The notes beneath the pieces are model-generated. The model had not been told where the DNA came from and searched no databases. It saw only the letters and a list, made by a program, of their open reading frames with translations. Shown here piece after piece: positions 1-64,000 of a stretch of DNA of 64,000 nucleotides. The position numbers and the translations under genes are program-made. Numbering within the stretch: position 1 is the first letter of the stretch; each line of letters opens with the position of its first letter. The stretch covers positions 124,001 through 188,000 of the forward strand of contig NZ_JADEXG010000001.1 in NCBI RefSeq assembly GCF_015207255.1, given 5' to 3'. Source of the stretch: Vasconcelosia minhoensis LEGE 07310 (GTDB taxonomy: Bacteria; Cyanobacteriota; Cyanobacteriia; Phormidesmidales; Phormidesmidaceae).

Positions 1-2
1 AG

Positions 3-269
3 CAGACCCAGCACCACGCCCAACGAGCTTATTACAATCGTGCGACTCGACGGCTGCACATCGAGACAACAGCGGGAATACAGCGCTCGTTTGATGTAAA
101 CCTGCTGCAAGGCGTTGCTGGCGGCTCTGAGAGCGCGATCGCAAATATCGAAATCATGGGCAACGGCATGGCGCTGCATTGGCCCGAACTCGATGCCGAT
201 CTCTTGGTGCATAGCCTGATGCAGGGCGTCTATGGAACGGAGAAATGGATGAATTCATTGGTCAAATAG
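3..269 (+). CDS. DUF2442 domain protein, 5' truncated by window edge
   Basis: The open frame runs in from the left edge and ends at TAG 267-269 (88 residues visible). The end carries the typical DUF2442 pattern, a hydrophobic stretch followed by ALHWPELDADL. DUF2442 proteins are small and often sit in toxin-antitoxin-like pairs; their function is not established. Only the family assignment is supported. The true start lies outside the window. Confidence 0.6.
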   Translation, partial: QTQHHAQRAYYNRATRRLHIETTAGIQRSFDVNLLQGVAGGSESAIANIEIMGNGMALHWPELDADLLVHSLMQGVYGTEKWMNSLVK

Positions 270-471
270 TAGTTTTAAATTTGGCTATCTCCGGAGATAA
301 TATTCAATGCAAAATGCGTCGCTGGCCAAGCGTCTAGAAGGCGCGATCGCAGATTTACTTCAAAATTGGCCGTGACTCAAGTATCCCAATTATCAAAAGC
401 ATGAGGCTCCAAAAGCAAACATAGCCCATCAAACTGACTAACTACCATTCGCCGTCTAAGCGTTTTCGATG

Positions 472-1550
472 GGCTTTGTTGCACAAATCGTTCGATAGGC
501 AGTTGTGATGAGCAAGAATGAATCGATACGGTTGAGATAATAGTCGAAGTAAGGGAGAGCATGAAAAGCCGCTACCGCATCTGCAACTGGTCAGAGTATC
601 ATGCCGCCTTGGAGGCCCGAGGGAGCCTGACCGTTTGGATAGATGAAGGGGTGCTGAGCGCCTGGAAGAACAAGCAAAAGACTGGCAAGCGAGGCGCGTC
701 GAATACCTACAGTGACCTAGCGATAGAGACCTTGCTGACGCTGAAGACAGTGTATCGCTTGAAGCTGCGCCAGACAATCGGGTTTGCTCGCTCTTTATTC
801 GAGCTGATGTCAGTCGAGCTAGACCTGCCGCACTACAGCACGCTCTCACGCCGAGCCAAGGGTCTGAACATAGACTTGTCAGTGCAGCCTGCGAAAGGAG
901 CCCGCCATGTCGTGGTCGATAGTACTGGGGTAAAAGTCTATGGCGAAGGCGAATGGAAAGCCCGTCAGCATGGCGTGAGCAAGCGCCGCAGTTGGCTCAA
1001 GCTGCACGTGGGGATAGACGAAGCGACAGGTGAGATTCTGGCGGCTGTGGTGACGCCGAACTCGACTCACGATGGTGAAGTGCTGCCCGAGCTACTTGAC
1101 GAGATCGATGATGAGATAGACCAGGTCAGCGGTGACGGCGCTTATGACCAGAGCCACTGCTACGATGCGATTGACGAGCGCGAGGCGACGGCGGCGATAC
1201 CGCCGCGCAAGGATGCCAAGATCTGGTTCCACGGCAACCGCAAAGGCCCGGCTCATCCGCGCGATGAGAACCTCAGACGCATCCGCAAAGTGGATCGCTC
1301 AGCTTGGAAAGAAGAAGTCAACTATCACCGCCGTTCGCTCAGCGAGACGGGGATGTACCGACTCAAAACCGTTTTCACAGGTGAGGTGTGTGCCAGAAAG
1401 ATAGCAGCTCAAACCACCGAGTTGATGATTGAATGTAAGGCGCTCAACCGGATGACGCAGCTCGGAATGCCTGATAGCTACCGCGTTGCAGCCTAGAAAA
1501 CGACCGAGATGGGAAACCCCTGTCCCTTTCTCAATTCATGCAACAAAGCC
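472..1550 (+). mobile_element. IS5-family element, IS903-like group
   Basis: A single transposase gene is flanked by inverted ends: GGCTTTGTTGCA at 472-483 and its exact complement TGCAACAAAGCC at 1539-1550, with weaker similarity for several more bases inward. These ends resemble those of the IS903 group. IS903-type elements normally leave a 9-bp duplication, but 463-471 and 1551-1559 do not match, so the flanks seem to have been rearranged after insertion. The right end cuts a PIN-domain gene. Confidence 0.85.
561..1496 (+). CDS. IS5-family DDE transposase
   Basis: 311 residues, full length for this group. The DDE residues are visible: D in VVDSTGVKVYGEGEWK (about residue 118), D in VSGDGAYD (about 193) and E in YHRRSLSETGMYRLK (about 262). 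The N-terminal half has the usual DUF4372-like region (YSDLAIETLLTLK). The frame is intact, so the element may still be active. It would cut and move its own IS. Confidence 0.93.
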   Translation: MKSRYRICNWSEYHAALEARGSLTVWIDEGVLSAWKNKQKTGKRGASNTYSDLAIETLLTLKTVYRLKLRQTIGFARSLFELMSVELDLPHYSTLSRRAKGLNIDLSVQPAKGARHVVVDSTGVKVYGEGEWKARQHGVSKRRSWLKLHVGIDEATGEILAAVVTPNSTHDGEVLPELLDEIDDEIDQVSGDGAYDQSHCYDAIDEREATAAIPPRKDAKIWFHGNRKGPAHPRDENLRRIRKVDRSAWKEEVNYHRRSLSETGMYRLKTVFTGEVCARKIAAQTTELMIECKALNRMTQLGMPDSYRVAA

Positions 1551-1765
1551 GTTTGAGAGCACAGCTGAATAAACTCAACGGCTCCTTGCCGATTCACTGC
1601 ACTCAGACCATTGCCGATTTCAATCAAAATGGCTTCTGTAATCCACACTCCTGCGGCGGCTTCAACCAGAGGCAATAAAGCCAGTGCCTTAGCATGGTAT
1701 TGATCGCGGGAATTGTAGAGGGCTTGAATAAACACGGTGTCAAGAAACAAACGCTCTTTGCTCAT
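1493..1765 (-). pseudogene. PIN-domain toxin truncated by the IS5 element
   Basis: The start MSKERLFLDT overlaps the antitoxin stop in an ATGA. The first PIN acidic motif (FLDTVFIQALYNSRDQYH) and the middle helix (TEAILIEIGNGL) are present. Native sequence ends at SQT; the last 18 or so residues are read from the IS right end. The C-terminal acidic cluster needed for PIN nuclease activity is lost, and no continuation is seen left of the IS. The product is probably inactive. Confidence 0.8.
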
Positions 1766-2049
1766 TGAGCGCGCTCTCGCTTCGGGGTGCCGTAAAGATA
1801 GTGGTCGTGCTCTTTTGACCAATCTTCTGGCATCTCTACTGTGCCAGCGTGGGCACGCAAAGCTGTCCAGGCGGTTCTAACAACTTCCGACTGTATGGTC
1901 AAATCTTCGCTAGTCGCTATGGTTGGTTCTGACAATGCTTCATCAATCACTACTACTGCGCGATGCGTTCCTGGTGGCAAGTCTGATGCTAGCTCAATCA
2001 TTAGCTTTCCTTCATGGTTGACTGTGGCAATCGTTTCTATGGTTTTCAT
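1762..2049 (-). CDS. Antitoxin-like protein paired with the PIN toxin
   Basis: 95 residues. The N-terminus (MKTIETIATVNHEGKLMIEL) is AbrB/MazE-like in layout: a short beta segment, then a proline-rich turn (SDLPPGTHRAVVVIDE). It ends in the acidic tail EMPEDWSKEHDHYLYGTPK. The stop overlaps the toxin start by ATGA, which supports translational coupling. A close paralogue lies at 18891-19202, and the two copies share flanking DNA, so the locus was duplicated. Its exact family is uncertain. Confidence 0.65.
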   Translation of the reverse strand: MKTIETIATVNHEGKLMIELASDLPPGTHRAVVVIDEALSEPTIATSEDLTIQSEVVRTAWTALRAHAGTVEMPEDWSKEHDHYLYGTPKRERAQ

Positions 2050-2104
2050 CGTTCAGCCTTTCCCATGTCCTGAATGCTACTTCTAGTATGGCACCTATCG
2101 CTTC

Positions 2105-2425
2105 CTAGACCGCTGGAATTTTGGCAACTTGTGCGGATTGCAGTGCTTTGGGAAACTGCTTCCAGGGGATGTCGCCGTTCTGGCTATGAAGGTAGAGTTC
2201 GCCGAACTGGAGCAGTGCTTCGGCTTCGGTGGGAGGAACCTGGGTGAACAGGTAGGTGGCTTTGTCTGGGGCGGAGAAGGCTATAGCACAGGGGCTAGAG
2301 CAGGCCCAGACAAAGCCGACGTCGCGAATTTCCAGTTCAGCTTGATGTGACCAGGTTTGATGCTGGGTCTGGAGTTGGTTGAGCAGTTTGGGATCGTCAG
2401 AGAGTTCGTTTAGAATGAGGATGGC
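2105..2425 (-). pseudogene. DUF1636 protein, N-terminus missing
   Basis: The C-terminal two thirds of a DUF1636 (thioredoxin-like, metal-binding) protein are recognisable: the Cys cluster VWACSSPCAIAF and the end GDIPWKQFPKALQSAQVAKIPAV-type sequence. The first Cys pair (CxxC near residue 9 in the intact copy) is absent. The open frame runs on to 2509 over unrelated DNA. Its 3' end and the adjacent antitoxin region match 19185-19600, marking one arm of a segmental duplication. Confidence 0.75.
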
Positions 2426-2461
2426 ATGGATTGAAATCTTACTTTGCTCGGGGGCACAGTG

Positions 2462-2698
2462 ATGACTATTGCTGAACAGATTTATACTCTTGTCAAAAGT
2501 CTTCCTCAAGATCGAGCAAACGAGGTTTTAGCTTTTGCTGAATTTATTGGTTCCAAGCACTCGATCGAAAATCCATTAACAAATACGGCAAACACTTCGC
2601 TCCCCTGGACAGAACTGGTTGACTCTTTGACTGGCGCTTGGGCAGATGACTTTCCTAGTTTGGAAAGTATTCGTGCTGGAGAATGTAGTTCTTTTTGA
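2462..2698 (+). CDS. VapB-like (DUF2281-type) antitoxin, 3' end joined to a broken toxin
   Basis: 78 residues starting MTIAEQIYTLVKSLPQDRANE, the usual helical start of DUF2281/VapB-like antitoxins of cyanobacteria. The middle has the SLPWTELVDSLTGAWADDFP toxin-binding type segment. An earlier start at 2444 is possible, but this one fits the family. The end runs into the remaining 3' part of a PIN gene in another frame, so the pair is no longer functional as a toxin-antitoxin module. Confidence 0.6.
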   Translation: MTIAEQIYTLVKSLPQDRANEVLAFAEFIGSKHSIENPLTNTANTSLPWTELVDSLTGAWADDFPSLESIRAGECSSF

Positions 2699-2879
2699 TC
2701 GGGATGCCGCTTTGACTGTGGCTACGATTCGGGCTCAATTGGAACGGCAAGGCACACCGATTGGAACGATCGATGTTTTGATTGCAAGGGTAGCACTTTC
2801 ACTTCAGGCAACACTCGTTACCCATAATGTTGCAGAATTTTCTAGGGTTTCGGAATTAGCGATCGCAGATTGGTGCTGA
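2680..2879 (+). pseudogene. C-terminal remnant of a VapC-type PIN toxin
   Basis: The frame encodes RAQLERQGTPIGTIDVLIA and ATLVTHNVAEFSRV, the conserved C-terminal half of VapC with the last acidic region (IGTIDVLIA) and the THNxxEF motif. The N-terminal half with the first catalytic Asp is missing. It follows directly on the VapB-like gene, so an internal deletion has removed the vapB end and the vapC start. Confidence 0.75.
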
Positions 2880-2914
2880 CAGATAAATCAACAAACTCAA
2901 CCCTCAGAAACAGA

Positions 2915-3012
2915 TGGGATTTTGGCGATCGCTGCGGATTTCAGCACTTCAGGGAACTGTTTCCAGGGAATGTTACCGTTCTGGCTATTCAGATAGAGTT
3001 TGCCAAAGTAGG
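2915..3012 (-). pseudogene. Short C-terminal fragment of a DUF1636 gene
   Basis: Read on the minus strand this encodes a tail like FxKLYLNSQNGNIPWKQFPE followed by KIPS, matching the end of the DUF1636 proteins at 3774-4311 and 19257-19613. No start or Cys motif remains. Confidence 0.65.
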
Positions 3013-3029
3013 GTGGGATCAGATATGGC

Positions 3030-3428
3030 TCATTGCTTCGGTAACCGTTGAGTCACATATTTCAAGACCAATACGGCCATTTCTAAAGCTTCTTCAGCGT
3101 CACGTCTTTCTGGCTCAATCAAACCTCCTGGATATCGAAATTCTGTTGCGTAGGGAGTCAAGATTTCTGCTGCTTCTTGCAGGCTTTGAAAATCAGGTTC
3201 GGAAGACGAACAAAGTCCTACTAAAACATCCACATCGTGAGTTTTCATAAACGCTTTGTTTTGAGATGCCAAATAGGCCTTTAACGCTTTTTCAGCAGAC
3301 TGCTGACAATGATAAACAACTGCATCGAGTAAAGATTCCTTGTTATCAAGCAGTACTTGAGCGACTTTCAAATCTCGCTGGCTTTTGATCAACCACTGCT
3401 GAATTTCTTCGAGCTGGGCATCATCCAT
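3030..3428 (-). CDS. HEPN-domain protein of a HEPN/MNT pair
   Basis: 132 residues, all-helical. Motifs typical of the HEPN (PF05168-like) family are visible: WLIKSQRDLKVAQVLL near the start, YHCQQSAEKALKAYL in the middle, KTHDVDVL, and YATEFRYPGG near residue 98. In many HEPN toxins an R-x4-6-H motif gives RNase activity; I cannot find it here, so this may be a non-nuclease member. It overlaps the upstream nucleotidyltransferase gene by 8 bp, the usual operon arrangement of MntA/HepT-type pairs. Confidence 0.8.
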   Translation of the reverse strand: MDDAQLEEIQQWLIKSQRDLKVAQVLLDNKESLLDAVVYHCQQSAEKALKAYLASQNKAFMKTHDVDVLVGLCSSSEPDFQSLQEAAEILTPYATEFRYPGGLIEPERRDAEEALEMAVLVLKYVTQRLPKQ

Positions 3429-3741
3429 ATAAAACTTTACCTTGACGAAGGGCTTGACTGACTAACGAGTTGGATACACTGGCCTGGCGCTCTACCTCTG
3501 CGCGAGTCATGACCAGGATGTCTTTAGGAATGCCCATCCCGCGCAGTGCTCTGTGGGCTTTGCGCGCCCGCCGGTAGCGAGGTTCGTCTGACTGAGAGAC
3601 GATGACCAAGATATCAACATCGCTATCTTCAGTGGGTTCCCCGTAAGCGTGAGAACCAAACAAAATAATCTGCTCTGGTTTGAGTGCAGAGACCAATCGT
3701 TGGGTCATTTGCTCTAGTAAATCAAGGGTAAGTTGGGTCAC
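3421..3741 (-). CDS. MNT-type nucleotidyltransferase (antitoxin partner)
   Basis: 106 residues. The minimal nucleotidyltransferase signature GS-x10-DxD is complete (GSHAYGEPTEDSDVDILV, residues about 29-46). In characterised HEPN/MNT modules the MNT enzyme adds AMP groups to the HEPN toxin to silence it. It lies upstream of and overlaps the HEPN gene, so both should be on one transcript. Reading frame and length are normal for the family. Confidence 0.85.
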   Translation of the reverse strand: MTQLTLDLLEQMTQRLVSALKPEQIILFGSHAYGEPTEDSDVDILVIVSQSDEPRYRRARKAHRALRGMGIPKDILVMTRAEVERQASVSNSLVSQALRQGKVLYG

Positions 3742-3773
3742 AAGGCTAACTCATTCAGAGGCTTTGAACCATT

Positions 3774-4311
3774 CTACACTGCTGGGATTTTTGCGACTTC
3801 AGTAGATTTCAGAGCTTCTGGAAACTGCTTCCAGGGGATGTCGCCGTTCTGGCTGTTGAGGTAAAGTGCGCCAAACTGAAGCAGGGCTTCGGCTTCGGCG
3901 GCAGGAACATTGGTAAAGAGGTAGGTGGCTTTGTCTGTAGCGGAGAAGGCAAGGGCGCAGGGTTGGCTACAGATCCAAGGGCAACCGACTTCTTGAATGT
4001 CGAGGTCGGCTTGATGAGGCCAGGTTTGATTCTGGGCTTGGAGTTTGTTAAGTAATTGGCTGCCATCAGACGGGGTGCATCCCACTTTTGTAGACGTCCT
4101 GTCTGCCCTCACCCTAAATCCCTCTCCCAGGACGGGAGAGGGACTTTGAATCCGGCTCCCCTTCTCCTATTTTGGGAGAAGGGGTTGGGGGATGAGGGTC
4201 AATGCTGAGGGCTTGCATAATTGGGATGCGCCCTTCAGACGGGGCGTCGGCATCGGGCTGATCAGTTTTGAACTTGCAGGATTTGCAGATTAATAAAGTA
4301 TGTTTGGACAT
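3774..4311 (-). pseudogene. DUF1636 gene split by a MITE
   Basis: The 5' part (4311 down to about 4242) encodes MSKHTLLICKSCKFKTDQ with the first CxxC. The 3' part encodes GSQLLNKLQAQNQ through CPWICSQPCALAF to the KIPAV end. Between them lies a 161-bp element plus an 8-bp duplication. Removing 169 bp leaves 369 bp, an uninterrupted 122-codon gene, close to the 118 residues of the intact copy at 19257-19613. As it stands the protein is disrupted. The start is 4 bp past the stop of the binding-protein gene upstream, the same order as in two other modules. Confidence 0.9.
4073..4233. mobile_element. 161-bp MITE-like element
   Basis: Its ends are inverted: GGGTGCATCCCA at 4073-4084 and TGGGATGCGCCC at 4222-4233 (one mismatch). 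The flanks ATCAGACG (4065-4072) and TTCAGACG (4234-4241) match at 7 of 8 positions, consistent with an 8-bp target duplication. The inside is a GC-rich palindromic intergenic repeat with no coding capacity; a second copy of this inner repeat lies at 61638-61730 in the other orientation. It would need a transposase in trans. Confidence 0.8.
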
Positions 4312-4315
4312 GGGC

Positions 4316-5287
4316 TTATTTCTTGTCTACCAAATGTTTAAATAAATCATCGAGAACCAGGTTGGCTGCTTTTACGTTGTCGCCGATCCAATAGCCTGGT
4401 ACCTCATAAACAGCGTTGTTTTTTACAGCATTAAGCTGCTGCCAGAGGGGATCAGTTTGGAGGTTGGTTAAAGCAAATTGGGCTGCTTTAGCCACAGTAT
4501 TCTGATAGCCATAAGTCCACACAAAAATGACGTCGCCGTCGGCATCGGCAAGGCGTTCTTTACTGAGATCGAATAAACCGAAGATGTCTTGCTGCTGAGC
4601 TGAAGGACGTCTGAGGCCGACATCTTCGATAATTGTGCCGGAAAAGGATTGTTTGAGTTCTAAATCGAATACTTCTGGGCGTACTCGCATCACGGAAACC
4701 TCTATTTGATTTGGAGGAACTCCCAAGCGCTGGCGAAATTCTTCAATCCGCTGATAATAGGTGGCCATTAGTTGCTCAGCCACCTTAGTTTTATTGAGCA
4801 AGTCGGCATAATACATCAGCATCTCTTTCCATTGCCCAATATGTTGCCAATCTTTGAGTACCGTCGGCGCTATTTGGGAAAGCTGATTGTAAATCTCTTG
4901 CCCGCCCCAGCCAAAAATTAAATCGGGTTTGAGAGCAACCAGCGTTTCTAAATTGGGGGGATCGCCAATATTTTCAATGGCCTGAATCTGTTGCTGAATT
5001 CCTAAGATTTTAGTCAATTCGCTGTGCCAGATGCCGACGGGTTCTACCCCCAAATCCAGGGCAAAAAAGCCAGCACCGCCGATGCCAACTACTCGCTGTG
5101 GATTCATAGGTATACAGGTTTCCCCCATATCATGTTGGACAATTCGACAATCGGGGCTGGACGTTTCTGAAGGGCCAAGGATTGGCGATGGGCCTGGTGT
5201 ACAGGCAAGGATGACCCCAATGGTAAACACCACCAGCAACAGCCATCGGAGTAGCCGATACATCTTACTGAGGGATGAAGGCATCAT
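4316..5287 (-). CDS. Fe-siderophore ABC transporter substrate-binding lipoprotein
   Basis: 323 residues, FecB/FhuD-like periplasmic binding protein. It has an N-terminal hydrophobic segment with a lipobox (VILAC), then the family pattern HDMGETCIPMNPQRVV near residue 52 and LKPDLIFGWG near residue 130. It should carry a ferric siderophore from the receptor to an inner-membrane permease, which is not in this window. The start is 8 bp after the broken receptor gene; an alternative start is at 5263. The gene itself is intact although its receptor is not. Confidence 0.9.
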   Translation of the reverse strand: MMPSSLSKMYRLLRWLLLVVFTIGVILACTPGPSPILGPSETSSPDCRIVQHDMGETCIPMNPQRVVGIGGAGFFALDLGVEPVGIWHSELTKILGIQQQIQAIENIGDPPNLETLVALKPDLIFGWGGQEIYNQLSQIAPTVLKDWQHIGQWKEMLMYYADLLNKTKVAEQLMATYYQRIEEFRQRLGVPPNQIEVSVMRVRPEVFDLELKQSFSGTIIEDVGLRRPSAQQQDIFGLFDLSKERLADADGDVIFVWTYGYQNTVAKAAQFALTNLQTDPLWQQLNAVKNNAVYEVPGYWIGDNVKAANLVLDDLFKHLVDKK

Positions 5288-5295
5288 AGAGTTGA

Positions 5296-6518
5296 CTAAA
5301 ATTCGACAGAAATGGAACCGACAATCGTAAACGGAGTACCGGGACTGACACGGATGCGGCTGTCAGCGGATTCAATATAATTCACGTCAAACAGGTTTCT
5401 GAAATTGAGCGCAGCATTCCAGGTTTCACGCCGGTAGAACAGGCTGGCATCGGTACGTACATAGCCGGGGACGGTAAAGGTATTGCTGCGATCTCCCTCC
5501 CATTGGCTGGCAAAAAATAGCCCGATTCCTGCCCCTAACCCCTGTAAATTGCCTGATTGAATCTCATAGGTGGTCCACAAACTACCGGAGTTATGCGGCA
5601 CGCCCGCCAGCTGATTGCCCTCATCGGGGCTTCAATTCGTTCCAGATTAGCCGTTTCCACTGGCGGCGAACTCAGTCCCCCTTCACGGAAGCCGTTGCGT
5701 AAAAAAGCTCCGCGGAACTGGTCAAAGCCACGAATGATGTAAGAATCACGCGACCCGCCAAAGGTGTTGGTCTGTTGAACACCACTGACATTGCGTAAGG
5801 CATCCTGAATCTGGATCACCTGCTGTTCTTCGATGACCTCGCGGGGAATCACCTGAATTGACTGGGGCATGTCCCGCAAGGGAGTGTCGGTTAGCGTAGC
5901 AGTGGTCGCCTCATCGACAGTGTATCCTGTGTCTAATTCCCCGGTGACGGTGACTTGAATCGCTTCTTCGGGGGTGGTTGCTGCCTCTATTCCCGGTAGT
6001 ACAGTTAGCACCAAGCCCTGAGCTTCAGGGTTCAGAGTAGCTGTAGGCGGGGCATCCGTCCCGGTTATCGAAACCCGTACTTGCCCATTCGAGAGGCCCA
6101 TTACACTTACCAGGGCAATACCTGCTGCCGGATTAGCCGTCTGAAACTCGTTACCTTCAGCCAGCGCCAGCGCTGCGTTGGGAATATCAGCGATCAGGGC
6201 ATTGCCCACTACCGAGGTTATAGGAGCAGCCAACGCCTCAGATGACTCTAATCTCACTTCCAACCCGTTATCCGTGGCAGTCACTTGAACATTGGTGATC
6301 TGTACCGGCAATTGCGCCATCTGAGCAACCTATGCTCCGACGGTCGCTGCGGGCGGAGGCACAGCGGGAACGGTAGGGGTAAAGGGCAGAGCGTGAGAAG
6401 GGCTGTCTGTTTTTTGAGCATCTATTTCTGAGGCAAAACCGTTGGGCATCAGCAGAAATGGCAAAATACCCGATGCCACTACCAGACGCACGAATTGATT
6501 GGCCATAACTCCATACAC
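5296..6518 (-). pseudogene. TonB-dependent siderophore receptor with large internal deletion
   Basis: The 5' part has a signal peptide, an AMIN domain (MAQLPVQITNVQVTATDNG onward) and the start of the plug up to ANLERIE. The 3' part has only the last barrel strands (SLWTTYEIQSGNLQG to GSISVEF). About 1.4 kb of barrel is missing at a junction near 5625, where the frame also changes. A second lesion is an in-frame TAG at 6330-6332 between signal peptide and AMIN domain. The type is FpvA-like, close to the receptor at 28142-30658. Confidence 0.88.
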
Positions 6519-6555
6519 CAGTTTGTAGATTCTCAGTTCCCGAAAAACTACTCGA

Positions 6556-6576
6556 GAACCTTTCTCAATAAAAGTA
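6556..6576 (-). promoter_or_regulatory. Fur-box-like motif upstream of the broken receptor
   Basis: TTTCTCAATAAAAGT lies 40-60 bp upstream of the receptor start and 50-55 bp from the direct-repeat operator at 6616. The same TTCTCAA core occurs at the same place in front of every minus-strand receptor here. Binding by Fur is inferred from the iron context. Confidence 0.5.
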
Positions 6577-6615
6577 CAGGGAGTGATGCCTGAAAAGTGC
6601 CTCTAATGATGGCTT

Positions 6616-6646
6616 GCCGGAGCTTTTTAGAGGGATATCCGGAGTA
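6616..6646 (-). promoter_or_regulatory. Direct-repeat operator (AraC-type candidate)
   Basis: Plus-strand GCCGGAGCTTTTT is followed 22 bp later by TCCGGAG. It sits between the AraC gene stop and the receptor gene it precedes. Eight similar sites are in the window. Direct repeats two helical turns apart are the usual target shape for AraC proteins. Confidence 0.55.
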
Positions 6647-6651
6647 TTGTG

Positions 6652-7677
6652 CTAAGCCCCCTTTGAGTTGTGTCGCCGCTGTCTGGCATACTCGCCGGGA
6701 TTGAGCCCAAATTTTTTGCGAAAAGCTACCGCGAAATGACTGCGATCGGCAAAGCCAATTTTGTGGGTCACATCAATGACTCTCTCGCCTGCAGCTAATA
6801 AATGCTGAGCTTTCTCCAGGCGGTAGTTGTGTAAATAGCCAAATACTGTGGTGCCAAATACCTGGCGAAACCCCTGCTTCAGCTTGTGATCATTGATGGC
6901 AACCTGTCGCGCTAGTTCTATCAAGGTAGGGGGCTGATCAAACTGGTTAATCAAAATGTTCCTGGCCTGGTGAATACGCTCGATGTCATCTGGTTTTAGT
7001 TCTGATTTCTGTGTAGACGTTTGCGCCTGTTCTGTAAACTGGCAAAACCGCAGAGTTAACAGCTCCAGGGCTTTGCTTTCCAGAAAAAGTCGCCGCATGA
7101 GCCCCTGATAGGGACAGTGCAAAATCTGGTGAACTACCGTCTGCATGGCAGCGGTCATGGCCCCTTGGTAGTAGTAGGGCTGAATACGTTCGCCCGTGGC
7201 AGCCCGCTGAATCTCCACAGGCAGCGCTGCTAACTGAGCGGGAGAAAAACTTTGAAGAAATTCAGCCGGGTCAAAGCAAACTTGAACTCGGGAAATTTGC
7301 TGGTCGGCGGCCCAGTCTTCCATCTCGGAAACGCCAGTGATGCCGCTTAAATAAGTGTACCCAGGAGACTCGTAAACGGTGTCGGTCAAACCATGCAGAT
7401 AAGTTCTGGCCGTTCCGGCAATAAAAAAACTCAGCACAGATTGAGCAACGTCATAATTCTGAGATTTTAACTTTAGAGAGTTGGTCAGGTGATGATCGTA
7501 GCCACATAACTCCAGGCTGTTTTGCAGCGGTAATGACCACTTATGAACAGCCCCAATTTTGGGGCAGTGACCTTTGCAACCCGTAATGACCCCGTCGGAA
7601 TAGCGGCTGATCGCACCGGTCTCCTGCCCTTCGTACCATAGTTCGTCCCAATCTTGCTCTGATAGTGTTAGAGGCAT
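6652..7677 (-). CDS. AraC-family regulator (PchR-like), module 1
   Basis: 341 residues. The C-terminal AraC double helix-turn-helix is clear: PPTLIELARQVAINDHKLKQGF (split by the usual spacing) and the second unit VIDVTHKIGFADRSHF followed by AFRKKFGLNP. The N-terminal 200 residues are the divergent effector domain shared by all AraC copies here. In the family, PchR binds a ferric siderophore and then activates receptor genes. It lies directly upstream of the broken receptor. Confidence 0.88.
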   Translation of the reverse strand: MPLTLSEQDWDELWYEGQETGAISRYSDGVITGCKGHCPKIGAVHKWSLPLQNSLELCGYDHHLTNSLKLKSQNYDVAQSVLSFFIAGTARTYLHGLTDTVYESPGYTYLSGITGVSEMEDWAADQQISRVQVCFDPAEFLQSFSPAQLAALPVEIQRAATGERIQPYYYQGAMTAAMQTVVHQILHCPYQGLMRRLFLESKALELLTLRFCQFTEQAQTSTQKSELKPDDIERIHQARNILINQFDQPPTLIELARQVAINDHKLKQGFRQVFGTTVFGYLHNYRLEKAQHLLAAGERVIDVTHKIGFADRSHFAVAFRKKFGLNPGEYARQRRHNSKGA

Positions 7678-7789
7678 TTGCGATCCACCTCACTGCACTG
7701 CACACAGTGTTTCTACAGTTGCGATTTATTATCATCTAACCTGGATTGCTTGTCAACAAGAAGACGATCGTGTTGCAACCCCTTGACCG

Positions 7790-7960
7790 CTAGAGTGACG
7801 GAGCCGGAGGAATCCGGGCAAGACGATGAGGACGAAGTTTGGCAGGTAGCTGATAGGCAGGCATCCTGCCGTCTTCACTGTCGAGATAGAGTTTACTAAC
7901 AGACAGCAGGTCGGCGGCGCAGGTAGTGGTGTTGAGGTCGGCGCATCAGGTCAAGCCTAG
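7790..7960 (-). pseudogene. Remnant of a DUF1636 gene of the 26.7-kb type
   Basis: The stretch matches the 3' half of the gene at 26726-27097 (the GGAGGAATCCGG start, then the segment on both sides of TCTTCACTGTCGAGATAGAG) but has lost its 5' part. The remaining 7678-8043 interval around it shows no other gene. Confidence 0.65.
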
Positions 7961-8043
7961 AGGCAAGTTACTGTTAGGGTTTACCCTGGTAGTAGCCTTG
8001 GGTTGGGCAATTGTCACCAGACTCGTGCAGATTTGCCAAGGAG

Positions 8044-8343
8044 CTAGACCATAAAGTACTTGTTTCTCAGTACCTGACTCCCCTCTAAGGTGAGCTGCGC
8101 ATTTTTACAGACCGCTAGCGGCGCGTCATCACCCGCAGCAGTTTCATCAGCGAGTCTGCCGTTCAGGTAGCCGTTCTCAATCACATATTGTAAGTGCTTC
8201 TGAACATCGGCTTTTTTTACGACCTTATCGTCAAAGTCGTCGGGATAGAAGCTAATATCCTGGGCCACTTCCTCAGTATGCTTTGCTTTGTTGAGCAGGT
8301 AGTAAATGATATCGTCGCGACGCTCATTGTCAGGGAAAGTCAT
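8044..8343 (-). CDS. Conserved hypothetical protein downstream of isiB
   Basis: 99 residues beginning MTFPDNERRDDIIYYLLNKA; the start was chosen because AGGAG lies 7 bp upstream, while the longer frame begins with TTG. The pattern of helices followed by VQKHLQYVIENGYLNG and LTLEGSQVL looks like a small winged-helix fold, which is my inference only. It has its own upstream region with a possible iron-responsive motif near 8441-8463, so it may respond to iron independently of isiB. Confidence 0.6.
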   Translation of the reverse strand: MTFPDNERRDDIIYYLLNKAKHTEEVAQDISFYPDDFDDKVVKKADVQKHLQYVIENGYLNGRLADETAAGDDAPLAVCKNAQLTLEGSQVLRNKYFMV

Positions 8344-8437
8344 GGTCAATCTCCTTTGTCTGTAAGTGGCTGGTATTCTTGAAAAACTCCCAAGGCAAAC
8401 GCTCTGAAAGCAGCCTCTCTTGAGAGCAATCTAATGA

Positions 8438-8465
8438 GACAGATTCTTATCAAGAGTATACTAGT
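8438..8465 (-). promoter_or_regulatory. Possible promoter/Fur motif for the 8044 gene
   Basis: On the minus strand TAGTATACTCTTGATAAGAAT contains a GATAAGAAT stretch like a Fur half-site and a TATACT-type -10. It lies about 100 bp upstream of the start. Weak evidence only. Confidence 0.3.
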
Positions 8466-8623
8466 TGAGCAGCTAAAGAAAAATATCCCCCTAGAGACGT
8501 AAGGGGCGCATCTCATTCCTATGCAAAATCCGCAGACCTCCTTCTATACCGATTTCTGAACTGCTGAGAGCGGGCTCAAGTGTTTAGCATCGAGGTCAAT
8601 AGCCAACTGAAAAGGATAAGAAA

Positions 8624-8654
8624 AAGCTCATCTCTCATTTTGAGAGATGAGCTT
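8624..8654 (-). terminator. Rho-independent terminator of isiB
   Basis: A perfect 14-bp stem (8624-8637 with 8641-8654, loop of 3) is followed on the minus strand by TTTTTCTTATC. It lies about 75 bp past the isiB stop, so it should end the isi transcript. Confidence 0.88.
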
Positions 8655-8729
8655 GACCTGGATTTGAGAGGATCCATCGATGAAACCCGAAGCGCTCTCG
8701 AAACTTTCTTTCAGAGAGCCGGGAAATGC

Positions 8730-9242
8730 TTACAGTCCGATTTCTTGCTTAATTTGAGCTGTCCAGGCTTGGATACGCTGCTCTGTTTGGTCAGATTCAT
8801 TGTCTTCGTCTATCGCCAGCCCGCAAAATTTGCCATCGCGGATAGCCAGAGATTCGTTATGCTCATAACCGTCGGTAGGCCAGTAGCCAACGGTCTTGCC
8901 ACCGAGCTTAGAAATCTTTTCTTCGAGTATTCCCATTGCGTCCTGGAAGTTGTCAGCGTACCCCACCTGGTCTCCTGTGCCAAAATAGGCGACAGTTTTA
9001 CCACTAAAGTCGATGTCGTCTAGCTCGTCAATCACCCCCGCCCAGTCATCTTGGAGTTCTCCAATATTCCAGGTTGGGCAGCCAATAATCAGATACTCAT
9101 ACTCAGCCAGTGCGCTGGGTTCGATCTCGGCAATGTCTTTCAAGTCAACCACTGCGTCGCCACCAAGCGCGGCTTGAATTTGTTCCGCCACATCCATAGT
9201 CTTACCCGTGGTTGAGCCATAGATTAAACCTATTTTAGCCAT
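8730..9242 (-). CDS. isiB: Flavodoxin IsiB
   Basis: 170 residues, the normal length of long-chain flavodoxin. The FMN phosphate loop GSTTGKT is at residues 9-15, and the ring-binding loops PTWNIGELQDDW and GTGDQVGYADNF are intact. Flavodoxin replaces ferredoxin as electron carrier from photosystem I when iron is short. It lies at the downstream end of the isiA-like cluster, with 174 bp before it, so it may also have its own promoter (A/T-rich motif ATTATTTTCAATAG near 9290). Confidence 0.96.
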   Translation of the reverse strand: MAKIGLIYGSTTGKTMDVAEQIQAALGGDAVVDLKDIAEIEPSALAEYEYLIIGCPTWNIGELQDDWAGVIDELDDIDFSGKTVAYFGTGDQVGYADNFQDAMGILEEKISKLGGKTVGYWPTDGYEHNESLAIRDGKFCGLAIDEDNESDQTEQRIQAWTAQIKQEIGL

Positions 9243-9416
9243 AGTTGTCCTTGATCCCTACGTTATTCTTGCCTGCGTCATTCTTGGGAATTATTTTCAA
9301 TAGGCCCAGTATACACCTATGAGTCAGCTGAGAGCAGCTTTTGCCAAGATAATCCGATAAGATCTTTCAATAGTAGGCGACTATTCACAGTACGACGCCC
9401 TATGACAACTGAATCT

Positions 9417-9845
9417 TTAAGTGTGTGCTGTTGTCCTAGATTTGAGTGTTCTTACAATTGCGACTTTGCCATAGCGGGGATCGATTTCAAGTCCCAAGAT
9501 TTCTATCCGGTGGCAACCTGGCTGAATCTCGTAAGGGCTAGACTCTCCTGGACTTAGAGATAAACCAGCGTTGAATATCGCCTTGCGGTGCTCTAAAGGT
9601 AAGAAAGCCGTTTCTCCGGTTGCTAAAGCGGCCAGATTCCGAAACGAGAGTTGCCCTGTATGGGTGAGGATACCGGCAGGAGTAGGACATCGATCGCACC
9701 AGCTCACTGCTAAAAACCAGCGGGCATCAGCTATCCGAGAAAAAACTCGCTCTGAGTGGGGATGCTGTAGCACCCGATAGCCTCCTTCCACCGAGAGAAT
9801 GGTTCCTCCCAAAAAACCACAGGCAACACGAGTAGATGGGTTCAT
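9417..9845 (-). CDS. Unknown protein in the iron-stress cluster
   Basis: 142 residues from ATG 9845 (a longer frame to 9890 would overlap the Hlip gene). I do not recognise a family. Visible features are a CDRCP pair near residue 54, a mixed alpha/beta composition and no clear membrane segment. Its place between the Hlip and flavodoxin genes suggests a role in iron-stress photosynthesis. Confidence 0.55.
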   Translation of the reverse strand: MNPSTRVACGFLGGTILSVEGGYRVLQHPHSERVFSRIADARWFLAVSWCDRCPTPAGILTHTGQLSFRNLAALATGETAFLPLEHRKAIFNAGLSLSPGESSPYEIQPGCHRIEILGLEIDPRYGKVAIVRTLKSRTTAHT

Positions 9846-9870
9846 GATCAGGCTCTGGGTTGTAGGTTTC

Positions 9871-10056
9871 TCATGTAGTTGACCGAACAACGATCGCAGC
9901 CATAGCGGTTACAAACCCCACCATAGCAAAGCGTCCGCTCCAGAGTTCGGCTCGTCTGGAAGGGCTCAAGGGCTGAACAACTGGTTCTTCAGGAGCGAAT
10001 TGAATCTCGCTAACCCGTTCATGAGCTGTATTTGAGTGGTTTTTAGAGGGTTTCAT
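9871..10056 (-). CDS. High-light-inducible protein (Hlip), one-helix
   Basis: 61 residues from ATG 10056; a TTG start at 10077 is possible. The chlorophyll-binding helix has the Hlip signature AELWSGRFAMVGFVTAMAA, with the E and R/N-equivalent positions for chlorophyll ligation. Hlips protect chlorophyll proteins and photosystem assembly under stress. It lies 26 bp from the linker gene in the same orientation, so it is probably co-transcribed with the CP43-like genes. Confidence 0.88.
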   Translation of the reverse strand: MKPSKNHSNTAHERVSEIQFAPEEPVVQPLSPSRRAELWSGRFAMVGFVTAMAAIVVRSTT

Positions 10057-10082
10057 GATAATCTGTGATATTGACAATATGG

Positions 10083-10796
10083 CTATTTTGGGGCAGCAAC
10101 TAGGGCTAGGGTCGCTACCAGCAAAGCTAAAGACGTCGCTGGTACAAGGAAAAGGATTTTGCGGTAGACATTGGCACTGCGGTCAACTACGCCAGTACTA
10201 AATTTTCGCAGCTGTCCAGAGCGATACAGTCCATCCCGGTGATGGCGGTCATAGCGAGCCATCCGGGCAAAGGGCAGCTCACCCTGAGATCGCTGGGGCA
10301 AAATCCGTCGGCGCTGGTAGGGTACGGTGTAGTCGCCAAAGTGATCTAAATATTCTTCGCTGCCTAGCAGCGCCTTGACAAACCCCTGAAGCCCTTTTGT
10401 CGCCAGCACAATCGACCAGGCCAGTTTCTCCTGATTATTGTACACAGGGCGACCCAAAATCCGCTGAATACAGAGCTCCACGAAGCGGTAGTTATTGTTC
10501 GTTTCATAATTCAGTCTGCGAAATGAGTCAGAGAGCAGCAGGCCCTGAATAAAATCTCGCATTGTCAGCTGGCCGCTGCGCAGCTGAGATTCCAGCGCGA
10601 CCTGCCGATGGGCCGCAATCAATTGCTGCTCGTTAAAAATCTGTCGATAGGCCGCCCAGATCACCTCATCCATTTCTGCCCGGGCGGGCAGGTTGTCCAG
10701 CGTGTACTGCCGGGGCTGTTCCTCCCCCGGCACTTCAAAGCCCTCAACCCGCTGGTTTTGGCTAGAGAGGGGATAGCCTAATAGAGGAATGGTCAT
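10083..10796 (-). CDS. cpcL: Membrane-anchored phycobilisome rod linker, CpcL (CpcG2) type
   Basis: 237 residues. The start MTIPLLGYPLSSQNQRVEGF is the classic CpcG/CpcL beginning, so I took ATG 10796 rather than the longer frame. A Pfam-type PBS linker domain follows (IWAAYRQIFNEQQL to FVKALLGSEEYLDHFGDYTVPYQRRR). The C-terminus is a single hydrophobic segment (ILFLVPATSLALLVATLALV), the hallmark of CpcL, which ties phycocyanin rods to the thylakoid near photosystem I. It is placed among photosystem-I antenna genes, which fits. Confidence 0.9.
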   Translation of the reverse strand: MTIPLLGYPLSSQNQRVEGFEVPGEEQPRQYTLDNLPARAEMDEVIWAAYRQIFNEQQLIAAHRQVALESQLRSGQLTMRDFIQGLLLSDSFRRLNYETNNNYRFVELCIQRILGRPVYNNQEKLAWSIVLATKGLQGFVKALLGSEEYLDHFGDYTVPYQRRRILPQRSQGELPFARMARYDRHHRDGLYRSGQLRKFSTGVVDRSANVYRKILFLVPATSLALLVATLALVAAPK

Positions 10797-10847
10797 TGTT
10801 AAGCATCTCCGCAAAATTTGAGTAAACGTTTGAGCAGAGGCAGGGCT

Positions 10848-12410
10848 TTACCCAATCCCGGCCCGTCCGATTTCCAGCAGAATAAAGCAGGCAAAGAGCA
10901 CGCCGCCGATGCCGCCGATTAGGAAACCCGAGGTAAACAGGCTCCAGTCGCTGTAGGTTTTCAGATTGGTCGGCAGATTGCCCCTGGGCTGTTCCTGCCT
11001 CTGAAACACCGCGCCGCCGTAGATAAACAGACACAGGCTCAAAATCACAACCAGGCCAGTGGCGCTGCCCAATCCGGCTAGGAGGGCCTGGTCGCTGTTG
11101 CGAAGCGGCCCCAGCTTGAGGAACGGCCCCAGCAGCAGATAGCCGTGGGCCATGCCAATTTCTAGCCCCCGTGTCACCGGCGAGAGACCGGCGCGATAGA
11201 TTGGCAGATTTTTGATCCAGGTGCGGCTGAGCGAGCTACTGTTCAGGGGAGTGGCCAGATTGCCCAGCTGCGGGTTGTTCTGCGCGGGCTGCACGATCCC
11301 TTCAAACAATGGCTCACGGTTGAACTGGGTATCGCCGTAGACGGCACCCGGATTGAACTTCATTTTGCTGAAGTCATAGCCCGCCGCGATCGCGCGCGAT
11401 CGCAGGCCGTGCCAGAAATGTCCTGCCAGCAGCAGGCTGGCCAAAACCACGTGGAACAGCATCAGCCAGGTGCGCGGCGTGATCACCCCGTCGGCGCTAG
11501 TCGTGCCTAAAGGTCCGTAAAACACTTCCGGGTACACCGTGCCATTCACCCAGACAAAGTAGGCTGCCAAAAAGCCCATATAGGCCAGCGCGGCCTGACT
11601 GTAAGCCAGATAGGCTTCGCCTGACCAGACAAACAGCCCCTTGGCCCAGCTCGTAGGCGCAGTGCGGATATGCCAGAGGCCGCCCAGAATGCAGATTGTG
11701 CCAATCCACAGGTGACCGCCGACCACATCTTCCAGGTTATTGACGGCGGCCATCCCCTGAAGCGTCCAACCCTCGGGGGTAAGGCCGACCAGGTAGCCAA
11801 AAATTCTCAGCGGGTTGAGAGTGGGCTGAGTAATCAGCCGCACATTGGCGACGGCGGGGTCATACAGGCCCCCGGCAAAGACCGCCTTAATCACTAGCAG
11901 CAGCGCTCCGACCCCCAGCAGCACCAGATGGATGCCGAGGATCGTGGTCATTTTACGACCGTCCTGCCAGTCGTAGCCGAAGCCTTTTTGATCCAGCTTG
12001 GCCGGTCCCAGCACTGCGTGGTAGATGCCCCCCGCGCCCAAAACCGCAGAGCTGACCAGGTGAACCACCCCGATGGCAAAGTAGGGATAGACATCCACCA
12101 CCTGACCATTGGCCCCGATGCCCAGACCCAACGTGGCCAGATGGGGCAGCAGAATCAGGCCCTGGTCATACATCGGCAGGCTGGGGTCAAAGCGCCACAG
12201 CTCAAACAGGGTCATCGCCCCGGCCCAGAAGACAATCAGCCCGGCGTGGGCGACATGAGCCCCCAGCAGCTTCCCAGACTGATCCACAAAGCGAAAGTTA
12301 CCGGCCCACCAGGAATAGGGGTTGAGCGAATCAGCCACGTAGTTCCTGGCTGCAGCGGTGTCGGTCGAAAAGCCAAGGGGCTTGAGCGGATTGGTTTGAG
12401 CTGTGGTCAT
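10848..12410 (-). CDS. CP43-like chlorophyll protein fused to a PsaL-like domain
   Basis: 520 residues. Residues 1-350 are an IsiA/Pcb six-helix chlorophyll antenna ([28 protein letters not shown]-type His motifs). From about residue 365 it matches the photosystem I subunit Psa[43 protein letters not shown] and a last helix before the end. PsaL forms the trimer contact of photosystem I, so this fusion could dock an antenna directly into the complex. Its start overlaps the upstream gene stop by ATGA. Confidence 0.93.
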
Positions 12411-13447
12411 GGTAGGCTTACCTCGCCGCGAGTGGATTCAGTCACTTTGCCTGCGGTAAAGCTGTAGCCCGCCGCCCGCAGAGCGTGGAACAGGTGCCCC
12501 TGTAAAAAGAAGAATCCCAGCCAGAAGTGGGCATTGGCCAGCCAAACCCGAGCCGTCAGGGCTCCGTCGGGGCTGACAAACACCGGAAAGCGATTAAACA
12601 CAAGGTTTAGCGTGGGCCCATAAAACTCGGGAGGATATACCACCGCGTTGACCGACACAAACAGCGTAGCGATAAAGGCCATTAGACTCACCGCGCCGAT
12701 ACTGTAGGACAGGTAGGCTTCGCCCGACCAGACAAACAGATTCTTTGTCCAGGGCAGGGGAGCGGTGCGAATGTGCCAGAGGCCGCCCAGTAGACACATT
12801 GCTCCAACCCAGATGTGGCCACCCACAACGTCTTCCAGGCGATCGACGCTGGCCAGCCAAAACTGGCCCTCGGTGCCCAACAGATAGCCGAAGATAGTGG
12901 CCGGGTTCAGGGTGGGGTTGGTAATCACCCGGACGTTTTGTACCACCGGATCATACAGCCCGCCGAAGGCCATCGCCTTGGCCACGAGCAGAAAGGCACC
13001 CAGCCCCAGCAGCACCAGATGAATGCCCAAAATCGTGGTCATTTTGTCGGTGTCGTCCCAGCGATAGCCGAAGAAAGGAAATTTATTCTCTAACTTCGCC
13101 GGTCCTCTAAGGGAGTGAAAAAGGCCGCCCGCTCCCAGAAAAGCAGAGCTAATCAGATGCAATGCCCCAATCACAAAGTAGGGATAGATATCCACAACCG
13201 CACCGCCTTCACCCACGCCAAACCCCAGACGGGCCAGGTTGGGCAGGACGATCAGCCCCTGTTCATACATCGGCAGGGTTGGGTCAAACTGGGCCACCTC
13301 AAACAGGGTAATGGCCCCGGCCCAGAACACAATCAGCCCAGCATGGGCGACATGAGCTCCCAAAAGCCGGTTGGAGAGGTGAATCAGACGAGCATTGCCC
13401 GCTCGTCGAGGAATTTGGGTATTGACATTGTCAACAGCAGCGATCAT
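12407..13447 (-). CDS. CP43-like (IsiA/Pcb family) chlorophyll protein
   Basis: 346 residues from ATG 13447, with GGAGAA upstream; a TTG start at 13483 is possible. It has the six transmembrane helices and the family's His ligands ([54 protein letters not shown]). It binds chlorophyll a as an antenna. It differs from IsiA proper in several loops. It is translationally coupled to the PsaL fusion downstream. Confidence 0.92.
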
Positions 13448-13531
13448 AGCGTAGTTCTCCGAATTGAGATTGAGAAAATTCAAATTGCAGATTGCGATCG
13501 CTCAGCGCTAGAGACAGCGATCAAACTAGCC

Positions 13532-14599
13532 TCAGGTGGCAGATCCCGTCACCGCATCTACCGTCACTGGCGCAGCATCGGCCATGACGTCAAAGAAGGT
13601 GCCCCGAGCGGCGGTGCGAGCCCGATAGGCATGCCACAGATGCCCCAGCAGGGCCAGAAAGCCTAGCCCGGCATGGACGCTAGCCAGCGCAGTGCGCACC
13701 GATTCGGACGTGCCAATGACGGGGCCATAGAAGACGCTGGGGTAGGCAATTTCGTTGACTGAGACGAAGACGGCTGCGCTCAGACCCGCGATCGCCAGAG
13801 CTCCCAGGCTGTAAGCCAGATAGGCTTCACCGGACCACACCAGCCGCTGTTTAGCCCAGGTCAGGGGCTTGGAGACAATATGAAAGATCCCGCCGCCAAT
13901 GCAGAGCAGACCGACCCAGACATGGCCACCAACGACATCTTCCAAATTGTCTACGCTGGCCATCCCGGTAATCGTCCAGCCATGGGGGCTAAAACCCAAC
14001 AGGTAGCCGAAGACGCGGGCCGGATTGAGATTGGGCTGCACCAGCCGTACCTGTTCTGTCAGCGGGTCGTAGAGACCGCCAAAGCGGGTTGCCTTGAGTA
14101 CCAGCAGCAGGGCTCCGACCCCCAACAGCACCAGATGGATGCCCAAAATTGTGGTCATTTTACGACCGTCCTGCCAGTCGTAGCCAAAGCCCTCCTGATC
14201 GAGCTTTTCAGGGCCGAGCACCGCGTGGTAGAGACCACCAGCCCCCAGCACGGCTGAGCTAATCAAATGCACCATGCCGATGGCGTAGTAGGGATAGAGG
14301 TCAATAACCTCGCCGCCCGCCCCCACGCCCAGGCCCAGGGTAGCCAGGTGGGGCAGTAGAATTAAACCTTGCTCGTACATCGGCAGGCTGGGGTCAAAGC
14401 GCGATAGCTCAAACAGCGTCATTGCCCCGGCCCAGAAGACAATCAGTCCGGCGTGGGCCACATGGGCTCCCAACAGTCGTCCCGAGAGATCTTTAAAGCG
14501 GATGTTGCCCGCCAGCAGCGGTGCCCTCACCGCTGGCGTCGTCTGCACTGACCAGCCCAGCGATCGCAGTACCGGGGTCCAAAAAATTCCGTTACTCAT
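13532..14599 (-). CDS. CP43-like (IsiA/Pcb family) chlorophyll protein
   Basis: 355 residues with the full six-helix antenna pattern ([55 protein letters not shown]). It is closer to the antenna half of the PsaL fusion than to IsiA proper. It lies 10 bp after the small Cys-rich membrane protein, so the two are in one transcript. Function: chlorophyll antenna, probably around photosystem I under iron shortage. Confidence 0.92.
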
Positions 14600-14609
14600 C
14601 GTCAGATCC

Positions 14610-14921
14610 TTAAAAATGAATCAAATTCAAAAGCCATTTCTTCAGCGGCTTGGGATTGGGGGATGACCGCGATCGCGCCAAAATTTCATAGTCGCGGCAG
14701 TGGATAGCGTCCTCTGACAGCGCCTCCGTCGGATGCACCGGGCACTTCAGATGGGGACTGCGCGTGTAGTACCGACAGCGGTAGCAGGGAATCTGGTGCA
14801 GTCTTCGCAGCCGCTGATAGCCCTCTTCAATCGCGAATAACAGCGACAGCACAAACCCTACCAACACGCCCCAGATGACAAAGGGAAACAGTACGGCTAG
14901 CAGGTGTTCAGAGACCGGCAT
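14610..14921 (-). CDS. Small Cys-rich membrane protein in the isi cluster
   Basis: 103 residues with a GGAGG ribosome site. One membrane segment ([21 protein letters not shown]) is followed by a cytoplasmic or lumenal Cys pattern: CYRC, then KCPVHP, then HCRDY, four or five Cys that could bind a metal. I do not recognise a function. It is inserted between isiA and its paralogues, so an assembly or metal-sensing role is possible but unproven. Confidence 0.65.
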
Positions 14922-14947
14922 AGTTAGCGTTCCTCCAGGAAAGTGGG

Positions 14948-14977
14948 CAAGCGCCCAAAACCCGATCTGGGCGCTTG
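14948..14977 (-). terminator. Intercistronic stem-loop after isiA
   Basis: A 9-bp stem (CAAGCGCCC 14948-14956 with GGGCGCTTG 14969-14977) lies between the isiA stop and the next start. No U-tract follows on the minus strand, so it may be a partial terminator or an mRNA 3' stabiliser. This could make isiA mRNA more abundant than the distal genes. Confidence 0.5.
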
Positions 14978-15006
14978 CGGTTGAGCAGAATCAGCTGATG
15001 GTGAGG

Positions 15007-16032
15007 TCAGACCTCAGTTGCGCTCAGCGCCTGTTCCACCCGACGGAAGTCAAACCCAATGGCCCGCAAAGCGTGCCACAGATGACCCTGGAGGAAGAAG
15101 AACGCCAGAAAGAAGTGGGCATTGGCCAGCCAGCAGCGAGAGGTATGGGTTCCCATCGGCAGCGCTATCGTATCGACGAAGTAGGGCGTAATTCCCAGCT
15201 TTATCTCCAGAGGAGGTCCGTAAAACTCCGGCGGATAGGCTAGCGTATTGACCGCGCAGAAGTAAGCGGCCACGAATCCCGCCAGGGCAATTCCTCCCAG
15301 GGAGTAAGACAGGATAGCTTCTCCAGAAAATATCAGCAGGTTCTTAGCCCACTTCAGCGGCGGCACCAGAATATGCCAAACGCCTCCGGCAATCAGCAGC
15401 ACCCCAACATAGACATGGCCGCCGACCAGGTCTTCTAGACTGGTAATGCTGGCAAAGTGAGTTTGATAGCCGTAGATTACCAGCGGGTCGAGGGTCGGCT
15501 GGACGGTTCGCACCGTTTGAGTCGTCGCATCGTAGAGGCCGCCCCAGATCGTAGCCTTAGCCACCAGCAGCAGCGCTCCTGCGCCTAAAAACAGCAGGTG
15601 ATGACCTAGAATCAGTCCTAGCTTGGCCGGGTCATCCCATTCAAAATGGAACCTACGAGCTGGCCCCTTGGCATCCTTCAAATTGGCAGGCGCTTTGAAG
15701 GTGTGAAATAGGGCTCCAGCCCCCAGCACTGCCGAAGAAATCAGGTGAACGACACCCACGACGAAGTAGGGATAGGTATTCACCACCTGACCGCCTTCAC
15801 CTATGCCGAGGCCCAAAGTGGCCAGGTGCGGCAGCAAAATTAAGCCCTGCTCACCCATGGGCAACCCAGGGTCGAACCAGGACAGTTCAAATAGAGTAAA
15901 AGACCCTGCCCACAGGGTAGTCAGCGCGGCTTGAGCAACGTGGGCCGCAATAAACAAGCCTGACATTTCGGCAAAGCGAGCATTGCCCGCCCACCAGTCG
16001 TAGGTCACATCTCTCTGGTCGTAAGTTTGCAT
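15007..16032 (-). CDS. isiA: Iron-stress chlorophyll-binding protein IsiA (CP43')
   Basis: 341 residues, nearly the length of characterised IsiA. The start [20 protein letters not shown] and the end [20 protein letters not shown] match IsiA closely, with all chlorophyll His residues in place ([37 protein letters not shown]). IsiA forms an 18-unit ring around photosystem I trimers and quenches excess light under iron shortage. It is the first gene of the minus-strand cluster. Confidence 0.97.
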
Positions 16033-16079
16033 AAAGCTCTCATCCTCAATTCAGGAATATGCTTGGTCATGAATGCTTG

Positions 16080-16150
16080 TTGATTTCATTTCTCAACAAG
16101 GCTATTCAAACATAGATCGGAATAGATCTCAATAAGTAAACGATAAACTT
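16080..16150 (-). promoter_or_regulatory. isiA promoter region with Fur-box-like sites
   Basis: Two TGAGA-type sites lie 50-110 bp upstream of isiA: TTGAGAAATGAAATCAA and TTATTGAGATCTATTCCG on the minus strand. They share the core of the motifs in front of the receptors. isiA is a classic Fur target in cyanobacteria. The rest of 16151-16570 contains no gene. Confidence 0.55.
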
Positions 16151-16270
16151 ATGTTGCGCAACCTACCAGTTCTGAGAAAAGCATCTTTCTTCCGATAGAT
16201 TAGCTTCCGGAATTAGACTAATCACCCTTCCTCTAGGTGTCGGCTCCAGGCCCGATCCTTTAGTCCAGAT

Positions 16271-16310
16271 CTATGAAATTCTATGAAATTCTAGGGAATT
16301 CTAGGGAATT
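16271..16310. repeat. Four tandem 10-bp units upstream of isiA
   Basis: CTATGAAATT twice, then CTAGGGAATT twice, contiguous. The 10-bp period places each unit on the same face of the helix. Confidence 0.85.
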
Positions 16311-16579
16311 AAGTCATTTCTCAGAACACAGTACGCTGCCAGGATAAAAATCTAATCTGGTGTCATGGGATACTGACGAGCAGAATTCTTGGGCTGCTAG
16401 CGCAGTCTACTTGAAAACGAAAATCATCTATCGCGGCTCACGGCTCAACGCAGACTGCCTATATGACCCGTTTGTTGAGAGCTAATATTGATTAAAATTT
16501 GTTAATTATCTCTGCTCTCCAGCAGTAACCAGGCTGGTAGAGAGCGAGCCGCCATCAGCCACCACGGGAGTCTCGGGCA

Positions 16580-16930
16580 TTAGTCGGCTCCAGCGGCAAA
16601 CAGGGCATTGGGAGTCAGAGATAGGTCGGTCAGCTGACGCGATCGCACCTGATCTTCGCCAGAAAATACGCCTATTTCGCTAAAAGTATCCCCCTCTAGC
16701 GCCAGTATCAGCACCGTTTGCGCTTGCGGATTCACAACCCAATATTCTGGGATGCCTACGTCCTGGTACTGCATCCGTTTAGCCACATAGTCTTGCTGCC
16801 ACTGGAGCTCTCTGGGGCTGACGACGGGGCTGACGACTTCAATCACGACCAGGGGCGGGGGCATAGTTAGCCGAATGGTATTGCGTCGGGCCAAGAGCGC
16901 CACGTGCTCTGCGCTTAACCGACTCATCAA
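16580..16930 (-). pseudogene. Uma2-family protein, N-terminus missing
   Basis: Carries the C-terminal core of Uma2 proteins (PPLVVIEVVSP, then YQDVGIPEYWVVNPQAQTV). The usual N-terminal strand with the conserved Glu-Gly segment is absent, so it is truncated. Uma2 is a PD-(D/E)XK-like nuclease fold of unknown role, highly amplified in cyanobacteria. Confidence 0.65.
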
Positions 16931-16969
16931 ACCGCGTTAGAATTGCACAAGAATATGGCAGGTTTGGCG

Positions 16970-17544
16970 ATGATGGCTCTCACCTTGGAACTTCAATCCG
17001 CAGATATTGACCTGAGTGACGAGCAGTTCTATCGACTCTGTCAGGTTAACCGCGACCTGCGGCTAGAGCGTACGGCTGAAGGAAAGCTGATTATTATGCC
17101 GCCGACAGGTTGGGAAACGGGCAACCGCAACTTTAGGATTGCTCAGCAGTTGGGTAATTGGGCGGATGCAGATGGAACAGGCATCGGGTTTGACTCTTCT
17201 ACAGGCTTTCGGCTTCCGAACGGGGCGATCCGTTCGCTGGATGCCGCCTGGGTGCAACGAGAGCGGCTAGAAGCGCTAAATCCCGACCCGACAAGTTTTT
17301 GCCCCTCTGCCCTGACTTTGCAATTGAGTTGCGGTCTGCCAGCGATACCCTTTCAGATGTGCAGGTCAAGATGCAGGACTATCTGGAGAACGGCCTCAGA
17401 TTGGGCTGGCTGATCAATCCTCAGAATCGGCAGGTGGAGGTTTACGGCTTGGGTCAAGCCGTAAAGGTGCTGGACTCGCCGACTGAGCTATCAGCGGAAC
17501 CCGTGTTGCCTGGATTTGCGATGAGTTTGAGGCAAATTTTGTAG
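16970..17544 (+). pseudogene. Uma2-family protein with a -1 frameshift
   Basis: The first frame reads MALTLELQSADIDLSDEQ to ERLEALNPDPTSF; the second resumes at LCPDFAIELRSASDTLSD and runs to the normal end. The break is near 17299 in a run ACAAGTTTTTG, where one extra base would restore DPTKFLPLCPDFAIELRS. All core Uma2 motifs are otherwise present (WADADGTGIGFDSSTGFRLP). It is a recent pseudogene or a sequencing slip. Confidence 0.8.
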
Positions 17545-17599
17545 GTCACTCAGCTCTTGCAATATCTCCTTCGGGTTGAATTATCTGATAAGGATGGAA

Positions 17600-17683
17600 T
17601 CTTTGCGACACTGGCGGATTGCAGCGCTTCTGGAAACTGCTTCCAGGGGATGTCGCCGTTTTTGCTGACGAGATAGAGTTGAC
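17600..17683 (-). pseudogene. Short C-terminal DUF1636 fragment
   Basis: Minus-strand match to the NGDIPWKQFP end of the other DUF1636 genes. Only the last 28 or so codons remain. Confidence 0.6.
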
Positions 17684-17688
17684 CAATA

Positions 17689-17770
17689 GGATACGGGCAA
17701 CCGAAATTCAAGATTGGTTCAGCGATTAGGAAACTGGGCCGATGCCGATGGTACAGGTTTGGTCTTTACA
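17689..17770 (+). pseudogene. Short Uma2 fragment
   Basis: Encodes a TGNRNSRLVQRLGNWADADG-like stretch matching 17107-17190 of the Uma2 pseudogene just upstream. It has no start or end. Confidence 0.6.
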
Positions 17771-17790
17771 GTAAGTAGGAAGGACTCGAT

Positions 17791-18201
17791 TTAAGCTCGA
17801 CCCGAACACAGCAGGCTGGAGCCTGGAATCACCTCAATGCGCTCAACTAGGTCGGAGTCAAGGGTTGACAGCAGCTCTGCATCAGCGGCGACGGGTACGC
17901 CATCGATAAAGATGGTCACGGGCTGCCCGCGCAGGCTGGGGTGGCGATCGCCAAGGCTAGTATATCCCGGCACTTCGGATGTAAGGATGTCCTGCAGATT
18001 TCGAACCGTGCTGGATCGCCGCTCAATCTGCTCTCGGGCAATGATGCTCCCCTGAGTCAGGGGAGCATCGGCACCACCGGGAAGGCAAGAGGTTGCCAGT
18101 TGCACAGGGTTCGACCGGGCGGCGACGGGCGAGGTGAGGAGTAAGGTCATGCTGCCCCAGAGACTAAGGACGGAGAGCGATTTCAGGGTGTGGCGCATCA
18201 T
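17791..18201 (-). pseudogene. TonB receptor reduced to signal peptide and plug
   Basis: 136 residues. After a signal peptide comes the plug domain (REQIERRSSTVRNLQDILTS, VTIFIDGVPV, ERIEVIPGSS) but no AMIN domain and no barrel; the frame stops 9 residues after ERIEVIPG. Either it is the 5' end of a decayed receptor or an isolated plug. Downstream DNA to 17770 shows no barrel remnant. Confidence 0.7.
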
Positions 18202-18595
18202 GGGCAGGCAGGGGTGAAGGGCTCTGAGTATCCACGTTTAGCTTAGCTAATACTGGATGATAGAATCTTGGCCCCCGGCGAATTTCCAAGCTTTCAAATA
18301 AATCCATCGGCAAATTTGCATATTGCTGCATAAGCTGCACAATTTTTTTCCCGTGCTTAATCTCTAGGTCAAAAACTGCGAAGAGGTTTTGCCTGTAGTT
18401 ATCTATAAATTTCAACTGGGCCTGAATTCCTTTTCGATTAAGTAAAAGGTAACAAGTCTCAGTCATGACAGGCCAAGCAATAACCAACGGCTCATCATAC
18501 TTCTGAAAAGCCTGATTAGCAGCTTGATGATACGTATCTTTCTGGTCAACGAGTGCCAGCCAAAAGCCTGTATCAACGATGATCATATTTTGCAC
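18164..18595 (-). pseudogene. PIN-domain toxin with a replaced C-terminus
   Basis: The N-terminal part is normal (MIIVDTGFWLALVDQKDTYH with the first catalytic Asp, MTETCYLLLNRKG). After YANLPMDL, where the ADASL-type acidic motif should follow, the sequence becomes unrelated (FESLEIRRGPRFYHP). The last active-site residues are thus missing and it is probably inactive. It overlaps the antitoxin gene by 23 bp and runs into the plug gene. Confidence 0.7.
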
Positions 18596-18830
18596 TCAAT
18601 TGCTCAGACAGCACTTGCTTGTAGTTTGTAGAAAGATTTTCTTCAACGGCAACACAGCCAATGAATCCACCCTCTTTGAATTGCTGACAGGGGCTTTTCT
18701 CAGACTTTGACTCTGGCTGAGTGGACTTGGAGTAGCGCTTTTTCAGAATCTCAATAAAATCTGCTAGTAGTGCTTGAGCGTCTTCGGGCAGCTCCTGAAT
18801 GTCTTTTTGAATTTGTTTTAAACTAAACAT
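18573..18830 (-). CDS. DUF2281/VapB-like antitoxin
   Basis: 85 residues, starting with the helix FSLKQIQKDIQELPEDAQAL, followed by FIEILKKRY and a basic, disordered toxin-binding tail. It overlaps the PIN gene, as in genuine pairs. The partner is damaged, so the antitoxin may be an orphan. Confidence 0.65.
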   Translation of the reverse strand: MFSLKQIQKDIQELPEDAQALLADFIEILKKRYSKSTQPESKSEKSPCQQFKEGGFIGCVAVEENLSTNYKQVLSEQLSAKYDHR

Positions 18831-18890
18831 AATAAATTCCGGTATGTATTATGTAATGACGATTAAAGGAGAGGAACGCGCGCACTTTGC

Positions 18891-19202
18891 TCATTGGTCG
18901 ATTATTCGTTTTGGGGTGCCGTAAAGATAGTGGTCATGCTCCCTTGACCAATCTTCTGGCATCTCTACCGTGCCAGCGTGGGCACGCAAAGCTGTCCAGG
19001 CTGTTTTGACAAATTCTGGTTGTGTGGTCAAATCTGCGCTAGCTGCCGTGGTTGGTGCTAATAATGCCTCGTCAATTACCAATATTGCGCGATGGGTTCC
19101 TGGTGGTAAATCTGATACCAGCTCAATGATCAGCTTGCCTTCATGGTTGGCTGTGGCGATTCTCCGTTGGAGACACTGCGTGAACGTTTCTATGGTTTTC
19201 AT
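18891..19202 (-). CDS. Antitoxin-like protein, copy 2 with an in-frame insertion
   Basis: 103 residues, the paralogue of 1762-2049. The only large difference is eight extra residues (FTQCLQRR) after MKTIET, from a 24-bp insertion. The PIN partner found next to copy 1 is absent here; downstream is the 18573 antitoxin. It is an orphan antitoxin unless it acts on another toxin. Confidence 0.65.
   Translation of the reverse strand: MKTIETFTQCLQRRIATANHEGKLIIELVSDLPPGTHRAILVIDEALLAPTTAASADLTTQPEFVKTAWTALRAHAGTVEMPEDWSREHDHYLYGTPKRIIDQ
19161..19184. repeat. 24-bp interspersed repeat inserted in frame
   Basis: TCTCCGTTGGAGACACTGCG plus four bases is absent from the otherwise matching paralogue at 1762-2049. 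A related 24-bp unit, with the same length, is at 26681-26704. The consensus resembles the widespread cyanobacterial GGAGACGCTACGCGAA-type repeat. Confidence 0.75.
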
Positions 19203-19256
19203 CGTTCAGCCTTTTCCATGTCCTGAGTGCCCTTTCTAGTATGGCACTCATCCTTT

Positions 19257-19613
19257 CTAGACTGCTGGAATTTTGGCGACTTGGGCGGATTGCAGTGCTT
19301 CTGGACACTGCTTCCAGGGGATGTCGCCGTTGTGGCTGTTGCGGTAGAGCTCGCCGAACTGGAGCAGGGCGGCGGCGCTGTCGGCAAGGGGCAGGTCGGT
19401 GAACAGATAGGTGGGCCGATTGGGGGCAGAGACTGAAACCACGCAGGCTCTGCTGCACATCCACAGGCAATCGACGGGTTGAATGGTGATGGGTGAGTCT
19501 TGGGCTTGAAGGGTGTTGAGCTGCTCTAGCAGTTGAGCGCCCTGGGAGGGCTTTATGCGTTTGTGGGCAGCATCGTTGCAGGACTGGCAAACAAATAAGA
19601 TGTGTTTGGACAT
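19257..19613 (-). CDS. DUF1636 thioredoxin-like metal-binding protein
   Basis: 118 residues, intact. Cys residues at the start (FVCQSCN, CxxC) and in the middle (CLWMCSRAC, C-x3-C-x3-C) form the likely metal or cluster site. The family has a thioredoxin-like ferredoxin fold and often lies next to siderophore receptor genes; its role is not established. Before the IS701 insertion it began just after the binding-protein stop, so it is the third gene of a receptor operon. Confidence 0.85.
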   Translation of the reverse strand: MSKHILFVCQSCNDAAHKRIKPSQGAQLLEQLNTLQAQDSPITIQPVDCLWMCSRACVVSVSAPNRPTYLFTDLPLADSAAALLQFGELYRNSHNGDIPWKQCPEALQSAQVAKIPAV

Positions 19614-19637
19614 AGATCTTACTGATCATCTACTATA

Positions 19638-20767
19638 GAAGTTACGCATTGACAAATGGTACAAGATAGTATCAGGCAAAGGTTGCTGCTGTGGCATGGT
19701 CTTGGATGAACTGACGAATGACCGGCACGAACAATTGCCGCGATAGCGCATAACAGTTCCTAATCACCCCCTGAATAGACAACCGTTGCAACTTGACAAA
19801 GGCCCGTATCGCGCAATAGACGTGATTCCGAATCGCATGTTGATCACGGACATAAAACCGCTCGATGTTACACACCTGCTTGATGACTCAATGAAAACAC
19901 TCGATCTGCCAATGCTCGTCATGCAGCTGCTTGAAGTCAGCTTGAGACAGCTGCTCTAGGGCCTCTAGCTCGGGTCGATATAAGATGTAGTAACGCGGTT
20001 CGTGCTGGAACGGCTGACAAAACACCTTCACCCAACCAAACTCTTTGAGGTAAACCATCAGACCTGACTTGGGAATCTCTAAGGTCTTCACCTGCACGAC
20101 CTGTCCCCGCACTAAGGAGACTTTGCGATTGGCAGCAATGCCGAATAGAAAGCCGACTTTCTCGTTTCTGAGAAACTTCAGATTCTCCAGACTTGAATAC
20201 CAACTATCGCCTGTCACCCATCTCGGCTCAAGCCCCCACTGCTTGACTTCTAGCACCATCTCGCGAAAGTAGTCGTTCTTGGTTTTGCCCTCCCGTTTAT
20301 CGTAGATGCGAAAGTTGACTGGGTAGGCATTGCCTGCTAGGTCGGTGTAGTACAAAGTGATCAGATTAATCCCTTTGACGCTGCGGTTGTGCTTGCCGGA
20401 CCAGAAATATCCAATGAAGGCGCTCTTCTCTAGGTCTCGATAGGGCTTATCCTCAACACTATCGTCCACACTCAGGCTGCCGCCGACCAGGTTCACCTCC
20501 CCTTTGACTTCGTCAAATAAGTCTGCTGCGGTGTATCGCTCCCGCAGCAAAAACCGATTGACACTATCATGACTCACCGTTTCGAGGATCTCGGCTAAGC
20601 GTACACAGCTGACATACCTGGGCTCTGCCAGTAGATACAGGGTGTACAAGCTACAGTTACACTGAGCAGTAGACGCTTTCGTTAGCTGACGCATCTTGGT
20701 TAGCTCGCTGGCCGGAGGGATACCTGCATCACCTCACAAAGTGTCCGCTTTGTCAATGCGTAAGTCC
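19638..20767 (-). mobile_element. IS701-family insertion sequence
   Basis: The ends are 19-bp inverted repeats with two mismatches, GAAGTTACGCATTGACAAA at 19638-19656 and its complement at 20749-20767. TATA occurs on both sides (19634-19637 and 20768-20771), a 4-bp target duplication as usual for the family. It inserted exactly at the stop codon of the binding-protein gene; TA plus the terminal G of the IS rebuilds TAG. Confidence 0.88.
19672..20694 (-). pseudogene. IS701 transposase with a nonsense mutation
   Basis: Two frames in one phase: 268 residues to WQIECFH, a TGA, then VIKQVCNIERFYVRDQHAIR to the end. CGA to TGA would explain the stop, since IS701 transposases continue with an Arg there. 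The DDE residues D (SVDDSVEDK), D (VTGDSWYS) and E (WQIECFH) are all before the stop. Unless the stop is read through, it is inactive. Confidence 0.88.
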
Positions 20768-21783
20768 TATACTAGATATTTGAATAGGTCATCAATTACG
20801 GAATTAACTGCAATTGGCCCACAGGACATTGAATAAAGCTCCATGCCATATACTCTATCTTCCTGAACTGCCTTCAATTGTGACCAAAGTGGCTCTTCTC
20901 TGAGTTGCTTTAATGCTTCCTGTGTATCAGGACTATTAACGTTTAGAATCAACAAGATATCACCGTCTAAGTCTGGAATATGCTCCTTACTAAGACCATG
21001 TAACTGACGATTCGATTCACTAGAAAATTGAGATTGACTTGGAGGGCGGGGTAATCCAGCATCCTTTAGTATTGAGCCAATATATGTAGATTCGGGGTAA
21101 AGATCGAAGCCAGTTGGATAAATAGCGATCGCTGAAACTTTGGTGTTCTGAAGCCGTTCACCCATTTGAGCTTTAAACTCCTCCAGTCGAGTATAGTAAG
21201 CTTCTACAATTTTCTTTGCTGCATCTCCTTTTCCCAAAGCATCTGCATATACCGCTAACGACTCTTGCCATTCTGACCCATTTTTATCTTCAACGATGAC
21301 AGTGGGTGCTATTTGTGATAAGAGGTCGTAAATTGTCTCATCAGCAGCCCAGGCATTACCTAAAATTAAGTCTGGTTTAAGAGCAAGAACCTTCTCTAAA
21401 TCAACTGGATGGCCTGTATCTTCAATTCCCTCAACTGTTTCATCTGAATGCAATCTCTTCATGTAATGATGTGAAGTACCTACAGGCTTAACCCCTAAAG
21501 CGAGCGCATGATCAAGTGAACAAGGTTCTATCGCCACTACTCGTTGTGGGTTGACTGGCACATTGGTTTTGCCCATAGCATGTTCAACGACTCGGGTTGA
21601 AGTCGGTGGTGAGTTGGATAAAGCAGGGCTGTGTCGGTTAGTTGTGCTGTCAGATATATTGCCACTACACCCTGACGCTGTAGCGAATATAAGTACACCT
21701 ACTAGAAATAGATGAATAGCCTTATACATCTGCATTTTCAACAAGCTGTGTAGCGATGAAAATAAATTTTGGTTAATTGTCAT
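20767..21783 (-). CDS. Fe-siderophore substrate-binding lipoprotein, module 2
   Basis: 338 residues. Lipobox FATASGC, then EHAMGKTNVPVNPQRVVAI and LKPDLILGNAW. The true start may be internal (M17 at 21735), which gives a shorter signal peptide. Its stop codon has been rebuilt by the IS701 element, so the protein end is unchanged (FKYLV). It lies 71 bp after the receptor gene in one operon. Likely role: pass ferric siderophore from receptor to permease. Confidence 0.9.
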   Translation of the reverse strand: MTINQNLFSSLHSLLKMQMYKAIHLFLVGVLIFATASGCSGNISDSTTNRHSPALSNSPPTSTRVVEHAMGKTNVPVNPQRVVAIEPCSLDHALALGVKPVGTSHHYMKRLHSDETVEGIEDTGHPVDLEKVLALKPDLILGNAWAADETIYDLLSQIAPTVIVEDKNGSEWQESLAVYADALGKGDAAKKIVEAYYTRLEEFKAQMGERLQNTKVSAIAIYPTGFDLYPESTYIGSILKDAGLPRPPSQSQFSSESNRQLHGLSKEHIPDLDGDILLILNVNSPDTQEALKQLREEPLWSQLKAVQEDRVYGMELYSMSCGPIAVNSVIDDLFKYLV

Positions 21784-21854
21784 AGATCTAATTTCAATCG
21801 AGAGGCTGAAAAAGAGAAAATCTTCTTTCTCAGCCTCTTACTCTTCATCGTGGA

Positions 21855-24518
21855 CTAAAACGTAACGCGATAGCCAATGCTAATGGCTCTGCCTGGGGCA
21901 GCAAGAGCATTTTCTGTTCTACCTCCCCGACTTCTTACTTGATACAAAAATGGAAAATATTCGGTATCTAGCAAATTCTGAATGCCAATTTGCAGCGACC
22001 CTGGACCGATGTCAATGCTGCTAATGTAATCCAGCACAAAATAGCTATCAGTCTCTACAAGAGGGCCGCGATCGCGCCCCCCCACAAACAACGCCTGGAA
22101 GCGATTACGCCATCCGGGTAAGGTTTCATTTTCCACATAGGCGGTAATTTTGAGTGGCGAAATTGTGAATGAGTTGAGGGGTTCAAAATCACCATCATCG
22201 TCCGGATCAATGTCGCCTTCAAACCAACTGATGAGTCCACCAAGCTGCCAGATTTCACTGGGTTGCCAATCAACCGTTGCCTCAACCCCATAGATTCGCT
22301 CGGGAGCACGGATAACCTCAGTTCGACCATCGGCATCAAGCGCAAAGTTGACTCCAAGGTCAGATTGATTAAAAAAACCGGCCAGGGAAAACTGCACAGC
22401 TTGCCAGTCTCCGCGAACCCCCAATTCGTAGTTATTAACGACCTGCGGTGCCGTGAAGCCGAGATCATTTTCCACGGATGTAAAAGGCGGAAATTGCAAA
22501 ATTCGACCAAAATCTGGCACGCCAAAACCTTGAGAAAAGCTAGCAAAGATGCCGAGTTCATTGGTCAGGTCGTAGACCGTACCAATGTTGAATACTACAT
22601 CGTCCGCACTGAGGTTGCCCCCTTCTACATCAATCTGTTCTCCTTGAAACAAAATAGCGGTATAGTCATCCACGCTCAGTCCGATATTTTCGTATCGTGC
22701 TCCACCACTGAGTAGCCAACGGGGGGTGATATCCCATTGTGCTTGGGCAAAGACCCCCAAACTTTCAACCGTGTAGAGTGGAGTGAAGTTGACAACCCGA
22801 TCGGCTCTAGCAACCCGAAATCCACTGGTGACAAATTCATCATCTAGGACGGTATAGGGCTGAACCACTTTATCATTGTTATAGTCAGCCCCCCAGAGCA
22901 AGTTAAAGGTTGTAGAAATAGGCGTTTCAATTTCAAGTCGTCCGCCAAAGCCCTCGAACTCTGCCTGACGTACAATAAAAGACCCTAAGCTCGATCCAGG
23001 AAAGTCGGCTGAAAAGGTATCTTCAAAAGGTGCGCCAAGTGAAGTAAAACTGTCACGATAAAATCCTTGCAGGCGAAGCTCACTGCCGAAGATATCGGCG
23101 TTGCTATAGTTGAGGTTAAGCGTCGTGAATCTCCGTGCATCTTCGCAAATGACATCAATGCACTCTAAGTCCACTGGTAAGGCGCGGGCTTTGTCGGCAT
23201 CGGGATCATCTGCCACACTCGGATCGACGATAAATTCTATGGTATCGCTGCTTTCATCCAAGTGATTGACGCTGAACTGGAGGCGCTGATTTTCACCAAT
23301 GTTCACGCCCAACTTGCCCAAGATGTTGATATTACGGGCGTCTTGTACGATTTGACCGTCGCCTGGGATGCGATCGCCGGCCCCATCAAAGGCATAGCCA
23401 AAACCTTCGGTTGAGAAGTTAAGCACATAGTCCACCGGCGACACATTGCCCGAAATGTTAAATCCGAGATAGTTGCCAAAGCTCTCGGCGACGAAGTCTC
23501 CCCGAGAATTGACGCGCGCTTCTACCGTTGCCGTTAATTCCTCCTCGCTAGGACGACGAGTAATGATGTTGATCACACCCCCCGTTGCCCCTGCTCCATA
23601 AGCGGCTGAGGGTCCCCGAACGACTTCGATCTGCTCGATGGCACCCGGTGGAATACTCCTGAAATACGAAGAAAGTGCATTGAAGTTGGTGCTTACCGGA
23701 ACCCCATCAATCAAAACCTGTGGGTCTCGCCCCCGTAATCGTTCTCCGCCGCTATTGAAGTTAAAACTAGGGGGATTAAACCCAGGTACAGTCTGACCGA
23801 GAATGTCTGGCAGGTTGGTATTGAGGTTGGTTTGCTCCTCAATCTGCTCGCGGGTCACCACCGTCACACTACGCGGCACGTCCTGAATCTCTTCCTCCGT
23901 GCGAGTCGCCGTTACCACCACCTGAATCGCATCTGCATCATCAGCGTCGGCAGCCGTTGCCACTCCCGGCACCACGCTCAGCACCAAATTTCCGGTTTCT
24001 GTGCTCACCTCAGCCTGCGGCGGCGCCTCCGCCCCCGTAATTGAGACCCTGACACCGCCATCGAGCAGATTCATGACGCTGACCAGGGCAATACCTTCTG
24101 CCGGGCCAAACTGCTCAAACATCTCCCCCTCTGGTAGGGCCAGCACCGCATTGGGAATATCCGCCGTCAGCGCATTGCCGATCACCGAGGTTTGAGGCTC
24201 CGCCAGGGGGCCAGTTGCTTCCAGGGTTAGCTCCAGCCCGTTTTCCGTTTCGCTGACCTGGACTCCCGTAATCTGGGTAAGAGCCTGGGCCAGTTCCGCA
24301 GCCGCTGCACCCGTCTGCTCCTGAGCCTGAAACTGGCCCATCCATTCCTCAACGCTGGTGGCTGGTTCAGGTTCTTCGCCAAATTGGGAAGCCTCTACTG
24401 GAACGACCTCAGGCGCAGAAATGGTGGACGTTTCTGAAGAGTCTGCTCGGGCGGCTGACGCCAGCACCACCAAAAACATACCCGTAAGCCAAAATAGTCT
24501 TTGCAGTTGACGCATCAT
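21855..24518 (-). CDS. TonB-dependent siderophore receptor, AMIN-plug-barrel, module 2
   Basis: 887 residues. Signal peptide (WLTGMFLVVLASAARA), AMIN domain (about 90-190, ITGVQVSETENGLELTLEA), a TonB-box-like stretch IQVVVTATRTEEEIQD, plug with VLIDGVPV and IEQIEVVRGPSAAYG, then a 22-strand barrel to the final F (GYRVTF). It imports a ferric siderophore; the specificity cannot be read from sequence. A Fur-like motif and direct-repeat operator lie upstream. Confidence 0.94.
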   Translation of the reverse strand: MMRQLQRLFWLTGMFLVVLASAARADSSETSTISAPEVVPVEASQFGEEPEPATSVEEWMGQFQAQEQTGAAAAELAQALTQITGVQVSETENGLELTLEATGPLAEPQTSVIGNALTADIPNAVLALPEGEMFEQFGPAEGIALVSVMNLLDGGVRVSITGAEAPPQAEVSTETGNLVLSVVPGVATAADADDADAIQVVVTATRTEEEIQDVPRSVTVVTREQIEEQTNLNTNLPDILGQTVPGFNPPSFNFNSGGERLRGRDPQVLIDGVPVSTNFNALSSYFRSIPPGAIEQIEVVRGPSAAYGAGATGGVINIITRRPSEEELTATVEARVNSRGDFVAESFGNYLGFNISGNVSPVDYVLNFSTEGFGYAFDGAGDRIPGDGQIVQDARNINILGKLGVNIGENQRLQFSVNHLDESSDTIEFIVDPSVADDPDADKARALPVDLECIDVICEDARRFTTLNLNYSNADIFGSELRLQGFYRDSFTSLGAPFEDTFSADFPGSSLGSFIVRQAEFEGFGGRLEIETPISTTFNLLWGADYNNDKVVQPYTVLDDEFVTSGFRVARADRVVNFTPLYTVESLGVFAQAQWDITPRWLLSGGARYENIGLSVDDYTAILFQGEQIDVEGGNLSADDVVFNIGTVYDLTNELGIFASFSQGFGVPDFGRILQFPPFTSVENDLGFTAPQVVNNYELGVRGDWQAVQFSLAGFFNQSDLGVNFALDADGRTEVIRAPERIYGVEATVDWQPSEIWQLGGLISWFEGDIDPDDDGDFEPLNSFTISPLKITAYVENETLPGWRNRFQALFVGGRDRGPLVETDSYFVLDYISSIDIGPGSLQIGIQNLLDTEYFPFLYQVRSRGGRTENALAAPGRAISIGYRVTF

Positions 24519-24560
24519 TCACTCCCACAACACCGGATAGGACTGCACATCTAAATCGGA

Positions 24561-24580
24561 ATACTTCTCAAGAAGTTTAC
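24561..24580 (-). promoter_or_regulatory. Fur-box-like motif, module 2
   Basis: ATACTTCTCAAGAAGTTTAC lies 43 bp upstream of the receptor start and about 54 bp from the direct-repeat site. It is nearly identical to the site at 30716-30735. Confidence 0.6.
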
Positions 24581-24618
24581 CGGAAGCAGGTGAGCGATAG
24601 AAGCTGCTCTAGAACGGT

Positions 24619-24655
24619 GGCGGGAGCTTTTTTGAACGATCGCCGGAGGTTTTTG
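24619..24655 (-). promoter_or_regulatory. Direct-repeat operator, module 2
   Basis: GCGGGAGCTTTTTTG and GCCGGAGGTTTTTGG, GGA to GGA spacing of 22 bp. The remaining 24656-24882 holds only a GAGATTCCTCCCTCCGGTCG-type interspersed repeat (near 24778-24805) and no gene. Confidence 0.55.
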
Positions 24656-24882
24656 GCTTAGGCTGAATAACCAGCAGTATCGGATTGGCTAAGTAGGTTG
24701 CCCTAAATCAACTTTCGAGACGTCATATCGAGTGGAGGGGAGCAGAATCGAGATATCTCAGTGCACTACGCAGGATTGAGATTCCTCCCTCCGGTCGGAA
24801 TGACATCTTCAGAATATTTTCGACAACGTACTTATAGCGGCAAAAATTGAACCCAATTTTCAAGCTCATCTGGCCTTGCTAA

Positions 24883-25179
24883 CTAAGCGATTATTTCCAG
24901 ATCTCGAATACACGTACCAATCGAAACCCGTGACTGACGAGCAAATACGAGACCAGGGAAGCGAATGGATCTCGTCTGCCGAGACTTTGCTTCGGCCAGT
25001 AAATCATCATCCTGAGAAAAGAGAACCCGCTGTAGTTCGGTGGCACGGTTCAAAACTTCAGGATCCGAGATGCCGATGCGATCATCTTCTTGAACGGTCA
25101 GAACGACAATATTTCGCAGCCGCAGGCCGTTCGTAATTGCTCCATGAACATTTTCATCCATGTAGAATGAGATGCTCAA
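24883..25179 (-). CDS. DUF5615-family PIN-like toxin
   Basis: 98 residues. The family pattern is complete: FYMDENVHGAITNGLR at the start, NRATELQRVLFSQDDDLLAEA and VSIGTCIRDLEIIA near the end, with the Asp cluster (QDDDLL) of the PIN-like fold. It overlaps the DUF433 gene by ATGA. Such pairs are predicted toxin-antitoxin systems. It sits between the AraC gene and the receptor gene. Confidence 0.88.
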   Translation of the reverse strand: MSISFYMDENVHGAITNGLRLRNIVVLTVQEDDRIGISDPEVLNRATELQRVLFSQDDDLLAEAKSRQTRSIRFPGLVFARQSRVSIGTCIRDLEIIA

Positions 25180-25505
25180 GATAAGAGCCCTTGAGATTTG
25201 AGACGAGATACAAAGGGCGAATCCTGATGTTCTTGCTCTGACTGTTTGACGTAATTTTCGCGGCGCTGAATGTCAGCGTCTAGTGTGCTGCGATGGTCCC
25301 AATAGTAGGCCAAGGCCGCATAGATCTGGCTCATACTCACGTTGCGATGATTGATTTGAATCTCTTCCGGAGTCCAGCCATAGGCTCGTTGTGCCATTAC
25401 GAGTTCAACCACCTTGAGCGTCGTCCCCTCGATCACAGGTACCTGCTCCTGGGTCAGCACAACATGTGGATATTCCGTTGGCGTCAGATTTTGTGCATGA
25501 ATCAT
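25176..25505 (-). CDS. DUF433-family antitoxin
   Basis: 109 residues from MIHAQNLTPTEYPHVVL. It has the DUF433 helix-turn-helix (GTTLKVVELVMAQRAYGWTPEEIQINH and then SMSQIYAALAYYWDH) that binds DNA and the toxin. The stop overlaps the DUF5615 start. The pair sits in the gap between regulator and receptor that holds Uma2 genes in other modules. Confidence 0.88.
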   Translation of the reverse strand: MIHAQNLTPTEYPHVVLTQEQVPVIEGTTLKVVELVMAQRAYGWTPEEIQINHRNVSMSQIYAALAYYWDHRSTLDADIQRRENYVKQSEQEHQDSPFVSRLKSQGLLS

Positions 25506-25580
25506 TGTGGCTAACCCACTTGTAATATTCCTCATAGTACCAAGAGCGCTTGGCGTCAAGGTTGTCGATAACCAGCCTTT

Positions 25581-26591
25581 TTAGCTCGTCTGCCAAAAAT
25601 GCGGCTGACGCTTGCGGTAAGCACTGGGGTTTATGCCGAACTTTTTGCGAAAGGCGATCGCAAAGTGGCTGCGATTGGCATATCCCACGGCTTGAGCGGC
25701 ATTGGAGACTGACATCTCTCCGGCTTCGAGCAACTGGCGGGACTTTTCCATGCGGCAGTCATGCAAATAACCAAACACGGTAGTGCCAAACACCTGGCGA
25801 AACCCGGCTTTGAGCTTGCAATCGTTGATTCCTGCTAATCGAGCCAGCTCAATTAAGGTAGGCGGATCATTGAGTCGAGAAACCAAAATCTCTTTTGCGT
25901 AATGGATGCGCTCTACATCGTCCGGTTTTAGCGGCTTGGCGGTTTGGTGCGGTTCATCGGTATCTGGAAGTTGGGCGAGCTGGAGGGTCATCAATTCCCA
26001 AATTTTGCTCTCCAGATACATCCGCTGGGTAAAGCCTTGAAATGGACACTGCAAAATCTGTTGAATAACCTGCTGCATCGCTGAATGAGTCGTGCAGACC
26101 TGGGAGTAGTAAGTGCAATCGGATGGCTTGATGAGATGGCTGAGCGAATTTGGTAGTTCCCCAGAATAGCCCGTTATCCACTGCCCCAATAGCGTCGGGT
26201 CGATATGAATGCTGACCTCAAACTCACGACGATGGGCCGTCTTTTGATAAACTTCCCCTGGAGCCATACCGCTACCGCAAAAACCATGTTGTCCGGCCCT
26301 GATAGAGGTTAATTCTGATGCTGCTACCCCCGTCAAGACAAAGCACAGCTCTAACGGGTGCTCACGGTCTTCACTTGCGACTACTAAGTCTTCATGGGGG
26401 CGATAGTCGGCAATATCTAAAACAATGCCCTCCCGGATACGGACTGTCCGAAGATAGCCGCTGCCCAGTTCTTGGGGATAAGCCCAGGTTAAATCTAAAG
26501 GTTGCTGGGAATTCGGAACTGAGGTCACGCTTGCTTCGTATGAGCGCTCAATAATCTCCAGGTAATCTTCTTGAGAGAAGGTAATCGCCAT
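25581..26591 (-). CDS. AraC-family regulator (PchR-like), module 2
   Basis: 336 residues, with the C-terminal double HTH (LIELARLAGINDCKLKAGF, then VSNAAQAVGYANRSHF and AFRKKFGINPSAY). The N-terminal effector domain has the common start FSQEDYLEIIERSYE. It probably senses a ferric siderophore and activates the receptor of this module. The toxin-antitoxin pair separates it from that receptor. Confidence 0.9.
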   Translation of the reverse strand: MAITFSQEDYLEIIERSYEASVTSVPNSQQPLDLTWAYPQELGSGYLRTVRIREGIVLDIADYRPHEDLVVASEDREHPLELCFVLTGVAASELTSIRAGQHGFCGSGMAPGEVYQKTAHRREFEVSIHIDPTLLGQWITGYSGELPNSLSHLIKPSDCTYYSQVCTTHSAMQQVIQQILQCPFQGFTQRMYLESKIWELMTLQLAQLPDTDEPHQTAKPLKPDDVERIHYAKEILVSRLNDPPTLIELARLAGINDCKLKAGFRQVFGTTVFGYLHDCRMEKSRQLLEAGEMSVSNAAQAVGYANRSHFAIAFRKKFGINPSAYRKRQPHFWQTS

Positions 26592-26630
26592 GAGTCTAAG
26601 GTGGTGCAGATATGGTTAAGATTATACCTT

Positions 26631-26650
26631 AGATGAAATTTATTCTCAAT
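26631..26650 (-). promoter_or_regulatory. Fur-box-like motif upstream of the AraC gene
   Basis: AGATGAAATTTATTCTCAAT lies 40-60 bp upstream of the 26591 start and carries the same TTCTCAA core. Confidence 0.45.
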
Positions 26651-26680
26651 AGGCCTACAGTTCATCCCTTCGACTCCGTT

Positions 26681-26704
26681 TCTCCTGCGGAGACGCTACG
26701 CAAA
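26681..26704. repeat. Second copy of the 24-bp interspersed repeat
   Basis: TCTCCTGCGGAGACGCTACG followed by CAAA; same length and layout as the insertion at 19161-19184, here in an intergenic stretch. Confidence 0.7.
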
Positions 26705-26725
26705 CAGGGCAAGCCTATCCACCCT

Positions 26726-27097
26726 CTACGGTGCAGGCGGAATTCGAGCAATCCGGCGAGGACGAAGTTGGGCTGGCAGACGATAGGCAGGCACCATGCC
26801 GTCTTCGCTGTCGAGGTAGAGTTCGCTGGCGGTGAGCAAGTCGGCGGCACAGGTTGCAGGGTCTAAATCGCCGAAGAGGAAAGTGGGTTTGTGGGTGCCG
26901 ACGAAGGCGATCGCGCATGGCCTCTCACAAATACACAGACAGGTCGTTGTCTCAATCGTCAGTTCATCCTTGCGCGGCCACCGCTCGTGCAGTTCCCTGA
27001 GCTGATGAAGCAAGCGGACGCCGTCCGTTTCTTGATTGGCATCCGCCTCAGAATGAGTACCGCAGGCTTCGCAGACGACTAGAACATGCTTTGCCAT
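26726..27097 (-). CDS. DUF1636 metal-binding protein, module 3
   Basis: 123 residues from ATG 27097, which is preceded by GAGGAG inside the binding-protein gene end. Cys motifs: VVCEACG, CLCICERPC. The sequence is diverged from the 19257 copy, with a different tail (ARIPPAP). It starts 4 bp past the stop of the binding-protein gene, so both are translated from one operon with the receptor. A damaged relative is at 7790-7960. Confidence 0.88.
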   Translation of the reverse strand: MAKHVLVVCEACGTHSEADANQETDGVRLLHQLRELHERWPRKDELTIETTTCLCICERPCAIAFVGTHKPTFLFGDLDPATCAADLLTASELYLDSEDGMVPAYRLPAQLRPRRIARIPPAP

Positions 27098-27101
27098 GAA
27101 A

Positions 27102-28106
27102 TCAATTCTCCTCGAGCAAATATTTGAACAGGTCATCAATGACTAGATTGGCCGCAATTGGTCCATCGCCAATCCAATATTCACCGGGGACTTCGTACAC
27201 TCGGTCTTGCTGTACCACCGATAGCGTTGACCACAGTGGATCTGCTTTGAGCGCTTCTTTTTCAGACTGTGCATTTTGGGCAATTTCATCGCGATGTCCA
27301 AAAGTCCAGAGAAAAAGGGCATCGCCATCCACATCCGGTATATTTTCTCGACTAATTGTGTATTGAATTTGATTGTCAAAGAGGTTTTTTGCTTCTGAGG
27401 CCGTGAAATCTTGAGATGCCGGACGAGATAAGCCTGCATCAGCGATGACTGTGCCAGGAAATGAGTCTTTGAGATAAAGATTGATCTGAGTTGGATATAC
27501 CCGCACAATTGAAATCTCGGTCTCGGCGGCGCGAGTTCCCATGTGCTGCTGAAATTCTTGGGTGCGATCGTAATAATGCTCCATCACCTGCTCAGCTTTC
27601 TCCGTTAACCTGAGTGCTGCCGCGTACTGCATAAACACATCTTTCCACTGACCGCTATAGTCATATGGAATGACGACAGTGGGAGCGATATTGGACAAAA
27701 GCTTATAGTCCACGTTGGCATAGCTCCCGATAACAATGAGGTCTGGCTTGAGCTCTACAATCCGTTCGAGGTTGGGCGCATCGTATCCACCAACATTCTC
27801 AATGTCGTCAATCTCTCCTCGTAGGTAAAAATTAGCTTGAGCCGCACTATCACTGGCAATCGGTTTGACTCCCAAGCTCAATGCGTAATCTAGCCCAGCT
27901 AAATCTACAATTCTCTGAGGATTGTCAGGTACACAGGTTTTGCCCGCCGCATGGCTAACCATGTGACACGCCCCAGCCGCTTCTCCGCCTGCAATCTCTG
28001 GGGGAGTTGACTCTAATGAACGTCCCCCACAGGCGACGGATACAACCAAAGCAGTAATTGCAGCGATCGCCACTAGCCATCTACGATACCTTTGCCTCAT
28101 CTGCAA
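27102..28106 (-). CDS. Fe-siderophore substrate-binding lipoprotein, module 3
   Basis: 334 residues. Lipobox VVSVACGG at residue 26, then SHAAGKTCVPDNPQRIVDL, LKPDLIVIGSY and the end FKYLLEEN. Intact FecB/FhuD-like fold by length. It lies 35 bp after the receptor gene and 4 bp before the DUF1636 start: the best-kept three-gene unit of the window. Confidence 0.92.
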   Translation of the reverse strand: MQMRQRYRRWLVAIAAITALVVSVACGGRSLESTPPEIAGGEAAGACHMVSHAAGKTCVPDNPQRIVDLAGLDYALSLGVKPIASDSAAQANFYLRGEIDDIENVGGYDAPNLERIVELKPDLIVIGSYANVDYKLLSNIAPTVVIPYDYSGQWKDVFMQYAAALRLTEKAEQVMEHYYDRTQEFQQHMGTRAAETEISIVRVYPTQINLYLKDSFPGTVIADAGLSRPASQDFTASEAKNLFDNQIQYTISRENIPDVDGDALFLWTFGHRDEIAQNAQSEKEALKADPLWSTLSVVQQDRVYEVPGEYWIGDGPIAANLVIDDLFKYLLEEN

Positions 28107-28141
28107 CTCACCTTCTATGCTCCCATTTTAAATCGTGACTT

Positions 28142-30658
28142 CTAAAACTCAACAGACACCCTCCCGATAATTGTTAGGGGTGCTCCGGGCTCAATGGCCA
28201 CCCGGCCAAAGTTGTTGGATTTGAAATAGCGTTCATCAAACAGATTTTGCACATTGATGGATGCCCGCCAATTATCACGGTTGTAAAACACGGCGGCATC
28301 GGTGCGCCAATAGCCCGGCAAATCGAAGCTGTCGTCGAAGTTTCCGGCCCGCTCGCCAACATGAAATACCCCAGCCCCAAAGCCCAACCCCTGCAGGTCG
28401 CCCGCCTGAATTTCATAGGTGGACCAAAGGCTGAAGGTATTTTCCGGGACATTTTGCACCCGGCTCCCAGGTTCCAAACCAAAAAATTCCTCGGTGAATT
28501 CAGCATCGATATAGCCGTAGGAGGCGATCACATTCCAACCGGGCAAAATTTCACCGGCCACATCTAGTTCAATGCCTCGGCTGCGCTGCTCGGCAATGGG
28601 AAGATTAAAGTCAGGATTGTTAGGATCGGTGGTCGCCAGGTTGGTTTTGGTAATGGTATAGGCGGCTAGATTGGCAATTAAGTTGCCTTCCAAGAGTTCA
28701 CCTCGTAGCCCCACCTCATACTGGGTGCCCCGTTCTGGATCTAGGAATGAGCCATCGACGGCGGTACCAAAGTTGGGCTGAAAAGAGCGAGCATAGTTGG
28801 CGTATAGTGAGAAGGACTCAATCGGGCCATAGAGTAAGCCAATGGATGGACTAAAGGCACTGGGAGACTGACTCGAATCCTCTCTCAAGTTGTCGTCGCT
28901 GCGCTGTTCAACAAAATCTAGTCGTCCCCCCAGCAGCAGCTTTAAGTTATCGGTCAAGTCAATCTGATCCTGGACAAAAATTCCGAGGTTATCGGTGCGG
29001 GAGACGCTATCGCGCACGACGACAGTCAAATCATCCAGATCGGGACGGGGAATTTGGTTATAAACCGGGTCGAAAATATTGATATCTGGAGTAAGCCCCG
29101 CCGGTAGTCGGCTTTGAGTTCCCCCAAAGGTCAGACGAGACAGGTCAAATCCCAACAGAAGGTTATGCTCAATGGCACCCGTAGAAAATTGTCCCTCCAC
29201 TTCCGTTTGCAAAGCATAGCTCTCGCTGACATCGTCATTGGAGCGAAAATTGCGGGTCAAGATGCCGGTATCTTCATCCAACGACAGCGGCTCAGCTCGA
29301 AAGTCAAGGCTATCGGAAGAGACGATCCGTAAAGCATTGCGAATACTCCAGCGATCGCTCAAGTTATGCTCTAGACGATAACCCGCAGAAATTTCTTCCG
29401 TTTCCCTAAAATCTTCGGGTTCACCAAAAAAGCGACTGATAGGCGTATCCACAATGTCTCGCCCAGTGGCAATAAATCCCCGATCAAAGGGGCGTTCATC
29501 GTCGAGATAGCTGAAATCTAGAGCTAGACGAGTGTCTTCGCTAATATCCCAGGCAAGCACTGGAGCGGCAAAAAAGCGATTGACATCCTGATCAAAATCT
29601 CGAAAGCCATCCGAGTGCTCGTAGGCCAAATTAAGTCGATAGCGCAAGTCGGTCGATTCAGTGAGCGGCCCAGACAAATCGATCGTAGGGCGAACAAATC
29701 CATAGCTGCCCGCCTGGACATCAAACTCGTAGTTAGAGAAGGGTAAGGGCTGCTCGGTCACCAAGTTGATGATGCCTCCCGGCTCGATATTGCCGTATAG
29801 AACCGAGGCTGGCCCCTTAAGCACCTCAAAGCGCTCAACGTTGGAGGTTTCCAGGATGCCATTGGACGGATCGCGAAAGCCATCTCGAAAGAATTCAGAA
29901 ACGGAGAACCCGCGAATATTCAGCTGATCGACGGTACCCGCAAAGCCGCCGTCCTGTACGACACTGCTGACGTTGCGCGTAGCATCGTCGATGCGGTTGC
30001 CCGCCTGATCCTCAAATACCTGCTGGGGCACCACCTGAATCGAGCGCGGAATCTCGAGTAGCGGCGTTTCGGTGCGAGTGGCTGTAGTTGCCTCGTTTAC
30101 AACATAGTCATCTTCCTGCTCGCCTGTAACCGCAATTTGCAGCGCCTCTTCGGCAGCGGCATCCGCCATAGCATCGCCTGGCACGACCCCCAGCACTAAG
30201 CCAGTGCCCTCGGTATTGACCTCAGCCGCTGGCGGCGCGTCAGTCCCGGTAATCGAAACCTGCACCCGGCTACCGTCGAGATTGGTCAAAGAGACAAAGG
30301 CGATTCCCTCGGCAGGGTTAGCGGCCTCGAAGGTCTCACCCTCAGGCAGTGCCAGCACCGCATTGGGAATTTCGAGAATGAGCGCGTTACCAACCGTAGA
30401 AATGTCGGGTTCGGCCAGCGAAGCCGCGGCCTCTAGCGTCAGTTGCAGACCTGTTTCTTCAGGGGCTAACCGCACGCTGGTAATCTCTACGGGGGTAATC
30501 TGTACCGGCGCTTGGGCCAGATTCAGATCGCTGGCTTGAACACTCGCTTGAGCTGGGTCAATTTCTGGCAGGGCCACAGACTGGGCTCGGACTTCAGGGG
30601 CCGAAGCGATTGAGAGCAGTCCAACCAGCAGCACCACGCTTTGCAATTTATCAGTCAT
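28142..30658 (-). CDS. TonB-dependent siderophore receptor (FpvA-like), module 3
   Basis: 838 residues from MTDKLQSVVLLVGLLSIASA; the longer frame was rejected because the signal peptide begins here. It has an AMIN domain (VEITSVRLAPEETGLQLTLE), a TonB-box region, plug with RGFSVSEFFRDGFRD and VERFEVLKGPASVLYG, and a barrel ending in GRVSVEF. The plug motif SIQVVPQQVFEDQ places it with FpvA-type siderophore receptors, unlike most receptors here. It is intact, in contrast to its relative at 5296-6518. Confidence 0.94.
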   Translation of the reverse strand: MTDKLQSVVLLVGLLSIASAPEVRAQSVALPEIDPAQASVQASDLNLAQAPVQITPVEITSVRLAPEETGLQLTLEAAASLAEPDISTVGNALILEIPNAVLALPEGETFEAANPAEGIAFVSLTNLDGSRVQVSITGTDAPPAAEVNTEGTGLVLGVVPGDAMADAAAEEALQIAVTGEQEDDYVVNEATTATRTETPLLEIPRSIQVVPQQVFEDQAGNRIDDATRNVSSVVQDGGFAGTVDQLNIRGFSVSEFFRDGFRDPSNGILETSNVERFEVLKGPASVLYGNIEPGGIINLVTEQPLPFSNYEFDVQAGSYGFVRPTIDLSGPLTESTDLRYRLNLAYEHSDGFRDFDQDVNRFFAAPVLAWDISEDTRLALDFSYLDDERPFDRGFIATGRDIVDTPISRFFGEPEDFRETEEISAGYRLEHNLSDRWSIRNALRIVSSDSLDFRAEPLSLDEDTGILTRNFRSNDDVSESYALQTEVEGQFSTGAIEHNLLLGFDLSRLTFGGTQSRLPAGLTPDINIFDPVYNQIPRPDLDDLTVVVRDSVSRTDNLGIFVQDQIDLTDNLKLLLGGRLDFVEQRSDDNLREDSSQSPSAFSPSIGLLYGPIESFSLYANYARSFQPNFGTAVDGSFLDPERGTQYEVGLRGELLEGNLIANLAAYTITKTNLATTDPNNPDFNLPIAEQRSRGIELDVAGEILPGWNVIASYGYIDAEFTEEFFGLEPGSRVQNVPENTFSLWSTYEIQAGDLQGLGFGAGVFHVGERAGNFDDSFDLPGYWRTDAAVFYNRDNWRASINVQNLFDERYFKSNNFGRVAIEPGAPLTIIGRVSVEF

Positions 30659-30670
30659 CACACCACAGTA

Positions 30671-30735
30671 TAGATTTCTCAAGAATGTCGATCCTGAACT
30701 TGGGACAGTTAGGAACACTTCTCAAGAAGATTACT
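30671..30735 (-). promoter_or_regulatory. Two Fur-box-like motifs, module 3
   Basis: TAGATTTCTCAAGAATGTCG at 30671-30690 and ACACTTCTCAAGAAGATTAC at 30716-30735. Two copies suggest strong iron control of this receptor. Confidence 0.6.
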
Positions 30736-30773
30736 GGATAGAGGGTTCATGGCAATAGGGCTGGCGATCCGCA

Positions 30774-30808
30774 GCCGGAGTTTTTGCGATCGCACCCCGG
30801 AGTTTCGC
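30774..30808 (-). promoter_or_regulatory. Direct-repeat operator, module 3
   Basis: GCCGGAGTTTTTGCG then CCCCGGAGTTTCG, 22-bp spacing; a HIP1 octamer lies between the half-sites. Confidence 0.55.
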
Positions 30809-30859
30809 GGCTAGCGAGGTCGTAAAAGCGAATTTGCTACGATAAGGCAGTATCTGGCA

Positions 30860-31579
30860 GTGCAGGACTTTCCCATGGTGCAAGAACGGGCACGCTCCTC
30901 CCAAACCGCAGCGGCAGTCAATCTACCTTGCCTAGAAAGCGGCGACCATCTAACCCGGCACGAGTTTGAGCGTCGTTATCATGCCATGCCCGATCTCAAA
31001 AAAGCGGAATTGATTGAAGGAGTTGTGTACGTGCCATCACCGCTGCGCTTTGAACCTCATGCTGAGCCCCATGGGCATCTCATCACCTGGCTTGGGGTTT
31101 ACCAGGCCATGACGCCTGGGGTACGGATCGGAGATAACCCAACCGTGCGCCTCGATTGGGACAATGAACCTCAACCCGATGCCCTATTGCTGATCGACCC
31201 GATAGCCGGAGGGCAGACACGGTTAAGCCCCGACGGCTACATTGAAGGTGCGCCTGAACTCGTCGTTGAGATTGCCGCTAGCAGTGCCGCCATCGACCTG
31301 GGCAGCAAAATGCAAGCCTATCGCCGCAACGGCGTTTTGGAGTATGTCGTCTGGCAGGCATTCGAGAATCGGCTCAGCTGGTTTCAGCTGGTAGAAGGCG
31401 AGTATCAACAACTGATGCCTGATGCCGAAGGAATGATTCGCAGCCAGGTGTTTCCGGGGCTATGGCTAGCAGTAGAAGCACTCCTGTCCGGGGATATGAA
31501 AACCGTGCTGTCAGCTGTACAAGCGGGTTTGGGCTCTTCCGACCATGAGACTTTTGTAAAGCAGCTCAGGTCTAGATGA
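30860..31579 (+). CDS. Uma2-family protein
   Basis: 239 residues. Core motifs: KAELIEGVVYVPSP (Glu-Gly), DWDNEPQPDALLLI, YIEGAPELVVEIAASSAA and KMQAYRRNGVLEYVVW, the predicted nuclease-fold catalytic strand set. It is on the plus strand between the AraC gene and the receptor of module 3. Role unknown; Uma2 genes are amplified in cyanobacteria. Confidence 0.88.
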   Translation: MQDFPMVQERARSSQTAAAVNLPCLESGDHLTRHEFERRYHAMPDLKKAELIEGVVYVPSPLRFEPHAEPHGHLITWLGVYQAMTPGVRIGDNPTVRLDWDNEPQPDALLLIDPIAGGQTRLSPDGYIEGAPELVVEIAASSAAIDLGSKMQAYRRNGVLEYVVWQAFENRLSWFQLVEGEYQQLMPDAEGMIRSQVFPGLWLAVEALLSGDMKTVLSAVQAGLGSSDHETFVKQLRSR

Positions 31580-31633
31580 TGTCGCTGAAACAACGGCTAG
31601 CCGAGGTGCAGGTTTAGAAGAGACTCTATCCTG

Positions 31634-32590
31634 TCACGCTCGCCGCTGCCGCATAAACATTCCCGGATTCACCCCATACCGGCGGCGAAAGGCGGCGGCG
31701 AAGTGACCCCGATTGGCAAAACCTACGGCATGAGCGGCGGCTGTGACGTTCATTTCACCCCTCTCTAGCAGCTGATGCGATCGCGCCATTCGCAGCTCAT
31801 GCAGATAGCCAAAGACGGTCGTGTCGAACACCTGGCGAAAGCCCACTTTTAGCTTGTGGTCGTTGATGCCAACGGCGCGGGCCAACTCCATCAGCGAGGG
31901 GGGATTTAACAAGCGCTGCCGCAGAATTTTGCTGGCATAGTGGATGCGTTCAACGTCATCGGGTTTTAGCCGATGAGCGCTGGTTTGGGGAGGCTGTGAA
32001 GGACGAACTGCCTCGATCAGTAAGGCCATCAGTTCCCAGACTTTGCTTTCTAAGTACAGCCGCTGAGTCATTCCCTGAAATGGACAGGTGAGGATTTGCT
32101 GCACGGTCATCTGCATGGCTGCCGTGGGGGTACCGCTGTGCTCGTAATATTTTTCATCGGGCGATCGCATAAACGGCTTCAGGCCAACGGGTAGCTGCTC
32201 AGAAAGGCCCAGCCACTGCCGAAACACCACCGGTTCGATATGGACATTGACGCTAACGATCCGGGTGTTTCCTGGTACAAACCAGGGCTCTCCGGGGGCC
32301 AGGCCACTGCCGCAGAGGCTGTAGCGCTGCTGGGTTTTTCCAGCTGGGTAGAACTGGTCGAAGGTGTATTCGAGCGGATGAACGCGATCGCGGTGAGTCA
32401 TTACCAGATCGTCTTTTAGGCAGCTATCAGAAACCGCCAGTTCCAGTCCCGGACGCAGCTCATTGGAATAACGATAGCCCTGCCCCAGCTGAGACGGATA
32501 GGATTCGCGCAGGCCAAGGCGGTCGCCTGGATCGGGCTGGACAGCCTGAAACAAATCCCAATAGTCAGCGTGAGCAAGGGTAAGCGTCAT
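31634..32590 (-). CDS. AraC-family regulator (PchR-like), module 3
   Basis: 318 residues from MTLTLAHADYWDLFQA; the longer frame (to 32665) lacks family support. C-terminal AraC HTH: LMELARAVGINDHKLKVGF, then VTAAAHAVGFANRGHF and AFRRRYGVNP. Its effector domain is shared with the other copies. The Fur-like motif at 32664-32683 lies 75 bp upstream. Confidence 0.9.
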   Translation of the reverse strand: MTLTLAHADYWDLFQAVQPDPGDRLGLRESYPSQLGQGYRYSNELRPGLELAVSDSCLKDDLVMTHRDRVHPLEYTFDQFYPAGKTQQRYSLCGSGLAPGEPWFVPGNTRIVSVNVHIEPVVFRQWLGLSEQLPVGLKPFMRSPDEKYYEHSGTPTAAMQMTVQQILTCPFQGMTQRLYLESKVWELMALLIEAVRPSQPPQTSAHRLKPDDVERIHYASKILRQRLLNPPSLMELARAVGINDHKLKVGFRQVFDTTVFGYLHELRMARSHQLLERGEMNVTAAAHAVGFANRGHFAAAFRRRYGVNPGMFMRQRRA

Positions 32591-32663
32591 AGTTAAGTCA
32601 GGTCGCAGCTGCCTTTGAAATAGAGCTTGCAATGAGAGCTTCAGCCAGCTTACTATAGATGAC

Positions 32664-32683
32664 ACTTTTTCTCAATTAGTTTC
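32664..32683 (-). promoter_or_regulatory. Fur-box-like motif upstream of the AraC gene
   Basis: CTTTTTCTCAATTAGTTTCT, same TTCTCAA core as other sites. Confidence 0.4.
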
Positions 32684-32814
32684 TACCTGCGCTGGCGACA
32701 GTGATGCTGGATGCAGATCCCCATTCTTGCTGGGCTGTAGGTTCCTGGGGCAGAAGCAATTGGGCAAATTCGTCCAGGCTATAAGTTGGGTGATCCAAAT
32801 TAAGGAGTGCAGAA

Positions 32815-33864
32815 CTAATCGGGCAATTGTAATTTCACCCTCTGAGCTTCTGTCAAGTGGCATACCTGCACCACCTGAGCCACATCCATACCAGTAGCCA
32901 AGAGGTTTTGAGCTGTTTGCAAAACCTGAGCTTCAGCCTCTTCCCTGGCGCGTCGTTCTTGGTTCCTAGCCCGTCGTTCTTGGTTCTTAGCCCGTCGTTC
33001 TTGCTCTGTATCAGTCAAAAACCAATCGCCCGATGCATCACACCACCGCAACCAGTCGCCTGCCACCTCATCAAATTCCCCTTGCCATATCCCCAGGCCA
33101 ATCGCCAAATCATCTAACCAAATCAGCGGGTTAGTGGGGCGTAGGGGCTGCTCCTGATATTCGCCATCAATCCAGCGAAAATAGCGCAATCGCCGGGTGT
33201 ACCGGCTGTACACAATGTAGTGCGGCACCCTCAAATAGCGTTCATATACCTCAAATTTTCTAGGGGGTTTCTGCGATTCCTTGGCCTTCCCTCTCTCGGC
33301 CTCTACTAACCCAGGGGTCTCAACGTCATCTTCCCCACTGTCTGCCCGCCTCGCCTGATCGACAAACCGACCCAGGTCTTCGCCAGCGGTGCCCGCCGAC
33401 AAAAACTCCACCACCACATCCGGCGATTTTCCTTCTTGCCACACCACATAGCTGCGGCGCAAATCTTCCCCATCGTAGAGCCGCGACACCCCCACCGCCA
33501 GGAACCAATCGGGTCGCTTGTGCCACTGGAGATGGCTTTCGTCGTAGTAAAGGTTGAGGTCGGAGCCGGTAAACCACTCTCGTCGAGCATATTGGCTCAG
33601 GTGCAGGGTGCGGCTGAGCAATTGGGGTTGTAAATCATGGTACTCGTCAGGCAATCCTGGCTCCTCGGGGGCTTCGCTGGGTAAGTCGTACATGGTGGGC
33701 AGGTCAGCCCGACGCGATCGCATTTCCCTAGATCGCACTTCCTCGCTTTGAGTGCGTTGTCCATTGGTCAAAGTGTCTGAGGAGGTTTGACTGACCTGAG
33801 AAAAAGACGGAGGACGACTACCCATCATGGCCTCGTTGATTGCCTGAAAGTTTATCTGCTCCAA
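32815..33864 (-). CDS. Uma2-family protein with coiled tail, copy A
   Basis: 349 residues. Uma2 core (WFLAVGVSRLYDGEDLRRSYVVWQEG split motifs, SPDVVVEFLSAGT, YLRVPHYIVYSRYTRRLRY). After it comes a heptad tail with three KNQERRAR-type repeats that may form a coiled coil, then a short motif (VVQVCHLTEAQRVKLQ). It is a near duplicate of 35944-36951, differing in tail repeat number. Confidence 0.88.
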   Translation of the reverse strand: MEQINFQAINEAMMGSRPPSFSQVSQTSSDTLTNGQRTQSEEVRSREMRSRRADLPTMYDLPSEAPEEPGLPDEYHDLQPQLLSRTLHLSQYARREWFTGSDLNLYYDESHLQWHKRPDWFLAVGVSRLYDGEDLRRSYVVWQEGKSPDVVVEFLSAGTAGEDLGRFVDQARRADSGEDDVETPGLVEAERGKAKESQKPPRKFEVYERYLRVPHYIVYSRYTRRLRYFRWIDGEYQEQPLRPTNPLIWLDDLAIGLGIWQGEFDEVAGDWLRWCDASGDWFLTDTEQERRAKNQERRARNQERRAREEAEAQVLQTAQNLLATGMDVAQVVQVCHLTEAQRVKLQLPD

Positions 33865-33894
33865 TCCTATCGCACCTGACTAAGCAATCCCTAG

Positions 33895-34055
33895 TAATGA
33901 GAGGAGCCTACTAGGGCAAAGCCGGGGGGCTTGCAAAAGATCAGCACGCGGGTACCGTTTTCTGGCCTGGGCTGGTTGTTGTGGATCAGCAGGAAGCGGG
34001 TCTGGTAGCGATCGTAGTCGTCGCAGATTTCCTCGCCCAAGGCTCGCAAGGGGGC
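33895..34055 (-). repeat. Truncated duplicate of the 67-residue ORF region
   Basis: This DNA matches 35277-35470 and 36985-37080. It is the 3' end of the 35268-35471 ORF, cut where homology stops near 34055. A short stretch 34060-34120 could be a further gene fragment, not identified. Confidence 0.7.
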
Positions 34056-34130
34056 GGACACTCGATGGCAACATAAATCTGATGCTCCGAGGCAGAACCA
34101 ATGATGTCTACACCAGATTGATAAGACTGT

Positions 34131-34457
34131 TCAGCGCAGAAAAATTGCTCTTAAAGCAGTACTGACGTTAGCCCAGTCCCTAGTTGAAAGTTGTCCTAAG
34201 CGGCGATTGACAATCCTTTTTTCTAAAGTTGCGATTTTATGGAGACGGACTACAGAGGGCAAGAGCAAGCCAGCTTGTGTCGAATCGAGTAGACTCACAT
34301 CAAAGGATGTGGAATAGAGTTGGCTTGTGATTCTAGCAACCACGATGTCTGGATCTTCAACATCCAGTAAAACTAAAGCCGGTCGCTGCTTTTGTCGGAC
34401 GCTATCAGTAAATGGAAATGCTATTAAAACGACTTCCCCAGACAAATAAGTTTCCAT
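34131..34457 (-). CDS. MazF/PemK-type ribonuclease toxin
   Basis: 108 residues with the MazF core: GEVVLIAFPFTDSVRQKQRPALVLL, the SQLYSTSFDVSL turn, SVVRLHKIATLEKRIVNRRLG. MazF enzymes cut mRNA. The gene is 6 bp from its antitoxin upstream. The family's conserved Arg and Ser/Thr positions appear present. Likely functional. Confidence 0.85.
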   Translation of the reverse strand: METYLSGEVVLIAFPFTDSVRQKQRPALVLLDVEDPDIVVARITSQLYSTSFDVSLLDSTQAGLLLPSVVRLHKIATLEKRIVNRRLGQLSTRDWANVSTALRAIFLR

Positions 34458-34463
34458 GTTACG

Positions 34464-34682
34464 TTACAAGGCGTCGTAAATAGCGTCTTCAGAGCTATAT
34501 CCAGCGAGAAACTGCTCAGTTGCGAGAGCTTGCCAAGCTGCCTTGTCGTCGGCCTCAGACGAGTCTTGAACGATCACGATGACTCTAACTGACTGATGAC
34601 CAGCCAGTTGAGACAGCACTGTTTTGGGTAGTTTTAGCTGTCCATCGGCGGTAACTTCCCCGGCAAATTCGTAAGCTTTCAT
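34464..34682 (-). CDS. MazE/AbrB-like antitoxin
   Basis: 72 residues. N-terminal AbrB-type strand region (FAGEVTADGQLKLPKTVLSQ), then the acidic tail (SEADDKAAWQALATEQFLAG) that would wrap the toxin. It precedes the MazF gene by 6 bp, the standard order. Confidence 0.75.
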   Translation of the reverse strand: MKAYEFAGEVTADGQLKLPKTVLSQLAGHQSVRVIVIVQDSSEADDKAAWQALATEQFLAGYSSEDAIYDAL

Positions 34683-34927
34683 TGCCTCTAATTCTCCAAA
34701 TGCTATTTTTCAACCATGAGTCACAGCATTTATGCTAACTTGCGATCGCTAAAATTTGATCGCCTCACACCGCGCTTGAATTTCAGGAGGTCTACTCCCT
34801 GGTTGACTGACAAAAGTTTAGCGTCCAAGCACTGAAACGCTCATCAGCTGGGGAAAGGAGCGACTGAATAAAAGAGTAGGGAGCGAGCCTTCTAAGATCT
34901 AGATACGACTCAAAATCTAGAAGTGCC

Positions 34928-35090
34928 ATGAAAAAACGCTCCCCCCTCTACTCTGCCCTGAACGCCTGGCTCGGTCAAGCCTGTCTCTGGGCGCATAAAC
35001 CCCATCTGACGACCTGCGTATGGATGGTCTCAGCACTGCTCTGCATCGGAGCAGACAATCTGACCCGCTGGCTGCCCTACCTACCCTGTC
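34928..35090 (+). pseudogene. 5' fragment of an IS4-like transposase
   Basis: Encodes MKKRSPLYSALNAWLGQACLW through NLTRWLPYLPC, the start of a common cyanobacterial IS4-type transposase. It is cut by the start of a duplicated Uma2 segment (35095 onward). 34683-34927 contains only the upstream IS end and no gene. Confidence 0.6.
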
Positions 35091-35094
35091 GCGA

Positions 35095-35250
35095 TCGCGT
35101 TTCCCTAGATCGCACTTCCTCGCTTTGAGTGCGTTGTCCATTGGTCAAAGCGTCTGAGGAGGTTTGACTGATCTGAGAAAAAGACGGCGGACGACTACCC
35201 ATCATGGCCTCGTTGATTGCCTGAAAGTTTATCTGCTCCAATCCTATCGC
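35095..35250 (-). pseudogene. 5' fragment of the Uma2 gene, copy B
   Basis: Matches the first 50 or so codons of the 32815 and 35944 genes (MEQINFQAINEAMMGSRPPS start at 35239) and stops at the junction with the IS4 remnant. It is the middle copy of a three-copy segment. Confidence 0.75.
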
Positions 35251-35267
35251 ACCTGACTAAGCAATCA

Positions 35268-35471
35268 TTAGTAATGAGAGGAGCCTACTAGGGCAAAGCC
35301 AGGGGGCTTGCAAAAGATCAGCACGCGGGTACCGTTTTCTGGCCTGGGCTGGTTGTTGTGGATCAGCAGGAAGCGGGTCTGGTAACGATCGTAGTCGTCG
35401 CAGATTTCCTCGCCCAAGGCTCGAAGGTTGTCAGGTACATTAAGCACAGCATCAATCGGGAGTTTTGCCAT
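35268..35471 (-). CDS. Small conserved ORF upstream of the Uma2 gene
   Basis: 67 residues (MAKLPIDAVLNVPDNLRALG, ICDDYDRYQTRFLLIHNNQP, GTRVLIFCKPPG). Family not recognised. In copies A and C only its 3' end is kept, so this is the single full copy. It reads toward the Uma2 start, so the two may form an operon. Confidence 0.5.
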   Translation of the reverse strand: MAKLPIDAVLNVPDNLRALGEEICDDYDRYQTRFLLIHNNQPRPENGTRVLIFCKPPGFALVGSSHY

Positions 35472-35649
35472 GGTACGTCTTGATCAGAATCCTCCCATAG
35501 TTGACCAGGGTCGATTGCCCAGCGAGCAGTTGGGATTGCAGCTAGGGATTCATGGGCAGCAGCTGCGCTGGTTTACGGCTGAGGGTGTGCTGATTCCGCT
35601 ACCTGAAGAGGCAGAGCAGCAGCGGGCGGAGCAAGTCCAGCAGAGCTAA
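35470..35649 (+). pseudogene. C-terminal fragment of a Uma2 gene
   Basis: Encodes LRWFTAEGVLIPLPEEAEQQ and a QRAEQ tail, as at the end of other Uma2 proteins. The core is missing. Nothing else is seen from 35650 to 35925. Confidence 0.6.
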
Positions 35650-35943
35650 AGCAGCTGGAGACCTATCTGCGATAGCGCAAGCGCTGACTTGTCAGTTCGC
35701 AGGGCGTTGACCCCAATCAATTGCCTGAGAGTTAGACCCATTGGCATCGCTGAATGGATACTGTGAGTGTAAATAAGTTTCGAGGGTGTTTGAAGGAGCA
35801 ACCTGGAGCGAATACGAAAAATTGAGGGAAAAAGACAAAAAGCATCGCAAAAATCTTGGCAGTATACTCAAGGAAATGCAGAGAGGAGAAACAAACCGCG
35901 ATCGCGACTGCCGTGGGTGTAGACCAAATTAAGGAGTGCAGAA

Positions 35944-36951
35944 CTAATCGGGCAATTGTAATTTCACCCTCTGAGCTTCTGTCAAGTGGCATACCTGCAC
36001 CACCTGAGCAAAATCCATACCAGCGGCTAGTAAGTTTTGAGCAGTTTGTAAAACCTGAGCCTCGGCTGCTTCCCTAGCGCGTCGTTCTTGCTCTGTATCC
36101 GTTAAAAACCATTGGCCCGATGCATCGCACCACCGTAACCAGTCGCCTGCCACCTCATCAAATTCCCCTTGCCATATCCCCAGGCCAATCGCCAAATCAT
36201 CTAACCAAATCAGCGGGTTAGTGGGGCGTAGGGGCTGCTCCTGATATTCGCCATCAATCCAGCGAAAATAGCGCAATCGCCGGGTGTACCGGCTGTACAC
36301 AATGTAGTGCGGCACCCTCAAATAGCGTTCGTACACCTCAAATTTTCTAGGGGGTTTCTGCGGTGCTTTGGCCACCTCTGGCTCGACCTCCCCTGGCTCA
36401 GGGGTCTCAACGTCTTCTTCTCCACTGTCTGCCCGCCTCGCCTGATCGACAAACCGACCCAGATCTTCGGCAGCGGTGCCCGCCGACAAAAACTCCACTA
36501 CCACATTCGGCGATTTTCCCTCCTGCCACACCACATAGCTACGGCGCAAATCTTCCCCATCGTAGAGCCGCGACACCCCCACCGCCAGGAACCAATCGGG
36601 TCGCTTGTACCACTGGAGATGGCTTTCGTCGTAGTAAAGGTTGAGGTCGGAGCCGGTAAACCACTCTCGTCGAGCATATTGGCTCAGGTGTAGGGTGCGG
36701 CTAAGCAATTGGGGTTGTAAATCATGGTACTCGTCAGGCAATCCTGGCTCCTCGGGGGCTTCGCTGGGTAAATCATACATGGTGGGCAGGTCAGCCCGAC
36801 GCGATCGCGTTTCCCTAGATCGCACTTCCTCGCTTTGAGTGCGTTGTCCATTGGTCAAAGCGTCTGAGGAGGTTTGACTGACCTGAGAAAAAGACGGCGG
36901 ACGACTACCCATCATGGCCTCGTTGATTGCCTGAAAGTTTATCTGCTCCAA
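35944..36951 (-). CDS. Uma2-family protein with coiled tail, copy C
   Basis: 335 residues, almost identical to 32815-33864 in the core (SPNVVVEFLSAGT, WFLAVGVSRLYDGEDL). Its heptad tail has one QERRARE unit instead of three. Both copies are open, so gene conversion or recent duplication is likely. Confidence 0.88.
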   Translation of the reverse strand: MEQINFQAINEAMMGSRPPSFSQVSQTSSDALTNGQRTQSEEVRSRETRSRRADLPTMYDLPSEAPEEPGLPDEYHDLQPQLLSRTLHLSQYARREWFTGSDLNLYYDESHLQWYKRPDWFLAVGVSRLYDGEDLRRSYVVWQEGKSPNVVVEFLSAGTAAEDLGRFVDQARRADSGEEDVETPEPGEVEPEVAKAPQKPPRKFEVYERYLRVPHYIVYSRYTRRLRYFRWIDGEYQEQPLRPTNPLIWLDDLAIGLGIWQGEFDEVAGDWLRWCDASGQWFLTDTEQERRAREAAEAQVLQTAQNLLAAGMDFAQVVQVCHLTEAQRVKLQLPD

Positions 36952-36984
36952 TCCTATCGCACCTGACTAAGCAATCATTAGTAA

Positions 36985-37080
36985 TTGAGAGGAGCCTACT
37001 AGGGCAAAGCCGGGAGCTTGCAAAAGATCAGCAGGCGGGTACCGTTTTCTTGCCTGGGCTGGTTGTTGTGGATCAGCACA
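36985..37080 (-). repeat. Third truncated copy of the 67-residue ORF region
   Basis: Matches 35277-35370; homology ends at about 37080. Marks the right end of the triplicated segment. Confidence 0.65.
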
Positions 37081-37114
37081 GAAAAAGGGCTTCTCTGGGG
37101 GTGATCGCATGATT

Positions 37115-37200
37115 ACTTGTTTTCATTGACTAGCGGAAGTAGCATTTGGGGGAGTTGCTCTAGAATTAACTGATCAGTGATGGGGCCTCGGGTGACGCTA
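37115..37200 (-). pseudogene. C-terminal remnant of a siderophore-binding protein gene
   Basis: Minus strand encodes VTRGPITDQLILEQL and then LLPLVNEN, like the RGPLAANVILELYLDRL end of the 38375 gene. It is followed by a regulator remnant, so a whole module has been lost here. Confidence 0.6.
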
Positions 37201-37204
37201 CCCC

Positions 37205-37560
37205 AGAGATAATAATCCAGGCTGCTGGTTAACCACCGCTTGCAACTCCACTGGAAGCAGGGCTAATTGTTCAGCACTAAAGGCCGAGGAGTCAGCTGGT
37301 GCTGACAGGTGCAGATCAACCTTTAATACTCGCCGGTGGGCAGACCATTCCTGAAAGTGGCTGTGGGTGAGATTCTGCTCGCATTGGAGAAAACTATTCT
37401 GGCTATCCTCTTGATGGCTATCATCCAGGTCGATCCGCAGATTAAACCCAAACTCCAGTGTTAGGCCCGGTGCTTCCGGTAATTTTTCTTCGATCAGAAC
37501 GTCCTGAAGCCAGTAGTCGCGAATTAGCAGGTTCAGCCCGTGGCGCAGGTTTATCGATCG
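37205..37560 (-). pseudogene. N-terminal remnant of an AraC regulator
   Basis: Minus strand encodes NLLIRDYWLQDVLIEEKLPE, LEFGFNLR and VLKVDLHLSAP, the effector-domain pattern of the AraC copies here (compare 43033-44028). The HTH half is absent. The interval 37561-37769 holds only a hairpin (37643-37658). Confidence 0.65.
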
Positions 37561-37642
37561 CTGATAAGTAGATGAGCAAAATTATTTTCCAGATGTTGAG
37601 GCTCCCTGAGTCCTCCCATACTAGCGGAGGCTGAATTCAAAG

Positions 37643-37658
37643 CCCCCAAAATTGGGGG
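37643..37658. terminator. GC-rich hairpin
   Basis: CCCCCAA/TTGGGGG stem, followed by TTTGG on the plus strand. Such hairpins are common in cyanobacterial intergenic DNA; a terminator role is uncertain. Confidence 0.35.
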
Positions 37659-37769
37659 TTTGGGGGCCTGCGCGAGCAATCAAACTTGCTACTTGTTTTT
37701 GTAAACGATTAAGTTGACCTACTTAGCCCCGACTCTGGGAAAAGGCATGTCTCAAGTGACTGCCCATGG

Positions 37770-38378
37770 CTATAGAAACAGTTGAGCAATAGGAATGCTG
37801 AACCCTGGCAGTAGGGGTGAGGTTAGGGTATCATCCCCAACGAGAGTGCCGACAAGTTGGAGTTGCGCCTCTATCCGGCGATAAATTTCTAGAGTTTTAA
37901 GCTGCCAGCTGACAATCCAATATTCTTGAACGCCATGGAGAGAGTAGAGCTTGAGCTTAACTTCTTTATCCCGGCGCTCGTTTAGGTCTCCTGGGGAAAG
38001 CACCTCGATGATGAGTTCAGGGGCGACAACGAGGTGCCCGGCGGCGTCGATGCCGTTAGCGAGGCGAGCATTGCTGGCCCAAACCACGTCGGGAACCACG
38101 GCATCGCTGGGGGTAAAAATAACGCCAGGAGCTTCAAAGGCTTTACCGAGCTGAGTCTGTCTAGACCAAATCGCCAGTTCCACATGGATGTTGCCCCCTG
38201 CATCCTGGTGACGAATGTGGGGCGCGCGGGCCACGTACAGGTCTCCACTGATGATTTCGTAGCGCTTCCAACCGCCCTCGTCGGGCATGGCATCGAGGTC
38301 TCGGGTAATCCAGCGGCGGGCGTCGGCAACCATCGGATTTGCGATTGGGCTAGCTTTCTCCAGTTTAGTCAATTTCAC
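37770..38378 (-). CDS. Uma2-family protein
   Basis: 202 residues, with KRYEIISGDLYVARAP, VVPDVVWASN, VAPELIIEVLSPGDLNERRDKEVKLKLYSLHGVQEYWIV (split motifs). All core positions are present. The start overlaps the end of the binding-protein gene by 4 bp, so it is translationally coupled to the siderophore operon. Confidence 0.88.
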   Translation of the reverse strand: MKLTKLEKASPIANPMVADARRWITRDLDAMPDEGGWKRYEIISGDLYVARAPHIRHQDAGGNIHVELAIWSRQTQLGKAFEAPGVIFTPSDAVVPDVVWASNARLANGIDAAGHLVVAPELIIEVLSPGDLNERRDKEVKLKLYSLHGVQEYWIVSWQLKTLEIYRRIEAQLQLVGTLVGDDTLTSPLLPGFSIPIAQLFL

Positions 38379-39409
38379 CGGATGAGCGGCGCTAACCGAT
38401 CGAGATACAGCTCAAGAATGACATTGGCAGCTAAGGGACCTCGCATCGTAGACAGCCGGGCATCGATGAAATAGACCCGCCCGGCCCGAGTAACGGGAAT
38501 TTGTTGCAGCGTAGGAATTTTACTCCATTCGCGCCGACGTGCTTGCCAGCCCTGGTCATCGCCCTGCTCCGTCTCATCATAGGCAACCACCATAATGATG
38601 TCAGCATTTAGCTGGGGTAACACTTCAACAGAAAGTTGAGAAGAGCATTCTGGCGAATTTCCCTTTTGGCGCACCAGTTGAAACCCAAGCGCCTTCAGCA
38701 ATCTGGAAAACTCGCTACAATAGTATGTTCTAATCTCACGCTTGAGGTTACCCGAGCTCAGCAACAGCACCCGAGGATACTTTTCTGTAACCGGGGCAAG
38801 CTGCTGTCGGACTTCGGCAATATGTGCTTCATACTCAGCCATGGTCTGCTCCAGCTGAGCGGCTCGGTCTAACACTTGAGCCACCACTCGAATGCTTTGT
38901 TGCCATCCCCCTGCTTCGTCATCGACTAATACCGTCGGCGCAATCTGAGACAGCAGTTCGTACTGGCTTTGACTGCCCTGCCAGTCCTCACCCAGGATGA
39001 CATCCGGATCGAGCTGAGCCAGCGCTTCTAGAGAAGGGCTATGCCGGTCGCCCAGGTTAACCGGCTGAGTCGTGATGCGGCTCCCCAAATAGGGGATTTG
39101 CTGGCTAGGCTGATCGAATTTAGACTGCCGTAGCAGATCGCTGGTGACATCGGCGGCGCTGTATCCGGCGGGTTCTACCCCAAGGGAGAGCATCATATCT
39201 AGAATATAGGGGCTGAGAGCGGCCACCTGGCGGGGCACCCCACAAATCTCGGTTTGGCCCTTGGCATGGGCGATCATTCGACAGTTTGCAGAAACAGGCG
39301 AAGTGGCCTCAGGCTGCATAGGAGGAGAATTACCGCTACAGCTCCAGCTGAGGAAAACGATTAGAATAAACAGCAGCACCGATTGAAAAAAGCGCTCGGT
39401 CTTTCTCAT
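38375..39409 (-). CDS. Fe-siderophore substrate-binding lipoprotein, module 4
   Basis: 344 residues from MRKTERFFQSVLLFILIVFL; lipobox SWSC. Family features: AHAKGQTEICGVPRQVAAL, LDPDVILGEDW, RGPLAANVILELYLDRL. It is somewhat diverged from the other binding proteins, with Cys-Gly in place of the VPxNP motif. It lies 68 bp after the receptor and is coupled to a Uma2 gene downstream. Confidence 0.88.
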   Translation of the reverse strand: MRKTERFFQSVLLFILIVFLSWSCSGNSPPMQPEATSPVSANCRMIAHAKGQTEICGVPRQVAALSPYILDMMLSLGVEPAGYSAADVTSDLLRQSKFDQPSQQIPYLGSRITTQPVNLGDRHSPSLEALAQLDPDVILGEDWQGSQSQYELLSQIAPTVLVDDEAGGWQQSIRVVAQVLDRAAQLEQTMAEYEAHIAEVRQQLAPVTEKYPRVLLLSSGNLKREIRTYYCSEFSRLLKALGFQLVRQKGNSPECSSQLSVEVLPQLNADIIMVVAYDETEQGDDQGWQARRREWSKIPTLQQIPVTRAGRVYFIDARLSTMRGPLAANVILELYLDRLAPLIR

Positions 39410-39477
39410 GAGCTGATTGATCCAGTGAATTTCCGGTGAACCTGTCGTAAAACCATAGCAACCCTGGCTTGTACGCT

Positions 39478-42081
39478 TTAGAACGTTCTGCGGTAGCTGA
39501 GCGTAACCCATCTCCCCGGTGCAGCTGTATTGCTGGTTTCAGAAAAAGGCGCAAAGAATTGCGAATAGACGGGGAAATAGTCTGTATTCAACAGGTTTTG
39601 AATGCCGAGCGACAGCTCTCCGCCACCGAGACTCACGCTGCTTAATAAATCAAGCGTAATGTAGCTGTCAATGGGGGCATCATCGGTACCCGCCTCAAAG
39701 CCGCGATCGCGATCGCCAGAATACAGCAGCTGCAAACGATTTCGCCAGCCGGGTAAGGTTTCGTTTTCCACGTAGGCCGTAATCTTAAGCGGCGGAATCA
39801 CCAGGCTATTGAGCGCCGTAAACTCTCCGTCTTCGTTTTCATCTTCCCCCTCTAACCCGGCGACAGTGCTCCCTAATCTCCAGTCATCGCCAGGTTGCCA
39901 GTCCAGGGCGGCTTCTACACCATACACCTGCTGCGGGGCTCGAATCGTTCGCAAGGGTCCACCCTCGGTTGGTTCAAAGTTCGTGCCGAGGCTAGAGTAG
40001 TTGTAAAATCCAGCCAAAGAGGCCTGCACTGAGTTCCAATTACCCCGTAGGCCAATTTCGTAGTTATCGACCTTTTGCGGCTGCGTCAGGTCGATGTCGG
40101 CTTCAACGGCGAATCCGGCAGGGGCAAACCGCAGTACCCGGCCAATATCCGGTAGTGAAAAGCCTTGGGAAAAGCTGGTAAACGCCGTTAGCGCCTCGGT
40201 AATGTCGTAGGCAAGGCCAGCATTGAAGACAAAATCTTCGGCGTTCAAGGTACCGCCTTCAACGTCATTTCCTTCGAAGGTGGTGTAGTCGTCTGCGTTT
40301 ACCCTGAGATTGACATAGCGGGCTCCACTACTGAGCGCGAGGCGATCGGAAATATCCCACTGAAGCTGCGCAAAAATTCCCAAATCATTCAGGGTATAGG
40401 GGGGCACAAAATCAATCTGATCAATTTTGCGAAAGATCCGTCCACCGCTCTCGTCGAAGGCTTCAGGATCGAATATGTTAAAGCTCTGGGAGCTATTTTC
40501 TCGCACATAGTCCACTCCCCACAGCAGGCTAGCGGTCTCTTCCGGGTTGAAGGGGGTGTTGACCTGTAAGCGCCCTCCCCACTGTTGAGTATCGCCTGGC
40601 GATTGAAGAATAAAGTCAAAGAACTCGCGGGAGTCTCTGGGTAGCCCCCCTACAAACGCATAGTCGCGGAAAAAGACCTGCCCCTCCAGTTGGCTATTTA
40701 GCAAATCATCGTTGAAATATTGCAGGGTGAGATTCGTTGTCTCCAGCTGTCCGCCGTCGGGGGCACCAATGATTTGGGTGCCTTCTGGCAGCTCAATCGC
40801 CCGCGCTCTTTGTACCCCCGGAATCTCTTCAACTTCGGGATCGCTAATGTAATTGGCATCCTGCTCCTGGCGGAAATAATTAAAGGTAAAGTTGAGCCGC
40901 TGCACCGGGTCTAGCTCGGCTCCGAGCCGGACCAATACGTTGACCTCATCGGTCTCTGCATCTCTGTATTCGCTGGGGATGCGATCGCCATTGGCGTCGT
41001 AGTAAACTCCTCGCGATTGGTAAGAAATGCTGCCTAAAGCGCTCTCGGTATCCGTCGTTGCAGAGACTGAATAGCGCGCACGATAGCCAAACCCATCCTC
41101 CGCTAGGAAGGCGCCATTGGCAATGGCGCCACTGCCGCCGACGTCGATCGTATGCCGGATGGGGGCCTCATCCGGTTGGCGCGTAATAATGTTAATTAAG
41201 CCTCCGGTGGCCTGAGCGCCATAGATTGCATTGGGGCCTCGCACCACCTCAATCCGCTCAATTGCTTGCGGATCGATGGTGGTCAGGAAAGCGGGAATTG
41301 AGCCCAGGTTAGTGTTTTGGGGAACACCGTCAATTAAAACAGAAATGTCACGGCCCCGGAGGCTTTGGCCAAAGGTATTGGTCCGTCCAGTGGGCGCGCT
41401 AAAGCCAGGCACCAGCTGAGATAGGATATCTCCCAAGTCTTGGTTCAGGCGCGTTTGATCCTCAATCTCTTCACGGGTAATCACCGTGACCGAGCGGGGA
41501 ATATCCTGTAACTCTTCCTCCGTTCGGGTCGCCGTCACCACCACCTGAATCGCATCCTCATCGACATCAACAGCGGTTTCCACCCCGGGCGTCACGCTCA
41601 ACACCAAATTTCCAGTCATCGTGCTCACCTCAACTTGCGGTGGGGCATCCGTTCCCGTAATTGAGATCCTAACCCCGCCCTCGGGCTGATTCGTCACGCT
41701 CACCAAGGCGATTCCGGCAGCGGGGCTAAATTGCTCAAACGGCTCTCCCGCCGGCAAGTCCAGCACTGCATCCGGAATATCTGCAACCAGGGCATTGCCC
41801 ACGGTTCGGCTGCTGGGAGCGGTTAGTTCGCGGCCAGCAGTCTCTAGCACAATTTGCACTCCGGCCTCCGTCTCGTCTACCCGGATCCCCGTAATTGAAA
41901 CCTGAGCAGTTTGCGCCATCCAGTCTCGAACCGGGGTAGCGGGCGGTTCTAAAGCCTCTGAAGCCGGCTCTGTGGCCCAGCTGGTGGGACTACTCATCAG
42001 CAGACATCCTGAGAGGCAAAGCGCCAATCCACAAGACCCTTGCTTGCCCGTCAACCGACGCACTTTGGTTAATGAATTCAT
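39478..42081 (-). CDS. TonB-dependent siderophore receptor, module 4
   Basis: 867 residues from MNSLTKVRR (42081), with a signal peptide. AMIN domain (ITGIRVDETEAGVQIVLET), TonB-box-like IQVVVTATRTEEELQD, plug VLIDGVPQNTN and IERIEVVRGPNAIYG, barrel to YRRTF. Same receptor class as modules 2, 5, 6 and 7. Intact. Confidence 0.94.
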   Translation of the reverse strand: MNSLTKVRRLTGKQGSCGLALCLSGCLLMSSPTSWATEPASEALEPPATPVRDWMAQTAQVSITGIRVDETEAGVQIVLETAGRELTAPSSRTVGNALVADIPDAVLDLPAGEPFEQFSPAAGIALVSVTNQPEGGVRISITGTDAPPQVEVSTMTGNLVLSVTPGVETAVDVDEDAIQVVVTATRTEEELQDIPRSVTVITREEIEDQTRLNQDLGDILSQLVPGFSAPTGRTNTFGQSLRGRDISVLIDGVPQNTNLGSIPAFLTTIDPQAIERIEVVRGPNAIYGAQATGGLINIITRQPDEAPIRHTIDVGGSGAIANGAFLAEDGFGYRARYSVSATTDTESALGSISYQSRGVYYDANGDRIPSEYRDAETDEVNVLVRLGAELDPVQRLNFTFNYFRQEQDANYISDPEVEEIPGVQRARAIELPEGTQIIGAPDGGQLETTNLTLQYFNDDLLNSQLEGQVFFRDYAFVGGLPRDSREFFDFILQSPGDTQQWGGRLQVNTPFNPEETASLLWGVDYVRENSSQSFNIFDPEAFDESGGRIFRKIDQIDFVPPYTLNDLGIFAQLQWDISDRLALSSGARYVNLRVNADDYTTFEGNDVEGGTLNAEDFVFNAGLAYDITEALTAFTSFSQGFSLPDIGRVLRFAPAGFAVEADIDLTQPQKVDNYEIGLRGNWNSVQASLAGFYNYSSLGTNFEPTEGGPLRTIRAPQQVYGVEAALDWQPGDDWRLGSTVAGLEGEDENEDGEFTALNSLVIPPLKITAYVENETLPGWRNRLQLLYSGDRDRGFEAGTDDAPIDSYITLDLLSSVSLGGGELSLGIQNLLNTDYFPVYSQFFAPFSETSNTAAPGRWVTLSYRRTF

Positions 42082-42130
42082 GGGTTTCTCTCCACACACC
42101 TTTTGAGATGACTCGCAACTAGCCGCTGCT

Positions 42131-42150
42131 AAGAACTATTCTCATGAAGA
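42131..42150 (-). promoter_or_regulatory. Fur-box-like motif, module 4
   Basis: AAGAACTATTCTCATGAAGA, 50 bp upstream of the receptor start; 56 bp to the direct repeat. Confidence 0.5.
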
Positions 42151-42192
42151 TATCCGGAAACGGGGCGGTATAAACGGGCGCGATCGCTCCCA

Positions 42193-42226
42193 TGCGGATC
42201 GTTTTGCGCCCTAGCGGGATTTTTAG
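42193..42226 (-). promoter_or_regulatory. Direct-repeat operator, module 4
   Basis: TGCGGATCGTTTT then GCGGGATTTTTAGG, GGA spacing 21 bp. Confidence 0.5.
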
Positions 42227-42293
42227 GAAAAAGCGGGTAGATGGATGAGCAGATGGGTCGGAAAACTCAGCCCTTCCAACCGTTGACGTCTGT

Positions 42294-42983
42294 CTAAGAG
42301 GAGTATTGATCAGGATCAATGCCTTGGGCTTTCAGAAGCTCCGCCAGCCGGTCTGCCCGCTGGCGTTCCTGCACCGCTTTTTCGTCACCAGTCAACAGCA
42401 GGCTTCCTTGGGAGTTGCACCAGCGCAGCCAGGTGTCTTGCCGTCCTTCAAACGTTCCCTGCCAGAGGGTCAAGCCCAGATTCACCTGCTCTAGCCACGG
42501 TTCAGCCTGTTCTGTGTAGTGCAGCCCCCTTAGTTCATAAAGGTGCAGCGGTTGCTCTCCTAGCCGGGCCGCCGGATCGTAAACGACATAGTAGCCTACT
42601 CGCATTTGAGCGTAGGTCTGAAGCTTATCGGCCAGCTCATTACCCACTCGGTTCGAGACAATTTCCAGCACGATTTCTGGGGGCTTGCCAAAATTCCACA
42701 TCAGGTAGCAGCGATTAGGCTTTTCCCACCAGTCTTCAGGGACCTGAACATCTAAGCTAACGAACACATCTGGCACAATTGCAGGCTGATTCACGGTGTG
42801 ATAAATCCCGACATTGGCCTCGGCGAGAAACGGCTCGGTCCGCCAGGAACTGTAGAGACTGCTGACCAGCAATCGCTGCTGCTTGGCCGAAGCAAAATTA
42901 TCCACCGGCGTATCATCCTCGGTGATTAGCGCATTGGCATCTGGGAAGGTCACCTGATCGGCAACGGCTATGGGGTTAATCAT
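42294..42983 (-). CDS. Uma2-family protein
   Basis: 229 residues. Core: TFLAEANVG-type start, PAIVPDVFVSLDVQVPEDWW, KPPEIVLEIVSNRVGNELADKLQTYAQMRVGYYVVYDP (split). It ends with the QERQRADRLAELLKAQGIDP tail. It sits between the AraC gene and the receptor of module 4. A close paralogue is at 44262-45038. Confidence 0.88.
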   Translation of the reverse strand: MINPIAVADQVTFPDANALITEDDTPVDNFASAKQQRLLVSSLYSSWRTEPFLAEANVGIYHTVNQPAIVPDVFVSLDVQVPEDWWEKPNRCYLMWNFGKPPEIVLEIVSNRVGNELADKLQTYAQMRVGYYVVYDPAARLGEQPLHLYELRGLHYTEQAEPWLEQVNLGLTLWQGTFEGRQDTWLRWCNSQGSLLLTGDEKAVQERQRADRLAELLKAQGIDPDQYSS

Positions 42984-43032
42984 CAGAGACTGCCTGGACC
43001 AGAACTGCCTCCATTATAGGTCTAGCTGCTGA

Positions 43033-44028
43033 CTAGCCAGACTGCCGACCTAAAAGATAGGCTTTTGGGTTAACGCCAAACCGCTTGCGGAAGGCCACCG
43101 CAAACCGACTTTGATTGGCATAGCCCACCGACTGGGCCACCTCTTTAACGTTCAAACGGCGGCTGTTGAGCAACTCTCGCGCGGTTTCCATGCGGTGGCG
43201 GTGCAGATAGCCAAATACCGTAGTCCCAAACACTGCCTTAAACCCGACCTTGAGCTTGTAGTCATTCAGGCTCACCTGCCGCGCTAGCTCCATCAGCGAG
43301 GGCGGGTTCTCAGGGTTTTCTTCAAGAATTTTTTGGGCGGCGTAGATGCGATCAACATCATCAGGGTTGAGGGACACTGGCGTTTTTACAGGAAGCTCAG
43401 ACTCTTTTAGCTGCGCTAGCTTGAGAGCAATCAGCTCTAGGCACTTGCTTTCTAAATAGATTTGTTTGGTTTTGCCCTGAAACGGGCAGTACAGAATTTG
43501 CTCCAAGGCCGACCGCATGGCGGGGGTGATGGCATTGATTTCGCTAAACCAGCCGCCTTCCCTGGCTTCAATACAGGGTCTAATCCCTTCGGGTAACTCA
43601 TCTAGAGCATCGGTAACTAGCCGGGTAAGCCCATCCACAGAGTCCAGGTGCAGGTCAACCTTCAGCACCGGATCGTTGGCGTAGGTGATCCATAGACAGT
43701 CATCCGGTTCGTTACAGGTACCCCATTCGATAAAATTGTCGCCTGTGCACTTGCCGCTACGGTTCCCCGATAGATTAAACCCCAACTCACTGCTTGTAAA
43801 TCTTCCAGGTTGGGATGTTGCGGCTACGCATAGGTCATCATGCAGCTGATAGTTGAACAGACAAAGATTAATTTCTCGAAGTTGAATTTGGTGAATATAG
43901 CCCCGACCTAACCGCTGAGGAACCACCTGCTGAAGCTCGCCATAGCCCTGAGCATTTAATGACAGAGGCAGGGGATTGGTCGTTTGCCAAAGCTCGTCGT
44001 AGTCGGTGCGAGAAAGCGTGATAGCCAT
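43033..44028 (-). CDS. AraC-family regulator (PchR-like), module 4
   Basis: 331 residues. HTH: LMELARQVSLNDYKLKVGF, then VKEVAQSVGYANQSRF and AFRKRFGVNPKAY. Effector domain start MAITLSRTDYDELWQ. A palindrome TGAGATCTATTCTCA lies 40-60 bp upstream. Confidence 0.9.
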   Translation of the reverse strand: MAITLSRTDYDELWQTTNPLPLSLNAQGYGELQQVVPQRLGRGYIHQIQLREINLCLFNYQLHDDLCVAATSQPGRFTSSELGFNLSGNRSGKCTGDNFIEWGTCNEPDDCLWITYANDPVLKVDLHLDSVDGLTRLVTDALDELPEGIRPCIEAREGGWFSEINAITPAMRSALEQILYCPFQGKTKQIYLESKCLELIALKLAQLKESELPVKTPVSLNPDDVDRIYAAQKILEENPENPPSLMELARQVSLNDYKLKVGFKAVFGTTVFGYLHRHRMETARELLNSRRLNVKEVAQSVGYANQSRFAVAFRKRFGVNPKAYLLGRQSG

Positions 44029-44061
44029 AGGGCAATAGTAAAAACTGGGGGCCGAAAAACT

Positions 44062-44088
44062 TTAATGAGATCTATTCTCAACTGATTT
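44062..44088 (-). promoter_or_regulatory. Palindromic Fur-box-like site
   Basis: AATGAGATCTATTCTCAACT contains the near-perfect palindrome TGAGA-N5-TCTCA, close to a 7-1-7 Fur box. It is upstream of the AraC gene. Confidence 0.55.
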
Positions 44089-44197
44089 CGGCTTTACGTC
44101 AAGGCTCTCATTAAGCCAGCCCAGCGGCAGAACCTGCCCTGAGTCAGCGAGAAAAGCGAGAGCTGGGGTCAGCCATGAGGGTAGCGCGATCGCTCCC

Positions 44198-44232
44198 ATC
44201 CGGATCGCTTTGCGCCCTACGCGGATTTTTTG
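44198..44232 (-). promoter_or_regulatory. Orphan direct-repeat operator
   Basis: TCCGGATCGCTTT then CGCGGATTTTTTG, 21 bp apart. It is a duplicate of the module-4 operator with flanking sequence, but the gene after it is a Uma2 gene copy; the receptor that should follow is gone. Confidence 0.5.
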
Positions 44233-44261
44233 CTTAAAATTTATTTGCCCGACTTCGAAAC

Positions 44262-45038
44262 CTATAGCCCTGACAGATCGCCTGGATCGATGCCTTGAGC
44301 TTTTAGAAGCTCCGCTAGCCTTTCTGCGCGTTGGCGTTCCTGCTCTGCCCGTTGGCGTTCCTGCTCTGCCCGTTGGTGTTCCTGTTCTGCCCGCTGGTGT
44401 TCCTGCTCTGCCCGCTGGCGTTCCTGCTCTGCTTTTTCGTCCCCCGTCAGCAATATATGTCCCTGGGCATCATACCAACGCAGCCAAGTATCCTGCCGCC
44501 CTTCAAACTCCCCTTGCCAAAGGGTTAACCCAATACCCATGGGCTCCAGCCACAGCTCCGACTGTTCAACATAGTGCCATCCGCGCAGTTCGTAAAGGTA
44601 TAGCGGTTGCTCTCCTAATTGCGTTGCCGGATCGTAGACGATGCAATAACCTGCTCGCATTTGAGCATAGGTTTGCAGCTTACTGGTTAGCTCGCCACCG
44701 ACTCGGTTTGAGACAATTTCCAGCACAACTTCTGGTGGCTTGCCAAAATTCCATACCAGATAGCAACGGTTAGGCTTCTCCCACCAGTCCGCAGGGACCT
44801 GCACATCCAGACTGACAAACATATCAGGCACGATGGCGGGTTGGCTCACCGCATGATAAATGCCAACATTTGCTTCAGCCAGAAAAGTAGAACCAGTCAG
44901 AGAGCTATAGAGACTACTGACCAGCAACCGCTGCTGCTTTGCCGAAGCAAAATTGTCCACCGGCGTATCATCCTCGGTCGTGAGTAGATTAGCGTCTGGG
45001 AGTATGACCTCGTCGGTTGTGGCCAGTGGGTTGCTCAT
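44262..45038 (-). CDS. Uma2-family protein with 21-bp tail repeats
   Basis: 258 residues, paralogue of 42294-42983 with the same core (VPDMFVSLDVQVPADWW, LEIVSNRVGGELTSKL). The tail has a tandem run of EQERQRA/EQEHQRA heptads encoded by 21-bp DNA repeats (44325-44435). The run probably forms a coiled coil whose length varies. Confidence 0.88.
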   Translation of the reverse strand: MSNPLATTDEVILPDANLLTTEDDTPVDNFASAKQQRLLVSSLYSSLTGSTFLAEANVGIYHAVSQPAIVPDMFVSLDVQVPADWWEKPNRCYLVWNFGKPPEVVLEIVSNRVGGELTSKLQTYAQMRAGYCIVYDPATQLGEQPLYLYELRGWHYVEQSELWLEPMGIGLTLWQGEFEGRQDTWLRWYDAQGHILLTGDEKAEQERQRAEQEHQRAEQEHQRAEQERQRAEQERQRAERLAELLKAQGIDPGDLSGL

Positions 45039-45087
45039 AAGATTCCTACTTTTGCCCGCACTAGCTCTATTGTATGCGTTTTGTCAT

Positions 45088-45370
45088 GCAAAATGAGTCT
45101 AATTCCATTCGATGTCGATGCAGATAGCCAAAGACGGTAGTGCCAAATACCTGACGAAACCCAACCTTGAGCTTGTAGTCATTCAGGCTGACCTGTCACA
45201 GTCACCCCATTCAATGAAGCTTTCTCCGGTACACTTCCCATGGCGATTGCCCGATAGATTGAAGCCAATTTCGCCGATTACGGGAGCTAGGGCAAGTGCC
45301 TTCTCGATGAGCAACACATCTTCGTAAAACTGATACTGAAAAAGGGTAAGCTCGATGCCATGCCACTACA
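45088..45370 (-). pseudogene. AraC regulator remnant with the middle deleted
   Basis: 45088-45200 matches the first HTH unit (YLHRHR-type and FGTTVFG region); 45200-45365 matches an N-terminal effector part (FIEWG, GFNLSGN-type). The two parts are joined directly, so the middle of the gene has gone. It is the leftover regulator of module 5's neighbour. Confidence 0.65.
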
Positions 45371-45383
45371 TCCGTTTAAGTTC

Positions 45384-46319
45384 TCAAAGCAGGCAATCTT
45401 CAACATCTTTGAGAATCTCCTGGGCAGCGAGCAGGCTGCGACCAGCAATCCAGACTTCACCGGGTACCTCACAGACCCGATCTTTCTGAACGGCTTCCAG
45501 CTGTGACCATATCGGATCTTGACTAATGGCGGCTTTGACGAGGCTTCCTTCAAAGTGAGGCGAATAAATTAGAAATAAGACATCGCCATCTAGACTTGAT
45601 AGTTTTTCCTGTGAAAGCCGCACAGCATAAGATTGAAACAGGTCTTGGGCAGGGTTGCGACCGAATCCGATATCGTGGAGAACTGACCCAGAAAAGCTAC
45701 CCGTGGTATAGGCAGCGATGCGGTTGCGGGCAGTAGCAATTACCGAAACCTCAATCTCGTCGGGAGCTTCAAGGCGCTGCTGAAGTTCGGTTACCTGGCG
45801 ATCGTATTCAGCTAAAAGCTGCTCGGCTCGCTGGGGTTGACCCAGTGCCTCGGCAAATAACTGAAAATTCTCCTGCCAATCACCCTCTCGACCACTTCCT
45901 GATGTAAGGACGGTTGGGGCGATTTGCGATAGTTGTCGATATAACTTACCAGAGCTAATTTTTGAGCCCAATATGAGATCGGGGGTAAGCTGCAAAACTG
46001 CCTCAAGGTTAGGCTGGTTGTCTTCGCCCACGACTGTGATTTCACTCGCGACGTCGCCCAAGTAGGCAGGTGCATCGCCATAACGAATGGTACCTACAGG
46101 CTGAACATCCAAAGCGAGAGCCGCATCGAGCGCAGCTATATCTAACACTACCACGCGTTCTGGTAAGAGCGGAACTTCGGAGGTACCCATAGCATGCTCA
46201 ACCGTCTGGGTTAGGACGTTTGAGGTGACGGGAGGGGCCGTAATACTGGGCTGACAGCCTGCCAACAACGTTCCTATGGCCATCCATCCAACAAGTTTTT
46301 GAGAGCTACATTTTAGCAT
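45384..46319 (-). CDS. Fe-siderophore substrate-binding lipoprotein, module 5
   Basis: 311 residues, somewhat short. Lipobox GTLLAGC, EHAMGTSEVPLLPERVVVL, LTPDLILGSK. It lies 8 bp after the receptor gene, in one operon. Intact. Confidence 0.9.
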   Translation of the reverse strand: MLKCSSQKLVGWMAIGTLLAGCQPSITAPPVTSNVLTQTVEHAMGTSEVPLLPERVVVLDIAALDAALALDVQPVGTIRYGDAPAYLGDVASEITVVGEDNQPNLEAVLQLTPDLILGSKISSGKLYRQLSQIAPTVLTSGSGREGDWQENFQLFAEALGQPQRAEQLLAEYDRQVTELQQRLEAPDEIEVSVIATARNRIAAYTTGSFSGSVLHDIGFGRNPAQDLFQSYAVRLSQEKLSSLDGDVLFLIYSPHFEGSLVKAAISQDPIWSQLEAVQKDRVCEVPGEVWIAGRSLLAAQEILKDVEDCLL

Positions 46320-46327
46320 GATAGGCC

Positions 46328-48883
46328 CTAAAAGGTGACTGAATAGCGCAGGCTCAGCGTGGTTCCTGGGGCTGCATAGCGCCGCTCTTCAGTAGCGCCG
46401 ATACGCTCTTGAGAACTTACAGGTAGATACTGATTGTTGAGCAGATTTTCGATACCGAGGGTCAGTTTGCCACGGCCCAGCTGTAGGCTACTGAGAAAGT
46501 CGAGAGTCACATAGCCATCGATATCAAAACCGTCTACGTCGGCGTCGAAGGCGCGATCGCGTCCTCCCACTGCGAGTAATTGCAGGCGATTGGTCCAACC
46601 AGGAGTCGTGTCATTTTCGACGTAAAATCCTACTTTATAGGGCTGTACCTGCACCGAGCTTAAGGCAAGAAACTCGCCGTCATCATCGACATCGTTTTCA
46701 CCTTCATTCCAGCTAAAGTAGCCGCCGAGTCGCCAAACGTCACTGTGCTGCCAGTCTACAGTGGCTTCCACACCATAGTTGCGCTGAGGGGCTCTGACGA
46801 GTTCTGTCAATCCATCGGCACCGACCTGTAGGGCACTACCCAAATCTGACTCGTTGTAAAAGCCTGCCAGGCTCGCTTGCACCTGTCTAAATTCAGTGCG
46901 AATTCCAATTTCGTAACTGTTGACCTTTTGCGGTTCCAGGAAAAGATTATTATCAATGTCAAAATCAGGACCGACGGCACCGAAAGCGGCACCTAAGCTG
47001 GGAATTGAGAAGCCTTGAGCAAAGTTGGTAAACAGTCCGATTGCGGGAATAGGGCGATAAATTACCCCCGCATTGAATGAGATATCGTCGGCATCGCCGC
47101 TGCCACCTTCGCGCTCGCGGGGAAATCGAAAGGCGAGTTGATAATCATCCACTGAAAAGTCGAAGCTGTCGTAGCGTAGCCCCCCGCTGATTTGCCACTG
47201 TTCAGTGATATCCCAACGAGCTTGGGCAAATATCCCCAGGCTATTGAGGTCATATCGAGGGGATTGAGAAAGGCTTCGATTTACAATATTCAACGTTTGG
47301 TCATCGTCGAAGGTGGCAGGGTCAGAAATGAGTAAGGGTCGCTCATTATCTTCCTGAGAATAATCTGCCCCCCATAGTAAACTTGCAGAATTGCCCAAGG
47401 GAGTTTCAAGCTGAACACGGGCTCCCCACTCTGAAGCATCTAAACTGGTTTGCCATAAGCGGGGAAAGAAGGCAGGAAATGTCCCCGATCGCAGATCGGT
47501 GAACTGCTGAACAAGCTCGGTATCTCGATAATAGAGCTGGGCATCCAGTTGAGAATTGAGTAACTCAGCATGACGATAGGTGAGATTTAAGACATGGTTT
47601 GTCTGCTGGGGTTCTTCGTCGTAGTCAATTTCTCCAATTTGCAATGCCCTTGCCGTCTGTAATCCAGGAATGTCGAAGACAATCGGATCAGAGGTAAACT
47701 CGGTTTCGACTTCCTCTTGGTAATAGCTGTAAGTGAACCCTAGTCGCTGCTGCTCGTCCAAGTCATACCCTAGCTTGGCGAGTATTCCCAGTCGATCCGT
47801 ATCGGCGATGCCTGTCTCTGGGGGAATGCGATCGCCATTGGCGTCAAATTGTCCGTTGCGGATGTCGTAGGATACCGTAAGGCGGCCATCTGCGCGATCA
47901 TCCGCTGCGGCTGCTCCGGCTTGAAAGTTATAGCCAAAACTATTCCCTTGAACCGAGGTCAGGCTCGTTTGCGTACCGACGCCGACGTTATAGGCAACTC
48001 CCTCTTCGATTGGAGATCGCGTGATGATATTGATAATGCCCCCAGTCGCACCGTCGCCATAAATCGCACTCGGCCCCCGTACGACCTCAATGCGCTCGAC
48101 AGCTGCCGGATCAATCACGCTCAGTTCAGTGGCAAATCCCGTATTCGGATTTTGTGGGATGCCATCAATCAAAATCAATGCGGTGCGCCCTCTAAGGGAC
48201 AGATTTCGGGTTCGGTTTTGCAATGTTGGGGGGCCGAGACCGGGTACCAGCTCTCCTAAGATGTCGGGTAGGTTGTTGGTAAACTGTGATTGTTGTTCGA
48301 TCTCGTCGCGGGTAATGACGGTAACTGAACGTGGTACATCCAGGATGTCGGTTTCCGTACGGGTTGCAGTCACGACCAGTTGAATGGTGTCAGAGTCTTC
48401 TACCACAGTGGATGCGGTACCGGGCACAATGCTGAGCACCAAACTGCCATTCTCTACATTGGTTTGGACTTCCGGAGCAGCCTCGGTGCCCGTCACCGCA
48501 ATCTGCACCCGATTATTGGGCAGCCCGGTCACCTGGATCAGGGCGATTCCCTCTATGGGGCTAAACTGTTCAGCAGCAGCCTCATCAGCTAAATTCAGTG
48601 TGGCGTTGGGAATTTCTACAATTAGCGCGTTGCCGGTGATTCGAGCCATCTCAGCCGGAAGCGCACCCTCAAACACCAGGATGACTTCCAAACCATTAGG
48701 AGTAGGGTGGATTTGAACATCTGTAATCGCAGCGGCTGCATCCATCTGAGCAAATTGATTGGCTATCGTCGGAGAGCGCTGAAGGTTTGAGTCTATTTCC
48801 AGGGTCTCAGCCCTCACCGGTGATGATACGGCGATCGCCATTAGGCTGAACACCCAAAAATTCCAGGCCTTCGAGATAGTCAT
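46328..48883 (-). CDS. TonB-dependent siderophore receptor, module 5
   Basis: 851 residues. Signal peptide (MTISKAWNFWVFSLMAIAVS), AMIN domain (ITDVQIHPTPNGLEVILVF), IQLVVTATRTETDILD, plug LILIDGVPQN and VERIEVVRGPSAIYG, barrel to YSVTF. A perfect palindrome Fur-type site and direct-repeat operator lie upstream. Confidence 0.94.
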   Translation of the reverse strand: MTISKAWNFWVFSLMAIAVSSPVRAETLEIDSNLQRSPTIANQFAQMDAAAAITDVQIHPTPNGLEVILVFEGALPAEMARITGNALIVEIPNATLNLADEAAAEQFSPIEGIALIQVTGLPNNRVQIAVTGTEAAPEVQTNVENGSLVLSIVPGTASTVVEDSDTIQLVVTATRTETDILDVPRSVTVITRDEIEQQSQFTNNLPDILGELVPGLGPPTLQNRTRNLSLRGRTALILIDGIPQNPNTGFATELSVIDPAAVERIEVVRGPSAIYGDGATGGIINIITRSPIEEGVAYNVGVGTQTSLTSVQGNSFGYNFQAGAAAADDRADGRLTVSYDIRNGQFDANGDRIPPETGIADTDRLGILAKLGYDLDEQQRLGFTYSYYQEEVETEFTSDPIVFDIPGLQTARALQIGEIDYDEEPQQTNHVLNLTYRHAELLNSQLDAQLYYRDTELVQQFTDLRSGTFPAFFPRLWQTSLDASEWGARVQLETPLGNSASLLWGADYSQEDNERPLLISDPATFDDDQTLNIVNRSLSQSPRYDLNSLGIFAQARWDITEQWQISGGLRYDSFDFSVDDYQLAFRFPREREGGSGDADDISFNAGVIYRPIPAIGLFTNFAQGFSIPSLGAAFGAVGPDFDIDNNLFLEPQKVNSYEIGIRTEFRQVQASLAGFYNESDLGSALQVGADGLTELVRAPQRNYGVEATVDWQHSDVWRLGGYFSWNEGENDVDDDGEFLALSSVQVQPYKVGFYVENDTTPGWTNRLQLLAVGGRDRAFDADVDGFDIDGYVTLDFLSSLQLGRGKLTLGIENLLNNQYLPVSSQERIGATEERRYAAPGTTLSLRYSVTF

Positions 48884-48907
48884 ATGCCCTCACACCAATT
48901 GGGAAAC

Positions 48908-48928
48908 ATTTGAGAATCGTTCTCAACA
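48908..48928 (-). promoter_or_regulatory. Fur box, perfect palindrome
   Basis: TTGAGAATCGTTCTCAA at 48910-48926: TTGAGAA and TTCTCAA around three bases. It fits the 7-1-7 Fur box layout and lies 27 bp upstream of the receptor start. The best Fur-site candidate of the window. Confidence 0.7.
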
Positions 48929-48971
48929 TAATATCGTGGCTAGTGCAGGTTTGAAATGCGATCGCGTCTTC

Positions 48972-49010
48972 CAGCGGGACTTCTTATGTCTCTTGGCGGG
49001 ACTTTTTGAG
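48972..49010 (-). promoter_or_regulatory. Direct-repeat operator, module 5
   Basis: AGCGGGACTTCTT then GGCGGGACTTTTTG, 22-bp spacing. The half-sites are nearly identical. Confidence 0.6.
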
Positions 49011-49119
49011 ATCACTGGCCGGGGCTCAGCTAATCGGATCGCGATAGCTAGAGTTAGAAACCGTTGAGGATTTGAGGATCTGATTCAGACCTTATCTCTG
49101 AAAACTTCACCCCTGTCCG

Positions 49120-50148
49120 TCATCCATCAAAATTTCCTTGATGCAGCACATTCCTCGTTCGCGTTTGGCTCGGTGCCATCTTGAATTTTTTCTTAAATGC
49201 CGCTACAAAAGAGCTACGACTGGCATAGCCAACGTATTGGGCCACCTCCTGCACGCTGAGATCCCCTGCCAGTAAAAGCTGCTGCGCCTGCTCCATTCGA
49301 TAGCGGTGCAGATAGCCAAACACAGTGGTTCCAAATACCTGACGAAACCCCTGCTTCAGCTTTCGATCATTAATTTGTACCTGTCGAGCCAACTCCAATA
49401 ACGAAGGTGGACGAGCAATATTTCGCAGCAAGATATCTCGGGCCTGATAGATTCGATCGACATCCTGGCGCGGTAATTCTGGGGTGAAGGTAGCTTGAGG
49501 AGTTGTCAGCAACGCTTCGATTTGAAAAGCCATTAGTTCTAGCACCTTGCTCTCCAGATAAAACTGTCGAGTGATGCCCCGATAAGGGCACTGAAATATC
49601 TGTCGAATCACCCGCTGCATTGTCGGCGGCGTCATTCTGCTCAGATGCAGTCGAACGAACTTGGGCGCTTCGACCACGGATTGCAAATCTGAAGGTGGCT
49701 CAGCTACGCGGCTATGGCTTAACTGTAGAAATACCTCTGGAGCCATACGGATAATGAGCTGATGAAGGCGCTGATGAGCTGGATATTCTTCGGTTTCTGC
49801 CGTCCCTGGTAAGCAATAAAGGTAATGTCTGCCCGCCATTTCTTCTTTAACATCTCCTAATCCTGTATTGCAGACTCGACACTTTCCTGCCAAATAAAAG
49901 TTAGCGGTCAGCGGCATGTTTTGAGCGTGCTGCTGAATTTCGTGGATCTGATTCTGGCGTTTGGTCACATCAGAAAGAACAAGCTGTAGCCCCGGACGTA
50001 GCTCAATTTCATGCCAATACCCGTGCCCTAACGGTGGCGGCAGCTCAAAGAAGCGCTCCGAGGCATCGGCATAGTCAGCGACCGGATTGCGATCGCGGTA
50101 GCTCTGCAAAATCTCTTGAACCTGATGCCCTGTTAACGTTTTAGTCAT
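49120..50148 (-). CDS. AraC-family regulator (PchR-like), module 5
   Basis: 342 residues. C-terminal HTH: LLELARQVQINDRKLKQGF, then VQEVAQYVGYASRSSF and AFKKKFKMAP. Its N-terminal effector domain differs most from the others (a CRVCNTGLG Cys pair near residue 90). It lies directly before the module-5 receptor without cargo. Confidence 0.9.
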   Translation of the reverse strand: MTKTLTGHQVQEILQSYRDRNPVADYADASERFFELPPPLGHGYWHEIELRPGLQLVLSDVTKRQNQIHEIQQHAQNMPLTANFYLAGKCRVCNTGLGDVKEEMAGRHYLYCLPGTAETEEYPAHQRLHQLIIRMAPEVFLQLSHSRVAEPPSDLQSVVEAPKFVRLHLSRMTPPTMQRVIRQIFQCPYRGITRQFYLESKVLELMAFQIEALLTTPQATFTPELPRQDVDRIYQARDILLRNIARPPSLLELARQVQINDRKLKQGFRQVFGTTVFGYLHRYRMEQAQQLLLAGDLSVQEVAQYVGYASRSSFVAAFKKKFKMAPSQTRTRNVLHQGNFDG

Positions 50149-50175
50149 TTATTCAGCCGTCGCCTCCAATCCTTC

Positions 50176-50206
50176 CGCTATAGCACTCACCGCTATAGCA
50201 CTCAAA
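50176..50206. repeat. Short tandem repeat
   Basis: CCGCTATAGCACTCA occurs twice in tandem. 50149-50510 otherwise holds only a Fur-like motif (50416-50438) and no gene. Confidence 0.6.
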
Positions 50207-50415
50207 TTTTTCCGAGCAGAAATGGTGAACTATGGGTTCTGATGCTGCGATGTCTTTCTAGGTGACATTCTGCGCCAACTGAGTCAGTCCTGATGGCGTC
50301 TGGATTAGCAAAATGAGAGCCCCTAGCAGTGACACAGTGACAGCCATCAGATCGATCAATGACGTTCATCAAGGAAACCGCTCCAATAGTTACGTCTCGC
50401 GGATCATACCATAAT

Positions 50416-50438
50416 CGAGAAAGTTTCTCAATTAACTG
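50416..50438 (-). promoter_or_regulatory. Fur-box-like motif
   Basis: CGAGAAAGTTTCTCAATTAA; it lies 270 bp upstream of the AraC start, so a link to that gene is uncertain. Confidence 0.35.
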
Positions 50439-50510
50439 ATAGCAGCTTGAGCTCGAACTGATTGGGTGCGCCAGTAGTCACGCCGTTTGTCCATCACCGC
50501 TTATTCAGAA

Positions 50511-52280
50511 TTATTCTGTCTTTCCCATGTGTAAAAGCTGGGCAAAGCGAGACCGGGGATTGTTGAGCAAAGTGGCGCGATCGCCATATTCCACCACCTG
50601 CCCCTGCTCCAGAATCAAAATCTGATCCGCTCGCTCTACCGTTTTCAGCCGATGGGCGATGATGATTCCCGTGCGGTGCTCTAACAGCCGGTCTACTGCC
50701 CGCTCAATCAGCTGCTCCGTCAGCGGGTCGAGCCGGGAGGAGGCTTCGTCTAGCATAACCAGCCCTGGATCCTTGAGAAATACCCGCGCAAATGCGAGCA
50801 GCTGGGCCTGCCCCGCCGAGACGCCACCGCTGTCTGCCCCCAACTGCGTATCTAGTCCCTGCGGCAGTGCCTTTAGCCAGGGCATCAAGCCCAGTGCCTC
50901 TAAGGTTTCCAAAATGGAGTCATCTGAAACGTGGGGGTCAAAGAAGGTGAGATTATTGCGGACTGTTGTCTGAAAGAGCTGTACCTCCTGAGTCACCATT
51001 CCCACATGCTGCGGTAATGCCCTCAGCGGCACCTGAGCGATATCGACGCCGCCCAGACAAATGCGCCCCTGCTGAATGTCATAGAGCCGAAGCAAGAGGC
51101 GGGCCAGGGTGCTTTTGCCGCTGCCGGTGCGCCCAATCAGGCCCAGAGTCTGGCCAGCAGGCAGGTAGAAGGTGAGGTTTTGAAGCGTATACTCCCCAGC
51201 CTCCCATTCCCCTATTCTCCTGCTCCCCTGCTCTACATACCCAAACCCAACGCCCTCAAATGATACCGACAGCGCCCCTTTAGGCAAAACGGCCTGTCCC
51301 TCGGATCGAAGCTGACTCTGGTGACTCAGCAAATCCTGAACCCGTTGAAAGCTGGCGGCGGCTTGCTGAAACTGTTCGAGTTCTTCGCGAATGCGTTCGA
51401 TCGGATCTTGCAGCAGGGTGGCGTAGTAGAACAGCAGATAGACCGTACCGATGGTGATGGCGTTGCGATTCCAGAGATAGGCTCCGAGGGCAAGAGCGAT
51501 CGCATTTCCCAAGGTAAATAGGCCGACGGTGCTACCCCAGAGCAGAGTGCTGGTAAAGCGAGCTTTGTGAAAGGCGGCCAGCCAGCGCCGCAGAATCTGG
51601 TAGAGCCGATTCATCACGTAGCCAACGGCACCGTTGGCGCGGATATCTTCCAGGCCACTCAGATGCTCGGCGACAAAGCCATAGAATTCGGCGCTGATTT
51701 GGCGATAGGTGCGCCAGGGGCCAACGGCTAGGGCCTGGAGTCGGGCCAAAATGCCCAGAGCCATTAAGGCAAATAGGCTCAGCCCCAGCCCCGCTCGCCA
51801 GTCTTCCAGCCACAGCATAACCAGCACGCCGACGACCAGTAGCCCATTGCCGATCACCTGCAGCACAAACTGAGAGAAAAAGCGGGAGAGCGCATCGACG
51901 TCGCCATCGACGCGCTCAATCAGCTCGCCGGGAGTGTGAGCCTTGTGAAAGGCCAGATCGAGATTCAGGCAGTGCTCTACCAGGTCCAAGCGGAGGGCGT
52001 TGGTGGCGCTCCAGGCGACGGTTTCGCCAAAGTAGGTGGAGGCAATCGTCAGCCCTTGGCGAATAATTGCGATCGCCATAAACCCCAAAGCAGCTCCCAC
52101 CAGAATCCGCTGTGCTCCCCCGGCTACCGCCGTATCGATGAAGTAGCGCAAAATCTGGGGGTTAATTAACTGCAACCCAATCCCGCTCAGCAATGTAACA
52201 GATAGCCAGAATACCCGACCCCGCTGGGGTTTAAGGTAGGTGGCTAACAGCTGACGGTAGGAATGACTCGATCCACCCAT
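50511..52280 (-). CDS. ABC transporter, fused permease and ATPase (exporter fold)
   Basis: 589 residues from MGGSSHSYRQLLATYLKPQ. Six-helix membrane domain, then the ATPase with Walker A GLIGRTGSGKST, Q-loop, signature VSAGQAQLLAFARVFLKDPG (VSAGQ rather than LSGGQ) and Walker B LVMLDEASSRL. Such half-transporters export siderophores or, in some bacteria, import them. It follows the module-6 binding protein with the operator before it, so it belongs to the siderophore system. The direction of transport is unknown. Confidence 0.9.
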   Translation of the reverse strand: MGGSSHSYRQLLATYLKPQRGRVFWLSVTLLSGIGLQLINPQILRYFIDTAVAGGAQRILVGAALGFMAIAIIRQGLTIASTYFGETVAWSATNALRLDLVEHCLNLDLAFHKAHTPGELIERVDGDVDALSRFFSQFVLQVIGNGLLVVGVLVMLWLEDWRAGLGLSLFALMALGILARLQALAVGPWRTYRQISAEFYGFVAEHLSGLEDIRANGAVGYVMNRLYQILRRWLAAFHKARFTSTLLWGSTVGLFTLGNAIALALGAYLWNRNAITIGTVYLLFYYATLLQDPIERIREELEQFQQAAASFQRVQDLLSHQSQLRSEGQAVLPKGALSVSFEGVGFGYVEQGSRRIGEWEAGEYTLQNLTFYLPAGQTLGLIGRTGSGKSTLARLLLRLYDIQQGRICLGGVDIAQVPLRALPQHVGMVTQEVQLFQTTVRNNLTFFDPHVSDDSILETLEALGLMPWLKALPQGLDTQLGADSGGVSAGQAQLLAFARVFLKDPGLVMLDEASSRLDPLTEQLIERAVDRLLEHRTGIIIAHRLKTVERADQILILEQGQVVEYGDRATLLNNPRSRFAQLLHMGKTE

Positions 52281-52345
52281 GTAATTACAGTCCCGCAGTA
52301 GCCCCAAGCCAGTAGCTTAGCGAGAATAGAGACTCTGAAGGAGTC

Positions 52346-53335
52346 CTAACCGGAGTTTTTTGGCTCACTGCCGGAAGGATTCAATATGTATTGCTCCACA
52401 TCGTCCAATATCCAGTCGGCTGCCAGGGGGCTATTGCCTGCACCCCAGTAGTGCCCCACCCGATACACCCGATTCTGCTGCACCGCTTGTAAGGTCTGCC
52501 AGAGCGGGTCAGAGCGAAGCTCCTCCAATTCGGCAGCCGCAGCGGCGGCAATCTCTGGAGTAGCTCCAAAGGTGGACATAAAAATAATATCGCCGTCAGC
52601 CTGGGGCAGCGCTTCACGGCTGATCAGCTTGACAAAAGGGGGCTGGTCGGGAGCTCCTTCATTTTGCGAAGGCGGGCGAGCAAGTCCCAGATCTGACAGA
52701 ATAGAGCCGCCGAAGCAGTTTTTCAAATACAGCCCAATCTGGCCGGATTGAGCCAGTACTCGCACCAGAGACACCTGGATCTGCTGCCGCTCTTCACCCA
52801 GGCGAGCCTTCAAGTCCTCTATCCGCTGCTGATACTCCGCTAAAACCGCCGCTGCTTCCGCCTCCATCCCTAGAACTTCACCATGAAAGCGAAAAGGGCG
52901 CTGCCAGTCGGCGGTAGTCTGCATGTCAAATACTACGGTAGGGGCAATGACGGTCAGTTTGTCGTAGATGGTTTCGGCATCCCAGACACTAACGATGATT
53001 AAATCGGGCTGGAGAGCAGCAACGGCTTCTAAATTGATCTGCTCACTCTGTCCCAGCCGCTGGGCTTCAGGCACCCGATCTGAAATTTGCTGCAGCAAAT
53101 TGTTGGGCACGCCGACCGGCCTGACCCCCAAAGAAAGCAAATCACCAACGGAGGTATGGTCAAGCGCAACAATCCGGGCTGGCCGAGCCGGAACACAGGT
53201 TTCTCCCATGGGATGCGGCACCACCCGGCAGTCTGCTAGGGAACCAGGCACCGTCGAGGCCGGCTGACAGGCCATAATTCCCAGTGCCACAGCGGCAGCT
53301 AGCAGCCAGTACCCGTTCAAGCGTAACTTGATCAC
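52346..53335 (-). CDS. Fe-siderophore substrate-binding lipoprotein, module 6
   Basis: 329 residues. Lipobox ALGIMAC, PHPMGETCVPARPARIVAL, LQPDLIIVSVW. The C-terminal extension (SGSEPKNSG) is encoded by operator DNA, which is odd. It lies 61 bp after the receptor gene. Confidence 0.9.
   Translation of the reverse strand: MIKLRLNGYWLLAAAVALGIMACQPASTVPGSLADCRVVPHPMGETCVPARPARIVALDHTSVGDLLSLGVRPVGVPNNLLQQISDRVPEAQRLGQSEQINLEAVAALQPDLIIVSVWDAETIYDKLTVIAPTVVFDMQTTADWQRPFRFHGEVLGMEAEAAAVLAEYQQRIEDLKARLGEERQQIQVSLVRVLAQSGQIGLYLKNCFGGSILSDLGLARPPSQNEGAPDQPPFVKLISREALPQADGDIIFMSTFGATPEIAAAAAAELEELRSDPLWQTLQAVQQNRVYRVGHYWGAGNSPLAADWILDDVEQYILNPSGSEPKNSG
52350..52383 (-). promoter_or_regulatory. Direct-repeat operator upstream of the ABC gene
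   Basis: ACCGGAGTTTTTTGG then GCCGGAAGGATTC, 21 bp apart. It overlaps the 3' codons of the binding-protein gene (ending at 52346) and precedes the ABC start by about 70 bp. GAGAATAGAGACTCT at 52322-52336 may be a Fur-like site. Confidence 0.55.
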
Positions 53336-53396
53336 ACCATACCTCTTCTACATACTCTCTCGTCTACCCTTTCACTCTCCCATTCGCCTAGCCTGC

Positions 53397-55982
53397 TCAG
53401 AATGTGGCCCGATAGCCAACCGTCACCGTGCGCCCTGGTGCAGCTGTGCCAAAATTCTCGAACGGGCCATCGACTCGAAAGAGCTGGTCATACGCCGTAA
53501 AATACTGGTTATCTAGCAGATTGAGAATGCCAATTTGCAGCTCTCCTGGCCCCACCTGGATACTGCTGATGTAGTTCAGCACAGCGTAGCTAGAGATGGG
53601 AGCAGAATCAATTCCAGCCTCAAAGGCGCGATCGCGACTGCCCACATAGAGCAGCTGTAGCCGATTGCGCCAGCCCGGAGTGGTTTGATTTTCTAGATAG
53701 GCCGTGAGCTTCAGGGGCGAAATGTCAAACCCGCTAAAGGGCAGAAAGCCCTCGTCGTCATCAGCAAAGTCAGCCTCGCCTTCTGCCCAGCTCAGCGTAC
53801 TGCCCAGCCGCCAGTTCCGGCCAGGCTGCCAGTCTACCGTCGCTTCTACGCCATAGACCCGCTCTGGTGCCCGCTCTAGCTCGAAGAAATTATCCCCATC
53901 GGTATCGACGAAAGCTGAGCCTAAGTTTGACTGATTGTAGAACCCGGCCAGACTCGCCTGTACGGTGTCCCACTCACCCCGTAACCCCAGCTCAAAGTTG
54001 TCCACTTTTTGCGGCTGCAAGTCTTCGATTCCTTCGTCAAAGCGAAATCCTTCCGAGGGTGCGAATAGCACGTCGGCAAAGCTCGGGACAGAGTAGCCCT
54101 GAGCAAAGCTGGCAAACAGGCCCAGCTCGTCGGTAACGCGGTACAGCCCCCCCAGGTTAAATACCACATCGTCAAACCGCTGACTGCCCCCTTGAATGTC
54201 GTCACCAAAAAGGGTCGTGTAGTCGTCAACTGAAACTGAAAAGTTTTCGTAGCGCAGCCCGCCCTGTAAAGCGACGCGATCGCTGATGTCCCACTGAGCC
54301 TGAGCAAACAGCCCCAGACTGTCCAGCTCGTAAGGCGGCACCACGATCACCTCATCAATCTTTTGGTAAACTCGGCCCCCGCTGGCATCGAAAACATTGG
54401 GGTCAAACAGGTTACGCGTGGAGCTAGTGTGCTCTTGGGAATAATCGACTCCCCACAGTAGACTTAAGGATTCGGCCAGCGGAGAATCGACTTGCAGCCG
54501 CGTTCCCCAGTTTTCCAATTCCAGCCGTCCCTGAAAAATACCCTGATTTCGCAGTCTGCGATCGCGCGGGTCGCTCTGTACCTCATTGTCACGGTAGTAG
54601 AGCTGGCCCTGCAGCTGGCTGCCCCAGAAATTCTCGTTGGCGTAGCTTAGGCTGAACAGAGCATTTCGATCCATCTGGGGGTCAGCCCCGATAAACTCAA
54701 TGCCGTCTTCAAACACTCGGGCCTGAGGCTTTTGTAAGCCTGGCATTGCTGTAATGTCTGGGTCGGAAATCGCATCGGTATCGCGGCTGGTATCGTAATA
54801 GTTGGCGCTGAGCTGCAGCCGCTCCCGCGAGTTCAGATCCCAGCCTAGTCTGCCATAGAGGTTAAAGGTTTCGCTTTCGCTGGTGCCCTGCACCGTGGGA
54901 ATGCGATCGCCCTCAGCATCAAAATCAGCTCCCGTATACTCGCGAGAGAAATTAAGGGCTAGATCGGAATCCGCATCATTTCCCGAAAAGCCCGCGCCAA
55001 AGTAGTTACCCAAGCTTTCCTCGGGCAGGCTACCCAGGGCTGCGCTCACCCCGCCCTCCACCGTGGCGCTGCGGCCAGGCTGATCGGCCTGACGAGTAAT
55101 AATATTGATTACTCCGCCTGTAGCCCCCTGCCCGTAGACGGCTGACGGTCCCCGCACCACTTCAATCCGCTCGACTGCCGAAGGGGCAATGGTGCGGAGT
55201 TCTCGGCCAAAAAAGCTGCTAGCGTTAGTCGTTTGGGGGACGCCGTCGATCAGCACCAGCGGGGCTCGACCGCGAAAAGAGTTCGACGTATCGCTAAAGG
55301 CCCGTCCGCTAGGCGGGCCAAATCCCGGCACCGTAAAGGCCAGAATATCCTGCAAATCCCGGGATAGCGCTGTCTGCGCCTCAATTTCTTCCCGCGTAAT
55401 CACCGTAACTGAGCGGGGGATATCGAGCGGGTCTTCTTCGGTCCGGGTGGCGGTGACGACGACGCGTAAGGGCGCGGCATCCTCAGCCTGAACGGTGGCG
55501 GTTCCGGCGGCCAGGCCAATGCTCAGGCGACCCGCTTCACTGCTGAGGTTGACTGCTGGCGCTGCCTCAATGCCAGTGACTGAAATGCGGACTGTGCGCT
55601 CATCTAGGGCTGTAACGCTAATGTAAGCCAGGCCCTCACCCGGGCTGACCGCTTGAAACTCGCTTCCATCCGGTAGGGCCAGTACCGCATTAGGAATTTC
55701 CAGAATCAGGGCATTGCCTTCCGTCGAAGTCGTGGGAGAAAGCGTACTCCCCGAAGCAGTTTCGATGACGAGCTGAGCTCCTGCAGCCGTTTGATCGATC
55801 CGAATCGCTGTGATTTCAGCTAGAGTGCCTTGGGCTATCTCTCTTTCCTCAATACTTTCTACAGTTTCCATTGCGCCGGGCTGAATCGTCGCTCCACTCT
55901 GAGGCTCAGCCCAGGCCGACTGAGCTAAAAGGATGGAGAAACTAGCGGCAATCCAGAGACCGCGTTGCACTTGCATTGACAT
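53397..55982 (-). CDS. TonB-dependent siderophore receptor, module 6
   Basis: 861 residues from MSMQVQRGLWIAASFSILLA (55982; AGGG upstream). AMIN domain (ITAIRIDQTAAGAQLVIETA), LRVVVTATRTEEDPLD, plug LVLIDGVPQTTN and VERIEVVRGPSAVYG, barrel to YRATF. Intact. Confidence 0.94.
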   Translation of the reverse strand: MSMQVQRGLWIAASFSILLAQSAWAEPQSGATIQPGAMETVESIEEREIAQGTLAEITAIRIDQTAAGAQLVIETASGSTLSPTTSTEGNALILEIPNAVLALPDGSEFQAVSPGEGLAYISVTALDERTVRISVTGIEAAPAVNLSSEAGRLSIGLAAGTATVQAEDAAPLRVVVTATRTEEDPLDIPRSVTVITREEIEAQTALSRDLQDILAFTVPGFGPPSGRAFSDTSNSFRGRAPLVLIDGVPQTTNASSFFGRELRTIAPSAVERIEVVRGPSAVYGQGATGGVINIITRQADQPGRSATVEGGVSAALGSLPEESLGNYFGAGFSGNDADSDLALNFSREYTGADFDAEGDRIPTVQGTSESETFNLYGRLGWDLNSRERLQLSANYYDTSRDTDAISDPDITAMPGLQKPQARVFEDGIEFIGADPQMDRNALFSLSYANENFWGSQLQGQLYYRDNEVQSDPRDRRLRNQGIFQGRLELENWGTRLQVDSPLAESLSLLWGVDYSQEHTSSTRNLFDPNVFDASGGRVYQKIDEVIVVPPYELDSLGLFAQAQWDISDRVALQGGLRYENFSVSVDDYTTLFGDDIQGGSQRFDDVVFNLGGLYRVTDELGLFASFAQGYSVPSFADVLFAPSEGFRFDEGIEDLQPQKVDNFELGLRGEWDTVQASLAGFYNQSNLGSAFVDTDGDNFFELERAPERVYGVEATVDWQPGRNWRLGSTLSWAEGEADFADDDEGFLPFSGFDISPLKLTAYLENQTTPGWRNRLQLLYVGSRDRAFEAGIDSAPISSYAVLNYISSIQVGPGELQIGILNLLDNQYFTAYDQLFRVDGPFENFGTAAPGRTVTVGYRATF

Positions 55983-56042
55983 AACCCTACACACCAAGAG
56001 AAAGAGCGAGATTGGCATATCCGTTACCGCCCAGGTAAGAAT

Positions 56043-56058
56043 CTTTCTCAAGAGAATA
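56043..56058 (-). promoter_or_regulatory. Fur-box-like palindrome, module 6
   Basis: TTCTCAAGAGAA palindrome, 60 bp upstream of the receptor start, 53 bp from the direct repeat. Confidence 0.55.
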
Positions 56059-56097
56059 CAGAACTTTGGGGTGCCGCTAAAGTCAAAAATGTGCCTC

Positions 56098-56132
56098 AGC
56101 CGGAATAAGATGTGCCCGTAGCGGAATGAATG
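56098..56132 (-). promoter_or_regulatory. Direct-repeat operator, module 6
   Basis: GCCGGAATAAGATG then AGCGGAATGAATG, 21 bp apart. T-rich part is lost here. It lies just after the AraC stop. Confidence 0.5.
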
Positions 56133-56143
56133 GGACCGAGTCC

Positions 56144-57139
56144 CTACCCGTGATCCCTAATCAGTTCCCGAGGGTTTACCCCAAACCGCTGGCGAAAGGC
56201 GGCGGTGAAGTGGCTTCGACTCAGATAGCCGACAGCATGGGCCGCCTGCTGCACGTTCAGCTCTCGCTCTAGCAGTAAGAGACGAGCCTGTTCTAGCCGC
56301 TGGGCCTGGAGGCAGCCAAAGACGGTAGTCTTAAATACCTGTCGAAATCCTCGCTTTAAGGTGCAGTCGTTGAGGCCGACCTGCCGGGCCAGCCCAATTA
56401 GGGAGGGAGGATTAACTAAGTCTTGCAGCAGGATCGCCTTTGCTTGCTGAATTCGCTCAACGTCATCGGGTCTCAAACGGTGAGCAGATACTGTTTTTTG
56501 GGGTAGGTCTGCGTCCAAAGTCAGCGCCACCAGCTCCATCACTTTCGCTTCTAGAAACAGCCGTCGAATTGGGCCTGAGTAGGGACATTGGAGCAGCTGC
56601 TGCAAAATCACCTTCAGGACAGGGGAGGTAGTGCGGCAGCAGCTCAAATAGGTCTGATCGGGTGCTTTTAGCAGGTCTCCAATTTCCGGCAGGTGAACTG
56701 TGGCGGTCTGCCCCATCAGAGTCTGAAGCACATCTGGCTCAAGATGCAGACTCAGGGATAGATGACGGGGGTGGGGTTCATACAGCATCTGTTTGGCCGG
56801 GGCCAACCCACTGCTGTAGAGCCAGTACTGACCGGCGGTATTGGCCCGTCCCCCCATATCGTCGCCGATGTCAAAATGGAGTTCGACTGGGTGAGCGCGA
56901 TCGCAACAGTCCATCACGACGGGAGTCCGATGCTCGAGGTCACTGATTTCAATATCCAACCCTGGTCGGAGCTGAATCTCACGATAGTAACCCCGACCAA
57001 ACTGCTCCGGATAGGCCCAGATTTGCTCAAATTCTCCTAAATCTGTCTGCTGACTTTGCGAGTCAATATTTTGCAAGTCGATATTAGAGGGGTGTTTAAC
57101 TAAAGACCAAAAATCTTCTTGGGAAATAATCGGGGGCAT
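56144..57139 (-). CDS. AraC-family regulator (PchR-like), module 6
   Basis: 331 residues. HTH: LIGLARQVGLNDCTLKRGF, then VQQAAHAVGYLSRSHF and AFRQRFGVNP. It is divergent from the plus-strand receptor at 57549, so it could serve modules 6 and 7. TCTTCTCATTATTTTTCC (57190) may be its Fur-like site. Confidence 0.9.
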   Translation of the reverse strand: MPPIISQEDFWSLVKHPSNIDLQNIDSQSQQTDLGEFEQIWAYPEQFGRGYYREIQLRPGLDIEISDLEHRTPVVMDCCDRAHPVELHFDIGDDMGGRANTAGQYWLYSSGLAPAKQMLYEPHPRHLSLSLHLEPDVLQTLMGQTATVHLPEIGDLLKAPDQTYLSCCRTTSPVLKVILQQLLQCPYSGPIRRLFLEAKVMELVALTLDADLPQKTVSAHRLRPDDVERIQQAKAILLQDLVNPPSLIGLARQVGLNDCTLKRGFRQVFKTTVFGCLQAQRLEQARLLLLERELNVQQAAHAVGYLSRSHFTAAFRQRFGVNPRELIRDHG

Positions 57140-57309
57140 GATGGCAATCGTAGTCCTCGACAGTCAACATTGAAGTAAACTAGTAGGAAGTCTTCTCATT
57201 ATTTTTCCACGAGACATTTCCTATAGATAGGCAAGGCTGGCATTCGTGGACCGTCACCAATTCTTTGGTGGGTCATCAATATGGCCAGAAATACGGACGC
57301 AGGTTCTAC

Positions 57310-57338
57310 TTGACAGGTTTTCTCAATAGCTATAGTAT
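57310..57338 (+). promoter_or_regulatory. Promoter with Fur-like site, module 7
   Basis: TTGACA at 57310-57315 and TAGTAT at 57333-57338, spacer 17. A TTTTCTCAATAGC motif sits inside the spacer, a place where a repressor would block RNA polymerase. The leader to the GTG start is about 200 bp. No GGA direct repeat was found. Confidence 0.5.
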
Positions 57339-57548
57339 CTTATCTTAATGCCAATAGCTTTTAATAGCGAACGGCCAGAACGATCTGTAGGAGTGTAGTT
57401 CGTTCTAGCTTTTGGCGGGTGCGTTCTGTTTGACGGCTTAAATTCGTTAGTGCATATATCCTCCTGTTTTGGGCTCTCAGGCCCTTTCTGGAGGGAAGTT
57501 TTGCCTGTCAACATTTTCGGTATGACAAAACAGTGTGAGGAATATCGC

Positions 57549-60158
57549 GTGATAATTAAACAAGATTTGGTCAATTTTGCCCTTCTAGGTGGACTGGTAG
57601 GTGGACTGACCATGGCCTGTATTCAACCCGCTTGGGCCGAGGGAGCTCAGATTACGGGAATTCGCCTGAATCCCTATGAAGGCGGACTTTCATTGATTTT
57701 AGAGACGGATAGCCCCGCGCTTGACAATATTTTTCAGGCTAGCGCTGGAAATGCCTTAATTTTTGACCTTACTGCGACTCAGTTGCAGCTGCCAGAGGGC
57801 GGTGACTTTCGTCAAGTAAACCCGGCGGAGGGCATTGCTGAAGTCACCGTCACCCCCCTCGATCCGCACAGCGTCCGGGTGCGGGTCGTCGGTACGGTAG
57901 CCGCTCCCGATAGCCAAATCGAGCAGACGCCTCAGGGAATCGTGCTGAACCTGACTCCCCAGGCCGTGGCTACTCAGCCTGAGCAAGAGATTCCCAGCGA
58001 AGATGAAGCGATTGTCGATTCGGTGCCGCCTGCACCCATGGAGAATACTGGCGAATTAGAAGAGCCAGCCGAGGACGGGGTCGCCGCTCCAGCGCCGTTG
58101 CGAATTGTGGTAACCGCAACCCGTAGTGAAGCAGAAGAATCCGACGTCACGCGATCGCTGACGGTGATCACCCGCGAACAGATCGAACAGCAGTCAGCAG
58201 TCACCCGCAACCTGGGAGATATTCTAGGACAGCTTGTCCCCGGTCTGGCACCGGGTAACCAGAGTCTGAGCGAATTTGGTCAGTCTCTGCGGGGGCGAAA
58301 TCCGCTGGTGCTGATCGACGGCGTGCCTCAGTCCACGAATCGAAACGCCTTTCGCAACATTCGGATTATTGATCCCAGCGTGGTCGAGCGGATAGAAGTT
58401 CTACGGGGACCGACCGCTCTCTATGGAGATGGGGCCACTGGTGGCATTATCAACATCATTACCCGACCGGGCGGGGAGGGAGAACCGGAGTTCAGTACTA
58501 GTGCTGGGCTGAATGGGTCTCTGAGTGAAGTTGACGCCGACAGTCTGGGGGGAATTCTTCAGGTCGGTGTCGCGGGTCGAGAAGGCGAGTTCGACTATCG
58601 CTTCAGCGGCTCCTTCGAGCGGATTGGGAGTCTATTTGACGCGGAGGGCGATCGGATTCCGCCAGATCAGCTGAGCACCCAGGGCAGCCTGGCGGATACC
58701 AATACTCTGAATCTGTTTGGCAAGCTGGGCTGGGAATCGGAGGATCACCGGCTTCAATTTACGATTAACCACTTCAATACTCGCCAGGACACCGACTTCA
58801 TCACCGACCCCAGCGTCAACCAATTTCCGCCGGGAGACCAGAAAGCGCGGGCACGGGCCGGACTGGAACTCGACGATCAGTCTGCCATTCGCAATACGTT
58901 TCTAAATCTGGACTACAGCCATCCCAGTCTGTTCTGGAACAGTCGCGTCCATGCTCAGCTTTACTATCGGGACTACCTGACGCGATTTTTTCCCTTTGAC
59001 GGAGAACGATTTGGCCGCGTGACGCCCGAAGGCTTCAGAATTTTTCAGTCCCGGGTCGAGTCAGAAGAACTCGGCGCTCGGATAGAATTAGAAACGCCCT
59101 TGGTCGAAGACCAGCTGACGCTGCTGACTGGGCTAGACTATGCCGATGAGGACTCGGTTCAGCCGGTAACCATTTTTGATAATCAGGCCTTCGACGCGAG
59201 TGACGGCCTGGTATTTAACCCAATTGGCGACCGCCCCTGGGTGCCGCCCCTGAATCAGAGAAACCTGGGCCTATTTGCTCAGCTCCAGTGGCAGCCGCTC
59301 GAAAAGCTGCTAGTACGTGGCGGCGTCCGGCACGAGCGGATTGGCGTCAACGTTGACACGTTTACGACCCTCGATGGCAATACGATTCCGGGCGGAGAGC
59401 TGAACTACGATGCGACCCTGTTTAACCTCGGGCTGGCCTACAATCTCACCGACCAGCTGGACGTTTTTGCTGACTTTGCCCAGGGCTTTTCAATTGCCGA
59501 TGTTGGCCTGGTGCTGCGCGGTGCACCGGCCGGGTTTTCGGTCGAAACGCTCGATCCAGAAGCCCAGCAGGTGGACAGCTATGAGCTCGGTTTGCGAGGC
59601 AGCTGGGACAGCGTACAGGCTTCGCTGGCCGGGTTTTACAACGAGTCGAACTTAGGCACGACCTTTGACCGAGAAACCCTGGAGATTGTGCGTGCCCCTG
59701 AGCGGGTGTATGGGGTTGAGGCTGCCGTCGATGCGCAGCTCTCAGAGGTCTGGCAGATTGGCTCTACCCTCAGCTTCGTCGAAGGCGACAACGACGTGGA
59801 CGATGACGGCGAGTTCCGACCGCTGACGGGCTTTCGCATTCCTCCGATTAAGTGGACCGCCTATGTTGAGAATGAAACCCTGCCCGGCTGGCGCAATCGG
59901 CTACAGCTGCTCTATTCTGGCGGTCGCGATCGCGCTTTTAACGAAGGCGTGGACTTCAGAGACGTAGACGATTATGTCGTGCTAGACCTGATCAGCAGCG
60001 TTGCCCTGGGCGATGGCACCCTCCAATTAGGGATTCAGAATCTGCTGAATAATCAATACTTCACCGCGCCCTCCCAGCTGCTGCGGCTGCGCACTAACGA
60101 CTCCTTTACTGCTGCCTCGGGCAGAACCTTTTTCCTGCGCTACGGAATTGACTTTTAA
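57549..60158 (+). CDS. TonB-dependent siderophore receptor, module 7
   Basis: 869 residues from GTG 57549, chosen because TGAGGAA lies upstream and the signal peptide (LVNFALLGGLVGGLTMACIQ) starts there; longer frames from 57450 or 57522 are possible. AMIN domain (ITGIRLNPYEGGLSLILET), LRIVVTATRSEAEESD, plug LVLIDGVPQSTN and VERIEVLRGPTALYG, barrel to LRYGIDF. It is the only receptor on the plus strand and is tail to tail with its binding protein. Confidence 0.93.
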   Translation: MIIKQDLVNFALLGGLVGGLTMACIQPAWAEGAQITGIRLNPYEGGLSLILETDSPALDNIFQASAGNALIFDLTATQLQLPEGGDFRQVNPAEGIAEVTVTPLDPHSVRVRVVGTVAAPDSQIEQTPQGIVLNLTPQAVATQPEQEIPSEDEAIVDSVPPAPMENTGELEEPAEDGVAAPAPLRIVVTATRSEAEESDVTRSLTVITREQIEQQSAVTRNLGDILGQLVPGLAPGNQSLSEFGQSLRGRNPLVLIDGVPQSTNRNAFRNIRIIDPSVVERIEVLRGPTALYGDGATGGIINIITRPGGEGEPEFSTSAGLNGSLSEVDADSLGGILQVGVAGREGEFDYRFSGSFERIGSLFDAEGDRIPPDQLSTQGSLADTNTLNLFGKLGWESEDHRLQFTINHFNTRQDTDFITDPSVNQFPPGDQKARARAGLELDDQSAIRNTFLNLDYSHPSLFWNSRVHAQLYYRDYLTRFFPFDGERFGRVTPEGFRIFQSRVESEELGARIELETPLVEDQLTLLTGLDYADEDSVQPVTIFDNQAFDASDGLVFNPIGDRPWVPPLNQRNLGLFAQLQWQPLEKLLVRGGVRHERIGVNVDTFTTLDGNTIPGGELNYDATLFNLGLAYNLTDQLDVFADFAQGFSIADVGLVLRGAPAGFSVETLDPEAQQVDSYELGLRGSWDSVQASLAGFYNESNLGTTFDRETLEIVRAPERVYGVEAAVDAQLSEVWQIGSTLSFVEGDNDVDDDGEFRPLTGFRIPPIKWTAYVENETLPGWRNRLQLLYSGGRDRAFNEGVDFRDVDDYVVLDLISSVALGDGTLQLGIQNLLNNQYFTAPSQLLRLRTNDSFTAASGRTFFLRYGIDF

Positions 60159-61153
60159 GTTTGGGTCAAGAAAATTCGATAGAGGTCGTCCAGCATCTGA
60201 TTAGCCGCCAACACACCGCCCGCGGTGTTCCAATACACGTCATTGACTTCATAGGTATTGTTAGCCTGGACCACGTCTAAGCTCTGCCAGAGGGGATGGC
60301 TGGTCCAGGCCTGCTCTGTCTGACTGGCTTCTCCTTCACCCTGGTCAAAGGTCATATAGAACAGCACGTCGCCGTCCATGAGAGCAATCTGTTCATAGCT
60401 CACTTCATCGGCAAATTCGTTCTTTTGCTGAGCCGGCGGCCGGCGAAAGCCAATCTGTTTGAGGATGCGACCGGCAAAGTTATCTTCGTAGTAAATCCGA
60501 GCTGTCCCAGGCAAAAATCTGACCAGAGAGATTTCCTGCTGTAGGCGATCGCCCATCTTTTCCTGAAAGTCTTCAATCCGCCGATCCCAGTCAGCCATAA
60601 TCTGGTCGGCCTCGGCCTGCCGGTTCAATGCCTGGCCATACAAACGCAAATTTTCCTGCCAGTCTGCCCCCAGGGTTTCGCTAAAGACGGTCGGCGCGAT
60701 CGCGGATAGCTGTCCATAGATCTGAGCGTGGCGAACTTTACTACCCAAAATCAAATCGGGCTTGAGCGCCGCAATTCTCTCTAGGTTAGGCTGTAGCTCA
60801 GCTCCGACAACCGCAACGTCTCGCATCTCCCCTTGAATATAGGCGTAGTAAGGGTCGCCCAGCCAGGACTCAACCGCGCCGACAGGCTGTAGGCCTAGCG
60901 CTAGGAGGTGATCCGTCGCCTCGTTTGTCAGTACGACAACGCGCTGGGGCGTTCCCTCAATGGCGGTTACTCCCATAGCGTGGTCGATCTTGTGAACCGT
61001 TGGGCCTGGCTCAACCTGGGCAATAGGCTGAGACTGCTGGGCTTGAGTACATCCCCCTAGGCCCACTAGGGATAGACCCATCAACACAACCGCGGAGACG
61101 GCTGTTCTTGAACGGAAGGCACTTTGCGACAAAATCAGGCGTAAGTTCAACAA
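60155..61153 (-). CDS. Fe-siderophore substrate-binding lipoprotein, module 7
   Basis: 332 residues. Lipobox LVGLGGC, DHAMGVTAIEGTPQRVVVL, LKPDLILGSK. It converges with the receptor (4-bp overlap of stops), so the module has been inverted relative to the others and the two are on separate transcripts. Confidence 0.9.
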   Translation of the reverse strand: MLNLRLILSQSAFRSRTAVSAVVLMGLSLVGLGGCTQAQQSQPIAQVEPGPTVHKIDHAMGVTAIEGTPQRVVVLTNEATDHLLALGLQPVGAVESWLGDPYYAYIQGEMRDVAVVGAELQPNLERIAALKPDLILGSKVRHAQIYGQLSAIAPTVFSETLGADWQENLRLYGQALNRQAEADQIMADWDRRIEDFQEKMGDRLQQEISLVRFLPGTARIYYEDNFAGRILKQIGFRRPPAQQKNEFADEVSYEQIALMDGDVLFYMTFDQGEGEASQTEQAWTSHPLWQSLDVVQANNTYEVNDVYWNTAGGVLAANQMLDDLYRIFLTQT

Positions 61154-61265
61154 TGCGGCTCCTGTAATTCGGCTTATAGGGCTATCCAGATTACAGCCTG
61201 GCTCCCATATAGCGGCTATTACAGATATATTGCCACGATTATTGTCAGGAAGAGCGTCTAACCTG

Positions 61266-61303
61266 TCAGATACGGGCCATCAGATACGGGCCATCAGATA
61301 CGG
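61266..61303. repeat. 14-bp tandem repeat
   Basis: TCAGATACGGGCCA twice plus TCAGATACGG. The interval 61154-61774 has no gene; besides this it holds the repeat below. Confidence 0.75.
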
Positions 61304-61637
61304 AAAGAGCACAATAAACCTGGTAGCCCTGCGACTTTAACTCAACTTTATCTGCCAAGAAGCAGAGCAAAGTAAGCCAGTAAATCAGCCCGAGTGTTGA
61401 ATAGGACCTAAGGGACTTAATCATGCCCCCCTCAGCGGTAGGGGTTTGAAAAGTTTGCAACTGCCAAAGCTGTTATCTGACCAGGGCTAGCGCATCTGAG
61501 AAAGCTAGAAGGCAATTCTCTGATGTACGCCCCCTGAAGGTCGGCACATTGATGGGATCTTGTCCTGTATCCCACTGGTGCGGTCAACCGCTAGCACCTA
61601 AGTACGTGGACCTAATTAAACTCCTGATGACCAGCTT

Positions 61638-61730
61638 TGCCCTCATCCCCCTGCCCCTTCTCCCCGGGTGAGAAGGGGAGCCGGACTCAAAGCCCCTCGC
61701 CCCGTGGGAGAGGGGTTTGGGGTGAGGGTG
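61638..61730. repeat. GC-rich palindromic interspersed repeat
   Basis: Two inverted stems (CCCCTTCTCCCCGGGTGAG with its partner, and CCCCTCGCCCCGTGGGAG). Same family as the inside of the MITE at 4073-4233 but inverted, and here without the GGGTGCATCCCA ends. Confidence 0.75.
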
Positions 61731-61774
61731 AGGCCAAAGCATAGCAGGTCTTACAAATAATTGGGCTAGCCTAC

Positions 61775-62005
61775 TTAAAGCGCCAAAATCGCCATCCAAG
61801 CAATGGCGGTTTTGGCGATGACGGCATAGTCCATTTCAAAGCTAAAGTTCACGCTTTCGCTAAAATCCCCAACAGGGCACCGGATGAAATAGCGAAAAAT
61901 TTGAGGATTTAGAAGCAGCATCACGGCCAGCCACAGCACCCGGCCGCCCTGGGGTTTGAGATAGGTGGCTAACACCTGGCGATAGGACTGGCTAGGGCGA
62001 CTCAT
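61775..62005 (-). pseudogene. N-terminal fragment of an ABC transporter gene
   Basis: SQSYRQVLATYLKPQGGRV matches the start of the 50511-52280 protein; a short internal deletion follows, then the homology ends at FRYFI and an unrelated tail takes over. It kept its own operator (62084). It marks another lost module. Confidence 0.75.
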
Positions 62006-62083
62006 GCCGGAGGTTCCTGGGGAATCGTTCCTGGGGAATCAGCCAACAGCTTAGCGAGAACAAGACCAGAGCGGGCCTCCTAA

Positions 62084-62115
62084 CCGGAGCTTTTTGGCTC
62101 CTAGCCGGAAGAATT
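62084..62115 (-). promoter_or_regulatory. Direct-repeat operator before the ABC fragment
   Basis: ACCGGAGCTTTTTGG then GCCGGAAGAATTG, 21 bp apart; it matches the site at 52350. Confidence 0.55.
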
Positions 62116-62233
62116 GAGTGATGCGGAGCTTTGGGTTTTAACGACGACGATGCTCGGAGCGAGTTTGGCGGTTATCAGCAGTACGGTAGTGAACCGGCGC
62201 TGCCAATGCTGCTAGCTGGAGACGGTCGCTGGC

Positions 62234-62665
62234 CTAATCAGGCTTTCCCGCCGCGATCGCTGATTCCAGCGCCTCAATTCCGGCCTGGGCGACTTCGACA
62301 TCCTGCTGGCCGGTGCCTGAGCCGACGCCGATGGCCCCGACGACCTGACCGTCGATCGTAATCGGCAGGCCGCCCTTGAGGTTGGTGAGCTGACCGCCCG
62401 TGGCAAACGCCAGCCTGGCTTCAACGTCGGCAGGCACCCCGCCGGTGGGGACTCGACTCGATGCCGCCGTGACCGCCTTTTGGGTGGCCGAGAGCTGACT
62501 CAGCACCTTGGCGCCATCCATGCGAACGTAGGCCAGCAGATTGCCGCCGCGATCGACAATGGCAATGCACTGGGGCACGTTCATCGCCTCGGCTTTCGCG
62601 ATCGCGCCCTGCAGCACCGTCATCGCCGCCTGGTGGGTGAGTTCCTGGGTTTGTCGTAAATACAT
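62234..62665 (-). CDS. GlcG/HbpS-family protein
   Basis: 143 residues. Family pattern: AMTVLQGAIAKAEAMNVPQC, IAIVDRGGNLLAYVRMDGA, the GGLPITIDGQVVGAIGVGSG motif and QDVEVAQAGIEAL. HbpS relatives bind heme or cobalamin, others act in catabolism; the role here is unclear. It is 36 bp after the amidohydrolase gene, so it probably works with that enzyme. Confidence 0.88.
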   Translation of the reverse strand: MYLRQTQELTHQAAMTVLQGAIAKAEAMNVPQCIAIVDRGGNLLAYVRMDGAKVLSQLSATQKAVTAASSRVPTGGVPADVEARLAFATGGQLTNLKGGLPITIDGQVVGAIGVGSGTGQQDVEVAQAGIEALESAIAAGKPD

Positions 62666-62701
62666 CGGGGCCTCTAATACTCTTCTGGTACTCTTCTGGC
62701 G

Positions 62702-63811
62702 CTATTCTGCTGATACAATCGCCGCGACTAGGTTACTCCCCGGCGTGCCCTGGTGCTCATTACCCGCCGAGGCCAGAATCATCGGGTCGCCCGTAATCGA
62801 AGCGACGACGGCATTGGCGACGGCCTTGGCCATAATTCCGGCATAGCCCGAGAGAAAGTCGCTGTGGATGGTGTGGCGGCGATCGCGAACGGCGGTGACG
62901 GCATCGGCCCCGCAGTTGACGAACATCTGAACAATACGCGACTGCTGGTCGGCGAGGGGCTGGCTGAGGCCAGCGGAGTTCAACGCTGCATAAACGCCGT
63001 CCGTAGCCAGCTGATCGGCCATGATGCCGTGACCGACGCGGTAGGGACTGACCGACTGGTCTGAGTTACCCATGACTAAAATCCGGCAGGCCGACTGCTC
63101 GCCCCCGGCGGAAACCGAACCGCGCTGGGTATAGAGGTTGCGATCGCGATTGATCACCCCTTCCGTCAGCTTGGCCTCGGGGATTTCTTCTAAAGCCAAG
63201 GCAATGCCCAAAGCGCTGGCCCCCTTAGCCATCGAGCTGGCCTGACCTAGATTTTGGCTCACCACTGATACTCCCCGCTGGGCTGCTGCGGCGAGCCGGG
63301 CCGGGGTCATCGCCGGGCATTTGACCTCGACGCAGTGGACGTCTTCGAGTTCGGTAATGCCCGCATCTGCGATCGCGCCCTGCACGGCGTTAGCGACCAG
63401 CTTCACCTGGCTGAGAGTACCGTATTCCTCTGGCTGTAGTACCCGCGTATTGGCTGTTCCCACTGTCAGTCGTTTACCGGCGGGCCGGGCCGGAGCGGCG
63501 ACGGTCCGTCGGGTAAAGACCGTATAGTGGGGACTCATTAGCCCGCCACAGAGGCCGATCATCATCATCGGAATGCGGTCAAAGACGGCCTGGGGTGAAA
63601 TGTCGAGATAGTCTGCAAGCAATAGCTGTAGACAGAGTGAGGCATAGCCGCGAGCATAGCCGGTGCCCTCCGTCTGGGCGATGATGCCGACGATGGTTTC
63701 CGCCTGAATCTGGCCTGACTCCAGCCGCGCTTTCAGCTCGCTGACGTCCTCCGGCGCGCTCATCGGCAGCCGAAATACGCCTACGTCCACCCAGTTCTGG
63801 TCTGTCATCAA
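62702..63811 (-). CDS. Ring-opening amidohydrolase (cyanuric acid hydrolase/barbiturase family)
   Basis: 369 residues, normal for this threefold-repeat family. Conserved motifs: GGLMSPHYTVFTRR, SAGGEQSACRILVMGNS, VRDRRHTIHSDFLSGYAG and GNEHQGTPGSNL. These enzymes open cyanuric acid or barbiturate rings at a Ser-Lys site. The exact substrate cannot be told from sequence. It precedes GlcG and follows the GntR gene. Confidence 0.9.
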   Translation of the reverse strand: MMTDQNWVDVGVFRLPMSAPEDVSELKARLESGQIQAETIVGIIAQTEGTGYARGYASLCLQLLLADYLDISPQAVFDRIPMMMIGLCGGLMSPHYTVFTRRTVAAPARPAGKRLTVGTANTRVLQPEEYGTLSQVKLVANAVQGAIADAGITELEDVHCVEVKCPAMTPARLAAAAQRGVSVVSQNLGQASSMAKGASALGIALALEEIPEAKLTEGVINRDRNLYTQRGSVSAGGEQSACRILVMGNSDQSVSPYRVGHGIMADQLATDGVYAALNSAGLSQPLADQQSRIVQMFVNCGADAVTAVRDRRHTIHSDFLSGYAGIMAKAVANAVVASITGDPMILASAGNEHQGTPGSNLVAAIVSAE

Positions 63812-63834
63812 TCTCGTCTCCTAGAGTACTGGCT

Positions 63835-64000
63835 TCAGGCGGTGAGCACGCTGCGCGCTGCCGCCAGGGTGGAATGGATATGGTCTAGAGAAAGCGCGAT
63901 CGCCCTTTCCACATCCTGGGCTTGGAAGGTCGCTAAAATCTGCCGATGTTCCCGCTCCGAGGCGTCCCGCTGGGCCATACTTTCCGAGAAAGACAGATTG
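63835..64000 (-). CDS. GntR-family regulator, FCD domain, partial
   Basis: Last 54 residues, running off the right edge. EREHRQILATFQAQDVERAI is the C-terminal metal/effector-binding FCD helix pattern. It lies 23 bp before the amidohydrolase gene and probably controls it. Confidence 0.8.
   Translation of the reverse strand, partial: NLSFSESMAQRDASEREHRQILATFQAQDVERAIALSLDHIHSTLAAARSVLTA

Follow-up and report, generated by a model that had tools for sequence, protein, structure and literature searches.

Vasconcelosia minhoensis carries many look-alike iron-receptor modules, and most of the receptors are preceded by a twice-repeated DNA tag, which raises the questions of what reads this tag and how similar modules are kept apart. 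AraC proteins are among the largest bacterial regulator families, and they include activators of siderophore uptake such as Btr of Bacillus and YbtA of Yersinia. In the window, i.e. the whole stretch of 64,000 nucleotides analysed here, the original prediction had placed nine direct repeats and had attributed them to the AraC proteins encoded one before each receptor. Our analysis indicates that the receptor-linked site very probably serves as operator for the AraC-family regulator whose gene lies directly upstream and which would recognise it in a barcode-specific manner, with a Fur-like box adding iron control.

All nine sites are present where they had been predicted, and a weight matrix built from 122 operators of other genomes, with the V. 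minhoensis sites excluded, ranks precisely these nine as the top non-overlapping matches on both strands of the whole window (Table 1). With this matrix, eight sites score 28.6 to 21.1 bits and the ninth (56092-56132) is weak at 12.3 bits, while the best further match in the window reaches 10.8 bits. First-order Markov copies of the window, scored with the full matrix that includes the own sites, gave five matches of at least 12.9 bits in 20 windows. All nine operators lie on the minus strand, like the genes. The predicted repetition at 21 or 22 bp holds, with 22 bp at four sites and 21 bp at five. The proposed half-site ([CG]GGA[GT][CT]TTTTT-like) is indeed repeated, but it extends beyond the suggested 7-mer: in gene sense it consists of an A-tract, a base N, TCCG (TCCSS in the window) and about nine variable bases.

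Table 1. Operators, Fur-like boxes and AraC regulators in the window
Feature	Position	Strand	Context	Details
Operator	6609..6650	-	before short receptor ORF 5535-6320	spacing 22; base -1 C/C; 25.0 bits
Operator	24613..24654	-	before receptor 21855-24518	spacing 22; base -1 C/C; 24.9 bits
Operator	30767..30808	-	before receptor 28142-30718	spacing 22; base -1 C/C; 27.8 bits
Operator	42186..42226	-	before receptor 39478-42099	spacing 21; base -1 A/A; 26.7 bits
Operator	44192..44232	-	upstream of AraC 43033-44028, probable duplication relic	spacing 21; base -1 A/A; 26.4 bits
Operator	48967..49008	-	before receptor 46328-48883	spacing 22; base -1 G/G; 28.6 bits
Mixed operator	52342..52382	-	before ABC transporter 50511-52307	spacing 21; base -1 T/C; 21.1 bits
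Operator, weak score	56092..56132	-	before receptor 53397-56051	spacing 21; base -1 T/T; 12.3 bits (13.0 with full matrix)
Mixed operator	62076..62116	-	before ABC remnant 61655-62005	spacing 21; base -1 T/C; 26.7 bits
Fur-like box TTGAGAAAGGTTCTCGA	6552..6568	-	before short receptor ORF 5535-6320	13/14 matches; 53 bp after second TCC
Fur-like box	24555..24571	-	before receptor 21855-24518	sequence; class statistics
Fur-like box TTGAGAAGTGTTCCTAA	30709..30725	-	before receptor 28142-30718	12/14 matches; 54 bp after second TCC
Fur-like box	42129..42145	-	before receptor 39478-42099	sequence; class statistics
Fur-like box TTGAGAACGATTCTCAA	48910..48926	-		14/14 matches; 53 bp after second TCC
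Fur-like box	56035..56051	-	before receptor 53397-56051	sequence; class statistics
AraC regulator	6652..7677	-	residues 258-259 H-K, predicts C	Pfam HTH_18, alignment
AraC regulator	25581..26591	-	residues 258-259 C-K, predicts C; source of reference numbering	Pfam HTH_18, alignment
AraC regulator	31634..32665	-	residues 258-259 H-K, predicts C	Pfam HTH_18, alignment
AraC regulator	43033..44028	-	residues 258-259 Y-K, predicts A	Pfam HTH_18, alignment
AraC regulator	49120..50148	-	residues 258-259 R-K, predicts G	Pfam HTH_18, alignment
AraC regulator	56144..57139	-	residues 258-259 C-T, predicts T	Pfam HTH_18, alignment

A site had been expected before each module. This is true of most receptors, although the one following site 6616 is a short ORF with AMIN and plug domains only, and no operator was found upstream of receptor 57450-60158(+), where the score is -11.2 bits. 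Site 62084 precedes an ABC fragment, as proposed. Site 44198 (44192 by our matrix) had been assigned to a Uma2 gene, but it actually lies 3' of that gene (44262-45038, minus strand) and 164 bp 5' of the AraC gene 43033-44028. The Uma2 protein shares 70% identity with that of 42294-42983, the operators at 44192 and 42186 are 89% identical in DNA, and AraC remnants occupy 45103-45356; site 44192 looks like, and probably is, part of a second, now degenerate copy of a unit made up of AraC, Uma2 and operator. Elsewhere in the V. minhoensis genome, an operator was found before three more receptor genes or gene pieces (two in C36, one in C47) and none before the C51 receptor (5.4 bits). A stricter pattern searched over the genome gave 51 matches, versus 55 with the reversed control; eight of the 51 are window sites and three lie before the C36 and C47 receptor genes. 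The loose pattern SSGGAN{16,17}SGGAN, with 560 matches on both strands and an even higher control, was set aside as uninformative.

The tag is not confined to this genome. Among cyanobacterial AraC-receptor loci picked by AraC homology, 123 of 165 receptor promoters contain an operator at a threshold of 14 bits, compared with none of the 495 shuffles and none of the 165 reverse strands. A count that makes no use of the motif agrees, as exact 7-mer repeats occur 21 bp apart in 74 of the 165 promoters and 22 bp apart in 34, versus 0-14 at other distances. The upstream regions of other genes at the same loci contain an operator in 24 of 590 cases, eight of which belong to one ABC-transporter family, so the motif is not equally common before unrelated genes. 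A full-length AraC gene lies upstream, on the same strand and within 3 kb, of 116 of the 123 operator-bearing receptors, the loci having been chosen by AraC homology. No operator reached 14 bits in 42 of 165 and in 17 of 66 receptor promoters; nine of the 42 contain a 7-mer that recurs 21 bp away, and they yielded no clear new motif. Base composition did not fix the -35/-10 positions, and the AraC column best linked to the choice between 21- and 22-bp spacing (Q300) holds only 0.32 bits.

All six AraC genes in the window, as well as the C36 AraC gene, exceed the Pfam cut-off for HTH_18, the C-terminal double helix-turn-helix (HTH), and the fold of the HTH domain resembles AraC-type DNA-binding domains (e.g. 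3mn2, TM 0.81). The NCBIfam matches shown were all far under their cut-offs. The Btr model weakly matches the HTH of six of seven members (40.5 bits versus a cut-off of 900).

Evidence that the adjacent AraC reads the operator comes from the covariation between its residues and the operator bases, which also supports the predicted assignment of these spaced repeats to AraC proteins, one per receptor. The base before TCC (base -1) is near-uniformly distributed across systems, yet in 110 of 123 operators the two copies carry the same base, where 25% would be expected. It follows residues 258 and 259 of the adjacent AraC: R-K goes with G, Y-K with A, C-T with T, and H-K or N-K mostly with C (H258 pairs with C in 13 of 17 cases and with A in 4). 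The second recognition helix, in turn, covaries with the bases +8 to +12. When the set was thinned to 43 regulators with less than 40% N-domain identity, base -1 was linked best, among all 322 columns of the AraC alignment, to 258, 259 and 262, and for every base from +8 to +12 the top column fell in helix 307-318; the columns best linked to +3, +4 and +5 fall outside the recognition helices. The base -1 rules, fixed beforehand, were right in 37 of 41 new matched pairs, with no wrong calls and four no-calls; over all 145 matched pairs, they gave 132 right, nine wrong and four no-calls. The +12 rule was right in only 24 of 36. Within genomes, the adjacent AraC predicted base -1 correctly in 67 of 78 cases, versus 136 of 508 (chance level) when other AraCs of the same genomes were substituted. 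Below 35% N-domain identity, regulators with the same residues share the base in 227 of 261 pairs, and those with different residues in 610 of 4067. On the tree, this base has undergone at least 27 changes. It should be noted that base -1 is also predicted in 87 of 104 cases by the closest relative when only the N-domain is used and that, of six residue-base associations in tree tests, T259/T alone reaches p<0.05; thus, shared descent accounts for part of the association. The tag differs between modules at the bases predicted by the DNA-reading residues of the neighbouring AraC, and the regulator sequence therefore tells which tag belongs to it. The original prediction had overlooked this per-module barcode.

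These data suggest a mechanism in which two AraC subunits would occupy the same side of the DNA in head-to-tail orientation, 21-22 bp or two helical turns apart. The first HTH would read N-TCCG in each half-site, with TCC held by nearly invariant residues and N chosen by residues 258, 259 and 262, and the second HTH, about one turn closer to the gene, would read +8 to +12 via residues 308-312. Both N and the downstream bases agree between the two copies of an operator but differ between modules, so paralogous regulators with a common core motif could prefer their own promoters. Farther downstream, a Fur-like box, i.e. at least 10 of 14 matches to a Fur consensus, is present in 93 of the 123 operator-bearing promoters versus 8 of 123 shuffled ones, the commonest distance from the second TCC being 53-54 bp. 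The box is an element separate from the direct repeat, and the repeat itself was therefore rejected as a Fur site. The box would add iron repression and thereby confine receptor synthesis to iron shortage with an active cognate AraC, the activation probably occurring via its ferri-siderophore.

How far such barcodes insulate the modules is a separate matter. Residue and base might drift together through compensation, with the majority of AraCs activating the majority of modules, which we consider rather unlikely. IutR1 and IutR2 of Synechocystis PCC 6803 cross-bind in vitro (PMC11221513), barcode diversity inside single genomes did not exceed chance in an over-dispersion test, and the ABC genes carry mixed operators. 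Against this stand the near-deterministic residue-base relation and the matched copies at receptors; an identical 7-base barcode also occurs in only one of 319 within-genome pairs, although about two are expected by chance. Since one IutR binds several Synechocystis receptor promoters in vitro, according to the same account, insulation may be partial.

Another possibility, which we regard as rather improbable, is that the adjacent AraC reads the operator but acts chiefly as a repressor, or senses iron without a siderophore ligand. PchR represses without pyochelin (PMC8477383), Synechocystis uses IutR yet, per its authors, secretes no siderophores such as pyochelin, and their account leaves the iron-sensing mode of IutR open (PMC11221513). 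However, IutR is reported there as a global activator needed for low-iron induction, and the pairing of receptors with regulators of their own, each with a matched barcode, would better fit a substrate-specific signal than a common iron signal. Finally, the repeats might simply descend from a single ancestral promoter by duplication, or be a mobile repeat, unread by any regulator. This is highly improbable and was rejected on the low-identity residue-base pairs and the within-genome swap. The modules are paralogous, some DNA is duplicated (as at 42186 and 44192) and N-domain relatives predict base -1 well, but the copies remain matched through the base changes on the tree and the helix columns still rank top after thinning.

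An operator read by the adjacent AraC agrees with known systems in its general logic. The genes of IutR1-3, like those of the V. minhoensis AraCs, precede genes for TonB-dependent receptors, and the proteins bind the receptor promoters in EMSA; three HOMER motifs are given for IutR, and the available part of that account names no direct-repeat operator, 21/22-bp spacing or residue-base code (PMC11221513). PchR of Pseudomonas aeruginosa, whose effector is the ferri-siderophore, is likewise an AraC regulator of a siderophore receptor joined with Fur (PMC8477383). The HTH pattern NxxKL..GFR..FG is common to the AraCs described here and their Burkholderia and Azospirillum relatives, and five proteobacterial AraC loci (Burkholderia, Azospirillum, Shinella, Bartonella and Pseudoalteromonas) had no operator match of at least 12 bits with our matrix. 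The AraC-receptor logic being already known from PchR and IutR, the new part is the recognition code. To our knowledge, no code that predicts operator bases has been described for AraC proteins, and full-text literature searches found no printed AraC residue-base code. The same kind of inference, based on the mutual information that recognition-helix residues share with the bases of the site, was made for MerR, Rex and NrtR with Prot-DNA-Korr, the available text of which does not contain the term AraC (PMC5045206); here, a pre-fixed rule on new pairs and within-genome swaps were used in addition.

In summary, it is quite possible, if somewhat short of probable, that this AraC subfamily uses a natural, near-deterministic code in which one base is specified by two helix residues and several others are biased by residues of the second helix, accompanied by hybrid operators at ABC genes. 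The operators of the ABC orthologues are mixed in all eight operator-bearing cases, and because their half-sites bear different barcodes, two different paralogues could read one promoter. Such a code would make the operator of any cyanobacterial paralogue predictable from its protein. The finding proposes an operator for cyanobacterial receptor regulators, allows receptors and regulators to be matched, and suggests orthogonal regulator-promoter pairs for cyanobacterial synthetic biology. The 145 natural regulator-operator pairs, which have matched copies and combine a single core with many barcodes, make it directly testable how regulators that arose by duplication stay separate.

In the window, which lies within contig C43 of the 5.26 Mb genome, a minus-strand series of modules combines an AraC regulator, an operator, a TonB-dependent receptor (AMIN-plug-barrel) and a FecB-type binding protein; Uma2 genes accompany some of the modules, and a single ABC transporter lies among them. 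The nine repeat sites of the original prediction are present and are the nine best non-overlapping matches of a matrix trained without this genome, eight of them clear and the one at 56092 weak. Across the whole genome, the operator precedes 9 of the 12 plug matches; none was detected upstream of the receptor at 57450(+), a receptor on contig C51, and the fragment 17791-18201. A perfect AAAAAGATCCGGCTGGGAA repeat at 21 bp lies upstream of both receptor genes on contig C36, ~110 bp ahead of the ORF start, and upstream of an incomplete receptor gene on C47. The window also holds remnants and photosystem-related ORFs, and, judging from the matches listed in the table, ORFs 10848-12410 and 15007-16032 are putative isiA/pcb-like low-iron antenna genes within the receptor island.

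Features of the window, with residues 258-259 of each AraC regulator and base -1 of its operator
Position	Feature	258-259	Base -1
6652-7677 (-)	AraC	H-K	C
10848-12410	ORF; CP43-type PSII antenna (Pfam PSII) and PsaL matches within one protein		
12407-13483	ORF; DNA similarity to ORF 10848-12410		
13532-14599	ORF; DNA similarity to ORF 10848-12410		
15007-16032	ORF; Pfam PSII match		
17791-18201	Remnant; receptor plug fragment		
25581-26591 (-)	AraC	C-K	C
31634-32665 (-)	AraC	H-K	C
37225-37575	Remnant; weak AraC N-terminal piece		
43033-44028 (-)	AraC	Y-K	A
45103-45356	Remnant; AraC pieces		
49120-50148 (-)	AraC	R-K	G
50511-52307	ABC transporter		
56144-57139 (-)	AraC	C-T	T
57139-57450	Intergenic; Fur-like pieces		
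57450-60158 (+)	Receptor divergent from AraC 56144-57139; no operator match		
61655-62005	Remnant; ABC-transporter piece		

The 161 loci that we collected (77 named loci, the window, three further loci of the same genome, and 80 stretches drawn from relatives, 38 of whose genomes were searched and 21 of which contributed) are surroundings of AraC homologues, and the operator frequencies are therefore valid for AraC-linked receptors only. All AraC relatives in the named loci come from records titled cyanobacteria except one; this AraC-receptor locus (L095), titled Candidatus Gracilibacteria, sits among cyanobacterial ones and is possibly mis-binned. With receptor starts taken as the start of the longest ORF, 74 of 165 non-redundant receptor promoters had an exact 7-mer direct repeat at 21 bp and 34 had one at 22 bp, compared with 0 to 14 for each other distance from 8 to 60 bp (a filter against period-7 repeats makes distance 14 zero); for 590 upstream regions of other genes the counts were 52, 19, and 0 to 46. 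An iterated matrix gave a half-site of an A-tract, N, TCCG, and then weaker bases. At 14 bits, the operator was found in 123/165 receptor promoters versus 0/495 block-shuffled ones and 0/165 on the reverse strand, and it is far from equally common before unrelated genes (24/590). The predicted spacing holds as well, being 21 bp in 81 and 22 bp in 42 of the 123 operators; when spacings were scored singly, 20 bp gave 62 promoters and 23 bp gave 27, matches that we attribute to the A-tract allowing slippage, and 15-19 and 24-30 bp gave 0 to 19. The operator scored below 14 bits in 42/165 receptor promoters of this first set and 17/66 of a phylum-wide set, a few of which just miss the cut-off. Three loci (L167, L168 and L170; G007 contig C5 and G015 contig C95) encode a longer AraC subfamily (~370-390 aa, model match in the C-terminal part only), and several receptor promoters there lack the standard operator, some having a single TGCG half-site.

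Downstream of the operator, 93 of the 123 operator-bearing promoters agree at 10 or more of 14 positions with TTGAGAAnnnTTCTCAA, which we take to be the Fur box consensus and used for scoring, versus 8 in mononucleotide shuffles; the Fur-like box most often starts 53-54 bp beyond the second TCC. According to PMC8477383, the PchR system combines repression by Fur with activation through siderophore-loaded AraC, and a similar two-input logic is likely in the cyanobacterial receptor promoters.

The TCC of the half-site is conserved outright, in contrast to other positions that vary between operators and are matched between the two copies. Base -1, preceding TCC, is used almost evenly in copy 1 (A 34, G 31, C 25, T 33) and therefore carries almost no family-wide information; it is identical in both copies of 110/123 operators (25% expected, z 16). 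Copy agreement also exceeds expectation at +7 to +12 (z 5.6 to 11.3) and at +4 and +5 (z 5.9 and 4.3). Of the 123 operator-bearing receptors, 116 have a full-length AraC gene in the same orientation no more than 3 kb upstream. Mutual information between operator bases and AraC columns (numbered as in AraC 25581-26591, Met = 1) peaks in helices 257-268 and 307-318 of an AlphaFold2 model, whose numbering is shifted by one; the domain has a fold match to AraC-type DNA-binding domains, and we take these to be the two recognition helices. For base -1, the top column is 258 (1.26 bits above shuffles), followed by 259 and 262; for +7 to +12, it is 309, 311 or 312; and for +3, +4 and +5, the top columns fall outside the two helices. 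Pooling both sets, with one row per distinct N-domain, gave 137 rows with matched copies for base -1.

Residue-base associations (base -1, pooled sets; +9 and +12, second helix, first set)
Residues	Base	Rows
C258-T259	-1 T	38/38
R258-K259	-1 G	31/31
Y258-K259	-1 A	23/23
N258-K259	-1 C	4/4
F258-K259	-1 A	7/8
C258-K259	-1 C	6/7
H258-K259	-1 C; A	13/17; 4/17
Seven rarer 258-259 combinations		nine in all
A311	+12 T	45/51
S or V311	+12 A	26/28
G311	+12 G	6/6
R309	+9 G	9/9
S309	+9 A	8/8

The code agrees for all six window AraCs, five of which belonged to the training set and one (56144-57139) did not; the H-K regulator of C36 pairs with A, contrary to the rule.

It should be considered whether these associations merely reflect common descent. 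The nearest N-domain relative alone gives the correct base -1 in 87/104 cases, and thus descent and residues are correlated. On the N-domain tree, base -1 changed at least 27 times, and of six independent-pair tests only T259/T was significant (9/10 pairs concordant, p 0.004), the others being R258/G (4/4), Y258/A (~5/9), H or N258/C (~2/5), A311/T at +12 (~5/8), and R or S309 with a purine at +9 (~3.5/7), with almost no pair in the opposite direction. Among pairs with <35% N-domain identity, the base is the same for 227/261 with identical residues 258/259/262 versus 610/4067 with differing ones, and predictions made solely from systems <35% identical were correct in 73/96 cases from 258/259 versus 8 by majority guess, 8 further cases having no analogue. 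In a thinned set of 43 regulators with <40% N-domain identity, the top three among 322 columns for base -1 (36 regulators with matched copies) are 258, 259 and 262. Every base from +8 to +12 has its best column within the second helix, and +7 has column 162.

The rules were frozen before a phylum-wide genome test (66 receptor promoters, 49 of which carry an operator; 44 could be paired, and the copies match in 41 of these). Base -1 was called right in 37 of the 41 and wrong in none; the four no-calls are all N258 with C. Ten of the 44 pairs involve an N-domain at least 90% identical to a training regulator; without these, 28 of 32 were right with four no-calls, and below 60% identity, 23 of 27 with four no-calls. 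The +12 rule was right in 24/36, with 8 no-calls and 4 wrong. Over all 145 matched pairs, the base -1 rule was right in 132, wrong in 9, and made 4 no-calls. In the 13 genomes that hold three or more modules, predictions from the adjacent AraC were right in 67/78 cases versus 136/508 for the other AraCs of the genome. Four of seven named cyanobacterial plasmid loci have a clear operator, and the code fits all four (Picosynechococcus PCC 7002 pAQ7 and NIES-970, both of the same genus as training locus L086, Acaryochloris 'Moss Beach', and Gloeocapsa PCC 7428); in two Leptolyngbya loci the first helix differs and the receptor is not preceded by an operator, and the Gloeocapsopsis dulcis locus has a poor site overlapping the AraC gene. 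On a Hymenobacter volaticus plasmid, operator-like matches at 466(-) and 5494(+) (19.8 and 17.1 bits) accompany an F258-K259 AraC, and this operator type may thus occur in Bacteroidota too. On an Azospirillum lipoferum plasmid, a TCCGGGTGAG direct repeat at 16 bp lies between AraC and siderophore receptor genes (L328, 5486-5726).

A literature search that reached few subscription papers returned no published residue-base code, an absence that is no proof. The nearest known system is IutR of Synechocystis, whose motifs are presented in a figure of PMC11221513; that source reports that IutRs cross-bind receptor promoters in vitro. Within genomes, barcode diversity is no greater than chance. Given both observations, the barcode may confer a preference that falls short of full insulation.

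The 24 matches before non-receptor genes include eight ABC operators, the remaining 16 being judged by first residues only; six loci of G027 and G004 (L185, L187, L188, L189, L232, L234) have an operator upstream of large proteins starting like MVQVSLSTSTTFDGELNALVEDQG. Orthologues of the window ABC transporter have the operator in 8/19 non-redundant upstream regions, and its copies differ at base -1 in all eight (six T/C, one A/C, one T/A), versus 13/123 receptor operators (Fisher p 1e-7, the orthologues not being independent). In Synechocystis, yeast two-hybrid assays showed no interaction among the three IutRs, according to PMC11221513. We infer that the ABC operator serves a shared transporter and would be usable by two kinds of AraC.
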